Translations under genes and position numbers: made by a program
From: Ulota crispa
Lineage: Eukaryota; Streptophyta; Bryopsida; Orthotrichales; Orthotrichaceae
DNA: 64,000 bases
NCBI GenBank assembly: GCA_963920765.1
Contig: OY987242.1
Span: 27,490,002 to 27,554,001, forward strand
Reading direction: 5' to 3'
In this document: piece by piece, positions 1 through 64,000 of the stretch
How positions within the stretch are numbered: the stretch's first letter is position 1
How the letters are laid out: each line of letters starts with the position of its first letter
The notes under the pieces: generated by a model
Told to the model about the DNA's origin: nothing
Database searches by the model: none
The model's input: the letters and a program-made list of their open reading frames with translations, nothing else

Positions 1-169
1 TTAAATTTCAAAAAACTTAAAGACCTCTCCAAATAAAGCATAAATGAAAAAAAAAATTAGTAAAGGGGATGACAATTTTTGGAAAGACCTCTAATTTTTT
101 TGAAAGTTTGCTAACATGTTTTGTGATGAATCTAAATCAACCAAAGTCCAAACCAAAACACTTTACAAA

Positions 170-300
170 AATTACAAATTATTTTGAAATTGTGCCTGTA
201 TTTGTAATTATTTTGAAATTGTGCCCCTATTTGTAAATGTTATGAAATCATGTCCCAATATGTAATATTTTTCATTTTCATGCCCCTATATATAATTTCT
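170..300. repeat. Degenerate short tandem repeat, about 30-bp unit
   Basis: About four diverged units share the pattern ATTTTGAAATTGTGCCCCTA followed by TTTGTAA-like sequence. No coding potential is seen. The flanking 1-600 is otherwise AT-rich with no recognisable gene. Confidence 0.5.
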
Positions 301-599
301 CTTTATAAATTCATCAATTCATCATCAAGAGACTGAATTTATGAAATTTAAATTCACATTTAGATTTAGAGAAACTTCTTTTTTTTATCCAAAAATCTGA
401 GAAGTAAGAAGGAGGGAACAAAAGCAACCAACTCCAAAATAAGGGCAAGTTTCACTTGCACCCTTATCTATAAGAAAGTGCAACCTTTTCACCCTGGCTA
501 GAAAAATGACTTGTGAATTACACAAAGCCTCCTCTTTACCCAGCCAATGAGGGGGACACTTCACCCCAGTTTGAACTGACTGGCCCTCAGCAGACGAAA

Positions 600-998
600 G
601 TCCACTTGGCAGGCAGAGTAACTTGTGGATAAAGCGTACGAGAACTCTTACCTCGTAAAGACTCAACACAAGGAATCTAATTTTGGGGATAACGAAAATC
701 GACGGTCACGGTGGCTGAAGCTCCCACTACCACAATCCGCTGGCTATGCCCACGACGGCTGTGGTGCACAAATTTCCCCCACAAATTCAGAAAAAAAGGA
801 AAGGCAAAATTCACGACCCTTATCTTCCTCATTCGGTCTATCTGATCGGTCCTCGCCCTCGCCCGTGTGTGACTCCCAATTCCTTCGCCTTCACCTTAAG
901 AACTGACCTCGCCCATTGCAAGCCCCGTCAATCTGCATTCCCCTCGCTATCTACCCATCGAAGTCTATCTGTCTGCGCTTTGAAGTCTCTCTCTCGCC
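600..998 (+). promoter_or_regulatory. Upstream region of rbcS copy 1
   Basis: This stretch is more GC-rich than the DNA to its left and runs into the rbcS start codon. A GATAA core (688-692, in GGGGATAACG) resembles the I-box of light-regulated plant promoters. No convincing TATA box is seen in the last 250 bp, where the sequence becomes pyrimidine-rich (CTCTCTCTCGCC before the ATG). The upstream DNA is not alignable by eye with that of the copy at 41333 or the copy at 63979. Role inferred from position only. Confidence 0.4.
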
Positions 999-1673
999 AT
1001 GGCGTCCGTCGTCGCTGCCTCCACCGTGGTGGCCCCCGCTGCCTTCGCCTCGGCGTCGGCCTCCGCGAGCTCCGCCGAGTCCACGTCCGTGCGGGCGTTC
1101 TCCGGGCTCAAGAGCAATGGCCTCTTCGCCTCCAAGGTGCAGAAGCTGAGCTCCGTCCAGAATGGGAGCCGCGTGAACTGCATGCAGGTGTGGAGCCCCA
1201 TCGGCAAGCCCAAGTTCGAGACCTTCTCGTACTTGCCCGACCTCACGGACGACCAGATCGCCAAGCAGGTGGACTACATGATCCAGCAGAAGCTCATCCC
1301 CTGCCTCGAGTTCGACGTGGTAAGCAAATCGCTCGCACTCTGTAATCTCAATGCCTCTGTCTAGTTTCTTCGTTGTGAATGTGGCTATGGAGTGTGCTTG
1401 CTGCAGTGTTGTTAACAAGAGTGGGTGATGTGTTGCAATGTGCAGAACGCAGGAGGAGGCGTGTCCCGGGAGAACAACAGGAGCCCCGGGTACTATGATG
1501 GGCGGTACTGGACGATGTGGAAGCTGCCCATGTTCGGGTGCCAGGACGCGTCGCAGGTGCTGCGGGAGATCCAGGAGTGCAAGAAGGAGTACCCGAGCTG
1601 CTACGTGCGCGTGCTGGGGTTCGACAATGTGAAGCAGGTGCAGATCTGCGGGTTCTTGGTTGCCAAGCCTTGA
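999..1673 (+). CDS. rbcS: RuBisCO small subunit precursor, copy 1 (one intron)
   Basis: Encodes the nuclear small subunit of ribulose-1,5-bisphosphate carboxylase/oxygenase, imported into the chloroplast where it joins RbcL in the L8S8 enzyme of CO2 fixation. Exon 1 is 999-1319 (107 codons) and exon 2 is 1446-1673 (75 codons plus TGA), giving 182 residues, normal for the family. The 126-bp intron 1320-1445 has GT/AG ends and phase 0. Residues 1-61 are an Ala/Ser-rich transit peptide; the mature chain starts at MQVWSP (residue 62). The signature [16 protein letters not shown] and the ending [11 protein letters not shown] are clear. Only one intron is present, between CLEFDV and NAGGG, near the site of a conserved angiosperm intron; the intron usual near the start of the mature chain in angiosperms is absent. 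The protein is identical to the copy at 40659-41333. Confidence 0.97.
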
Positions 1674-4126
1674 AGACATCTCTCGCTCCCGTTCCATGTA
1701 GTCAATTGTTTTGAGTTACGCAAGCTGAATCTCTAATTACCATGTATGCAAATTCTACGGCAATTCAGCACGGATTTCTTGTCCGTTATCAAGCTTTTCT
1801 ATCGGCAATGTGTATCGTTTGTTGTGACATTCAGCGAGAATGAGTGGGTACGTTTGTTGTTAAGAAATTTTGTGAAAATAATCCTTTTGAATCTGGTTTT
1901 GTGTGGAAGGAATGTGATTGTAGTCGCTCCTGTCGAATGCTTCACTGTTTTCGTTATATAAACTAAGATGAGTTTTGGATAGCTAAGGAATTAGTGCATC
2001 ACTGTACCTTTTTTGGAAAGGCCTTGTCTGCGTTGAAACTCACATCCTCTTTGCTCCTTTAAATCAATGCTATTTTGATTCTATCAAATGAGAAAACACC
2101 GAAATTTCATGGCTGAGGTTGAGAATGAAGATATATGCCTTTCGTGTGGTGCAAATGAAAATTCGAATCAAATTCACAGAATGTCTCAATGGTGATCTTA
2201 TTCATGTTGCAACACGGGACAGTCGACACACAAAACTGTCGCCCTAATTCCTCTTATCCAGAACATCTCTTCGAACATGTATAATGCAGTGAGCAGAACG
2301 CAATGCATGTCAATGCCAAAAATTCAAAACAAGCGAGTATGAGCATGGACGTTATCTGAAATGGTGCAATAATCGTGATAATAGCCTGAAGCGAAGACTT
2401 CATGTGGCGAAATTATTCTCTGATGTAACAAATCATTGGAAATGATTGGACGATGCAAATTGGAAGGAATATTTCCTACATCGTCCAAATTTGCTACAAC
2501 ATTGAGACGTCGATAGCTGGAGATAGGGTTGCGTGGACATCTTTTTCGAATCATGTACAGTGAAAGCGAAATCAGTACAATCACTGATGAAAAGTTGAAA
2601 AAGTACCAAAAAAATCCTGAAATCGGCACAGGCAGAAGTTAAATTTGAAGAATCGGACAAGTATGTTCTTGAATGTTCAACATGTGAATTGATAGAAAAT
2701 GTTAATCTAGTCCCAAATCAATGACATACCCAGTGTGCATGTAGAAAGACACGAATTATGTCCGTTAACGTTAATGGGTTTCAAGATAACTAATACCTTT
2801 ATACGTTCATACAAGACATGAAATTAACGGAGAGAGAGCAGGATTGAATTGAGCTCCACAGGTGGAATGAAGTAAATAGCATTGCAGGTTTGCAGAACAG
2901 AAGCAGCAAGAGGGGACGGTAAAGGCTAATAAATTGAGGTTTTATGTGAGGTAGATGGCGATAAAATACGTGGGAGAGAATGTGGATAGACTAGAGACTT
3001 GCTATGGCGTGCCAAATAGACCAGTAGAAGCCGACTTCGTTACCTCCGAATGCTTATCGCTATTTTATTACACAATTGACGAGATAAAAAAATTATGTAG
3101 TAAATCTTTACATCTCCTACAGCTAGCTTCAACAAGCTTATTCTAAAAACATAGTATTTGGGAACACGTTAAGCACCACCAAAGAATTAATAACATAAAT
3201 TTCATGGGTGAATATTATATTAGAATTAGTGGACCTTTGTACCCGCCGTTCCGGCAAAGGGCCATCACGAGTGGGGTCTGTGTAAAAATATTAACATGAT
3301 CTTCTTCATAATCACCTTCTTTAGGCTTCTTCTTCTTTTCGTTACAATGAGCTTACTTGTACTATGCCTACCTACGCACTTTGCCTCCTTTAGGTGTCCA
3401 CCCCCTATTCTCGTGTATACCCCATCCCCAAGGACAACCATAACGGCCACATAACAGCCATTTAATCTATTTGGAGCAACACCCAACTACCCAACTAATA
3501 GAGATTTTATTCTATTACAAACACCCAACTACCCAACTAATGAAACCAAGCCTATTATTAGTATAGACTAGAATTTTTTGTATAGGATAATGCTCAATGA
3601 AGGAAGAGAAGGTTGTATTACCTGGCACAAAATACCTCACAAAAATGGATGAACTAAGCTCTAATCTCCAATTAAATGAAAAAATGTGCAATTGTCAATG
3701 AGGAATTCTTAAGCTCCTATATCCTATGAAGATTTGTAGAAACCCTAATTTTGCAAAATAATATGCCCTCAAAATGAACAAAAAAACTTCCCTACTTTGG
3801 TGCACAGTTAGTTCCATGCATTTTGGCGGAAATTGAGGGAACTGCTGCATAATTGAGAACCTTGAAACTTTCATCTACCAAGTATGCTGGAGAATGACTT
3901 CTTTATTGAGATTTTTGTATAGAATGCCTCTTCATTAGGCTTTGCCTCTTTTTGTAGGTGTTTGTTTGTATTTAAAAAGTTGTCTTTGCCACTCCTCTTA
4001 AACTAAAATCTATAAAACCAAAAGATCAAGAATTAAGGTCTAATCTTTCTTACCAAAAACCTCGTTATGATGCTTATCTATCTTCTTACTTTTCTTAATT
4101 GGTATTATATGATTATATTAAATGTC
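1674..4126. other. Intergenic, no gene recognised
   Basis: AT-rich sequence downstream of rbcS copy 1, presumably holding its 3' UTR at the left end. The ORFs here are short and have no recognisable domain. A direct repeat of ACACCCAACTACCCAACTAA occurs near 3478 and 3521. Nothing else is supported. Confidence 0.6.
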
Positions 4127-4672
4127 TTAACCCCGTAAACGCCCAAGGGGTAAGGGTAAAACATAGATGCATTATAAAAAGATATTTATGTAACTTTAGT
4201 GAAGCTTGTTTCAAAAAAGAAAACAAGAATTATGATGTATAGTAATCATCTATATAGTCAAATATTCAAAAAAAGCTTTGGACTCTTGTTTAATGAATTT
4301 AGAAGCATTTATCATTTAATATTCACCAAAATTACAAATTTTATTCATAGATTTGAAAATTTGGTGTGATTAGTTAAAAACAGATCTTCTATCCTTAACT
4401 TCAAAAATGCAATCTTTTCAAAGGAGAGAACATCATAAATTTCCCAAAATAGTAAATTTTATAACACTAGCAAGTGTAGTGTTTGTTTTTGAAAAATTCT
4501 CCTTGATGGAATTTAACTTGGATTGACATGATTCAAGTTGGGTTGGAAAGTAGACCTGATTTTCTAATGCAAGGTTTTTTTTATTTTTCAAAATTTTTTT
4601 TTTTTCATGTCAAACAGCCCTCAAAAAATGGACAATGACCAGAAATTGGTCAATTGAGAGCTTAGGCGTTAA
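4127..4672. mobile_element. TTAA-family MITE candidate (copy M)
   Basis: The left end reads TTAA-CCCCGTAAACGCCC, and the reverse complement of the right end reads TTAA-CGCCTAAGCTCTC. Both are bounded by TTAA at 4127-4130 and 4669-4672. Size and TTAA boundaries fit the family at 37466 and 38433, but the inverted ends are diverged, so the pairing is tentative. Confidence 0.4.
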
Positions 4673-5268
4673 CCTAATTCTATAGAAGTTTGGCATGAGT
4701 AAATTGGAGGGTTTTTTTTTGTATAAACATGAATGACATACAAAGAGTTAGAAGAAATATAATTAATCCATTCATTTGTAAGAAATATTTTAAATTTACA
4801 AATCACTGATTTGTAGAATTTTTTATTTCATGTGTTTGAAGCCCATTTGAAACTAGGGTTCTTTTGTTGTTCAAGGTAAGTACAATTTGCATTGTTTGTT
4901 GTCCTTAGCCGAATAGCTTGTGCACTAACTCTTATGAAAGTATGTCAAGTGCTATTACAAACACAACTTTAAACATATTGTCTAGTCCAAGTTCTATTTT
5001 TTTCACTTCAAAATTTTCTTTGAAATTTATGTATTTTACCTAATTTGAGTTCATTTGACTCTGCCATACACTTTTTTGTCTCAAAACAATAGAACAAAAT
5101 AACGTCTTATTGAATATTCGCAAACAACAATTTTGAAAAAAACTAAGATTAGAATTGAAGATTTTTCCAATAAAAAATGATTGACTCAAGTTTGGAGCAA
5201 GAATAAGAATCTAAATTTGAAAAACAAAAGTTGTATTGATAATTAAAAACAAAAATAATAGATGAACA
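4673..5268. other. Intergenic, nothing recognised
   Basis: AT-rich DNA without a coding signal or clear repeat structure. Confidence 0.5.
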
Positions 5269-5277
5269 TAATTGAAA

Positions 5278-5680
5278 GGGAATTACTATAGCAACACCCT
5301 AACTTGCTAACGGGACACCCCACTGAGCATGAAATTTGATAATTTAGTTTTATTTTTTATTTATTAAGTGGTTCATCATTTAATCACAACATTATTACCT
5401 TTTTGAAAGAAAACATGACAAACACAAAAAATAAATAAAATATTATTGCACCAATACTATTTTTTGATATATTTTTGCTTTATGTAACTCAAAAGTCTTA
5501 CATTTTTAGTTTGAAATTTAAGCACACTTATTTTATTTTTAGTATTACCTTAGAATGATAAAGGTGAAACAAATCTTGTGATTCAAATTAAAGAATAGCA
5601 AAATTAGCATTAAAAATCACATTTTCATGCTCAGAGGAGGTGTCCCATTAACAATTTAGGGTGCTGTTGTAGTAATTCCC
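5278..5680. mobile_element. Mutator-like MITE with perfect 9-bp target duplication
   Basis: The element starts GGGAATTACTATAGCAACAC. The reverse complement of its right end starts GGGAATTACTACAACAGCAC, and the inverted repeat continues for about 60 bp to a shared TGAGCATGAAA. The flanks TAATTGAAA (5269-5277) and TAATTGAAA (5681-5689) are an exact 9-bp duplication, the Mutator-superfamily length. The interior is AT-rich and non-coding, so it is a non-autonomous copy. Confidence 0.85.
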
Positions 5681-5904
5681 TAATTGAAAATGATGCAAAA
5701 TGATGCAAGTGTGGAACATTGTCCTATAGCTTTCAACTTATACGATTGATTAACCACATTAGCCTACTTCACTATCACAACATCTTTAATGTAATGATTG
5801 GAGTTTCAAGCTACTTTGCTTGCAATTTAAGCAATTCAAAAGGTAATACCTTGTTAAGACATTATTATTGCATGTTGTAAAAAATTTAGATTGTTTAGGT
5901 TATA

Positions 5905-7213
5905 TTAACCCCTTAGGGCCAGAGGAGGCAAAAACTACCTTCTTAGGTTTTGAAATGAAATTTAGGGTGTGTTACCAATTTTGGATCATGGGTTGACCAA
6001 CTACAAACATGTAAGGAATGAAGTCTATTTTCACGCGCACTTGTTTGATCAAAGTTTGGAATTACATCTTGTTATAGAGAGAGTGATTCATTAGAAGGGG
6101 TATCGGAAGATTTGAGTGTTTAGTACAAACCACTCACTAAAACACCAATAAGAGGATGACGTCACCTAATGTCTTTAGGGACCAAGTAAATAGTGCCATG
6201 ACAATTGCCAACCCAATTATTCTTTGGCTTTGTACCCCCTCCTTGAGCCTTTCACTCCTTTTAGCATTGCACGGTCAAAATCACTTATATATTGTCACAC
6301 TTCTTTTGAAAGAACACGTGGTCATAGATCAATACTATTCAAATAACTTGTCTGATTGAATTTCTAACCATGCAAATTTCATTTTTCTAAAAATAATGAA
6401 AATTTCATGATTTTTTCCACAATTTATGCACCTTATCCACCCATGCCTTTCCTTTTTCAAATACAATAAAAGGTACAATTTTTTCCCAAAATCCTAAGTT
6501 CAAGCCCTTCAACATATCACATATAAGAAAAGTGCACAATTTCAAAATCTAATTCTACGGTAGTTGCTTGTAGGAGCCATTCATTCAACTTGTACAATCC
6601 AAACTTAATCCAATGCACCACCTTTCACTTAACCGATGTAGCATATATCATAAGCAGTTAGGTCCAAAAAAATTACGTGCTTATCTTCCAAGACCGCAAT
6701 TTACATTGATACAGTTGGATCTTGGATAGATCACTCTTTGTATGTTTGGGTACCCCCCGTGCGACCAAGGGGTATTTTTTAGGGGGCTATTTACTTCCTA
6801 GGCATGAATAAAAGGGACTCTATAATTACAAAATTTGCCAAGATGGCCTATTTTATTGCACCTTATAATTACTTATATTTCCTAGATCATCCTATTTTTG
6901 ATCGCACTATATTATTTATATTTGGTTTGGGGTGGTTGATAAATATGCCCTTTTTTTTTACAAAATTAACATGGGAGCCTTAATTCCTAAAAGACATAGT
7001 GTGATGTTGCAATCAATAGAGTACGAGGTGTTTTTCTTGTATTTGGAATGGATTCACACCTTTATTGCATTTGAGACCAACAAAGAAGTTGGAGAGCATA
7101 TCAAAGCGGTTCTAGTGAGCTACTTGAGATTCCAAATTAAAACTTCTTACTAGTAGTAAATACCAATCATACGGCAACATTATTACTATGCCCTACGGTC
7201 TTTTAAGGGTTAA
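5905..7213. mobile_element. TTAA-family element candidate (copy A, long)
   Basis: The left end is TTAA-CCCCTTAGGGCC (5905), and the reverse complement of the right end (7213) is TTAA-CCCTTAAAAGACC. Both ends fit the window-wide TTAA family, but at 1.3 kb this would be its longest member. The ORFs inside are short and unrecognised, so no transposase is claimed. The two ends could belong to different copies. Confidence 0.35.
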
Positions 7214-7764
7214 ACAACCCCGCTCACCACGCTGACCTAAACTAGAAAACCCTCCATAAACAGAAAGGTAGATGATGTTGCTTGACATGAGCACGGCCAA
7301 CTTTAAAAGAAAGGTAAACTTGTTGTTGATAAGACAAAAGCAAAGTTTGTTCAACAAAACAAGCAGAGAGCTTTTGTGTTGCAAAAGGATACCATTGGGA
7401 CCCTCATTGCGAAGCATGCAAGAACTGTATGAAATCCTAGATTACAAGTAGAAAATTTAGCACAAAATCAACAAAATTTCAACCAAAAACTGTTGATTTT
7501 TTCTGTGGATTTGGTCAAGTTGATTTGGATACTTTTCAATAAGAGTATGTTGATTTTCTGTTGATTTTTTGTTGATTATGTGCTGTTTTTTGTTAATTTT
7601 TTGTTGATTTTCTGTTAATTTTCACGTATTTTATGTTATTCAAGTCTATTTTTTAAAAATTTAAAATTTTTTTTTTCATAGAATTTCATTTTTTAAATAA
7701 AAAAGTGAATTTTTTGAAAAGGGCCGGGCAGTTGCCCGATGGTGCAGGCAGCTACCCGTATTCT

Positions 7765-7860
7765 CGGGCAAGGCGGCTATTGGCAGTGAGATTTGAACTC
7801 CCCACTTCTAGGCTCACACTCCATAACTCTACCACATTACTCATAACCATTAAAGCACGT
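7765..7860 (-). repeat. tRNA-derived sequence (SINE head or tRNA pseudogene)
   Basis: On the minus strand, GTGGTAGAG resembles a Pol III A box, and GAGTTCAAATCTCAC about 40 bases further resembles a B box/T-arm. The cloverleaf is not intact and no anticodon arm is convincing. It is more likely a SINE head or tRNA relic than a working tRNA. Confidence 0.4.
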
Positions 7861-8374
7861 GCACTCACACATGTGCACAATAGAATCATGACTCTATTTG
7901 TACATTAAATGTTCATGTTTTTAGTAATCCAGTAGACTTTGGAAACTATTTCAGCTCATTAAAGGGCTTTTTTTCAAAAAACTTAGAACTAATAAAAGTT
8001 GGTAAATGTATTTTACTTTCACCTCCAACAATTTTTTTGGATTTCAATCTTTTTATCAAAAGTTATGAGCTAAAATCAAAGAAGGTGTTTAGAAATTTTT
8101 AAAAAATTGTTTATTTCCATCTTTTTGATTTTGTTTATAAATTTTTATTGGAATTCACAAATCTCAAAAGGATTGTTGCTGGCAAAGGTTGGATTCATTA
8201 ATAATTATTATTTAGTGCTTGTTTTTTTGTAAAAAGAACCTTATTTTGTTAAAATAGCCTTCACAGTTTGATAGCTTTAAATAACATGAAATTGTGAAAA
8301 GTTACAGAATTAAAACCTTGCAATTATAAAATCAAAATTCTATTGAGTTTTGAATAGTTTTGGATAGTTTTTAA

Positions 8375-8785
8375 GGGCATTAATATGTGAACTGCACCCT
8401 TTGAACTACTATACCACACCTTCGGGGTAAATTTTAGATTTCTACCATCAAAAACTTGAGTTTGAGAATTTTGAATTCAAATTTGGACTTAGAGACCATG
8501 ATATTGCCTAGGACCATAAAAAAAGTTGCAATTCAACAACACCCAATGAATAAGCTTATCTTTTTTTACAAACAAAAGTAAAATTAACAATTTTCTCCCT
8601 AACTAAACTTTTCATTGGGTGTTGTTGAATTGCAACTTTTTTTATGATTCTAGACAATACCATGGTCTCTAAGTCCAAATTTGAATTCAAAATTTTCAAA
8701 TTCAGCTTTTTGACAGTAGAAATCTAAAATTTACCCCGTAGTGTGGTATAATAATTGGAAGGGTGTGGTACACATATCAATTCCC
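8375..8785. mobile_element. Mutator-like foldback MITE
   Basis: Two arms of roughly 170 bp are inverted repeats of each other around a short AT-rich centre; for example AACACCCAATGAA and TTCATTGGGTGTT face each other. The ends are GGG...CCC as in the element at 5278. The flanking 9-mers AGTTTTTAA and ATCTTTTAA agree at 7 of 9 positions, consistent with an aged 9-bp duplication. It lies inside the candidate CACTA-like element. Confidence 0.75.
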
Positions 8786-9739
8786 ATCTTTTAAAGCTTA
8801 TAAAAGTATTTTATAAGATTGTTTTTCTTTAAATCATTTGGTTAACAATAAAAAGAAAAATACTAAAAATATCCTTTAAGTCTTTCAAAATATCAAGTTT
8901 ACACTGAAAATATTTGAAACATAAAAAATATTCTTTATTTTTTGTAGGAATATCAATTATACTCCTATTATTTTAGAAAATTAATAAAAAAACTCTTCTA
9001 TTTTGAAATGTTAAATATATCCTTGTGTTATATGAAATGTAAAAATCACCTTTGGTTTCTTGTAAGAATTTGCATTAAACTATACACTTGGATATCATAT
9101 AACACAAAGATATAAATAATTTAAAATAGTTGAGGAGCATTTTTAACATTTTCCCAATATATTAGAAGCATTGTTGATATTTATACAAAAAGGTAAGATA
9201 TTTTTGGTACTTTTAATCCTTGAGGGACATATATGATTTTTTCAAAGAATTGAGGAGCATCTTTTATATTTGTTTGTAAAGAAATTTTGGTATGTAAAAC
9301 AACAAAATGCTGTACTTTTTATATAAAATTTTGTTGAATTAGTGAATTTGTGTCCAAAAGTGTCCAAATCAACAAAAAACTGTTGATTTTTTTGTTATTA
9401 TGGTCATGTTTTTACTTGACTTTAAAGGGTGCTAATTTTAAATCTAACCAAATTGTGAAAAATAAAGAAAATAAAACCAGTCAATATACACTCAAACTTC
9501 TAAAAGATTCTATTTTTTTTGAAAACTTCTTTTATTTTTTAAAGCTTCAAAACATTTTAATGAGGTCCAAAAAGATTCTAGAAAGATTTCAAAATTAAAC
9601 CTAAACTATTGTAATAGTTTTTTTACTAAAAATATTTTAAAGTATTTTAAAGTATTTTGATGAATTACAAAAAGATTCCTAAAGGACTCTAATTCAGTCT
9701 AAGAGATTCTATTTCTATAAATATTTTGAAGTAGTTTAA

Positions 9740-10355
9740 CAAATTTCATAAAGATTTTAAAAAGATTCTCAAAGATTCCAAAAAGGTTCTTGGAAATTCT
9801 CAGAGATTCTCAAAGATTTTTAAAATTTCCAAAAAGATTATCAAAAGATTCCAAAAAATTCCAAAAGATTCCAAAAGATTCCAAAAGATTCCAAAAGATT
9901 CCCAAAGATTCTTAAAGATTCTCAAAGCTTCTCAAAGCTTCCAAGAAGATTCCAAGAAGACTATTAAAGATTTTCAAAAATTCTCAAAAAAATTCAAAAT
10001 TCCTAGAACATTTCCAAAGATTCTCAAACATTCCAAACTATTCTCAAAGATTCTCAAGAATTCTCAAATACTCCTAAAAGACTCTCAAAGATTCCAAGAG
10101 GATTCTTAAAGATTCCAAGAAGATTCTCAAAGATTTCCAAAGATTTTCAAACATTCTCAAAGATTCCATAAAAATTTGAAAAGATTTCCAAAGATTTCCA
10201 AAGATTCTCAAAGATTCCTACAAGATCCTTAATGATTCCAAGAAGATTCTCAAAAATTCTAAAATCCTGAAAAGATTCTCAATGATTCCCAAAAGATTCT
10301 TGAAGATTCTTAAAGATTCACAAAAAATTCCCAAAGATTCCAAAAAGATTCCAAT
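9740..10355. repeat. AAAGATTC-type minisatellite
   Basis: Dozens of degenerate copies of AAAGATTC(T/C)(C/A)A-like units about 9-13 bp long run for roughly 600 bp, with a local perfect stretch of CCAAAAGATT repeats near 9860-9900. There is no coding content. Confidence 0.85.
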
Positions 10356-10511
10356 TTTTTTGTTGATTTAGATGATGGTGTCCAAATCAACAAAATGTAT
10401 TTAGTTTTTACAAAATTCTATTAAATTAGTCAATTAGCGTGGGCAAGTGCCCAAATCAACAAGAAACTGTTGGTTTTCTGTTGTTTTGAACAGAGTTTTC
10501 TACTAGTGGGT

Positions 10512-11472
10512 TGACACCTAGAAATCATTCAACATTCATCCACTTTGAGGGCCAAAACTTTTCATCCAAACACCTTGGATACCTATACCCTTCTTTAATC
10601 CATTGGGGCACAACTGGACATAGGATACCCCACGATAACCCCTCAATAATCTATACCCTACATTACTTTTAATAAAAAATAGTGCACCACCTTTATCATA
10701 TATCTATATTATTTATAAGGCATTCATTAATTTTAATCCACCCTACTTTAATTGTAAGTTTTTTATAAATATTACTCCAATGAATAAACTCATTGCTATA
10801 TTATGTCGCACGTTGTTTCTAAAATGCGCTAAGTGATCCACTTGGGGGTTGGATTGTGCTTTTTACATTTGACTTAATTGCTAAAATGTCATGAAGCAAT
10901 TAGTCTTTCCAAAAGAACAACCAGCTTGGAAAGCAGGCTGCCCTAAAGGGTTAAGGCATTCATCTTTGATTGATGGCCAATTGCAAATTATAATTGGAAT
11001 GTAAATATGTCATGTTTATAACACAAATATTAAATTTTCTTGAACAAAGCAAAGCAATATTCAAGTATAATTTTATGTAACACAATATACTTATCAAAGG
11101 CCATCATTTTGTAATTCAATAGTATGTTAAATAGATCGTACGAACGAATATAAATTGGGAATTCTCAAAACAACTTGCTACTAATAAAATGTAGTTTTTT
11201 CTCACAAATCATATGGTGGAAAAAACATCGTCATTCTCATTGGAATTGAAAGAATTGAGCATATCTCAAAAATGACAAGCAGGAGAATCACAAAAGAAGC
11301 GACAAACGTGGTTAATGCACATTCCAATGAGTGGTGTGTATTGGTTAATTGATTTGTACAGTATTATACCATTTTACAACGTCAACTTAACATTTATACG
11401 GATAAATTCTCAACCTTTTGCCATGGAAGAATTACTACAAAGTATACATTTTTATGAATTATTTTTTAATTT

Positions 11473-11474
<2 letters not shown>
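10512..11474. other. Intergenic with one orphan TTAA-family end
   Basis: No gene is seen. An orphan right end of the TTAA family, CCCTAAAGGG-TTAA, lies at 10941-10954; no convincing left partner was found. Confidence 0.4.

Positions 11475-11521
<47 letters not shown>
11475..11521. repeat. (TA)n microsatellite
   Basis: About 23 perfect TA dinucleotides in an AT-rich region. Confidence 0.95.
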
Positions 11522-11526
<5 letters not shown>

Positions 11527-12254
11527 CATGTTGCACATAAAATGAGCAGTAGCCTTATCTATAACAAATGAATTGCAATGTTAATGAAAATCTGTTTTGT
11601 TTATTGTTCAATAATTAAAATCCATGTAGGTTTATCCTTTATTTGGGGCGTTTATAGTCAGTCTCATGGTTCTGTGCTTCAAACATGTTGTTCTTCTTTA
11701 GTTCATAGTTTACATTTCATGTTCAAAAAATCAAACTTGGGATGGTTAACTTCTGCTTAGGACAAACGACAACCCTCCAAATCCATTTTAAAGGCCATCC
11801 AAATTTTCAAAAAACTCCTAACTCATACATACCTCTCAACTGACGCAAACATTTGGACAAGATATCAATATTCTGTTATAAAAAAGGCACACTCTTCATT
11901 AATATTCACACATAATGCATGAACAATCATACAATACAGTTCATATGAACCTGAAGACCTCAAATTATAGCAATTACGTAAGTGCTCTATGCAGTCACAT
12001 CATTTCGGTGTTTGGCCTCCATTGTCAATGATTGCGAAGCCTCCTGGTGAAGCCTCACGGTGAAGCCACAAAAGAGCCTAGAATACATGCGCGGGAAGCA
12101 CACACCTGCCATGGAAGCACAACAAACTAGAAGGTTCTATGGACAGTGACCATCGTTCCAAGAATCACACGTCTTGTAAGCAACGTATAAGCTTAAGCTT
12201 ACAAAGCAAAGACTCTCAGCTTAACTTAGAGGTATATAAGCTTGATCGATTAAC
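11522..12254. other. Region downstream of the RNA cyclase-like gene
   Basis: No gene recognised. The right part (about 12000-12254) is richer in GC and probably contains the 3' UTR of the minus-strand gene ending at 12255. Confidence 0.4.
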
Positions 12255-13502
12255 TTAAGTGGCCCTCACAGGTTTGAACATGTCGCCGAAGTCTTGTGTT
12301 CGGTGCTGAGCGCACGTCAGGAACACCGTCGAGCTACTTGATGATGTCTGCATACTTGGTGTCTGCTGCTGCCGTATCTGAGGGAAGTGGCCAATGCCTT
12401 CGCACCTTATCACGTTTCTTGAACTATGAGCGATCGGAGTGACTTCGAACTTCGCATCTGTCATGTGCTCCGCAATGTCTATCGCAGAGCGCGTGTGCGG
12501 AGTGATCGGTCCAGTCACGACTTCGGAGACTCCATCAGCCAAGGCCATGAAGATGACAAGCTGGTCCTGCAAGTACTCATCGGTGCAACCTCCATGTGCC
12601 AACTGCTTCTCCAAATCTCGCACCGCAGAAGAAGCCAATTCTTCAGGGTTACTCGAAACATTCTGGTGACGATCTCTTGGAATTGTTGATCCACCTCCGA
12701 GGATGCATCCCGTGGTCGTGACTGCGTAAATTAGAAGCCGGCATACCAGAGTTAAGTCGGTTTCCGATTCTTGAATGTCTCTTGAAAACCTAACATCTGT
12801 TGCAACTCCATGTCTGCCTCTTAAGCTCTCGTTTAAGGCTATTTGCACTTCGTTGATGAACTGTTGATCCGCCCTGCCATGGCCGTAGAGTATCGAGGAC
12901 ACTTGAAGAATATTGCCTCTGTCGCGCATAGAAATTGATTGTAACGGCTCTGTTCTTGGATACGTTCTAACGTTTACCAGAGCTTCGCCGCTCGGCATAC
13001 AGTCACGCCGAATTACGTCAATTTCGACTGTCATATGAAAACGCTTGTGCAGGAGAGGGACAAGAACGTGTTTCATGTAGTCGATTGATGGCGACACGAG
13101 CACTTTCGAACCTCCAGTGAATACCAGGTCCGTCGAAGTAGGCGAGAACAGTAAGACGGGCAACAATGCTTGAAGCAATAGCGAGATCGCAGCATCGTCA
13201 GTGTGGATTTTGTGTGCAGATGATTTCTTGTCGGTAACTGACACCAGCGCGTCAGGTGCCGCTCCAAGGAAATGGACTTCTTGTGAATCTACGACGGCGT
13301 GCTCCAGTTTACCCGCAGACAATTCTGCCACGGCCTTCAATCCTTCCAGGTACTGAGGTCTCAAACCTGGTCTCGGCCGATTTACTCTGATGTTCTTGAA
13401 GTGAACAGTCTTGCCGAGAATTGCTGCGTACGCTGAAGAGTTTCTAAGTATTTGACCGCCTCCGTGTACGATGTCTCCATCTACCACGACAGTGTTGTCC
13501 AT
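12255..13502 (-). CDS. RNA 3'-terminal phosphate cyclase-like protein (RtcA family), intronless
   Basis: The RtcA family converts RNA 3'-phosphate ends to 2',3'-cyclic phosphates using ATP through a covalent His-AMP intermediate. From the internal Met at 13502 the product has 415 residues: the N-terminal block VDGDIVHGGGQILR (7-20), the RPGLRPQYLEGL block (43-55), and EYLQDQLVIFMALADGVS (from 309) followed by TGPITPHTRSAI, whose His at about 336 sits where the nucleophile is in the family. The reading frame continues 59 codons upstream to an ATG at 13679; the internal start is preferred because family proteins begin just before VDG. The usual YPKGGGEV motif is altered to MPSGEALV and about 40 C-terminal residues are unlike the family, so activity is uncertain. 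It is uninterrupted, which fits a retrocopy or an ancestrally intronless gene. The paralogue Rcl1 is less likely because the His region is kept. Confidence 0.85.
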   Translation of the reverse strand: MDNTVVVDGDIVHGGGQILRNSSAYAAILGKTVHFKNIRVNRPRPGLRPQYLEGLKAVAELSAGKLEHAVVDSQEVHFLGAAPDALVSVTDKKSSAHKIHTDDAAISLLLQALLPVLLFSPTSTDLVFTGGSKVLVSPSIDYMKHVLVPLLHKRFHMTVEIDVIRRDCMPSGEALVNVRTYPRTEPLQSISMRDRGNILQVSSILYGHGRADQQFINEVQIALNESLRGRHGVATDVRFSRDIQESETDLTLVCRLLIYAVTTTGCILGGGSTIPRDRHQNVSSNPEELASSAVRDLEKQLAHGGCTDEYLQDQLVIFMALADGVSEVVTGPITPHTRSAIDIAEHMTDAKFEVTPIAHSSRNVIRCEGIGHFPQIRQQQTPSMQTSSSSSTVFLTCAQHRTQDFGDMFKPVRAT

Positions 13503-14629
13503 TTTGAAAGAAGTTGCAGGTCTCCCTGTCGAGTCACTGCGCACTTGTAAAGAGTACGTGGACGAAATTAGGCTTTCCTTCAAGAGTAGAGTGACAAGAA
13601 TTTCTAAGATGAAACCATAGCTTATACGCAACAGGGAAGAGGAACACGGGACGGTAGTACAGCAACAAAAGATCCTCAATCACAGAATTTCCTCCGTGAC
13701 TTTCTTTTTAAGGTCTTGATTGAATTCCGAGGCTCAATCCTTCACAGAGGAGGAAATTCTAGCATTGCGCATTCTTTTTACAAGAGACTTCCGTGGTAAC
13801 CATGGCCGTTTCCAGAGTCCGAGGCAATGCTAGAATAAACTTCAGGCAGCGCAAGACAAAATTCCACATGAGTTGCAGGGTTGACGTGCATGAGAGTACC
13901 TTTTCTGCAAGACAAGCGGTAGCTGAAGCACACGGAAGGCCACTATACTCTTCTATTTCAAAGCCAGCTTTCACTCCTAACGCCTCTGTCATAAAAGGTA
14001 TAAAACACGGAATTTTGGTCTGAGGATGTTGTTTGAAGTATTTTTGCTTTTGACAAGAATTCACAGAAAGCTCACGAAACAACAGAATTATGTTCTCACT
14101 AATGAACGATCAGACCAAATATGCACCAGCTATGGTGGCGTTGCGACTTGAAATAAGATAGGAGAGCTGCAACAGTACGTCGGTAAATTGGAGGAGGAAT
14201 CGTCTTTCTGTCCTCCGAATAAATATATTCACCAATCGGGCAATGTCTGCAAGTCTGTACTTTTGACTCATTCCATTGCAAGAGGGAATTTGGTACGATA
14301 AGACCTCAATATATACTTGTGCTCCACGTACTCTTGAACTCCATGTATAGGATTCGTCCTTTGAGAGAATACTAGGTGCTCAAAATTTTACGCGGTTAGA
14401 TTTGGAAACAAACCAAAATAATTCACCAAAAGTAACACTTTTTGAAAATCAAGGATTTTGACAGCCCCTAATTCGTAGAAAAGAGAACCAAGTTGTACGG
14501 AAAGCTCTGAATGTTGGACTTGACATGCAGGATTGTGCTTTACGTGTGTAAGGTAATTCGTTGGGTATAAAGAATTTAAGGGCAATAGAAAATCAACTTC
14601 GAATATGCTGGAAGTGAAAGTGAATTTTA
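13503..14629. other. Region upstream of the RNA cyclase-like gene
   Basis: More GC-rich than typical intergenic DNA here up to about 14300. Short ORFs on both strands (76-107 residues) overlap each other and match nothing I recognise. A short inverted repeat (AGAATTTCCTCC at 13684 and GGAGGAAATTCT at 13748) flanks about 50 bp just upstream of the extended ORF. It likely holds the promoter and 5' UTR. Confidence 0.35.
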
Positions 14630-15548
14630 TTAACCCCTAAAGGACCAGGCCCCGTTTTTAGAAACATAGCGATTTTGGGCAGGTACTTGTGATTGGAGTT
14701 TTTCATATTTTAGTGTGAAATTTTAAGAAAATGTGGGGACAAGGTTTATCTTTCATATGCACTAAATTTCATGTCATTTGGAATAACAAGTAAAAAGATA
14801 TGGCCTAATATGTTGCTTTTTACGTTTGAGGGGCATCCTGTGCAAATTTTTGAAAATTGCTTTTTTCAAAAAAAAAATTTTTAATTGGTTTAGGAGATTT
14901 ATGTGAATGTAGAAAGCTTTCAATCGTTCCGTTTTGATCAACAAGATGAAAATTATGAGGATTGTTTGCTTGCAGGCAGTTATGGATTCTCTACTCTAAA
15001 ATAAACTTTGAAGTCCTTTATTTTACTCAATTTTCAACATTTTGGAAAAATAAACAAAACCAAAGGATGTAGATTGTTTATTGCAACATTATGACCATTG
15101 GGATTAGCATTTTTCTTTTCCATAATTAATTTCTTAACAAGTTAGTGTTTTGAATCATTCTCTACTTCTTTTTACTTACTAATTTTTTTCCATATGTTAT
15201 AAAACTCCAAATGATTTGAAACTTTTTCGACATGTACTTTACTTAGGTGGAATAAGGACTTAGAGAAGCACCACCCACATGGCCTTTTTTCCTTAGGAAT
15301 TTCACCTTTTGAAAGCTAGCTGCCCAATTTTTCACAAGATGTTTTTGAATATTCAAACCATTCTAACTTCCAATCCATGTGGTGAAAATCTCTGGATTTT
15401 TTCCACGTCTCCTAAAACTATTCTTCTACCAGATCCTATGGTCACATATGTATAAAAAGGTTTTTATTTTCAAATTTGGTAGATGCTCTAAAAATGGCAG
15501 TTTTGAAGAGTTTTTGGTGAAAACTTTGCTTGGTCCTTTATGGGTTAA
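14630..15548. mobile_element. TTAA-family MITE (copy B)
   Basis: The left end reads TTAA-CCCCTAAAGGACCAG, and the reverse complement of the right end reads TTAA-CCCATAAAGGACCAAG. Boundary TTAA at 14630-14633 and 15545-15548. The interior resembles that of the copies starting at 36555 and 37466. No recognised protein is encoded. Confidence 0.7.
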
Positions 15549-17039
15549 GGTACGCAATCTAAAAGTTGAACTGAAGGCATTGGATGTGTCTATATCGATG
15601 GGTGAGGTGCCCCCTAGTTTCATCTACAATTGCAATGAATGCAAGGGAGGAGGGTTAATTATGGGTACACCACTTTGAAAATTCCATAAACAATCATGCG
15701 GTGCTCAAAATATGCGTGGAATAAGAGCCGGATTCCTCGCTCACCTAGGAACAAGACCCTTTTAAATTAGGGAGCAGTTGCCAGGCTTTTGCAAATTTGA
15801 ATCATATATATGCGAATCAAGAGCTATATTTTAAATTTAAAACTGGAATGAGGTTACGTTTGGGTCACGGAGCATGGACAGACAACAGGCTTTCTGGGAA
15901 CCAACCTCTCTGGAGTCCGGAGTATATTACCTTGGGAAGTGTGAATAGTCGGAGAAGTGTCTGAGAGAATCATAGGACTGATTATGAGGACTGTTGCAAC
16001 TCTAATCCTCTGGCTCTTACCAGCCAATTTTGGAGAGTGTTTACATGAGGCAGGTGCTGCTAAATACATATATTCAAGGGCTGGCTTGCCAAACAAATTG
16101 GCTTCTCTAGGAACGTTTTCTATAAAAAAAAAATACTTTGAAAGGCAAGTGGAATTTGCAATTAACTAAATTTGACAGGTTTCTTTTAGCTATATTTGAG
16201 TTTGTTATGAATTTTGACATAGACGTGGCATACGGTTCACATGAGTATATTACAAACTCTACTCTTTGAATTAGAGGATGCTTTTAAAATCAAAACATGT
16301 ATAATATTTTTTACCTTCACATAGTTCAAAGGTGGAGATGGAGCTTCATTGAAGTGCTTCCAAAGAAAGGGTACTGTCAGCAATAAGTAAGAGCCTCTCT
16401 TTGTTTTATGTGACTAGGAAGGTCATTTTTTGCAGCTAGAAGTCTTTTCATTGTTTATTCTAAAATTCCAAAATTTGGAACTTTGCATCTCGGGATTACA
16501 TTTACAAATTGTATTTGCAAAATTCAGAATTTTGTTAACTTGGAGGCCAAATGGAGCTCGCATGATAGACGCTTGTTGATAAAATTATAGCATTTCATGG
16601 TACACTATGATTTTCCAAAAAATTAGTAATGTGTTGATAGCTGTGATCAACATTTTTGAATTTTGAGTTTGTATTTGATTTTTGAAGTGTAAATGGAAGT
16701 AAAATGCATACTAGTTTTGAAATAGAGTATGAATGCATGGTCAATTGTCTTGTGAATAAATTCTAGGTTATGGACGGGTAGAATTTAGGCGGTTAGGAAG
16801 TTATATATGGGAATGGGGAGAGTCAGACCATAAAAGGCTATTGACATTCTCATTTTACTTGGAGCAGAAATTAAAGTTTGACTTCCCTTGCAATTTCTTT
16901 GTTTTCTTGTGTATTTGTTTTATGTTTTATAATATGTATGCGCCCAATCAGTAGAGATTGAGGAAGGCAATATTCTATATATGTTCATTTGTATTTCGAC
17001 TTGCAGAGTAAGTAAGGTTGAGGTGTTTAATTGATCTGG
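15549..17039. other. Intergenic, no gene recognised
   Basis: A somewhat GC-richer patch at about 15840-16100 has short overlapping ORFs on both strands with no recognisable domain; it could be a decayed gene fragment. The rest is AT-rich. Confidence 0.4.
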
Positions 17040-18300
17040 TCTAATTGATTTTATTTGTATTCAAGGCAATAGCCGATTTGACTTAGTGAGTGACTGTGCA
17101 GATCATAAATAGCAAGTGATGCTTAAGGAACTTGCGAGAGGTAAGCACGGCTATAATCTATTTATATTCTTGTTCATAGAAGAAGAGGCTATAGCCAGAG
17201 AGAGTGTCTCAATGATTGAGAGCTTAAAGCAATAGTCGATTGGCTAATTTATGAATGAATGCCTTGTGAGAGGCAAGATGCGGTATTGAACTAATTCAAT
17301 CAAAGGCAATAGACAGAGAGAGAATTAACTTGAGAGAAGTTGCTCCAGATCATTATCAAGATTGTTAGCAATATCATGCGAGTATTTCCAAGAGAGAATG
17401 CTTAAGGCAATTGACAAAGTTGTAATTGCAAAACTCAATGCACGAATTCATTTAAAGAAGTGAGATACTTTTGAGGGAAATAGGGTTGATTATATGAGAG
17501 TGATTGTTAATTATAATAGAATCTGTGAGGATATAGCCAAGTGATGAAACTAGAAGAAAAGGCTATAATTTGATTGTGATGATGGAAATAAATTAATGTG
17601 ACGCTTGAGTAAAAGAAAGATGATGGCCATGATCTAAGAGTAATTCTTTGCTTGTGCCTTTCTATGATTGAATATTGAGACGAGGAGAAAAGCTATAGCT
17701 TGGAGCGTGGAGCATAGCAAGAGATTATAAATCTATAGCCAAGTACTAGTTTTCATAAGAATTACAATGCACTGCGAGTGAAGTAGATGGCTAATGAATA
17801 GATTGTTATTATTTATCCTTGTAGTGATTATAGGATAGTTTCTGTGATAGAAACTAAGGCAATAGACATAGATTCAATATTATGTGATAGAATTGAATTA
17901 GCTATTGACCAATTACAATGTCTATTGACTGAGATAGATATAGAATGGAGATATACTATAGAAGCAATATGATTGAATAGTTTATACAATGTGTAATGGA
18001 AACTAAGGGCTATGAACAAGTGAAGAGAAGAATATTGAATTGATTATCTCTTTACTTAAATTCCTTCTGAGTAGGCCATAGACATGCCGATACAGATTGT
18101 GGTCTAGTATGGAAAATAATCAGATTGATTATATGTGGTTACTCAACGATGCAAATTACTGACGTATGGTTTATGGCAGACAATCACTGCCAGACTATTA
18201 CCATATTGTGATGTTAATAACACACAATAACCAGACTATAGCCTCGGATTATTTGGCTATTGATTGTGACAATTGCCAAAGATTATTGCCTGTGTTTGTT
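17040..18300. repeat. Tract of dispersed GGCAATAGAC / GGCTATAGCC-type motifs
   Basis: At least fifteen degenerate copies of a 10-bp motif (GGCAATAGAC, GGCTATAGCC, GGCTATTGAC and variants) recur every 40-100 bp on both strands, for instance near 17065, 17190, 17285, 17410, 17860 and 18240. Spacing is irregular, so this is not a simple satellite. Clustered motifs of this sort occur in subterminal regions of CACTA elements, but no flanking CACTA ends were found. Confidence 0.5.
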
Positions 18301-21300
18301 TGATGAATGTTAATTCCCTTAAATCCCATTTTCAATTCTTGGTAGTATCACAGACTTTGCATGGGATTGCATACATACTTAATAGACTAATTTGTAGTTA
18401 TTGAAATTCATACATGAGAGATACATCCAAATTATCTTTTTTCTAATTTCAATTGGATAAACCTTTGTCATAACATTCACCTTACATTTCGTAAATTGAA
18501 TGTTATTCACCTTACATTTGACCTTAGATCCTATAACTTTAGCTATTTTAGATTTTCCGTGGACAAATTCGGTGTTAGCTTGTCCTTGTGTTTTGCAAAG
18601 CTAGTCATCTAATTATTACTACAATAGCACTATTGGTATAATTGAATGCATTGCAAAATGTGCTTGAGGTTCTCAAACAATAATATAATATGTACAAAAA
18701 TTCCCTTTTACACTCTATACTATGATCAAGTACATGTAATAGTACATTCAAGCATATAGAGATGTTCATCACAATACAAAGCATCTAATCATACATGTTG
18801 CTCTCATCTACACTAATGTTTTTTTAAATCAACTAATTGGCCTTAGTCATCCATATCTTTTACTTCAAGTGCAATGTAATCTGGGTGCCACTTAGCATGA
18901 ACAAGAATGAATGATTCTCTTCCTATTTGTACCCAAAACAAACTATATCAACACTTGTCTTTGCTATGATGACGTTGACCTCTAGATTTGTTTTGAAGGT
19001 GAAGATTATGTTGGATAAACAACTCAAGCTTCCCTAACCTCAATGAAATGTGATGTATGAGGGCTTTCTTCTTTTTAACCTCTCATTTGAATCTCTCATT
19101 AGCACATTGCCAAGATCACCATTAATTTTGCAAAAGTTCACATCACTAGTACTTTTCAAAACCAACGCATATAAACCTACACATATACTACCACAAATCA
19201 TTCATTAGGACTTTTTGAAGGTCAATGTCACATGTTGGGCACGTTGAATTCTAACAAAATTGGCATTGACTGTAGCATCCTCAATTCCTCATTGAAACAA
19301 TGAATTGGTAACTTCAATTGTGAGCAACGGTGAGGACATAGCTCATGGAAATATCTCAAAATGCACAAATTTCCTCACAAACCCTCCACTTTGAGTCACT
19401 TATTGTTCATTATTGTAATAGTATCTATGTATGGACTTGGAAAAGATGAGCAATCTCACTCTATGTTGTAGCAAGACTAATTAATTATAAATGATTTTCT
19501 ATAGCACATATCACAAGTTACCACTAAAAACAATTGCAATGCTTGAAACCAGAACAACAGCTTGTCAAAGCTCATATTTTTGCCAAACGCAAGAAATTGA
19601 GAAGTGAGAATGTGTCATTAGTCCAAAAGGTTAAATGTAAATTCAATTTGAGTCATACTCTATACATTGTACAAGGAGTGACATTCTTCAAAATTGCTTT
19701 AGCTCTAAACTTAACGCTAGTCATTACAAATCTTGACAAATTACCATGTGAAGGTTGGATTTAGGGCCAAAAAGTGGACAAGATTTACAATTGTCTTGTT
19801 GACCAATGGGAGGGTTTTGTTGAGTGGAGCTTTGACAGTGAACCGAACAGTCAATAGCTATTTAATGCCACGTCTTCACCCACACTTGCTAAAATTGAAG
19901 ATGAGCTTATGTGCAATGGACAAGATTTAGGGTCACCTCCCAAAGAGACCCATAATTTTGTCCACTAGACAAAACCCTCTTTTTGTTGCTACTTCAATTC
20001 TTTTTTACTAGGCTCTATTGCATTGTTGCATTCAGCCATATTTTTTTTTGGCAAAGAAAGGTTTAAGGTTTGAGGTTTTTTGCACAAAAGGAAATACAAC
20101 AATATTGCTATGTAAAATTGCAACTCTTGATTATTGTGAAATGCTATTGTGAGAAAGTACTAACCTTTTATATAAGTTGATTTGAGATTTTTGTGTTAAT
20201 CAAAGTGAGATTTTAGTTTAAATTTTTGGTTTTAGGTTTGTGATTTAGAGCAGTTTATAATGAACCCAAAGTACTTCATTGAGACCCAAAACAAAGAACA
20301 GCATTAGTTCCTTGGGAGGTTCTAAAAGATGTTATTTAGGAGAGTGATGGAGGGAATTCACTGCTTGAATTGCTTGAGAAACAAAAAGAGAGTATTAAAG
20401 AGAAAGTTGTAGAACCTGCTTCCAAAAGACAATCTTGAGTGTCAAAACAAAACCCAAAAATAAAAAGAACTAAAAAAAATGCAAAAAATCCTCCATTAAT
20501 TGAGGTAGACAATTCAAACATTGATGATGATAGCAAAAAAATACCAAATTAAAAGGACCATTAGATTGTCAATCTCATTCATTAGAGAGGAACTATGCAT
20601 GAAAAGTTTAGTGGCATGAAAAAGCAAAGTTAATTATTATAATATTTGAAGTTATTTGATTTTGAATGTTCATGTTTTTTATGGACTTTGTTTTATGTAA
20701 ACTTTATTTAGTTCACATAGTTTGTATTAGTTCACTACAATGTATATTTTGATGTTTTTATTAGTAAGTCAATCATTTGTGCTTGTGATTTTTAATCAAA
20801 TATGAACAATTGGAATGTTTTGCATATCCACTTTGTTTTGTATGTCTTGGTTTTCCTGTAATAATGATGCATGTTGTATGAAATAAAAGAAGCTCAATGA
20901 CAATTTCAAGGGGGATTACAATACCAATAGTATATTCAATATGTAAGATCATTAATGTCTAAGCATTACACAATAAAATATGGGTTTATGCATGAACGTG
21001 CTAACATATTAAAGCATGTTCATGTTAGTGCAAACAATGAGGATCGTAATGATGAGGATTCTAAAGGAAAAAATTTGTTGGTAAGTGTATAAAAGTCAAT
21101 AAGAACTTAGATAATACTTTTTATGTTTATGTTGAAAAAATGACAAATAAAACAGTTACACAACAAACGATTTTGGTAATAACTAAAGAGATGTCAAGTT
21201 TGTCAAAACCGTGAAGGACTTTGAGGCTACAAAACTTAGTTTTCTACAAGAAATATTGACAACCATAAAAAATTTGATAAAGAAGATATTAAACAATGCA

Positions 21301-22562
21301 ATAATTTGTGTAGAACACATTGTCTTTTTGAATAGATGTTTAATGTACATTAATTTGAACATATTAGTGCTGATGATTGATGCTATCATGTGGTTGTATT
21401 TACGTTCTATAGATTTACACTTTTCATGACTTTAAACATATTGTTTGATATTATTTCGTGACTTCATATCATAAAAGATTTTTCAGCTGTACTACTCTTC
21501 AATTCCCATAGTTTGGTCCATTTTCTACTATAATTGTGGAGTTATACTTTTTAAATAATGATGTTTTTGAAATTACACCTTCAATTTAAAATTTTCTTCC
21601 ATAGAAACTAACTATGTTAATGGACTATTAATCTATTGCAATTCCATAATGTCATAATTCTTTAAATTTTATTTTGAATGCATTTAGGATCAAAATTTAA
21701 GTGTTAACTCTTCTCTGCATTTTTAAGACATTCTCTTTTTTTTTTTTTAATTCTATAAATCAATTAATAGTTTTTGAAATTCTCAAGTACTTACAAAGCA
21801 TTGAGAGATATTAGGGGTAGTCACAGTTCAATTTTTATCATTCTCAAACTTCACAAAAACCAACGTGGCTATCTATCCTTGATTGGAGCAAGAGGTTTTC
21901 CGTGAAAATTGAGAATTTTTTTTAACCTAGCCCGGGCGTGGAGAAATAGCGTCCTTCAAGTTTTTGCAAGAGAACTTTTACTCCTCATAATTTTGGGTTC
22001 ATCTCGCATTGCTGCTCCCATCATATTGACTCATACTTTCACTCTGCCTTTTCTCAATCTTCACAGAAATCTAAATCTAAGACCAATCGTGACTACCACT
22101 ATTGCCAAATCAAAAGACATGCAAAATTTGGGAAAACATATGCAAATTAACAAAAAAAATCCAATGCCTAGGAACATATGAAGTTCATAGTTGCATAAAT
22201 AGTCTATATTTAGTTTGATGTGGCATTTGTGAAATTTATTCAAAAAAACAAATTAATAGACATCCAAATAAATCCTTCATCAACAATTATAAATTTAGTT
22301 ATTATTGTGCACTTGGGACTTTGTTTACATGTTTTGGTCCAAAGCATAATTTCAATTGAAAAGTCAAAGTATCCCAATATCAAAATGGAAATTATAGAAA
22401 TTGTAGATTTGTAGGTAGCAAAAACAAAAATACCAAATCTCACTAGGTTTTCAAATGCACTCCAAAAACAACATTTATATGTGCAATTTTTTTACACAAA
22501 GTGAAAGTAACTTTGTTCTTCTATTGTGACAAATTTATAAGGAAAATTTTATTTTTTTTAAA
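18301..22562. other. Long AT-rich intergenic stretch
   Basis: No gene, RNA or complete element recognised. Short ORFs (60-90 codons) have no family features. A lysine-rich out-of-frame patch near 20330-20560 hints at an old gene fragment but cannot be identified. Confidence 0.5.
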
Positions 22563-23009
22563 TCACAAACTTTTATTGTGAAAGATCAATTGCACTAAAC
22601 TCAAGTCTTCTACTACATCAAATTCTTTTGAAAGTATTACTCTTCTCCAATACTCTCTAAATGTTTTCTCAAAATCTTTAAAAAACTTTGATTCATCAAA
22701 CTCCCAATCTTTCCAATTCTCTAAGTCACTAAACAATTCAACCCCACTTGAAACCACACAACCCATCTTAATATGTTTGTAAATGTAGGCTCTGGTAACA
22801 ATACTTGTCACAACTTTTTTAGTTGCTTCCCTCGAAGATTTGCTTGGTGCTGATGATGTACTTGGAATAATTGAAACTGCTATTTGCCTTGCACCCATCA
22901 ATAACTTTTTTAGGGATGTAGTTTCATTTAGGCAATTTGCGAAATCTTTTAAAGCCCACATTAAAAAGTTGACATCTTGTGTGTTGATTTGTTGATTGTT
23001 GAGCTTCAT
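22563..23009 (-). CDS. Hypothetical protein, 148 residues
   Basis: An open frame in very AT-rich DNA. The product has a polar N-terminus, a Ser/Pro-rich stretch at about 50-62, and an acidic/aromatic C-terminal half (WKDWEFDESKFFKDFEKTF). I recognise no domain. At this base composition an ORF of this length can arise by chance, and no neighbouring exon or promoter supports it. It could also be a remnant of a transposon-borne gene. Confidence 0.25.
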   Translation of the reverse strand: MKLNNQQINTQDVNFLMWALKDFANCLNETTSLKKLLMGARQIAVSIIPSTSSAPSKSSREATKKVVTSIVTRAYIYKHIKMGCVVSSGVELFSDLENWKDWEFDESKFFKDFEKTFREYWRRVILSKEFDVVEDLSLVQLIFHNKSL

Positions 23010-23803
23010 GGTACCTTGTTTCTTGAACTTCCATGGGGCCTCATTTTTTTTCTAATCGGACTCATAATTCACAAAGTAAAAATTTATATAAACAACACTA
23101 GCAGAAAAAGATTGTAAAACAAATAAACATAAGAAATCAATCAACTAAACAATATCAGTGTTTGAGAATTATAATTTTCTAATTTACTCAATGTGCTTTT
23201 ATATAGGTTCCACCATAAGTTCATAACACCATTGCTCTTTTACTTTGCAATTGAACTTACTTTCAGAAATTTTACTTTTAAAAGCAAACTAAATTGAGTT
23301 CAATGCTTTTTACTTTCAATACCTTTTACTTTAAACCTACTGGAAAACATTTGTCTTGCTTTCGTTCACTTGGCATTTGAAAAAAAATTGGCGTGATTAT
23401 CTCTTTTTTAGCCAAATCTTGAAGTTGTTTTCTCCTAAAATAGTAATTTTACTATGGCATTTCAACACATATACATTTTATGTTTAGTAAAAATGAGATT
23501 GAATTCCAAAAAGATTTTTCTACCTCTCTTGCTTTACAATTGTGAAAGTCCATAAACAATATAGTTACATTTTTTGCTTCCAACAATATATTTGATAAAA
23601 TTGCTAATTCATATAATGTAGACACGTGCAATCAAAACTTAGCATTAGCTATACATTGAAAGCGTTATACATTGTAGTCATATCATGCAAAATTAATAGT
23701 GTTGCTTGTAATATAAATTGATACAAGCTCCAATTGACCATCCACCCATTTCAATAGTATCTTCCATTTCAACTTTGATATTTACCAGGGTGAGGCCTTT
23801 GAC
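23010..23803. other. Intergenic, nothing recognised
   Basis: AT-rich, no gene or element structure seen. Confidence 0.5.
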
Positions 23804-23862
23804 GTAGGTGAAGTCGTAACAAGGTAGTTATAGGGGAACCTATGGATGAATTAACTCCTTTT
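23804..23862 (+). pseudogene. 3' end of an organellar-type small-subunit rRNA (nuclear insertion)
   Basis: GTGAAGTCGTAACAAGGTAG followed by a GGGGAACCT-type segment and an ACTCCTTTT tail is the universal 3' end of bacterial/organellar SSU rRNA, with several substitutions (GCCGT is changed to GTTAT). GGGGAACCT fits mitochondrial rather than chloroplast 16S, which has CTGGAAGG there. Nuclear 18S would read AAGGTTTCCGTAGG and is excluded. It is only about 60 bp and is best read as a decayed transfer from organelle DNA. Confidence 0.6.
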
Positions 23863-24295
23863 CTTAAGAAAATGATTTTTTTGCCATATTTGTAGCCAAA
23901 AAATATACATCTATATATTTTTTGTCGTTTAGTTATATTTGATAGTAATAGGAATAAGCAAAAAAAAGATATTTCCTTTTATATTATAGATACGCCGTAT
24001 ACTCTTTATTCTCTGGACTATGATTACATAGCCCAAAAGTAAGGTGTCCAGAATAATGCAATATTAGCCTTTAATTTAAAGGCTTGAGTGAAATATACAC
24101 GCTCTACATACATGCAAATATTAAATATAATTTCAATGCTCTTGTTCTCGAGTACATCTGTTTTTGTTACAAATACAAGGTGTAAACATCTAAGGACGAA
24201 ATTGATAAGCATCATCATCCAATATAGTATATGGATTTGTTTATTTTTAAAGAAAAATTTATGTAAATGAGACTTACCAAATAAATTGTAGTTAT

Positions 24296-24590
24296 CACTA
24301 CAAGAAAAAGGACTCTTGTTGACTAAGGATTTTGACTACCAAAACAGTACAACGATTAAGAGTATTTGACTGGTCTAGTATGAGTCAAATAATTTAATTT
24401 ATGCCTACCTGTAGTCATAAATTAAAGTATTTATGTTGTAGTCATAAATTGAATTATTTATGACTACATTCATGACTAATTACATTATTTATGACTACAT
24501 GTGGTCATCTAACTAGTCATTTAGTCTGAGTTGTGTTAATATTTTTTGTAGTCAAAATCCTTAGTCAAAAACGACTCTATTTTTGTACTC
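24296..24590. mobile_element. Small non-autonomous CACTA element
   Basis: The left end is CACTACAAGAAAAAGGACTC, sharing CACTACAAGAAAAAGG with the 16-kb element at 44350. The inverted ends share GACTAAGGATTTTGACTAC (24320-24338 and, inverted, near the right end), and the right terminus is GTACTC, a mutated GTAGTG. TAT flanks both sides (24293-24295 and 24591-24593), a 3-bp duplication typical of CACTA. The interior carries repeated TTTATGACTACA motifs. At 295 bp it carries no gene. Confidence 0.8.
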
Positions 24591-24790
24591 TATAGATACT
24601 ACTACACTATCATATATTGCAATTCCAAAAACAATAAGAATAATCTACTAAATTTTGCAATAATATGAAGTGAACTTTGATTTTGCAGTAATAATTTGGA
24701 GCATCTTCTTCAAAAGAAATAGTTAGAATATGACTTTTGTTTGTTGCATTAGCAATCTAAGATATTTTATAAAATGTTTTGGGATGCAAA

Positions 24791-25339
24791 GTGCAAGATG
24801 GACAAGGGACCATGATGGTGACCAAAGTGGGGTTGAACACTGAGTGAGGGCAAGTGAAGGCGTCCATTGACCATGACAATGGAGAACTCACTCCTCTTCA
24901 AATTCAATTGATTGGTATTGCTACATTAATCTATAAAGTTGGACCTCATGGTAGCAACTGTAGTCTTAGTTATCTTAATCATACGCTACTTTGCTACAAC
25001 TATCAAGAATGTATTGAGAAGAGACAAAAGAGCTGCTCAAACAATTAAAGAAATGATGCATATTTTCTTGATTGCTCAACAATTATGGTGGTCGTTGTGC
25101 TTGAGAGATTGCAATTGGTGGTGACGCTCACATTAGCACATTCCACGTCAAAGATGATGGCTAGTAAGTCATTAGTTCGTGCTCTTGCCGCTTGTGAGCC
25201 TAAGGGATCCGTAACAACCATCTGTAGTGATAAGACTGGAACACTCACCACAAACAAGATGACCGTTACAAGGACTTGCATTGGAGGAGAGATGAAAGGA
25301 AAGGATTCACTGGGTGCAGCTTATAACTTGCAACCTTGA
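24791..25339 (+). pseudogene. P2B-type (autoinhibited) Ca2+-ATPase fragment
   Basis: The sequence aligns by eye to the middle of plant ACA Ca2+ pumps. DGQGTMMVTKVGLNTE and GELTPLQIQLIGIATLIYKVG (24797-24930) match the end of the actuator domain and the next membrane segment. A second frame gives VATVVLVILIIRYFA, and a third gives VVTLTLAHSTSKMMASK, then SDKTGTLTTNKM with the phosphorylated Asp of P-type ATPases (near 25230). The TGG codon expected after NTE is TGA, and two frameshifts lie near 24935 and 25085, so it cannot be translated. About 180 of roughly 1000 residues remain, with no introns between these blocks, which could mean a retrocopy fragment or one large exon. Translocation helices with the PEGLP motif are altered (LERLQ). 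Confidence 0.85.
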
Positions 25340-27931
25340 CAGAGAGGACATTGAACAAACACATCTTTGTAGTTTTTTCCAAAGCACAACAAAAATCTTA
25401 GACAATTTTGTGCATAGTAAAAGTATCAATTTTAAATCCACCAATTATTAAACATAGAAATGAACCGTATCCTAACATGATAATAACAACAACAATTATT
25501 CTTTTTAATGAAATAGCCTTTCAAAAGTTTGCATTTTTTTGTTAGCTTTTTACAACTTGTTGACATAAAAAATTAAATTTGTTTCTTTGTCATTCTAAAT
25601 CTTTATTTAAAGATGTTGTTAATATATGATCCAATCAAATCATAATTTATGTATATGAAGAATCTAATATAGCCTTGAATCCTTCTTTGTTTTAATCCAC
25701 TTTTACCTCTATTAAAAAGTGATTGGTAAGTGAGAAGCAACACATGTTGTTTCAAGTTTGTTCTAGCTTTATGTTATCAAGAGATGCAAAATTAAAACAA
25801 CTAATGATGCAAATTGAATAATGAGAGTTGCTATAAATTTTTTAAATGATGGATCCATTTTAAACAAACTACAATACAATTGTTATACACACCATATGGA
25901 AAAACCATACACATGTCTTTAAATAATATGTATGGTTCTATAATCAAATTTATTGAACATGTGTGTTTAAAACAAAATTGAGATTGCTAAAAGCAAGAAT
26001 GTAAATAATCAGCATTTTTGTAAAATTCATGCAATTAGCAAAATTCAACTTTACTTCAAAAGAAGTTATTGTACAAACATCATTTCACGTGCCAATTTCT
26101 TTAAAAACGTCATTGCAAAATTTTCTACTTTAAAAATGGAATTTTATATGCTATCTATTTTAAAACGACAATCAACATGGGTGTTTTAATGTTAAAGTAT
26201 ACAAAGATGTGTACTTCTAGTAAAATTTATAATGAAAATTTTTTATTTTAATTTTAAATGATATCATTTACAAGTGATGGAGAAGAGGTAAAAAATAACA
26301 TGCATATAATGTACATAAATGCTCTTGTAGAAACTAGAGCTTTGCTACATTGCAAAATTACATTAAAATTCTCTAATACATTAAAAAAAAAAGTTCTACA
26401 CACAATTTAAGGTCCCATGAGGAAATAATGTAATAATTTTCTTTTAGTAAGCTTTAAGGTTTTATTATTGGTTTTCTTGAATCAGTTTAGATTTCTTTTT
26501 TCTTACATGAATTTCTTCTTTGAAATTGATTATGAATATTTTTTTGCAATTGGGAAATAATTTTAAATTTTAAAACAAAAAATAGAACATGTTTTTAATT
26601 TCTATTCAAAGTATTATAATGAAGTGATGAAAATGTTATCCAATCGGGAGTTTTCATACTTAATTTTCTCAAGCTAAAATCATTTTTGGAAACCAGAATT
26701 TTCTTCCATCAACAATATGCAATTAAAAAAAAAAAAAAAGGCCTATTGGAGTTTTCATAATAGCATTTAAACTCATTATGGGCTTCCTTTAAACTTATTC
26801 TTTATCAATAAATCCAAAATGTGCCAAAAAAAATGCATTACAATGCACAATGTTGGACATTCTTTTATCATATCACACACGTGGATAAATACATTACATA
26901 AATGAGAATTTTTCCGACTTGTACATGTTTGCAGTCTTCACATACAACATAAACAACTTATTGTTTTGTACACATTGGGAAAACAAAACAAAAAATAATA
27001 ATTTTAAACCCATACAAAAAAACAAACATACAATCTTCCCTACATATGTTCCATTTTCACTTCATGTGAGTTAAATACATAGTAATGATAAGTGAGCGCA
27101 AAACTACAACCCCTACGGTTCTTAATGTGAAAGTTTCCATCAGACAGACAAAATTAATAATGATATGGCAATTTTCCTTCAAACGAAGATGGACAAAACA
27201 CTAGAGAAAGCATTTTGTCCACTACACTAAATATTGCTTTTAAATTTCCTCCACACTAATTTCTTGACAGTTTACACTATTTAGATATTTATTATTGCTA
27301 CAATAATTTTCATCAAATTTTTTTTGCAAGAAAATTAAAATTTAAACGGCTGGCAGCAACAATAAAGTTGAGGAAAAATAAACTAGCAATATCCAAGTCT
27401 TAAACCATGTGAAATCCAAGTAACAAAGTTACACGTATCTCCAAGTGACCAAGTGATAAGTCATGAGATAACTTACCCAAGTAAGGCAATCTAATTGTCA
27501 AGCTAATTGTCAAGGCAACCCAAATGCAATATTCAATGTACAATGTCCACTTTAGTTTTGAACTGGCCCTAGCATATTAACAAATTGAAGGGATCTTGAT
27601 AAATTTTTCAAGCCTTATGAGGGTTGTAAGTAGGAGGCTTGTGAACGGACCATCTAAGCAAAAGTGTGCTTTTGTGGATAAATTAGGGCAGCTTGGTAAA
27701 ATAGAAATATTTTTGGTAGAAAGCCAAAGAAGAGACTGTTCTATGGCCATTTAATTTGAATTTTTTTGAGTTAGTATGAATTAACTACAACTTATCAAAG
27801 AAAAAGGTACAGAGGTAGCTATTCTTGATCATAGGTGGTAGCATTCATGATGCTAAGGCAGCTTGTAAATGGAGCACATGAGTCCTAAAAGCAACAACTA
27901 CAAAGCCAAAAATGCTCCAATAAGGCTCTTA
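25340..27931. other. Long AT-rich intergenic stretch
   Basis: No gene or complete repeat structure recognised. Confidence 0.5.
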
Positions 27932-28345
27932 TTAAACCTTTAACGACCGTGGTCAATTCTGGGGGTGGGCAATCCTTTGTATGGCCATTTGGGGGGAATT
28001 TTAAAACTATTGAATACAAATGTCTACCACAGATTTGACCATGCAGATGGAAGTATCTTGCAGGGTTTAGTATTATGCATCATAAACTTATGCTCACTGT
28101 TTAGTTGTTATGGCCATCTTTTTGCATTCATTGGTGTATTTTCAATTGGTGCTCTTTTAGTTTTTTCAACCCTCTGGCCACATGCCACCTCAAATTGGCC
28201 TAGTTATTGTCCTAAATTCTTCACTTTCCAATTCCCCAGACACGTCCCCTTTGACTAATCACCACATTCATTGCCATTCTCTTCCTACACAAGGAAAATG
28301 AGCTCGATCAACCACAAAGTGGTCAACTGGTCATTAAAGGGTTAA
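27932..28345. mobile_element. TTAA-family MITE (copy C)
   Basis: The left end is TTAA-ACCTTTAACGACC, and the reverse complement of the right end is TTAA-CCCTTTAATGACC. The repeats continue with GTGGTCAA / GTTGACC. Boundary TTAA at 27932-27935 and 28342-28345. No plausible gene inside. Confidence 0.65.
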
Positions 28346-28511
28346 AGCATGCAAGCACCCATTCTATGTTTTGACATTCAAATCATGATTGAGAACAAGT
28401 TTTCAATTATTTTAGTCTGACATGTATCTATATTTTAGGGAAAAACAAATATGAACAAAATTATGATCAATAATCACACACAACAAATCAACAATGGCTC
28501 ATGTCACTCTC

Positions 28512-28976
28512 TTAACCCCTAAGCTCCCCAGTGCCTAAAATATGGCACTCAAAATTTTAATTGGACTGTTGCGCCTGCAGATGGGGTGATTTAGGGGAAT
28601 TGAAGGTACACATGGTACGAGGAGTGGGGATTAGATGAAAGGGAGCTGTGTTCCATGGCTTTGACGATCATATGCTTTGTCATACTCAATTCAATGATGA
28701 GAAAAAGTGGTTCTAGAGCGGTTTTGGGTAAATGAGGAGACCCCACCCATACATGGTTTCTAATGGTTGATTTTGGGTTGTCTATTTTTGTAGTCAGATT
28801 TGGCATTGTAAATCTTGTCAAAAAAATTTGAAAATTGGAAGGTAGTGACTCTGGAACTCTGGCCCAAAATTTTGTTGCATACTTCCATCACCTAAATCCT
28901 AAATCAATGGATACCATTCTTGGACATTCAGAAATTTGGACCCTAATCCAAATGTCAACCACCCTTTGACGGTTAA
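28512..28976. mobile_element. TTAA-family MITE candidate (copy D)
   Basis: The left end, TTAA-CCCCTAAGCTCCCCAG, fits the family well. The proposed right end, inverted, is TTAA-CCGTCAAAGGG, which is weaker. No gene inside. Confidence 0.4.
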
Positions 28977-29317
28977 ACTGCCCTATATTTGAGAAGGATT
29001 ACAAGATTCAAGGTAACAACTAGTTTCAAAGGCTCATACGTGTCGATTGTATTTTTGCATATGCCACAAGCTTTTCATTCTCGGGTGGTCTCTTGAGCCT
29101 GCACTAGAGCGATTTTGAGCTGGGCGCTCATGGATTAAGTTCCTAAAACAATGCACACAAATACAATTTTTGGACATAAAATAATGTGACCCATTTAAAA
29201 ACCTCTGTTTTTGTGACCCTACATGGTGCAATGGTTGGTTCAATATGCTTGATTCAAATTAGAGCCTCCTACCTTACTCCAAAAAAAACTCAACAATTTG
29301 CACTTGCTTCACATTGT

Positions 29318-29559
29318 TTAACCCTTAAAGGATCAAGCTACTGTAATGCATACTATGTACATTGTTGTATAGGTGGCATTTGCTACCAACAAAAAGTTTT
29401 AATGTGGGATCTTGACTACCTCACTTAAACAGCATTGATCTATATTCTAACTTCTTAGTTGATATCAAATGTAATAAAGGTGTGGATGCACTCCAAATAC
29501 AAAAAAAATACTCCGTATTATACTGGTTGCAAAGGGCTGCTCAGTTGTTCAAGGGTTAA
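29318..29559. mobile_element. TTAA-family MITE (copy E) inserted in the rbcS pseudogene
   Basis: Ends are TTAA-CCCTTAAAGGATC and, inverted, TTAA-CCCTTGAACAACTG. The flanking pseudogene reads CACATTGT on the left and GCCCAACACGCAC on the right, once the Tourist-like MITE is set aside. The intact gene has CACATTGT-CGAA-CCCCAGCACGCGC, so exactly four bases (TTAA, aligned with CGAA) are duplicated. The interior resembles copy K at 43085. Confidence 0.85.
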
Positions 29560-30156
29560 GGGCATCTCCACCGGTGGCTTGGGCTTGCTCAAAGTGGATG
29601 AAGAGTGTCCAAGCCCCTCTCAAAACCCTCTCAAACTCTCTTATTTAGCGAGTCTAGCAAGCAAGCCACTATTCATGCACTATTCACCTTAAGTTTAGTG
29701 AGCTTTATCTTCTACTTCCTTAAATAAGTGGCAACTGCTTATTTATGGGGTATGTTGGAGTGTACATAACATTCAATAGCACTAGTAAAGGCTGCCCTCC
29801 CTCCAAGAGAATGGTGTAAAATATTCCATACACTTCTTTAGCTATGGGAACACTTGGCTGAATTTGTCAAAATTTATGAAAGGGAGGCTTAGTTCAGCGC
29901 ACACACATAGAGGGGGCCAGAGGTGTCAAAAAATAAATTTAAAAAAAAAAAAAAAAAAAATTTTTTTTTTTTTTTTTTTTTGTCAAGATGAAGTTCATGG
30001 ATGATACCTGAAGAAAAGGAAAGGCAGCCTCTCTTCAGGCTACTGAATGTTATGTAAGACCACCTTTTCAAAGAGCATGAGTGAAGATTGAGAGCCTTCA
30101 AGCCTAACCAAACCAGATGGAAAACTTTGAGCAAGCCTGGACCGGTGGAGATGCCC
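29560..30156. mobile_element. Tourist-like (PIF/Harbinger) MITE
   Basis: Inverted ends of about 34 bp begin GGGCATCTCCACCGGT and run to GGCTTGCTCAAAG. TAA lies on both sides (29557-29559 and 30157-30159), the PIF/Harbinger 3-bp target. Weaker inverted similarity extends inward (TACATAACATTCA near 29764 and inverted near 30050). The centre holds a 20-A/21-T run, itself a perfect hairpin (29941-29981). It is inserted in the TTAA at the right boundary of copy E. Confidence 0.85.
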
Positions 30157-30722
30157 TAAGCCCAACACGCACACGAAGCAGGCGGAGAACTCGATCATAC
30201 ATTCCCCGATATCTCGCAACACCTTCGTGGAGTCGTTGCACCCCAACATGGGCAGCTTCCACATGGTCCAGTAAGTTAGCGCCCCTCGTCGTACTGCGGC
30301 CTCCGATTGTTCTCTCGACTCACGCCCTCCGAGGATGTGGCGGAATTGCACCATTACATTTAAATCTAGACAAAATGAATGCTTGCCAAGACAGAGAGAG
30401 GGTGAGCTTCTGCTCGATCTCGAACTACACTTGCTTGGTGGATCTGGTCGTCGGTGGGAGCAGGTAAGGAGGAGGAGGTCTCGAACTCGGTCATGCAATG
30501 GAGTTCCACACCTAAGTTACATGCATCTCATAGGGCTGCCCTTTTGGATGGAGCTCAGCTTCGGAGCAATTGTCGCCAGCAAAACGTTGCTCTTGAGGCC
30601 GGAGAAGGCCTTCACGGAGGTCGAGTCTGAGATCAACACAAAGGACGAGGCTGCACTCAGCAGCGAGTGTGCCAGGAGGGGCCACAATGGAAGAGGCGGC
30701 CTCCCACGCAAATTGGTGCCAT

Positions 30723-30853
30723 AGCTCGCAGGCTACAGCGGAGAACACACAGAATCAAGATAAGGAATCTGACAGGAAAGGACGCGTCAGCGCTGCAGAG
30801 GTGCGCTAAAAAAAAGCCGGCAGAATGGCGAATGCCTCCAATCTAGTAGCCAG
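30723..30853. other. Ancestral upstream region of the rbcS pseudogene
   Basis: GC-richer than its surroundings. It ends at the target site (GCCAG) of the copia element. No separate gene. Confidence 0.4.
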
Positions 30854-31239
30854 TGTTGAGATAAGTATTCTATTGATACGCTCTACACATAGTTAACTAG
30901 AGTTTACTGGAGTTTAATTTAGTAAAGGATCCTGTGGACCAATAGCAGAGAAGGACTTTTACATTCTCTCTTTGATCTTCCCTTGTATATGGTAGGGAAG
31001 CCCTACTTGGATTATAACACTTGTTACTTCTTCTCCTTGCATACTTTGTAATATCTCTTTTGTGTCCTCATTGTGTTTTCTATTCCCAACACTTTCCTTA
31101 GAGAATGTAGTTTTATCACAACACGTTATCAGCACAAAGCTCTAACCACCTAGCTTAACGTGTTATCCAACACGTTATCAGTACGCTCTTCTGCTTTAAT
31201 CTCTTTGAGGGAGTTTATTAGTACAATTCTTCATCTCTC

Positions 31240-31430
31240 ATGGCTACTTTACGTTCTTCTGCTGCCACATTTATTGTAGTGCCAACAGCTACTAGTAACG
31301 TTGAGACACTAGTGCTTCAACCTCTTCTCTTTGCACAATTGGAGGTTGACGGGAGCAATTACCTTCCATGAACAAGAATCGCAAAAACACATATTTATGG
31401 GAACACTTAACAAGGTGTGTTGTTTTTGAC
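31240..31430 (+). pseudogene. copia gag start, truncated
   Basis: An ATG at 31240 opens a frame with LEVDGSNYLP, the typical copia gag beginning (family form: DGSNY-x-W). The Trp codon expected next is TGA (31369-31371), giving a 43-residue stub. The later gag is deleted or unreadable. Confidence 0.75.
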
Positions 31431-31584
31431 CAACCTCCTACTATAAGTACTTCTAATTTTTATCATTGTGTTTTGTAAAACATTGCTTTTGCTTCTTTTA
31501 CTAATAACAATGATAAACATCTGTTAGAGATGCATTCTTGCTACAAAGTAATTTTGAGTGGGCCATGTGACATAATACTAAAGA

Positions 31585-31780
31585 AGTGGAAACAACCTTT
31601 GCTCAACAAGTGGTTTATATTGGATTACAATCCGACCCCATGAGTTGTGGAAATAGCCTTTGTTGGAGCAAGAAGTTTGTATTGGATTACGGGTCCAACC
31701 ACCTAATGATAAAGTTGTAGAAACATCTTTGCTACGGGCAAGTGGTTTGTACCGGATTGAGATCTGACCACCTGGTGTAT
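31585..31780 (+). repeat. Threefold degenerate tandem repeat in the copia interior
   Basis: Three units of about 62-69 bp start near 31585, 31646 and 31715. Each has GTGGAAACA(A)CCTTTG, then CAAGTGGTTTGTATTGGATTA and CCGACCACCT-like sequence with variations. Not coding. Confidence 0.7.
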
Positions 31781-32089
31781 CAAGTTTGTATTATCTTCAA
31801 TGTAAAGATAGCAAAAACTTTCAACTTGGCATGGACTATAAACCCACTTAGGTTCTACATTGTACAAGAAAATTATTCCATGTCTTGTTAGACATAGTGA
31901 TAAAGATGATCAATCCTATAAACAAAGTAATGTGCTGCTTTGATTGGTTGAAGTGGAAAGTTGCATATCAAGGAGTAGTATGCTTCTTTGCATAAGAGGT
32001 AAAGCTTTTATTTTACTAACTACATAATTGATGACCCTTATTGTCCTTGCGAGGAGGAGGAGGACTCATTGGGTAAATAAAACCCATAC

Positions 32090-32312
32090 TTTGCTGCGGT
32101 CAGAGAATTTTTATATTTGGCTACATCTACAAGGCCTGACATTGCATTTGCAATCAATATACTTGCAAGAAGCACTTGAAATCAAGAAAGTCATATCGGC
32201 AGATAATCTTGCAGATCTCTTCACCAAAGCCCTTCCATTATGTACACATTGCCGACTTATTCATGGCATTGGAATGAGGCAACTCAACAGTTTGGAGCAA
32301 GAAATTCAATAG
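32090..32312 (+). pseudogene. copia reverse transcriptase/RNase H remnant
   Basis: From 32111 one frame reads LYLATSTRPDIAFAINILAR, the copia hallmark after the reverse transcriptase, and ends at a stop near 32177. A second frame continues with KKVISADNLADLFTKALP and HGIGMRQLNSL, the C-terminal RNase H end of copia Pol. The sequence between is deleted. Confidence 0.85.
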
Positions 32313-33033
32313 GTCTATATTATAGGAACATTTGCTATCCTTCCATGGATTTTTCCATTGGGTTTTAACATGTGAATGGATTGTTGAAGGTGTTGTACTT
32401 TTTTTTCTTCATCCATGGTTTTATCCTTGATCATTAACAAAGTTTTCCCGGATAAGGTTTTAATGATGCAACAACCACATATCTTACAAGATTACGGGAA
32501 TAATCATATAGAACATTGTTATTTAGGATTCCATGCAACTATGTGTCAAGCGAGGAGGAGTGTTGAGATAAGTATTCTATTAATACGCTCTACACATAGT
32601 TAACTAGAGTTCACTGGAGTTTACTTTAGTAAAGGGATCCCGTGGACCAATAGTAGAGAAGGACTTTTACATTCTCTCTTTGATCTTCCCTTGTATATAG
32701 TAGGGAAGCCCTACTTGGATTATAACACTTGTTACTTCTTCTCCTTGCATACTTTGTTATATCTCTTTTGTGTCCTTGTTGTGTTTTCTATTCCCAACAC
32801 TTTCTTTAGAGTCTGTAGTTCTATCACAACAGCCAGGATGTTTTTTTGTTTTTATCAGGGTAGAGGCGTAGAGCCAGCGTTTTTTTTCTTGGCAAACACG
32901 TGCTTCGCTGTCCCCTTTCCATTTGAGTAAATCTGGGGGGACTGAAAGTTGTTTGTGAAAATCTGAGGCAACTGGCAAATTTTTGCCAAGAAAAAAACCT
33001 TGCGTAGAGCGACTCGCATCTAGGATTTTTTTT

Positions 33034-33343
33034 GGGAAATTTCATGGACACCCTTGAAGTTTGCTATAATTTCACAGATATCTCTTCTTTTTCAGAAATT
33101 TCACAAATACCCTTGGACCAAAATTTTCAGGTGTTTGTTTTGTTGTGCATGTCCCTTCCCTTCTTACTTTGTGCACACGCATAACAAGAAAGAAGTAGTG
33201 TGCGCACAAAGGAAGAAGGAAGTGGCATGTACAACAAAACAAATGCCTAAATTTTTTGGTCCAAGGGTATTTGAGAAATTTCTGAAAAAGCAAGGGTATC
33301 TATGAAAATATGGCAAACTTCAAGGGCATCCATGAAATTTCCC
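33034..33343. mobile_element. Mutator-like foldback MITE
   Basis: Two arms of about 120 bp are inverted copies. Both begin GGGAAATTTCATGGA, then CCCTTGAAGTTTGC, and later share AATACCCTTGGACCAAAA. The ends are GGG...CCC as in the elements at 5278 and 8375. The flanks are T-runs (ATTTTTTTT and TTTTTTTTT), compatible with a 9-bp duplication but ambiguous because of the homopolymer. Confidence 0.7.
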
Positions 33344-33694
33344 TTTTTTTTTAGTTTTCTAACCAATGGCTATGTGGCATAATTTGAGAATGATTTGTAG
33401 CTTGCTCCATCCCTATTTTTGGTAGATTTGAAGATGGCCCTATGCATGGATTTTTGCAACATCATGGTTATTAATAATGAAATTAAGGAGAAGCTAGCAC
33501 AATCAACTTTTTGGTCAGTGCTTTTGGATTTATCTCATCATAAAATGATGGCATTAATTCTCAACTTGACAAGAATTTAATAAAAGCCTAGGCTCCAATG
33601 CTATTTTCTTTATTGCAATCTGGCTTTTTATTAAAAAAATCCCCCTTTTTATTCTATAGGCTTGAACCTCACATTTTTTTGAGGCAATTGGGCC

Positions 33695-33925
33695 TTAACC
33701 CCTGAATGTCACAAAAGTCCTTTGCAGCCGTATGTATGGCCGTATGTATAGACTTATTTGAGATGTTATGAGGGCTTTTCAAATTTTTTATGCACCCACC
33801 ATCATACAACCCTTCAATATGTATGATTGTAACACTTAATTTCCAACTGATTCAAACTTCCATATATTGGTTGCGACTGTATTTGTTACCATAGCTCCAG
33901 AGCCCAAGGGCCCTTCAAGAGTTAA
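33695..33925. mobile_element. TTAA-family MITE candidate (copy F)
   Basis: The left end is TTAA-CCCCTGAATGTCAC, and the reverse complement of the right end is TTAA-CTCTTGAAGGGCCC. It is short (231 bp) and non-coding, with boundary TTAA at both ends. Confidence 0.5.
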
Positions 33926-34736
33926 ATTGTCCCAAAAAAAACCCTATTTGTACCCTTCAAATGCACTTGGGTGCACTTGGGTAAGGAAAAATGGGCTAAA
34001 ATTAGAATGAATAAAACATATGTGCATGTTCATCTAGTAAATTTGCACTAATATAAGCTAGTATCATCCAAATTATGACAAAATGGGTGTTTGTGTAAGG
34101 AGGGAGTTGGCCATATCATCCACTTCTTTGCCCAAATTTCTTATTATTGTACTGGTCACTAGTGCTTGTTTGAGGTAATTAAAGATTTAGGTGAAAAATT
34201 TGCCAAGAAATAGAACAATGCCTCCAACCCAGACACAAGCAAATGGTATAGAATAATTGCGGGATAGCGTCTCCTAATTGGATGGCACGTAGGCCTCTTT
34301 GTTCTTTAGTGTCAATTCTTCAATTGGACGCAATCATTGTGCGTGCCTGCAGCTAGTGACCTTGAAAGCGTCGAAAGTGTTGAAAGCACAAGACGGGCAG
34401 GGAAAGCTCAAAAAGTTGGCTGCACAAGATTTCAAAGCAAAAAGTCAAGTTTGGAGATTGGACTTGGTTTTGTGGACTAGATGCATGCCAAGAATGTCCA
34501 AAGTCCATGGATCAAAAGATTATCATACGTCTGGCGCAACTTTGATTGCGAAGCGTATGCGTTTCCTTGCCATGAATTGCATTATCCAAGAGGCATCTTT
34601 GGCATGTTGTCCCGTGACATCTATTTGGCCTTAGCAACCTAGCGGACGGGTTTTGTTTGCTAGACAGCAAAACAAAATGCTTTATACGATGGAAAAATAT
34701 CTTATTTTTCATCTGATTTTTTTTTTTAGAAGTGAT
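33926..34736. other. Intergenic, no gene recognised
   Basis: A patch at 34290-34640 is GC-richer, with an open frame of 111 codons but no recognisable domain. Nothing else is supported. Confidence 0.4.
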
Positions 34737-36520
34737 CACTGAGACATGCCATTGGGAAAAAACCTTTGCTCTATACAATATTGTAGCAATATTGCATCAA
34801 TACTGACTACAATGGCTTCATAATCTAAAATTGATGCAATACTGCAACAATATTGCAAGCAATTATAGTAGAGACAATACTGTTACTATATGTAAACAAT
34901 ATTACACACTATATAATAAAGCAATATTGAAGTAATAATGAAAGAGTCATACTTCAATATCATATAATGCATTGGGAAAAAAAGGAATTCTTTCATTTTA
35001 TTTATGAAAAAAAAAAAAAAAACTCCATGCATGTATGGCAAGCCACGAGCTCTACAATTGCACCACACAATCTACAACACCACCGAGACTCCCCGGGAGG
35101 TCACCCATCCGAGTGCTACTCCAACCCGAAGGCGCTTACCTTTAGAGTTCTCATGGTGTGGCCACATTGATGCACCACATGAAAAAGCCCTTGCGGGGTA
35201 TGAAATCGGGATGTGGGGGAAAAAACTGAGACATTGATGCACCACATGATTTGAGTCATGCACATGTAAATATTAAATTGAAATTTACCTAGTTATCCAC
35301 GTTCTTCTTCATTTGATTTGTAAAATCAGCAAATTTTGAAAGCCACTTTGGCATAGTAAAACAACTTTTTTCATAATACCTTGGACTAAAAAAAGCTGTT
35401 AAATTAAGTTAGATTTCATTTTTAAAAAACCATTTCAAATTTTGATATTTCATTTAAGAGTTATGTACAAAATTATGAGAGGGTGTTTGAAAATGTTCAA
35501 GAAAATTTCCTTTTCAACCCCTCTTAGAACTTTGCATATAACTTTTTTTGGAGGCTCAAAATGTCAAACAAATTTTTGGAAATGAAAGTTAACTTACTTA
35601 AGATATTTTTTGAGATCAAGTTTTTCTAAAAACAATTGTTTCACTATTCCTTAATGGCCACCAAAGTTTAGTAAGTCTAAAAAACACTAAATTGAGGATG
35701 ATTAAGTTAAAAAAAATCCATTGCACAATACCCTCCAAGAAGTCTTGCAATCCCAATATGAGGTCTAATATAAAATGTGATCATCAAATTTTCTTAAAAC
35801 TATAATTAAGTTTAGCAAACTGATTGAACCATCATACTCAAATGTATAGAAGTAGTCATAATACAAGAGTCAATTAGTAAAATATAATTGTAATTTACAA
35901 ACATGTAGTAAATAACATTTGGGAAGGCAACACCTTCACATCCACTCATTTGTCACCTCCCAAGGTGAAGAATGAGTCTTCTCCATTTAGGAGACTAGGC
36001 CGTCCACATTAAAGCAAGAGTACCAAAATCATATTCTCTTGCAATACTTGCGTAGTATTGATTTACCACCAAAAAAAAATTGTAAATTGTATAGTTGCAA
36101 TATGCATTCAAAACAATTCTTAGTTAAGAATATTGTTGCAATTAATATAACAACAATATTGAATTCTTCAATATTATTTGCGTATATTTTTGTATTGCAA
36201 CAATATTGTAATTGGATAGAAAAAAAATGTAGCAGTATTGCACAAATATTGTATCCATACAAACTTTATCTTAATTGATTGATTGTTTGTAATATTGATT
36301 TGAGCAAATTCTAGTAAATACCAATGTTGCAGTATTGCTTCAATGGGGCTTGTTGTATCAACATTGCAAAATTATTAATCATTGCAATATTGCTAAAAGT
36401 GCCAATTTTAAAATACTATAACAATATAATTTCAATATTGCATCAGTATTGTTGAGGACAAAAAATCCATCAATATTGTATCAATATTGTTGATTTAGGG
36501 GGGTGTTTTCCTGATGAGTG
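34737..36520. mobile_element. Candidate CACTA-like non-autonomous element with CAATATTG clusters
   Basis: Two clusters of the palindrome CAATATTG and near variants (GCAATATTGC, CAATACTG) lie at 34780-34930 and 36040-36500, about 1.1 kb apart. The outer edges read CACTGAGACATG and, inverted, CACTCATCAGG, each followed by a GGGAAAAAACC / GGAAAACACC-like segment. The layout resembles subterminal transposase-binding repeats. The 3-bp flanks (GAT, GTC) do not match, so the ends are tentative. A 5S/tRNA-like SINE lies inside. Confidence 0.4.
35008..35190 (-). repeat. 5S rRNA-like plus tRNA-like SINE
   Basis: On the minus strand, GAGTAGCACTCGGATGGGTG followed by ACCTCCCGGG matches the 3' half of plant 5S rRNA (GAGTAGTACTAGGATGGGTG), preceded by GAGAACTCTAAAGGTAAGCG, like 5S box A/C sequence. 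About 20 bases further is GGTGCAATTGTAGAGC, like a tRNA A-box region, and the unit ends in a 15-T run. It is too diverged to be a working 5S gene. A Pol III-derived retroposon is the simplest reading. Confidence 0.65.
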
Positions 36521-36554
36521 GTCTTCAAGAACCTCATTGAATGAACTTTTATTT

Positions 36555-37469
36555 TTAACCCCTATAGGCCCAAGGAGCCCACTTTGGGCTTTACAAGAAC
36601 TAGGGCAGGCTCTATTGATTTCATAATTTGGAACTTTTTCATGAAATTTTTAGGATGGATGCTACTCATCATAATCTACATGTGAAGCTTTACTTCATGT
36701 CATTCCAATAAGTCATGCAAAAGTTAGAAGGTATTTTCAGTTTCAATGTCAAACTGGGCAGCAAAAAGTATATTCTAAAATTTTTGTTTTTATTTTTATA
36801 TAATTGTATAGAATGATACCTACTCAAAAAACTATTGAATCACTCAATTCCAAATAACGAGGTAAGAGTTAAAAGGAGTTCTATTTTGCGGGCAATGAAG
36901 GTAAGAAGAGGGTAGAAAAAACATATAAAGTTATCTTTTACTCTCAATTTTGAAAAATTTCAAATGAAAATGAAAATTAAAGTTACTAATTGTCTGTTAG
37001 AGCATTCTCACCATTGGGATTAACAATTTTCAAATTCTTCCAAAACTTATTAGCATAAGTTACATCTTTCATTCATCAATACCTTTCACTTTACAATTTC
37101 TGTAAAAATTAATCCAAAATTTTTTTTGGTTAAATTTTTATATATATGCTTGCAACCCATATTCCAACATATTGCCAAAATTGCACAAGAAATACAACAT
37201 ACGTGTTTTTCTCTAAAAAGTTTGAAAAACAAAACTTCACCTTTTAGAAGGACTAGAAAAGCCTACATTTTGAAGTTTGGGCACATTGATCTTGCAATTG
37301 GTGGGGATATTCATTCTAAAATTTTGGGACAATGTAGTTGTGCAAGTCAACTAAAGGACAGATGGATTTGTGAAAAAGTAAGTTTCAATGAATATTTTGA
37401 CCCTAGTTTGGGGACTAGTATTTTGAAGCAGTTTTGGGCCTCTAAACACAAAAGAATTTTAGTAGTTAA
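36555..37469. mobile_element. TTAA-family element candidate (copy G)
   Basis: The left end, TTAA-CCCCTATAGGCCCAAGG, is a clear family end at 36555. The interior is similar in character to copy B. The right end is uncertain; it may share the TTAA at 37466-37469 with copy H, where the inverted sequence reads TTAA-CTACTAAAA. Confidence 0.4.
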
Positions 37470-38116
37470 CCCCTAAATGCCCAAGGGCTTTCTGAACTTC
37501 TTGGCATTTTCAGGAAAGTGAACAATCAACCAACCTTTTCATAAATCTCATCAAGTTTTTTCAAACTGTAATCATACAAATTTGTATTTGACATGTTGGA
37601 GATTATATGGAAAAAAAAAACACAACAATATCACTTATAGTTTGAAAGATTATAACGTTTGAACATGAGGATGTTAAAACTGCAAAAGTGACTTGAAGTT
37701 TTCTAATTCTCATTTCACATGTCAAATCTAAAAAGTTGGTCATCAAAAATATATGAGGTTTAAGGTCATTACATGTTTAACCTCAACCAATTTTTGGCTT
37801 GCAAAATCTACTCTTGTATTTATTTAAATGGATTTCTAATGCGGATTTTTCTCCAAGCTCTAGTGTATATGAGGCTCATTTTCAAGATCTTCCAACACTA
37901 GAAAACTCAAGATTGCAGTGGACACCCTTGTACAAAATCTTGAATAGAAAATCATGAACATTCATTTTCAAAATCGGATTTTTGATGTTGAAAATAGACT
38001 TCAAAACAAACTTGTGTTCAAAAGAAAATACCAAAAATAGTGGTTTGATAAGATTTCATTCAACTTCAAAGTTCTGCAAACACCCAAATTGGGTGCCTTG
38101 GACATATAGGGGTTAA
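37466..38116. mobile_element. TTAA-family MITE (copy H)
   Basis: One of the best-preserved copies. The left end is TTAA-CCCCTAAATGCCCAAG, and the inverted right end is TTAA-CCCCTATATGTCCAAG. Boundary TTAA at 37466-37469 and 38113-38116. 651 bp, no gene. Confidence 0.8.
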
Positions 38117-38166
38117 GTAACCCAAATTGTGTGAAGATCCACAAATGCAGTATTAGGTCAATTGAT

Positions 38167-38337
38167 GCTATATTGTGAGCATAAAATGGAAAGTTGTGAG
38201 TGGTGAGCTAAAGTATGGTTAGTAGGAACCAAATTTGAGCTCAAAACCAATGGAACAGGTATAAAAAAAAGTAAAACTAAATATTTTGACAAAAAATCTC
38301 AAGCTCATGGCTCACGGATCCCTGCTCATAATATAGC
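38167..38337. mobile_element. MITE of the GCTATATTGTGAGC family (copy 1)
   Basis: The left end GCTATATTGTGAGCA and the inverted right end GCTATATTATGAGCA match at 14 of 15 bases. A second copy is at 61929-62202, and both contain TTTTGACAAAAAA next to GAGC(C/T)ATGAGC-like sequence. The target duplication was not resolved. Confidence 0.65.
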
Positions 38338-38425
38338 ATTCCCCATATTAGGTCCATGTTGCTCTTTTTGCAATTTTCAAGAATCAAGCATGCACTATTA
38401 ACTTGTCCAACTTTTGAAAACATTA

Positions 38426-39038
38426 TTAACCCTTAACCCCTGAGCGCCCAGCCCATATTCATCAAAATCTAGAGCCACTCACACTCAATTCAACCAAATT
38501 GTCATCACAAACAAGATCCACAAAATTTAACCGTATTGAATGGTAAGTGAGACAAGCTCCAAAGTATAAGGAAAAGGACAAATGGTTTGACCATACCAAT
38601 AGAAAGATTATAACAAGTCAAACAAGAGCTTTTTCATTTCTGAGCGCTCCATTTTGAGGTCTTGGGGCGCTTAGGGGTTAAACTTTGTATGGGTGGCCAT
38701 GCCTGCCCTCTACAAGGGTTTCTACAGTGATGTGGCAAGTGCCCACCCATTAAAATTTTGTTTTACGAAGTTGCAAAAGTCAACAGTACATGGTGCCCTA
38801 ATGAAAATTACAATGACAGCTTGGGACCTAACACCATGTTTTTGAATCTTATCACAATTTGGATTACAAAAAAATATGAATATATCTCATGAGGTAATTT
38901 TTTGCCTTCTATGATGAACCATGTGTTTATGGTCACTTTTGAAAAAAAATCAGATGAAAAACGACTTTTTTCTGAATCGCAAAATATTTTTTCAAAGACA
39001 GAGGACGATTTTCGTCCTTCTCGACATTTAGGGGTTAA
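38426..39038. mobile_element. TTAA-family element (copy J), host of nested copy I
   Basis: The right end, inverted, is TTAA-CCCCTAAATGTCG. The left end begins TTAA-CCC at 38426 and is interrupted at the next TTAA by copy I; taking out copy I and one TTAA leaves TTAA-CCC-TTAA-ACTTTG, which pairs with the right end. That restores a normal family terminus. The remaining 364 bp are non-coding. Confidence 0.65.
38433..38681. mobile_element. TTAA-family MITE (copy I), nested
   Basis: The left end is TTAA-CCCCTGAGCGCCCAG, and the inverted right end is TTAA-CCCCTAAGCGCCCCAAG. It is 249 bp and well preserved, inserted in a TTAA inside the terminal repeat of copy J. Confidence 0.85.
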
Positions 39039-40658
39039 ATTGTGCAAGCTCGATCCTCCTGCTACAACACTACGCCACGAAGACCGGCCTGACGTTAGGG
39101 ATAAGTGGAAGGCCTCATTAGACAGGAGAGGTCAAGTCACTGGACCCCACTTATTTGCTTGTGGATGTTTAATTTTTGATATTTAAGAACATTTTCAAAA
39201 GTAGGGAAAGGAATTGGATTTTGAGAATCTTCTGGATTTCCGAGACCCCTCTTGCTGAGCCTCACCTGAAAGACAAACTTACATGTAGTTTAAATAGGAT
39301 GTCAAATTTCTAATATTTGAGTTCTCTCCATGCAACACGTGTCTCTCAAAAGTACTCTCTTCTGAAAAATTTCTAATCATCACGCCCAGTAATGAGGCCT
39401 TGAGGTTGTAGTTAGTCTTAATTACTATTGAACTTGTCCTCACAATTCAGCTTCACTCTCCATTCATGACCAATCCACAGAGAAGGATTACGCAGCTCCC
39501 AATATTCCTAATTCCTACTCCAACATTTTGAATAGGTTTCACCACTCCCTCATATCGACCGGTTTGCTTACAACAATTGTGCCCACCATATATGAACACA
39601 ATGACCATTCACAGTTGGTTTTGAAACGACCACAGGTGATTAAGTGCCATTACAGGACAGCAACGGCAACAAATTTCAAAAGTTCTCAACCTACTCTCAA
39701 GATTACGTGATTCGCTGTTGTTCAACATCATGACGGGCCAATTGTACGAAATCAGATTGCTCGCTATGGCCATGACAAGCTTTCATCCTGAAGGTAAGTT
39801 TACACTTCGTTGCAGATTTGTAAGAGGAGAATAGCATTGCATGAAGGTACAATTTTAGGCAATAGTTACTCTGCTGACACCACGTGTGACCAACTGAAAC
39901 TGTAAAAATGAAAGATTGTGCGCATTCCGTCACTTCGGTAACTCTCTGCCATAGTGCTCAACTGTAAAATCTCTGCAATTTACATATCAACAGTCGCACA
40001 TGGGTGATTTGCAAGTGCACGGCATAGAACTACAATGCTTGAAAGGCAGCACGAGAAGTGAGCACTGGGAATCACAGTGCACGGTAATCACAAGAATTAA
40101 CTTCAGACTTTTCCGTTTCAATGATAAGCGGGAAAAACTCATTCCTCCACATCAATTTCATAAGCCGATATCGGTAAAATAGAGATAATCAATTATTACG
40201 GGCGCTGTTCCGGTGGCACAATCTAAACGCATTATCTATACCGGCCCTAGTTTGTGGACAGAAAATAGGCTTCAGCAAAGATTTGCCACAGCTTTTATCG
40301 CAAGATTACAGTCAACTTAACGACGATTGATGTAAAACACCTTAAATAGAACAACTTATCCAACATACAACTTGTATTAAAATTCTCCTTATCACACCAA
40401 AGCATATCACGTCAACATGATCAATAATCCCCTGCAGGGCACAGACAGCCCCACCATCCATTCCCCAACTACAATATACTGATTTCTTAGCAAAGGATCA
40501 AATACTCGCATTCACAGATTACCACGAATTGCGAAGGGAAAGAGTAACCAATGTTAAGCTCGCGCCCAGCGAACTACATATTGCATTGCTTTAAAATCCT
40601 CTTGCACACATTGCCTAAAACACTCTGTTACCAGATACTATATACCATATCAAACTTT
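39039..40658. other. Intergenic region downstream of rbcS copy 2
   Basis: Base composition is closer to 40-45% GC by eye than the flanking DNA. No recognised gene. The right end should contain the 3' UTR of the minus-strand rbcS. Confidence 0.4.
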
Positions 40659-41333
40659 TCAAGGCTTGGCGACCAAGAATCCGCAGATCTGCACCTGCTT
40701 CACATTGTCGAACCCCAGCACGCGCACGTAGCAGCTCGGGTACTCCTTCTTGCACTCCTGGATCTCCCGCAGCACCTGCGACGCGTCCTGGCACCCGAAC
40801 ATGGGCAGCTTCCACATCGTCCAGTACCGCCCATCATAGTACCCGGGGCTCCTGTTGTTCTCCCGGGACACGCCTCCTCCTGCGTTCTGCACATTGCAAC
40901 ACATCACCCACTCTTGTTAACAACACTGCAACAAGCACACTCCATAGCCACATTCACAACGAAGAAACTAGACAGAGGCATTGAGAGTACAGAGTGCGAG
41001 CGATTTGCTTACCACGTCGAACTCGAGGCAGGGGATGAGCTTCTGCTGGATCATGTAGTCCACCTGCTTGGCGATCTGGTCGTCCGTGAGGTCGGGCAAG
41101 TACGAGAAGGTCTCGAACTTGGGCTTGCCGATGGGGCTCCACACCTGCATGCAGTTCACGCGGCTCCCATTCTGGACGGAGCTCAGCTTCTGCACCTTGG
41201 AGGCGAAGAGGCCGTTGCTCTTGAGCCCGGAGAACGCCCGCACGGACGTGGACTCGGCGGAGCTCGCGGAGGCCGACGCCGAGGCGAAGGCAGCGGGGGC
41301 CACCACGGTGGAGGCAGCGACGACGGACGCCAT
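40659..41333 (-). CDS. rbcS: RuBisCO small subunit precursor, copy 2 (one intron)
   Basis: Same 182-residue precursor as the copy at 999-1673, in the opposite orientation 39 kb away. Exon 1 is 41013-41333, the intron 40887-41012 (126 bp, GT/AG), exon 2 40659-40886. By eye, exon 1 differs from copy 1 at one base (AAT/AAC), exon 2 at two (GGG/GGA, GTT/GTC), all silent, and the intron at two. The similarity stops at the start and stop codons: the 5' and 3' flanks are not alignable. Transit peptide 1-61; the mature chain starts at MQVWSP. The promoter has a TATA box and a phased CCAAT array (see 41434 and 41469), unlike copy 1, so the two copies may be expressed differently. Confidence 0.97.
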
Positions 41334-41433
41334 GGCTATGGAGCAACGCTTCGCAAAACGCCGCAGCTGTTGAGGATTGGACGCGCAACGGTGGAGACAC
41401 TCGGGGTTACCACACTCTCTCCGAGAATGGAGC

Positions 41434-41438
41434 TTATA
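41434..41438 (-). promoter_or_regulatory. TATA box of rbcS copy 2
   Basis: The minus strand reads TTTTTCATATAAGCTCC, with TATAA about 100 bp upstream of the ATG, a sensible distance for a plant rbcS promoter with a 60-70 base leader. Inferred from motif and position. Confidence 0.6.
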
Positions 41439-41468
41439 TGAAAAATGAGATGTTGCGGAGAGGATATA

Positions 41469-41570
41469 GGAGCCAATGGGAGAGAAGAGCCAATGGGAGA
41501 GAAGAGCCAATGGGATAGAAAAGCCAATGGGATAGAAAAGCTAATTGGATGCACGAGCCAATGGGAGCAC
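41469..41570 (-). promoter_or_regulatory. CCAAT-box array, six units at exact 17-bp spacing
   Basis: The plus strand has GAGCCAATGGGAGAGAA-like units with CCAAT at 41473, 41490, 41507, 41524 and 41558, and a variant CTAAT at 41541. All are exactly 17 bp apart and 140-240 bp upstream of rbcS copy 2. CCAAT is the NF-Y core. The array is absent upstream of the other rbcS copies. Confidence 0.75.
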
Positions 41571-41639
41571 CTCCTGTGGCTGCCCTTTTGTGGGTGGTGG
41601 AGAATGGAGAATGAGTTCATCTAAGAGATTGTGATGTAA

Positions 41640-43084
41640 TAGAAAAGCAATTTGCATTTCACACATTCAATTGAGGTTTCCAATTTCAAAAAGGGTGAAA
41701 GTAAGAAAAGCAATATGTAAAAAAGACATGTATCAATAAAAATTTCATGTGCAAAAGTTTTTTCAAACCTGTTCTTCTCCTTCTGAGATGAATGAAAGAA
41801 TTTCTTAATTTAAAAAAAATGAAACCCTTACAAAACAAGGACCCGTTTGTCTGAAAACTGAGAATAGGGTGAAGAAGGTGTGATTACCCCTACTTTTAAT
41901 ACCTCCGCATGCAAAGAACACAATATTTGAGAAAAGCATGAAATTCCTTAATTATTGGAGCCGTAATTGGTCTCTAATGCAATTTTGATCAACCAATTTA
42001 GAAAAAGCATTCAAAGTTTGTTTTTTTACGGACTATTTGTGCATGTAGGAAATTTTGGATTTTGAAACTTCACAAACAAAAAATGTAATGCTAAAGTAGC
42101 ATATTGCCTAGTTTCATCATTCCATTCTTTTCAATTAGTTTGATGTCAATGCATGATGTGTATCGTGTTATTTTCTTCAATAATATGAAACAAATCACCA
42201 TACTCTTTTTGGACATGTCAAATTTTACTGTTTTAATTTTGTAATATCTAAACCAATAACATAGTAAATACAATATGATGCTTTTCAAAAGCTTAATGAG
42301 AGTTATATAGCATAATATGTTTCATGCATTCAAAGTTTAGTTAGTGATTGCCAACACTTTGTTTTCTTGCTTTTTGAAAAATTCTTTAGTGATTTATCAT
42401 ACTTTATACTTGAACACTCTTTGGCATTTTAACTAGTTTTGTATGTTGTATAATCTATATCAAACTACAAACAGGTGTTAGTTAGCAAATGCAATTTTTT
42501 ATCAACAAATGAATCTTCCTTCAAGCTTGTTTGTATGCTCCTTTTTTATTTTCACCTAACATTCTTCACAAAATAGTTGAAGTTGAGTAGCATGGTTGGA
42601 AAAGTCAAATTATGCATATCTTGGATTCTCTCACATGTAGTTGAACTTGTCATTAGCTCATATTTCTTCAAAAATTGTACAATGCTTGTTGTTGTGGCCC
42701 TATTAAACGGCTTCTTTTGTAGAAAGATTGCATGGTTGAACATTCTTCAACTTGGAGCCCCTACCAATGAATGGCTTCCTTGCTTTCCTAAAGATTAGTT
42801 TGCAATTTTCCACCATTCTTTGCAATATAATATTAGAACATTTAAGAGATAACACAAGGACATGACTATTGAATGTATTTTTCTAATTCTAAGGAAGTGC
42901 TTTGCTTATCATGAATAGCACATGTACAAAAGGATAATATCGATGAGAAAACAATTGTCCTTACATGACCAACTGCAATTACTAGCAAAGTCAAGCCCAT
43001 TGTGATAAGGCATGCACCTTCCAACATGCCACAATACAACTACAAGTAATCACAAAAAATGACTTATTTAAGTATTGATGACCA
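41640..43084. other. AT-rich intergenic, nothing recognised
   Basis: No gene or complete element seen. Confidence 0.5.
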
Positions 43085-43556
43085 TTAACCTTTAAACAAC
43101 CATAAAGCATAGTATACACACTACCGTATAATTGGCATTTTTTATCAATAAGAAGTTTTAATTTGGGATCTCATGTAGTTCACTAGTATTGTTTTGATCT
43201 ATTCTACAACTAACACCATATTAGGTAAAGTGGGAAAAAAGGGTGTCCCACTTTGTTTTCTCCCCCAATCCCAAAAAGTTAGATTTGAAGGTATTAGATT
43301 CAGTTTGAGCCACTAAGATTTTTTCCCTTGCAAATCCCTCCTATCAAGTGAGGATATTGTGCAAAAAAAAAAAATCTGAGCTTGGTTTGAGGTGATCACC
43401 TCAAACTTTTGAAAGCAAGTTTGAAAGTCCCAAATTATACCTTTTTTCTTCTTTATTGATCTCAATTGTAGTAAAGGTGTGAATCAATTCCAAGTAGAAG
43501 AAAAACATCTCCTATTCAATTGGTTGTAGCGGCACGCTCAAACATTTAGGGATTAA
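43085..43556. mobile_element. TTAA-family MITE (copy K)
   Basis: The left end is TTAA-CCTTTAAACAACC, and the inverted right end is TTAA-TCCCTAAATGTTTGAG. The interior shares a GGCATTT...AAGTTTTAAT(G/T)TGGGATCT block with copy E at 29318, so the two are the same subfamily. Confidence 0.65.
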
Positions 43557-43757
43557 TAGTCACAACGCTATGATGGTAAAAAAAATAGTTTGAAGAGTAT
43601 TTGTAGCATTGTGAAATGCAATATAATCAATCTTTGGAATACATTTTCTATCTTACGTTACACAATATTAGAGGGTTTCAGATATCTCAAAAAAACGATG
43701 AACAAGTGTCGTGAATGAGTTTTTGTTGACAGGTGAACATGAAGTCATCACCAAAGT

Positions 43758-43800
43758 GAACCACCCATGAGGACCTCTTGGAAGTCCTCATGGGTGGTTC
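43758..43800. repeat. Perfect 17-bp hairpin
   Basis: GAACCACCCATGAGGAC (43758-43774) is followed after 9 bases by its exact reverse complement (43784-43800). Pairing does not extend outwards, so it does not look like a typical plant miRNA precursor. Confidence 0.8.
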
Positions 43801-43968
43801 AAGCATGAACGACGTGAAGTTGTGAAGCCTCTCCCTCTCGCTCCTATTCCTATCTCTGCCCTTGCACTTGTCCTTGTTGCCCCCTCGCCTCTCCCTTCCC
43901 TCCTGTTCTTGCCGCTCTTGCACCTATCCTTGTCGCTCCCTGCCTCTAGCTCTTGCTCTTGCTTCTAG

Positions 43969-44047
43969 CCTCTTGCTCTCGCTCCCAACCTCTCGCTCTT
44001 GCTCCCAACCTCTTGCTCTCACTCCCAACCTCTCGCTCTCGCTCCAC
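43969..44047. repeat. 20-bp minisatellite, four units
   Basis: Units of the form CCTCTTGCTCTCGCTCCCAA repeat four times with a few C/T changes, inside a wider pyrimidine-rich stretch starting near 43830. Confidence 0.85.
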
Positions 44048-44091
44048 GTTGCCAAGTTACAAGCACTTGAAGGTTCAAGCTTAAGGGACTT

Positions 44092-44265
44092 CACTAGAAG
44101 AAATGCGTGTTCTTTATAATGAATTATTTTGGATGTCCACTTGTTTTTATGTTACAATTGATATTAAAACTAACATCAAGACGTTAGTTTTAACATCAAT
44201 TGTAACATAAAAACAAGTGGATGTCCAAAAAAATCCGTTATAAAAAACACGGGTTCCTTCTAGTG
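44092..44265. mobile_element. Foldback CACTA MITE with CTT duplication
   Basis: The whole 174 bp is two near-perfect inverted arms of about 85 bp. The ends are CACTAGAAGAAATGCGTGTT and, inverted, CACTAGAAGGAACCCGTGTT, and the inner arms share CCACTTGTTTTTATGTTAC. CTT flanks both sides (44089-44091, 44266-44268), the CACTA 3-bp duplication. It lies only 84 bp from the left end of the 16-kb CACTA element. Transcripts would form one long hairpin. Confidence 0.9.
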
Positions 44266-45129
44266 CTTGGATTAGAAGCAACAATGGTAGAGCTCAAGGG
44301 ATTTGAATTAGCTTACAAGATTAGTGATTCTGGGCAAAATTGAAGGGGTCACTACAAGAAAAAGGGGGTTCAAATGACAAAAATCTGACAAAAAATTGAC
44401 CATTTTGACAGAAACATGAATCTTGTCAATTTTTTTGTCAATCTCAACAAAATTTAATTTCTTTTCTCCTATCAAATATGGCCATGACAAAAACTAGTCT
44501 AGTTTATTCATAACTCTGGTCTCACGTATCTTTTCCGTTCACCACTGGAATGTCTATCTAAAGCTCCTTCCACTCTATTAACAAGTCCAATAAAATAACA
44601 ATAAGCATTGACTGCGAGGCATTATCTTTGAAAATAACATTGACATGTACAATATTGACTCAATTCACTGTAATTATCAGTAAAACTTGATTTTTTTGTG
44701 TGGTGGTCCCCAAAAATTCCAAAAATATGGAAAACCTCCAACAGAAGGTCGTAAACACAAAAATTAATAAATCAATTACATCAACAACATTCCATCACTA
44801 GAAATCTATCATTTGTTACTACTTCACAAAACAGTGTTCTCTTCCATGCTTGCCTTGATGTTCATTTTGTCTTCATGCACGATTTCCGACTCTTGATTTC
44901 TACTCGCTGCAGCTCTTGAGTTGAATTTCACTGTTCTTAGTTGTGTTGGAGGAACGCCAAGAGTTTAGACAGGATTCCTTTTGGTCTCCTCATCGTCGTG
45001 TGGTACCAAAAAGTCATTTTTTGGGGCTTCCGTATTCTGTGGGCGAACTCGCCCTCGATTGTGCAAGCCCCTTCTTCCATCTTCCCTTAGACGTTGAACA
45101 TTGTCCTTGATTTGACCGCTTCCTAAGCC

Positions 45130-48100
45130 TCAACCACGTCGACTTTCGCCACGTCCTCGTAATCTTCCACCGGCTTTTCCTTGACTAGGCATTAGGATTT
45201 CATATAACACAACATTCTGCCCGGTCAATGCCGTTGGAATTGGTCCCTCTCCAATTTCTCCCTGAGGTCTAAGTCTAGCAGCATCCTCATCCTCTCCCAA
45301 TTGTAACAAAGTATCATCCATATCGTCTTCAGTATTGGGTATGACTCTTTTACCACGCACTTCCTTCCACAGCACTACTCTCCATCCGGGTGCGTTGTCT
45401 GCTTCAGAGTAGAAAGCCTGCTGAGAATGTCTAGAGAAGGCAAAGCTATCACCACATATGTAGCCAAGTCTCCTTTTGTAGTTAGCCAAAGTGAAACCTC
45501 ATCTATCTTTTCTAATTGTTGCATTCTATCCAATGTAATTTGCTTTAACAAAATTGCAAACTTGTACCACAATACAATGACGCCTATTGTTTAACTCTAA
45601 AATCTCCTCTATGTGGCCTACATATCCAACATTCGCATTAAGTGGATGTAAGTCACACTGGCCATTTCTACATACCTATCAAAATGTAACAGCAACTTTG
45701 CTGTTTGCGGTTTTCAAATTCCGTTCAATGCTCAATATTCTATACCTTGTGCCAAAAGCTGTCATGGTCTTGTAGGCTGTAGCTACTAGGAAAGGCTCCC
45801 TTGTTGTGTCCTCCACTTGATCTTTGACGTCCGCACTAGCTATTAACTATTGTCTCACTTCATCAGAAATCCAATTTGCGAAGTCAAGTAAAATGCGTAA
45901 ATCTTCAGGAAAAACAAGACGTCCTCTCCTTCGCTATTGATGATATTTCCTTTGATACTCTCCTCTCTCGTCTTCACAATCCGAAATTGCCTGCTCATAC
46001 CTCTTGCAAACATTAAATATGGACCACATGTTCTCAATTTTTGTAACTACAATATAGGGGAAATTTAAAATTATAAAGCGATTTCATAAACAATACCACT
46101 CATTTTATCAACACCGTACATACATAAGATACCGGTACTACTTAATTGCCACTAACTGCTTAAAATACATGAATATTGGTTAATCCTACATCGATTAGTC
46201 ATTAGGAAAAATATGGGGCCCCAATAAGACCCTGAGTTTGGGGGGGTCCTTAGCCATGGGAACCCAGTTTCCAATAAAATCATGCATAGGCTGAGGTGGC
46301 ATCATTAATGCCACCTCATCTTTTTCAAATTTTTTATATTAAAAAAAATAGGTATTTTTTTTAAAATTTTTTTTTTAAGATTTTTTTTATTTTTCGGATT
46401 TTTTTAATTCAAAATTTCTGCCATTAGCAGGTTGGTTCCCTACATCGGGAACCAAAAGAATGGGGGCTGCCCATTTGTTTTAAAGGCCTTCTGAAGGCCT
46501 CATATTTTTCTTAATGTTCACATCTCTTTGTATTGCGATGCACATCGTTTGCATTCTTGAATAAAATGTTCACCACATCACACAACTTCATTTAGCTCAC
46601 TCAAATAATCAACTTCACTTTTGTTCTGTACTACGGAACGGGACTTCACTTCAAATGCCCTAAAACAAAGGAACCCTAAACCCAAAAAACCTAAACTTTT
46701 AACATAACTTTGCTTTCATTGTCTTGAAACAAAGGAAACGTCCACATAAAAAAAAAGCATATTGCATTACAAGGACAATAAAACATCTAGAAAATGGTAA
46801 TAAAATTCACTTTTCCTAAACAAATACGTCTACATACATGTTTTCATCAATTTCTAATACCTTTCTATGCCAAATTACTGTCACTTCAAAATTCCATATG
46901 AATACTGAGTCTCCAAGAATAACGTAATTACTAGGTTACACAATCACAACCTACTTCAATCTGTTCAATTGTCAAACATGATTGACTGCACTATCAATAC
47001 TCTACCGTTAGGTAGGATACAAATATTGAATAACACATGCACCACATCCACTACATGCTCTCAAACAAAACATTATACTCATTAAAACCCAAAATTGAAA
47101 TCCATAAGGGAACTTGAAGAACTTAATTAATGATTACTTCCACTATGTTGAAGAAACATTCCTACAATTTCCAGAGACTCAATACAATAATACATGATCT
47201 GATTAAGATTTGGGAGCTTCGGACACTGTCAAAAACAAAAATTCATACAAGCATTCCATTTTCCAATACAATTTTTAAATCTTACTAATAAAAACCACTA
47301 CTTCATTCTTTCAAGCATTGCCAAACATACAATAGACTCTTTTCACTTCAAATACTGTAGAATTATAGAAATATTAAAAACATAGAATTTACATTCTATA
47401 AGCTTCCGAGTAAGTTGTGCTGTCCAAAACAAAGCCATGAATTAGCTTTAGGATGTGTGCATCCATGGGTCGGTCTTGTTTACTCTTTCCTATGACTTTG
47501 TCTATCATTGTAGATTCTTCTTCATCGTCCCAAGCTCTTTTCCTCGTTGGAGTGTATTGAGACAAAAATTCTGTCATAAATCCAATGGGTTCCTCTCTAG
47601 TATAGCCACAAGCCATACTTCCCTTCGGCTTCGCTTTGTTCTTGACATAGCCCTTCAACACTTTCATATACCGTTTAAATGGGTACATCCACCGAGTGTG
47701 GACTAGACCACATATGAACAATTTTTGTGCAAGGTGAATGGGGAGGTGCATCATAATCACAAAAATGGATGGTGGAAAATCCTTTTCCAAGCAACACAAT
47801 GTTTTTGCAACTTCGTCAAGCAATTGCAATTTGTGCGTGGAGTCCACAATCTTTGCACACAATTTCCAAAAAAAGCCTGCTCACACCCATAACGGCTCCT
47901 ACAACTGCCGGATCTCCAACATTTTGTAGGCATAAGGGTAAAACTTGTTGCATCAAGATGTGTAAATCATGTGTTTTCAAGCCTTTTAGTTTACCATCTT
48001 GAATTTTGTCACACAAGGATGTCACGTAATTTGAAGGAACTTTAACTTCCATAGAGTTGTCATGAACAAGGACTGCTCCTTGTTTGTGAGGACGTACAGC

Positions 48101-50411
48101 GCATCCAGCGTAAAAAAGGACTCACCATCTGTGTTTGGTTGAAGATGTAGATGCAGACATATATTGTGTACACGCATGTCCTCCCTAGATTTCACTCCAT
48201 GAGTTTCTCCAAACAATGTCTTCAGTAAATTGTCACACATGTTTTTTTTGCAATGCATCACATCAAGTGTATGCCGCATTGGAAGCCCCTGCACAATTAC
48301 AAGCTGCCGACTTTAAAACACTGTATCATACACAGCAAAAACTACACAACCATTGCCGGAAATTAGTTATTTAAACTTGTTAGATCTGCAGTGCATACAA
48401 GCTTACAAGTTACAACAAATTTTGCAACATTTACTACAAAGCCAGTACCACTACGATAAGAGGCTCAACCTTTGTTAAGGTAGTTCTTAAATAAAAAGTT
48501 TACTGAAAAACATATCAATGAATTCCACCTTTTGAAAACTCAGTATCAGCTCTTACATAGTTGGTTGAAGAGCCTCTGACCTTATTGACAACAAAATTTA
48601 CAACACTTCGCCTTTGGTGTATGGGAATTATAAGAATGAAAACTTACTTTGGTAGTTGTACTCATTACCTACGACAATATTTTTTTAATGGACATTTTCA
48701 TTCAAAAATGTAATTCACCCTTATTTACAACAAGACCATTCGCTACCTTGTTGCCAAACACACACATCAATTAAAACTATGGTCAACAGCATCTTCTTTT
48801 GGAAATTTGATACTGCCACTACGCACTTGCTCAATGAAGGTAACTTTTCCACAATGTTTCATCCATACTTATAAGAGTTCATTTTCTTCAAGTATACCTA
48901 CCTCCACTGTTCATGCACACACTCAATTGCTGAAGTCATGAACTAAGATCTTCACTGAGAGCTCCAGTCCCGAATTTGCAGTTGAACTACTACATTCATA
49001 GTAGAAGTCCAGGATTAAAAGCTATACTTTGGACTTGATAACTTGAGTTTTCAAACAACACGAGAGTTGCAACTACTTTTCATAATACAAATACCTACAT
49101 CACAATTCTTACTACATTTACTTATAATGAAATGTTTTGGATATTACACTGACATGTGAACAATCTTTCACAAATGATCAATGTATTACAATGATCATAG
49201 TATTATAACATACATTCAAAATTGACTTTTTACTAGAAATATGTTGTGTTGTACTAAAACGTACCAACCAAGAAGGCAGTTCGTAAAGTATACTAACTCT
49301 CTTAACACCACTTGTTATGACGGGATCGTTCTCTGAATTTGGGCGCCCTTCGGACCTCAAGTATAATTCTCTTGATGCTCCTTGCTCTGCTATGGTCAAT
49401 CCCAATTGCCGCAAAGGAGCATCACTAAAGTTGGTTTGGCCGTCAAAAGTTGCACGTGCACTCCGCCAATTGTGATGCCGAGGTAACCATCTTTGATGTC
49501 CCATATACAAAATTTTGTCAGCCTCTTTTGGATGCTCTGCAATTGTACCTACCCTGCATATAGGGCAACCTACATATCCCTTGCCGGACTGGCCTGATAT
49601 TAAGATGTATGCAAGAAAATTGTTCACCATCCACATCAAGATGCCTCTGAGTTTGAAGTGTTGACGTGGTCCTTCAAGCTCCAACATATCACACGCTGAA
49701 ACTCCCCGCCAAAGCTTCTTCAATTTGTGCACTACAGGCTGCAGATATACATCTATGGAATTCTTGGTAGGAGAAGATGGTCCAGGGATTATCATAGTTA
49801 GGGATAGAAAAAAATTTAGTCACTAAATATAGAGGGAGATCATACAATACCATCAGGACCGGCCAGATCAAGTGTTTTGAGGATTGGAGACTATGAGGGT
49901 TAATTCCATCTATAAAAATGCCCATTCTAATGTTTCTATCTTCATTGCTAAAGGCAAGGTACTTGTCGTCTATGAATCGCCACTGCTCACTATCTATAGT
50001 TGACATAATTTTCCCATCTTGAGAATGATTGGTTTTGTGCCATCGGAGATGTTTTGCTACTTTTGGACATCGAAATAATCTTCTCAATCTTTTTATGATA
50101 GAGAAGTATCTAAGGACTCTGTTAGGAACTGTTTTGGAGCCTTCCACGTATCTTGACTTATGGCATTTAGGGCATTGATCCAAACTCTTATTTTCCCTCC
50201 AGTACAGCATTTGACCACATTCACAACAATGAATTGTCTTGTGAGCTAGACCAAGTTTTGTTATTAGTGTTTTTAGTTCATACAAATCCTTTGGGCATTT
50301 ATTATCTTCCGATAAAACATTGTGCTTTAAGAAGGTGTGAATCTCACCAAGGCACCAATGACTCACCGCAAAAAATGTGCAGAGGGACATAAGAATTACA
50401 TTGAATTGCAA
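45130..50411 (-). pseudogene. CACTA transposase (TNP2 type with DUF4218 and DUF4216 regions), broken
   Basis: The order from the N-terminus is as in plant En/Spm TNP2. A zinc-ribbon-like CCECGQMLYWRE...CPKC lies near 50220, followed by the core IKRLRRLFRCPKVAKHLRWH, then NVRLG-like NIRMGIFIDGINPH and WPVLMVLYDLPLYL (49840-50110). Next come MIIPGPSSP and DVYLQP (49740-49800), then GLPMRHTLDVMHCKKNMCDN (48230-48290) across a likely intron (about 48289-49257). DUF4218-like RWMYPFKRYMKVLKGYVKN is near 47650. The last piece, 45130-45790, is DUF4216-like (VGHIEEILELNN; QQAFYSEADNAPGWRVVLWK). Breaks seen: frameshifts at A7 runs near 49808 and 47867, another near 48050, and in-frame stops near 45500 and 45527. 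Inactive unless some frameshifts are sequencing errors. The N-terminal exon (perhaps 50468-50734) is not certain. Confidence 0.88.
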
Positions 50412-53400
50412 GCGGTTTGTACTTGACTGAGGAAATAAGGGCTATCCTGCTCTCCATAGTAGAGACTCTAATAAGTCGTTTTTATCTTCTTCTTCCTCAG
50501 TGGCAGAGAAGTCCTCAAAATCAAGAACTGCACCATCGTTCTCAACAATTTCTTCATGAATTTGGTCTGCTCAACTGAAATAGTTTTCCGCCATTTCTTG
50601 TAAATGAGTAGTTTTGTTGTGCTAGACCTCATTTGAGAATTCAACATCCTCTGCGTCCACGTATGTTTCATCTTCTTTGAAAACAAAACCTCTTGTTTGA
50701 AGGTCTTCCAAAGCAGCACCACACTATACAGCACTCCCCTGCAAACAATGCACGTAAAGTTTGAAAAGGTTCATACATTGATTGAAAACAACCTGTACCA
50801 CGTTTGATAGGCTACAAAAGCAAATGGTTTACAAAAACAATTTGCAATATATTGGTATTAGGTTCTCATACATATTACATAACATTGACAAAAAATGCAT
50901 CAATACGGTATTGAAATACACTATGAAGATTTACAAATTCATTATATATGGGAATTAGAAATGAATCTATCATTACAGTCCACACAATTACAATGGAGAC
51001 TAGTTTTTTAATCTCTGAAAATCACAACGATGCTTTTATCAACCAGCCTAAATATCAGTACACATAGGTCATGGATATAAACTATGATAGAATCAAAACA
51101 ATATTTATACTTCAGATGAAGGGCACTCACAGTTGTATGACAGAAAGACATAGAAATACAGTAGAGTAGTTTAGCTTTAAGTGCTACAAATTTCATGGTT
51201 TCACTTATGAAGATTTGCTGTCGCATGTACTTTGTGTGCATAGTACTTAGTCTGGTTGCACAAAGTTCAGCGCATATTTGGGGTTCCACTAGAAAATAAT
51301 CATATGATAGTATATCATTATACAATATTTAGTTTGATAGCAAACTCAATTGACTAGTATCAATCAGAATAAGTAACTCATGTATACCATGCAAACGGTT
51401 CTCTTTGTGGTATTGCAACATGTGGCATTTTCCTATGTTTTATACATAATGCAATCCTACATGTGTAACAAAAGAATGAGATGATAAACTATACATATTT
51501 AAGTATGAACACGACAATTTGAGAGTATGCTAAAAATAATAGTGAGGTACTTACCAGAAGAGGTTCTTCTAACAATATATTGCAACCATATAGACGGTGG
51601 TGACATTGTACGATTCTCACCGGTTGTACCTTCAGTCCATGGCATCTTATGCAACCGCAAAGGTAGCTTTGAATACCATTTTGAGAAGCTATTGCCCTTT
51701 CAATATGATATGCCCAATTCAAGCCAAAGGAATCCATGCTGTTAAGGTATCTAAGAAAATAACTAGGTCAGCTCTTCATTTGTATTAGTATTTCAATGAA
51801 AGTCCTTTTTGCCTGAAATTCTACATTTCATAAATGTGTAAGCATGGTACGAGAGACAACGTGAACAAAACTGACTAATTTATGCATATTACAATGGAAA
51901 CCTCAATGGTCAGAAGGCAGGTCTATAGTTCTGAACAAACCATTTTGCACATGCATGAGTACCGTGTAAAGAATGCATAATGCAGGCTATGTGGACATAC
52001 CTTGTAAGTATAGTAAGCAGTAGGATAAATTTTGAATGACAAGGACTTCTACAGGATTGCCTTCAAGAAAGATGTAGTCTGAAATAGAGAACGGGGGTTA
52101 TCGCATCACGGTAGAATGATTTAATACCTAACGGCAATTCAAAACAGCACCAAAATTGTTAGTGAGGTTGGTCTTGATCAATGCAAAAGAAATAATTGTG
52201 AGAACTACAAATTAGGATCACATGAATTCTGTGAATTCATAACAATCGGATGCATTGCTTTGTGCTAAAATTAATTGCTCTCGGCACACGCCTACAATCT
52301 ACATAATACGGGCTTTGCATTTGAACAGCAGCAATGTCATACAATTTGTGAGTAACAAGTAGTGTGAAAGTGAAAATACCAGTATCAGTTATGCACCACA
52401 TTGCAGTCTTTACATTAGGGTTAATTAGGGTTACAATTTTCTAGAGTGTGGTGGAACGCTTCATTCTAGGTTATAGACACAAGAGTTTGCATTATACTTA
52501 TTCGGCGTATGAATTGTGATGACAACCATTCATATTAATAACATCCTTAGTCTATAATATAAAATTTTAGATGCAAGAAAGTTTTCACGCAAACATTGCA
52601 GTGGAAGAAGAAAGCTTGCCTAGTTCTAGCAGTTGTTGCAAACTTGCAATTTCTATGTCATTGAATTACACTTGGTGTTGTTTTTGCTAATTGCCCACTT
52701 AATCCTCCTATGGTGCTTTGCCTAAAGATCGCAGAGATGAACGTCCCTTTCTTATGAATTGAGCAAAAAGCGATAGAAATGCAAAGGTAAAAGACAGAAG
52801 TACATAGAAGGAAACTAACCCGTAGAAGGCGACAAGCTTTACAGGACGTCTGTAGGTTCCGCCCATACTAAGCTTGTTGTGATAAATGAGCATGTACACG
52901 TGCGCAATGAAAATTGAGCAAGTGGCTGCCAATGACAAAAAATTAGGAGTGCTTTACCAGGTTTTTAGTAAAAGCGGTGAGCAAATCTCATTGTCAACTT
53001 GGCTATGAAGAGGGCTCCATCCGGTGAATGCGGAATCACATAAGTTACATAAAAGAATTCTATGTTAATAAAAGTGGAATTTCATTGTTGTAGAACTAGT
53101 TTCATTGTTTGCTTGCTTTTCCACTTGCGTTGGAATAATTTCAATGAACCAATCCATACATTAGGTTAAGATTGGATGAAAAGGAGGCTACATTTACTGT
53201 TCATGAGGCAAAAACTTTGATGATTACTCCTCTGATGTCAATTTTTGTCAAAAGATGTGCATAGCTATGAGGTCGTTCTATTAATGAGATGTGACTCGAA
53301 GTGGCGGCTGCTACAAATCACCTTTTGATTTTGGTCGATAAACTGAAGAGACTTCACTGTTGCTCTACTCAGTATTGCTTGGCAATCTCCATTTTCTGGT

Positions 53401-55523
53401 ATGATTGAAAGTTTTAGTGTTTGAGGTTAAGGAGATGAAATTTTGAAGTGTATGGTTATGCAGATTTCTTCATAAAATTGCACAAGTCACTATGAAAATG
53501 GAAGAGCTCAAATCTGAGTAGGTACTTCGGGAAGTTGTTGCAAAGGTTGTTCTAATATTTCAAGTCTTGAGATCAGTGTATACTTTTGTGCTTTTGATAT
53601 GGGAAGAACTAAGAGGTTTGAGTCGAATCGATATCTGACTACAAGCGTATGAACAGCAAAAATTACAGGTATAGGTTATTGTCTAATTTGATTGTGAACA
53701 TTTGACAGGGCCGACAACCATACGGAGGGCGAGGAGAGAAGTCTTTTGTAGAGGGATTAGTGCAACACGTTTGAAGAAAGGAGGTAATTCTTCTGAAACT
53801 CTTGTTTGCAAATATTACAGTAGTTTTATGAATAGAGACGTTTTGTGCAATTTGTATTTTCAATACCCCATGCTATTTCATAGAAGCCTGGATCCTTCTT
53901 GAAATATAGCATGAGACCCATTGAATTCAGTTTTGTTGACGGTGATACATCCGCTATTTGTCATCCTAAAATTAAGATATTGCGTTGTATGATATGAAAT
54001 TGTACTACGCTACTCATTTCAACGAATTGGTCAGACAAATTTCTTCTGCTGCAACAACAATGTTTGTACCAGAAATTTCTATACAATAACACATATCTAT
54101 AACCATGAAGTTTTGTATGACTTACATGACTTACGATACATACATTGAAAGGGCTGTCTGACATGGAAGTGTTGAATTTTTTTGAGGTGTGCAAAGGGTG
54201 AATAGATGGGGAAAAATTACAAAATAATATGTTAGGCAATGATGTTCTTGAAGTACATAATTGTAAAAAGAATCAAGTTATGGATGAGAACAAAGTTTAA
54301 AACAAGACGGGGTTGGTGAACTACTTTTATAGGAGAGTAGTAAAAAAACGTGAACTTCATATACACTATTTAGGGTTACTATGTTTATTGAAGTCATGAA
54401 ATGCTGTGTTTTGGTGTGTAGGGTGCTCTGTAGTTGAGGTATTTAATGGCTTCCTATATGAGCTTGTAGTAAATACATAAATGATGTGGTTATGTAGTAT
54501 GTTATGTTTGTACTCAATAAATAATGCACATGAAAAGTGCGGGCTTGGATAAAGTACAAAGACCCAATGACTAAGATAATGGCAATTGATGTCAAGAGTA
54601 AAATATTCTATACATGGTGTCTACAACTATTTTTGTTTAGTACTAAAGCATGAATGTGCAGTGGTATGAGTACATGGACTTTATAATAACATAGTTTGTC
54701 CTTGAAGGTGTAATGAAGAAATAAATAAACAATGTCGAGTAAAATTTAGAAAAACTAACATGGAATTACTATGTGGTATGCTCAAGAGGGAAAATACAAA
54801 TGAATTTCTCTTCAAGTTGAGCCATTATTTAAGGGGAGGTGAGTACTACTCTGCCAATGCATAACACCTTCAAGCAAGTAATTTTTGGTGGCATTCCTTG
54901 AAATCATGTTAACAGGAATAATTTCATTGAAATATTAACTCTGTGTCATCATTGTCATGTAGATGTATTTGTGTTTAGTAAGTTGGGGCTCTAAGAAATG
55001 TCAACAATGTTGACATTTAATCCAAGGTTATGTTCTTAAAAGGATCATGGTTCATGAGAACACATAGGAATAAGGCATGCCTGAATGCCAGCTTACATGT
55101 GCATTGACTCGTTCAGTGCCACAAAATGGTATTCTCATGCATTGGGCATCCCCGTCTTGGTATTTACCTTCTGCATGTCCTAATGATGAAATTCATATGA
55201 TAACATCAGTTTTGACAAAATTGTTTAGTTTATACCATACAAAATAATTATGTTTCATTGTATGCATGCATTTTTGCTTATGGTAATATTCTTTTTTAAA
55301 TTAGGTTAGCTGTATTAAGCATTGCAATCTGTACAATCAATGCGAGTCTCATGAATGTGGTAGAAGGGAGGTATGCAGACAGATAGATGGGGAACATAAA
55401 AACTGTTTGTAATGAATGAGAGCACATGTATGGAATATTGACAATCCGTGTTGGTGTGGCCTTGACCAACCAAGTAATGGCATGCTATGATTTCAACTAA
55501 TTTATTGCTTTTTTGATTAGGAG
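50412..55523. other. Central region between the two CACTA genes
   Basis: About 5 kb between divergently oriented genes. It has several ORFs of 60-105 codons (such as 50468-50734 and 51008-51325 on the minus strand) without recognisable domains. It probably contains both promoters, 5' exons and introns. Nothing more can be assigned. Confidence 0.4.
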
Positions 55524-58500
55524 ATGGCTCAAATTGGAAATGTAGGAAGACAAAATCAGAAGTTTGCGCAATGGCAAGATCCTGCAGCAACTTCTAATGA
55601 TGTAGGTAACGGGAGTGGAGACACCTCAACACCACAGTTGGGAAAGAAAAGACAAATGGCACGGATGACCTCCATGAGGGATGTCCCCAGGATTCCTTTT
55701 AGAGCGGGAGGAGACACACATTTCTAAGAAGGCGACAATGGATTTCCAGGAATCCAAAGCAAGAGGCATAGCAACTTTGCAGACTCCAAGAACCATACTA
55801 TATTCAAGTGTGCCTCAGAGAAGCTTTTCATCACTTGAATTGCAAAATTCAAGGTTATGACACCCTATCAGTGTTGATGAACGTCAAGATTGTCAGAACA
55901 TGGCAGAAGATGTTTATTATGTGCCAAACCCAACATTCCGCAATGTTGGAGATTCTGGAACACAAACAGGTATTGTATCAAATTGAACACATGTCTAACA
56001 CAACATGCATTTGAATAATTGTTAATATTTAATCTGCGGTTGCTAGAGTTACAAAGGCATACCATGCATAGTAGAGGTAGATCTAGAGTTCTGTTTGTTT
56101 GCACCAATGGCAGCATGAAAAATACTCATCTTGGAAATTTGCAGAGTTGTTCTACGTGTATGTGTAGTAGTTGCTCTGTGAACATCGTATTTGTGAACAA
56201 GAGGAGAAAAATAGTATAGAGGCTGAAAGTGCTGGACTACATTTCAGGAGAGTATTAAGATTGTAGGTGCCAAAAATTAATAAACAATACCTAAACAATC
56301 ACATATTTTCTAATTTATGTATCTATGAATAATTGAATACCATATGTTGTGCTCATAGTTGTTTTATTTCAAAAAAATTAGTATTGGCGGTGGTAGCAGT
56401 TGATATATGATATTGAGCCTTATTATGATAGAAAGCAATTATTTAGTAAATGGGTATCCTGAACCATAGGATTTTTTGAAATTAGCCGTTCATTTCCTTG
56501 TTTGAAGTAGTAAATTAATTGGACTGATAATACCAATACATAAAGTAATGCTCATCCAATTTTGGCACAGGAGCATTTGCCGTAGGGTTTTCAGGATCAA
56601 CTGACGTGGTTGGAGAAACCAGCATGAGCTGCGTCCTTTGTTTGCCAGCAGCAGTAGTGCACGAAAAGACAAGGCCTACGCAATCTTTGATTTCTCTTGA
56701 AGGTAGAAATCACGTAGCCTTTGCCAAAGCCTTGTTATCAAATAGCAATGAACGACATACAACAGCAGATTTTTCTAATAAACATAGCAACACATACAAA
56801 CTTCCACAGCAAAGTCCATCAAGTGATAGGTTCTAGAGTGTTCGTCAGGAGAATGAAGGGAGTATGTCAAATTTGCCATCAACAACGCAAATGAGCATTC
56901 AGGTTTGACTTTGTATCTTAAATTTTGGAGAGTGGATAATATGGTTTAATACTATGTAATGTCAAAGGTATGGTTATCAGAGTTTTATATCAAATGAAGT
57001 AGAAGTAAGCATACCTTTGTTTCCGTAATGCATACCTGCTAATCAATACTTGTAAGACTACATTGAAGCACATAAATATTGTTTATATTGAAGTAATTGC
57101 TTGTAGAACGTTACAACTATAAAACTACCTCGTATAACATAGACATGCAGCACATAAGTTATGCAATTGTTTTTTGAATAAGGAAAAGTACATAGTGCTG
57201 TAGCTCTCTCCAAAGCACTGATCACTATGGCTACATAAGAAACGTATCCATTATATTTTCATTAGTAGCTACTGTGACTCATTCATTTAATGAAATTCAA
57301 AAGACAATACTAATGAAGTAGTTGTGACGTTATGAATGTAAAGTAAACAATGTAGCACTGAATTTCTAAAATTCCTTATTTTATAATGAATTTGTGGAAT
57401 ATGTGGTTTATGTAGTTAAAGTATATGTGATTTTCAGTATCTTTTTTTAAGCATGTACATGCTGAGTTTTTGGAGTATTACTACGTACAGTCCCGACTCC
57501 TAAGCTTATATATCCTGCAAGTGTGATTACAGTGTTTTGTAATTGATATAAGTATAGTCTATCCTAATTTGCACCGGTTTGACCTTTGTAATTTGGTGGT
57601 AATTGACAATTAGAGGTCCCAGGGTGAAGGCATGTACAATCAATCTCTAGGGTCAGTCCATCGCAATCACATGGAAGCGGACGACATGGACGAAGGTGAT
57701 AGTGAAGCAAACAACCGCGGTGGTTGTGAAGAGGATGATGAGATCTATGTCAATGAGGGAATGCAGGACTAGTATATGCAATATCAAGAAACCGGAGCAA
57801 TAGAGCAATTAGCAGTGAGGACAGAAGTTGACAAACAAAGAATAAGAAGACATAGTTGGGCTACTCAAGAAAAAGAAGGGGCGAGACGTATACAAAAAGG
57901 TCTATCGTGGAATAAATTAGAAGTAGACCAGTACACGGGAGAGCCTATTGGTGTAGAAGTTGGAGACTGCCATAGGGAGGTCATGCTGCTATCTAAGAGA
58001 CTCGACTCAATCATTAGCATTATCAAACACCAGCCCCACAATAAACTTGAAGAGATTTTCCAGTTGATCCAGCAAACTTGGGAATACACCTCGCCTGTAC
58101 AATTTGATATTCTGAAAGCAGCCTTTGCTAGGGGTGTGACATTGAGGTGAGCAGGCTTGATGGATAAAATATCTCAAAAACAAGAAAGACCACACAATGT
58201 AAGCGACCGTTCTTGGCGCATCACGTTAGGGGAGATTGACAACTTGGTACATGTTAAAAAATCCCATAACTGCAGCAAAGCTAATGCTAGACGTCACAAC
58301 TTTGGCATAACTGGTCCGGCAGGCAAAGCGGGTGTGCGACATAGGTTGAGGGAACAGTTTGGAAGATTCCTCGATCTAGAGGAGATTTGCATTGAAATGT
58401 GCCGCGACAAAGGGTACGGTGCGCAATCAAAGAACACGGGAAAATATGATATGATAAGGCACGGAAGTGCACATTCAATGACTTTGAGTCTTGAAATAGC

Positions 58501-58758
58501 AATAATGCATGCATACGAAGGGAACTATAGCAAAGTAACGCATGACGTGACCAATGTCCCTGCCAATGTTGTTATGTGAACATGGAATTAAATACTGGAT
58601 TTAGTTCTGGTGATGACAGAATTGGAATACCTGCATGTGCGAACTTGCAGTCAGCAGGGTCTGTACCAATGGTGGGTGTTGAAATCACAAGGCATCTGTT
58701 CATGATGGACCTCATGGACCAAATGCGAGAGCAAATGGCAGCAATACAGGAGCTCTAG
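55524..58758 (+). pseudogene. Second CACTA gene (En/Spm TNPA/PTTA-like), degenerate
   Basis: Pieces in order are a Gln/Ser-rich N-terminal exon candidate (55524-55727), an acidic segment with DDMDEGDSEANN near 57680, and the main block 57776-58150. In that block KLEVDQYTGEPIGVEVGD resembles the RTGRPVG-type signature of the plant En/Spm second ORF and is followed by LEEIFQLIQQTWEY. Then 58157-58579, after a stop at 58148-58150, and 58576-58758. The acidic segment is separated from the main block by a TAG near 57774. In better-known elements this gene encodes the DNA-binding partner that recognises subterminal repeats. Here it is transcribed away from the transposase gene, on the opposite strand. 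Exon limits are estimates. Confidence 0.5.
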
Positions 58759-60604
58759 AAATGTGTCTTCAATTTCATGGAGGCATTGCCAGCCCGAACT
58801 ACAGATGTAGGGTGTCTAACATCTGACATGAACATTGTAGTACACAAGGGAGCATCAAATAACAAAGGTAAGACCAATTCAATAATTGATAGAGTACCTT
58901 AAACCCAGAAGAGAGAAATAGCCAAATAGGAATTAGTAACTGAACTTTTTTAATGTAAAATGTTCTGCATTATTGGAATTAGTCTCAATTCATGCTCATC
59001 TGCAGCACAGGGTGATGGTACTATGCCATACAGTGTCCTTCAATTTGTTTTTTATGAGTATGTGTAGAAGATAGTCATAGATTTGACAAATTCAATTTCA
59101 GCAGTGTGATTCATTGAGTTGGAGAATGATGCAAGCACAATGCAATTATCTGAGGTCCTCACTGTTGTGCAGGTGACAAAGATGAAGTGTAGAACTGCAA
59201 GTGTCATCTTCATGAAATAAAGGTATGTTACTGATTGTAGACTTTGCTTTTAGTACCTGTATTAGTGATTACTATTTCATATAACACATTGACATCATGT
59301 GTGCAAGTCACGCTGTGGAATATATCGTGAACTAAGAAGACGTTGAGTATATTGCAGGTTAGTTTAACGATGAAATAAATTGTCCAATATTGTCTTAGTC
59401 TTACCGAGTTTATTATTTCTTTGTTTAATTTGGTATTCAAATTGAATTATTAAGATATTTTAGACGTGGCTTTTTGTACGGAATAATTAGAGGGAGTACC
59501 ATGGAGTACCGGAATCCGGGAAACTATTTTGGAGTTTTCGGTAGATTTCCTTCAATTCTTGAAGTGAGCTCATGAAGGAGCACTTTTGGTTATTTTCTCT
59601 ATTTCATACTATAAGTATTTTTTGTTCATAAGTTTAGTCCGGTTTGTAGCCAAAGTATTTAAATTGCAAACGGTTTTTTCTCATTTCATTTGGCTTGCCT
59701 TGAACCAGCAGCCGGTTTTTCCCAGAGCTTCTAGAATATTGTGTTGTATAGTTCCTTTTTATTGTTTGCTCGATTGTTTGTTTGTAGTGAGAGTTGCATT
59801 GTGGAATGTCAAGTACAATCTCACATATACAGAATGGACATTGCAAGTAAATTGACTGTTAGGCAAAGGGGAGTGGCGATTTAGTACTTCTAGCAGAAGA
59901 CTATTTCATTTGATTGATAAAGACATGGTTTTATTTGATTGATATAGACAAGGTTTCTGTCAGGAGCAATCTTGATATGCAATACTATGGAAATCAGTAT
60001 TATTGTATTCTGTGTAGCACATTTCCATGCTAGGTTATGTGCTTAGTTTGTTTTGGCGTTGGAGCAATTGGTTCCAAATTTTAATGTAATTGTTCTTCAT
60101 TGTGTAGTTACAAAGTATTATAAAAACGATATTTGCATTTGCAGGCTTTGAAGATTTGATTTATATATATTTATGCTGAAATACCCATAAATGAATACAA
60201 TCAAAGAAATTGAGAAGTGAATATTGTGATTCGTGAATCCATGTTTGATTGATTTGTATGGCTAAGATGTCTCAAATTTATGTGAACTAGTGATTTCTAA
60301 AAGGGGGATGAATATATGTAACACGCAGGATGGACCACGTGTTTATTAAAATTAGCATGCTCCTACAAAAGCTGCAAATTACTCTATTGGATTTTTTATA
60401 AATGGCAAACTCGCATGCACAGGTATCAGGGAAATATCTAGTAAGGTAGGCGTAGATTAGGACTTCATAAATAGATATTGTTATTTATGAAGAGGTAATT
60501 TTGAAGGAGAAGAAACACAAAAGTGAATTGCATTGAATAAGTCGGTGTATTTTTAGTGACAAAGTTGAACAGTACTATTCAAAGAGTCAGGCGGGCACAT
60601 CAGC
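58759..60604. other. Right interior of the CACTA element
   Basis: No gene recognised; probably the 3' region of the plus-strand gene followed by spacer. Subterminal TGACAAAAA motifs begin at about 60605. Confidence 0.4.
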
Positions 60605-60732
60605 AAGCTGACAAAAAAGTGACAAAAATTTGTCAAAAAACTGACCTCATTAGGGTCTCCTAAATGACTAGAAAGGTGACCAGATTTTGTCAAAATGTAG
60701 TCATTTAGGTTGCACTTCCTCTACTAGTGGGT

Positions 60733-61928
60733 GGTCTATAGTTTACTAAAACATAGATATTTGAAAGGGTGAACAAAAAGACATGAACGGTGGCTTCACT
60801 AAGTTGTTCACCAATTTCATTCACGTGAACAAAATTGATGATGAACAACATATTTGAAACCCTTATTAAACTAGGTAATACATGCCTTTGGTTGCAACCA
60901 AATAACATTGGGTTTATTCATCCGTAGTAACCCAATCGACAATTCCGTTTGTGCAACTATTGTAATGCCTTGACTTGGTTCATTTAATTACTCTGTCCCA
61001 AACCAGCAAACTCAAGTACAAATCCAGATTACTCCCACCATAACAAATTTGGAAAAATTCCTCCCTAAGCACCCAACAATGCTACCATGTGGGCATTGAG
61101 TAATGAGCTATGAGTATTGAGTACAACATATATTGCATTTAGGTTGTCTTTACAATTAGGTTGTCCTTGTGAAAACATCTCCACTTTAGTTATATCAATG
61201 CATTTCTATAATAATCAAAGTAGCAATTGCCTAATGTAATTTTGGATTGTTGAAGGAAAAGCTTTTATCAAAGCATTTGGTATCACAATTATCATATTTG
61301 TATCACCACAGCTTACTACCGTACAACAATAGTTGCACTTCATCAAAGTTAGCATGGAAGTACTTGATGTCTTTTTGAATTGGTTTTGCACATAAATCAA
61401 AAAATATAATAAAAATGCTCTCAATTCATTCATATATTTTTGCTACTCAATGCAATTGTGCACACGCTAAAGAAGTTTGAGCATGTGCACGTAAGAAAGT
61501 GAGAAAGAAGGATGCAATAAATATTAGGGGTTCAAACCCACACCAAATTTCAAGGTAATGATCTTGCCAAATTTGAGACATAGATTGCTAATCACATTTT
61601 CAACTACAACTTTGAAATGTTTGGAATTTTTCAAAATGCTTTGTTTATTTGTTGTTGAGGCTTTGGGGTTTTTGATAAATATTTCTTTCCAATTGTTTTG
61701 TGGAACATGCATTGCCATTTGAAGGAGTTGGACTACTCCCTTTTCTCAAACAAATCAAAAGATGAAAGATCAAATAACCATTTAGTAGAAATTTTAGATT
61801 TTTCAGTTTGTAGTTAGAATTTGCCGTCTTCAAGAGCAAGAACTACAAGCTTGTCTAAATTTGTATTGTGTGCTACAATCCAAATAGTAGGAAGAAGGAA
61901 CCAAATGTAACCCACTTAACCGAGGAAT
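60733..61928. other. AT-rich intergenic, nothing recognised
   Basis: No gene seen. A tRNA-like GGGGTTCAAACCC occurs at 61528-61540 without an A box at the right distance. Confidence 0.45.
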
Positions 61929-62202
61929 GCTATATTGTGAGCGCGGATTCATGAGCTATGAGCCATGAGCATAATTTTTTTGTCAAAATATTAAATTTTA
62001 TCTATAAATGTGTACATAGGACCTTATAATTGCACATTATAAACATTCATCTCTTGATTATTTTTTATTTTTTATTTTTATTTTATTTATTTTATTTATT
62101 TATTTATAGTTTTTCCATTAATTTTGAGCTCAAAATTGATTCCCACTCACAAAATCTTGGCTCACCGCTCATAGGCTCACCGTTCTACGCTCACAAAATA
62201 GC
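61929..62202. mobile_element. MITE of the GCTATATTGTGAGC family (copy 2)
   Basis: The left end is GCTATATTGTGAGCG, and the inverted right end is GCTATTTTGTGAGCG. The interior holds several GAGC(C/T)ATGAGC and GGCTCACCG motifs in inverted order. Related to 38167-38337. Confidence 0.65.
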
Positions 62203-63699
62203 TACCTCCCACTTAACTTGAGTACCATGTATGCACCTCCCAATATCATCAAGAAAAAACTAGAATTTTAACTTGATTGATGTTCAAGTCATGTATTTTG
62301 TCATTTGTCCAATATTCAATGGAGCAAGACTCTTTGGTTCTTGTATACGTTCCCCCCACACTTTTTCTTCAAACCTATTTGAATAGAGTGACATTTTTAG
62401 AGACATTTTTGCATCTTGCAATATATTGCATTGAATAATTACAATTGCTCTTTGAGTTGATGTTGCATGTTATAGTATCAATGAATCCAAGTTTGTAGGT
62501 GTTAGAGAGGTGGTTGACCTTCCAACCTTAGCTCAAGCTTCTACAAAACATGTGTCAACTTGTGGTTTGAAGAAGCCACAAAATACTTATAATTGTCATT
62601 ATGGCGTTGTAGGTTTTAAAAATTAGTGGCCTTTCTTAATTATACTTTTTATGTAGCTAACCATTGGGAACTCAGACTTTGCCCTTGTTTCCAATGACTT
62701 AAACCTTCAATTCCCCAGAAGATCAAAATGGTCCTCACAAGATTTCACATGCCTATTTGAAGTATTGGATCTAATATTTTGACTTTGTTGTAAACTACAT
62801 ATATCAAGGTATTCAAGTGGTCCATGCAAGTGGAGTAATGGCAATGCCAGTCAAGTGTTATACAAGTGCCTCAAGAGTAATAATTGGGTGAAACATCATA
62901 TGGAGCGTGGTGACAAGCAATGTCTTACAAACTACAATTAATCAATACTCATTGCAAGCTTCCTTGCATGTGCTTAGTGGTAGCGGGAAATTCACCAATA
63001 AGGGTTCAAGCATGTTCTAAACCCTTGTTGGGGCAACCCACACTAATTGCATCGATCATCATTTTCTGTGCTATAGCTAATTGAAGCCCTAAAACTTAAC
63101 ATACAAAAAAGTAAAATCTTCAAATTTTGCATGTGTGTGCATTTGCATGTCATCTTGCTACTCAAAATTAATTGAGATGAATCAAGGGCTTATAGAATTT
63201 TGCAAAATTCATCTAATAGCAACTACTTGCCAAAATTGAGATTTTGCCATCATAAGTTGTTTGATCAAATGTTAAAATCTCCCATCTTGCAAGATCAATT
63301 GTTCCCAAAATTTGCAAGCCATTTCCTAAATAGGTGTTCCACTATTTTCAACGGTCACTTTTTGTGGATCATCTGATTGGCTGAGATACAATGCATCAAA
63401 GTTGACGAAGTAGGTAAACTCCTCTAGAAGAAATGCGACATGTGCTCGAGTTTGAAACGAAAACTACTCAGGTTAACTGATACCATGGACGAATGTGCAG
63501 GCACGGATGAATGAGGCCGTTTTGTCGTATGCAGCTACATTCCAGGGTGCTTTTTCGAGGGTGAGAGTACGAGTGCCTCGATTGGAGGAGAGAGAAAATC
63601 CATGCAATTACGGGATGAACTGCATGGATGAAAAGCATTCCGGGCCCCCACAAAATCTCGCCAGGCGTGCCAATTCGCCCGGGCGTTGCTTTTCGCCAT
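62203..63699. other. Intergenic region
   Basis: AT-rich with no gene up to about 63330. Composition then becomes GC-richer towards the rbcS at the window end. Confidence 0.45.
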
Positions 63700-63978
63700 C
63701 TAAATGCGCAAACCCTTTTGCAGGGAAAGTGATCCGTGGCAGAGACTTGGCAACCCCACGCTCCAGGATTAACTTATCCACTGCCGTTCCCGAGTCCCCT
63801 GCGCTGCCCACTGCAGCACATCCCATCCAATCTGCAGCTGAGCTGCGTGTGGCTCCCCTTGCTTCGCTGTTTTCCTTCTTAACGCTGCCCTCGTGCTGCT
63901 GCATTCCATCGTGTTTCAGTCCCTGCATTCCATTTCCTTTGCGAGAGAAATTTGTTTCGGGTTTTGAGCTTTGTTGCA
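63700..63978 (+). promoter_or_regulatory. Upstream region of rbcS copy 3
   Basis: GC-rich sequence before the ATG at 63979. CTTATCC at 63773-63779 is an inverted I-box (GGATAAG), a common light-response motif of rbcS promoters. No TATA box is obvious. Not alignable by eye with the other rbcS upstream regions. Confidence 0.4.
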
Positions 63979-64000
63979 ATGGCGTCCGTCGTTGCTGCCT
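63979..64000 (+). CDS. rbcS: RuBisCO small subunit precursor, copy 3, cut by the window end
   Basis: The last 22 bases encode MASVVAA and match the start of the other two rbcS genes except for one silent change (GTC to GTT). The context before it is GC-rich and gene-like. The rest of the gene lies outside the window, so integrity cannot be judged. Together with 999-1673 and 40659-41333 it makes an rbcS cluster with mixed orientation. Confidence 0.85.

Follow-up and report, generated by a model that had tools for sequence, protein, structure and literature searches.

The 64,000-nucleotide stretch analysed here (the window) carries scattered repeats bounded by TTAA, which raises the question of what these repeats are and which transposases moved them. 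PiggyBac, the model for footprint-free transposition, has its best-known examples in insects and bats, and animals dominate the discussion of it. An earlier note had read the repeats as one active, non-autonomous, piggyBac-like family in a green plant. The host was found to be a moss, as judged by the closest named relatives of one gene, and we conclude that the window repeats are almost certainly non-autonomous piggyBac-superfamily MITEs in a moss genome, moved by transposases of several 5-6-kb piggyBac lineages.

We searched the 275-Mb genome with the exact 20-mer TTAACCCCTAAANGNCCAAG and obtained 8,413 matches, and its reverse complement also gave 8,413, while a reversed-pattern control gave 0. 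Within the window, 10 end matches with three or fewer mismatches were found, compared with 0.08 expected from shuffles, confirming that the scattered TTAA-ended repeats are real. The 8,413 exact ends are of the CCCCTAAA type and belong to terminal inverted repeats that start with CCC(C/T)T, as expected of the piggyBac-like ends that had been proposed. CCCCTAAA resembles the usual plant telomere unit, CCCTAAA, and this is the sole point in favour of a telomere-like or simple repeat with no transposon behind it; the occurrences are single and dispersed, the inverted ends are paired, full-length copies are homologous and empty sites are precise, and we give that reading a negligible chance. The elements are short, non-coding, similar in size within a family and high in copy number, with ends in the thousands, as MITEs are.

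We then compared the places listed in the earlier note with other loci of the genome, and 9 of the 11 had an independent copy among the loci compared. All elements described here lie on the forward strand unless stated otherwise. A 919-bp MITE at 14630-15548, with paired ends CCCCTAAAGGACCAG and CCCATAAAGGACCAAG, matched L083 from end to end at 85% identity. The left portion of an element ending in TTAA (TTAACCCCGTAAACGCCCAAGG), at 4127-4454, was 80% identical to JL023 326-1 over 328 bp, with homology beginning at 4127, and a small MITE with the left end TTAACCCCTGAATG at 33695-33926 was 86% identical to JL021 693-925. The weakest listed place, a single TTAACCCCTTAGGGCC end at 5905-6063, gave a weak, one-ended match to L037 1362-1205 (70% over 158 bp). 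No right end could be assigned to 4127, 5905 or 33695. The 29318 family is represented by a 242-bp MITE at 29318-29559 (74% to JL028 7939-7704), by a 234-bp MITE on the reverse strand at 6980-7213 (78.5% to JL028 7701-7939), and by a copy at 43085-43556 with an inserted stretch at about 43212-43440; two pieces of this copy match JL028 at 76-77%, and 43212-43354 is 75% identical to L005 1258-1410. A 414-bp MITE at 27932-28345 lies within a very high-copy repeat, has empty sites, and in its right half is 71% identical to L033.

Several places turned out to be more complex than a list of ends had suggested. Position 28512, given as a weaker end, pairs with 29138, defining a 627-bp MITE (28512-29138) whose ends match transposase element L010; no outside copy was found among the genome loci compared, and its support comes from these ends. 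Position 36555, taken for a weak single end, is instead the start of a 915-bp MITE (36555-37469) that matches L005 1501-2422 at 89% identity and is bounded by TTAA. The last TTAA of this element (37466-37469, no strand assigned) is also the first TTAA of an abutting 651-bp MITE at 37466-38116, the limits being set by homology to L005 and L004. The latter MITE is 72-93% identical to nine other copies, including L004 (83%) and L074 (93%, the highest identity among the copies compared), which span 637-658 bp once one extra base is trimmed from L077, L078 and L079. A 249-bp MITE at 38433-38681, with a 246-bp relative at JL012 8626-8871 (72% over 147 bp), appears from homology to be nested inside another element ending at 39038. 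This outer MITE, at 38426-39038 with a putative left part, is split by the inner one and is delimited by homology to JL014 (38768-39038, 80% identical to 1538-1809) and L032 (38758-39038, 73% to 7548-7258). The earlier note had missed the copy at 6980-7213, the abutting pair at 37466-37469 and the nesting of 38433-38681.

To define the target site, we examined where conservation stops. Two copies that are 90% alike (L009 and L018) lose homology at their TTAA ends. A changed outer T was seen in 4.3% of ends and a changed inner A in 3.6%, with the base immediately outside TTAA unconstrained. Three insertion sites, those of 27932-28345 and of transposase elements L012 and L010, had unoccupied paralogues; these are read as paralogues, with no status as excision products implied. 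The 27932-28345 site showed one target copy in all 14 paralogues read (13 TTAA and one TTAT, in L061), and the L012 site showed TTAA in 2/2. The conservation edge and the single TTAA in 13/14 and 2/2 unoccupied paralogues bear out the claimed TTAA duplication. Three observations count against this explanation: the left end of 27932-28345 has three bases more than the empty sites, one of its 14 empty copies reads TTAT, and the sole paralogue found for the L010 site fits in length but reads AAAA, not TTAA. The duplication might instead be TA, as in Tc1/mariner and Stowaway, or TAA/TTA, as in PIF/Harbinger and Tourist, the rest of TTAA being part of the element or a loose preference. TTAA is palindromic, so a TA duplication at a TTAA site leaves the same letters; nevertheless, the outer T is kept like the inner A, and the partner elements encode piggyBac transposase, making a shorter duplication very improbable.

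Pairing of ends by scanning alone was less informative. A first scan with a loose core gave 26 pairs compared with 50 in the reversed-sequence control and is uninformative because AT-rich hairpins pass. A stricter general scan gave 27 pairs versus 14 in its reversed control, which counts against our explanation, and lone pairings from it were therefore not relied on; pairs such as JL009 1468-2555, L004 843-1260 and window 48714-49903 are probably chance. Abutting ends were also counted: 163 of the 8,413 exact ends adjoin another end across one TTAA, a figure in which some junctions are counted from both sides and for which no excess over chance is claimed. We relied instead on where homology ends, on the 20-mer count, on matches at both ends and on empty sites.

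We searched the genome with the piggyBac transposase profile PF13843 and found it at at least 116 places (120 match rows, best E 1.3e-73); most of the listed matches contain stops. L019 matches piggyBat 9c0f (1.2e-21) and piggyBac 6x67 (1.1e-16) and was aligned to piggyBat D237, D309 and D413. The DDD triad was complete in 13 of 22 copies examined, with the first, second and third aspartates kept in 20, 15 and 18 copies, respectively; one of the nine incomplete copies is so because its domain is cut short. Of 14 loci scanned, 11 had a C-terminal CxxC...CxxC/H pattern beyond the core, some of them in a shifted frame, and a Pfam model gave no confirmation of this cysteine-rich stretch. In the tree, the genome's transposases fell into a single clade together with four unnamed database proteins, separate from the ant and moth proteins. 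Among 12 transposase loci with wide flanks, seven were 5.0-6.3-kb elements with paired TTAA ends. Against our explanation, the other five, with joined wide flanks, had no clean end pair, and five further loci scanned had no end pair. None was found within 1.5-kb flanks for L015, L016, L020, L022, L024, L026 and L027, and L028, one of the five of 12, had paired ends (15/20) that were set aside, its right end being part of a 234-bp MITE.

The transposase elements carry CCCYT ends, except that one L010 end reads CTCCT. Four window elements agreed at both ends, in the same order, with three of them (L010, L012 and L013): 37466-38116 with L012 (17/20 and 16/20), 27932-28345 with L013 when flipped (17/20 and 16/20), 38433-38681 with L010 when flipped (17/20 and 16/20), and 28512-29138 with the left and right ends of L010 (16/20 and 15/20). 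A piggyBac-type transposase with matching ends, as sought by the earlier note, is present in the genome. On the other side, L010 has lost two of its three active-site aspartates, and therefore a working partner of that lineage remains only a candidate. The 14630, 29318 and 36555 families had no good match to completely bounded transposase elements (9-14/20); for 29318-29559 no transposase element agreed with an end at more than 13/20, and no partner was found. Kolobok and Sola3 are other superfamilies that duplicate TTAA, and one of them could have moved the short elements, leaving the piggyBac relics unrelated. TTAA duplication by itself cannot separate these superfamilies from piggyBac; the both-end, ordered matches of four window elements to piggyBac-transposase elements, which themselves occupy TTAA, speak for piggyBac in those four, and we consider a Kolobok or Sola3 origin highly unlikely.

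The claim of a single family was not upheld: the window elements are several families whose ends link them to distinct transposase lineages, and different families share little common interior, with about 50% identity between several. Nor do the data establish the description "active". The best identity of 93%, the stops in most listed transposase matches and the nine of 22 copies without a full DDD triad lead us to infer past rather than present activity. In the piggyBac explanation, transposases from 5-6-kb elements of several lineages would recognise matching CCCYT... terminal repeats and mobilise the MITEs in trans; the short elements would be cut out seamlessly and pasted into TTAA sites, probably via hairpin intermediates, duplicating TTAA. 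More tentatively, and somewhat short of an even chance, mosses may host a piggyBac clade of their own that diversified into numerous transposase lineages, of which the 22 copies examined would represent about eleven, each with its own ends and MITE families; such a load would be among the heaviest known for plant piggyBac, and some copies may still move.

These elements are a new, abundant addition to the known piggyBac superfamily. This moss genome, which has short copies in the thousands and transposase matches at 116 or more places, would offer plant biology a native collection of elements with matched ends, in which the co-diversification of transposases and end sequences could be studied. 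It also suggests that repeats ending in TTAA, where they appear in bryophyte annotations, merit a check for piggyBac origin. Among the matches listed from the open-licence literature (Repbase being outside its scope), no paper described native piggyBac elements in mosses; the "piggybac" of a Niphotrichum paper is the word "piggybacking".

We compared the moss elements with known systems. Like piggyBac of Trichoplusia ni (PDB 6x67/6x68) and Myotis piggyBat (PDB 9c0f), they have a TTAA target, ends starting with CCC, a PF13843 transposase, a DDD triad and a C-terminal cysteine-rich stretch; they differ in their moss host and in transposases that form a clade apart from ant and moth proteins. At 5.0-6.3 kb they are also longer than T. 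ni piggyBac, for which the relevant passage gives 2.4 kb (PMC2874221). Angiosperm MITEs have likewise been assigned to the piggyBac superfamily, but the passage concerned names the superfamily only (PMC10004981), whereas the moss genome has piggyBac-transposase elements with matching ends. The piggyBac-related CMITEs of corals resemble the moss elements in several ways: they are short and non-coding, they duplicate TTAA, their genome also contains piggyBac-like relatives, and an insertion of one element into a TTAA of another is described (PMC2872659). The internal region of the coral CMITEs is conserved across families according to that account (PMC2872659), whereas the moss families share little inside, several being about 50% identical to one another.

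The window elements are piggyBac MITEs. With up to 3 mismatches allowed, the end motif TTAACCCCTAAANGNCCAAG occurred ten times in the window (expected number, 0.08), and genome-wide (274.8 Mb, 157 contigs) 4,206 + 4,207 exact matches were counted, while the same motif read backwards, as a control, gave 0 exact matches in the same genome. The window elements belong to a very abundant, genome-wide set. At the 8,413 ends with TTAA, the outer T was changed in 381 (4.3%) and the inner A in 311 (3.6%), and the base immediately outside was G or C in 3,734 (44%). Given this conservation edge at TTAA, neither a TA duplication with loose neighbours nor a TTAA lying inside a longer terminal repeat was supported.

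We then joined the flanks of 20 elements, searched them together for unoccupied sites, and scored the best 40 of 3,331 candidates. All 41 rows among the matches listed spanned the site of 27932-28345, whose host repeat (27830-28405) is of very high copy, with 3,331 first-look candidates. The element was absent from all of the 14 paralogous copies of this site that were read, each carrying a single target, TTAA in 13 and TTAT in one (L061). An additional TTA stands at the left end of the window copy, and we take these three bases as a later change. In a second search of 18 joined sites, without those of 27932 and 29318 (best 40 of 2,054 candidates scored), the transposase-bearing element L012 had junction-spanning matches at three places among the matches listed, with one TTAA in each of the two that were read. 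Another transposase-bearing element, L010, had one such match among those listed, correct in length and 78% alike but with AAAA at the target; the remaining 16 joined sites had no spanning match among the best 40 of 2,054 candidates. Targets were also shared: the TTAA at 37466-37469 serves 36555-37469 as its right end and 37466-38116 as its left end, 163 exact ends genome-wide adjoin TTTAGGGG across a single TTAA, and 38433-38681 apparently lies within a TTAA in the end of an outer element that reaches 39038 and whose left part is inferred. By the conservation edge, the unoccupied sites and the shared targets, TTAA is the target.

For nine of the 11 places that had been listed as repeats, a BLAST comparison of the window with other loci of the same genome revealed full-length or end-anchored copies. 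With limits at TTAA, 36555-37469 was 89% identical to L005 1501-2422 and 37466-38116 was 83% identical to L004 1501-2154. Ten copies of the 37466 family were compared (70-93% identity among all ten); the other nine measured 637-658 bp and were 72-93% identical to the window copy, 93% being the highest identity among the copies compared. Identity was 85% between 14630-15548 and L083, 86% between 33695 and JL021, and 80% between 4127 and JL023, while 5905 matched weakly (70%, one end) and 28512-29138 had no copy among the loci compared. The elements at 29318-29559, 6980-7213 and 43085-43556 form a single family, to which a 234-bp copy in JL028 also belongs. The earlier note had proposed a single family; there are instead several, because several of the larger ones share only about 50% identity internally. 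Two 79-bp elements (L007 2647-2725, L029 2721-2799) have TTAACCCCTAAATGCYCA-type ends on both sides and little beyond the two terminal repeats.

The piggyBac transposase profile PF13843 gave at least 120 match rows at at least 116 places, all above the curated cut-off (best E 1.3e-73), a lower bound as 116 of 528 candidates were scored; no match was found in 14 control genomes. Most rows had stops inside the domain, and many of the minority without stops were partial. The stop-free stretch of one transposase locus, L019, matched piggyBat (9c0f; 1.2e-21) and T. ni piggyBac (6x67; 1.1e-16). The active-site aspartates of piggyBat are D237, D309 and D413 (PMC11707139), and L019 aligned aspartates at all three positions (by our own count, there is an offset of 6 in the chain numbering). 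This triad was complete in 13 of 22 aligned copies, the first, second and third aspartate being kept in 20, 15 and 18, respectively. At L010, L015, L016, L020, L021 and L024, the aspartates were often replaced by asparagine; these changes fit C-to-T decay on the other strand, and loss by cytosine methylation could be involved. A cysteine pattern lay downstream of the core at 11 of 14 loci scanned, with the frame shifted in some, and no Pfam model confirmed it.

The best end pair around the domain was sought in 12 transposase loci with joined wide flanks. Seven (L009, L010, L012, L013, L014, L017, L018) had clean pairs, agreeing at 15-19 of 20 positions including TTAA, and these elements measured 5,026-6,343 bp; L009 and L018 were 90% identical, with homology starting and stopping at the TTAA ends. 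The pair at L028 was discounted, no pair at L011, L021, L023 or L025 was convincing, and no clean pair was present among the ends listed at five further loci (L019, L032-L035). The 20 letters inside TTAA of the MITEs were compared with the 14 transposase-element ends. Four window elements paired by both ends: 37466-38116 with L012 (17 and 16/20), 38433-38681 with L010 (17 and 16/20, flipped), 28512-29138 with L010 (16 and 15/20), and 27932-28345 with L013 (17 and 16/20, flipped). Elements with a piggyBac transposase and matching ends are present in this genome. As background, 18 of 1,000 random TTAA sites in the loci compared scored at least 15 against any of the 14 ends; these 18 include some element ends themselves, and six score 20. 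Matches were weaker for 14630 (up to 13/20) and 36555 (14 and 9/20), whose ends resemble lone right ends at L025 (CCCCTAAAAGACCAAG) and L011 (CCCCTAAAGGCCCAAG), and 29318 had no transposase partner, its best end match being 13/20.

A midpoint-rooted tree was built from 22 transposases of this genome together with 18 relatives from databases. All 22 fell into one clade with the four database proteins P0002-P0005 (support 99/97), apart from named ant and moth proteins. By eye, the 22 fell into about eleven groups, and the end sequences seen followed the branches: CCCCTAAATGCC in L012, CCCCTAAARGMCCAAG in L011 and L025 (one end each), CCCTTTARNGACC in L013 and L034 (one end), CYCCTRAGCRCCC in L010 and L035 (one end), and CCCYTSAYYGCC in L009, L018 and L014.

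The window also holds an RNA 3'-terminal phosphate cyclase family gene (12255-13679, minus strand), whose closest named relatives among the best 120 of 843 matches come from two mosses, Ceratodon purpureus (61%) and Physcomitrium patens (46%), with a closer relative at 76%. We take the host to be a moss that is neither of these. Reading frames near 1,000 and 41,000 are presumably Rubisco small subunit; 989-1674 and 40658-41343 are inverted copies, 99% alike, seemingly with its exons, perhaps through recent duplication or gene conversion. An apparent PIF/Harbinger (Tourist-like) element with a TAA duplication, TAA-GGGCATCTCCACCGGTGG...CCGGTGGAGATGCCC-TAA (29560-30157), is inserted at the TTAA on the right of the 29318-29559 MITE. 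A foldback repeat (8420-8741; 131-nt arms, 92% complementary) has relatives in L001, L022, L033, JL012 and JL025, and 9550-10366 is a long degenerate tandem array of AAAGATTCTC-like units of about 10 bp.

A transposase acting in trans would cut out the short elements, which would then be pasted into TTAA. In T. ni piggyBac, movement is known to involve cutting, hairpins and seamless repair (PMC7351741); the same steps may apply to the moss elements. piggyBac MITEs are named among angiosperm MITE superfamilies (PMC10004981), PiggyBac copies appear in a fern repeat table (PMC6890710), and, according to a review, relatives occur in plants (PMC2874221); this kind of element is therefore already known. 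In the open-licence literature we found no paper on a piggyBac load in a moss with matched transposase elements, and it is this moss load of piggyBac MITEs, together with its matched transposase elements, that is new to us.
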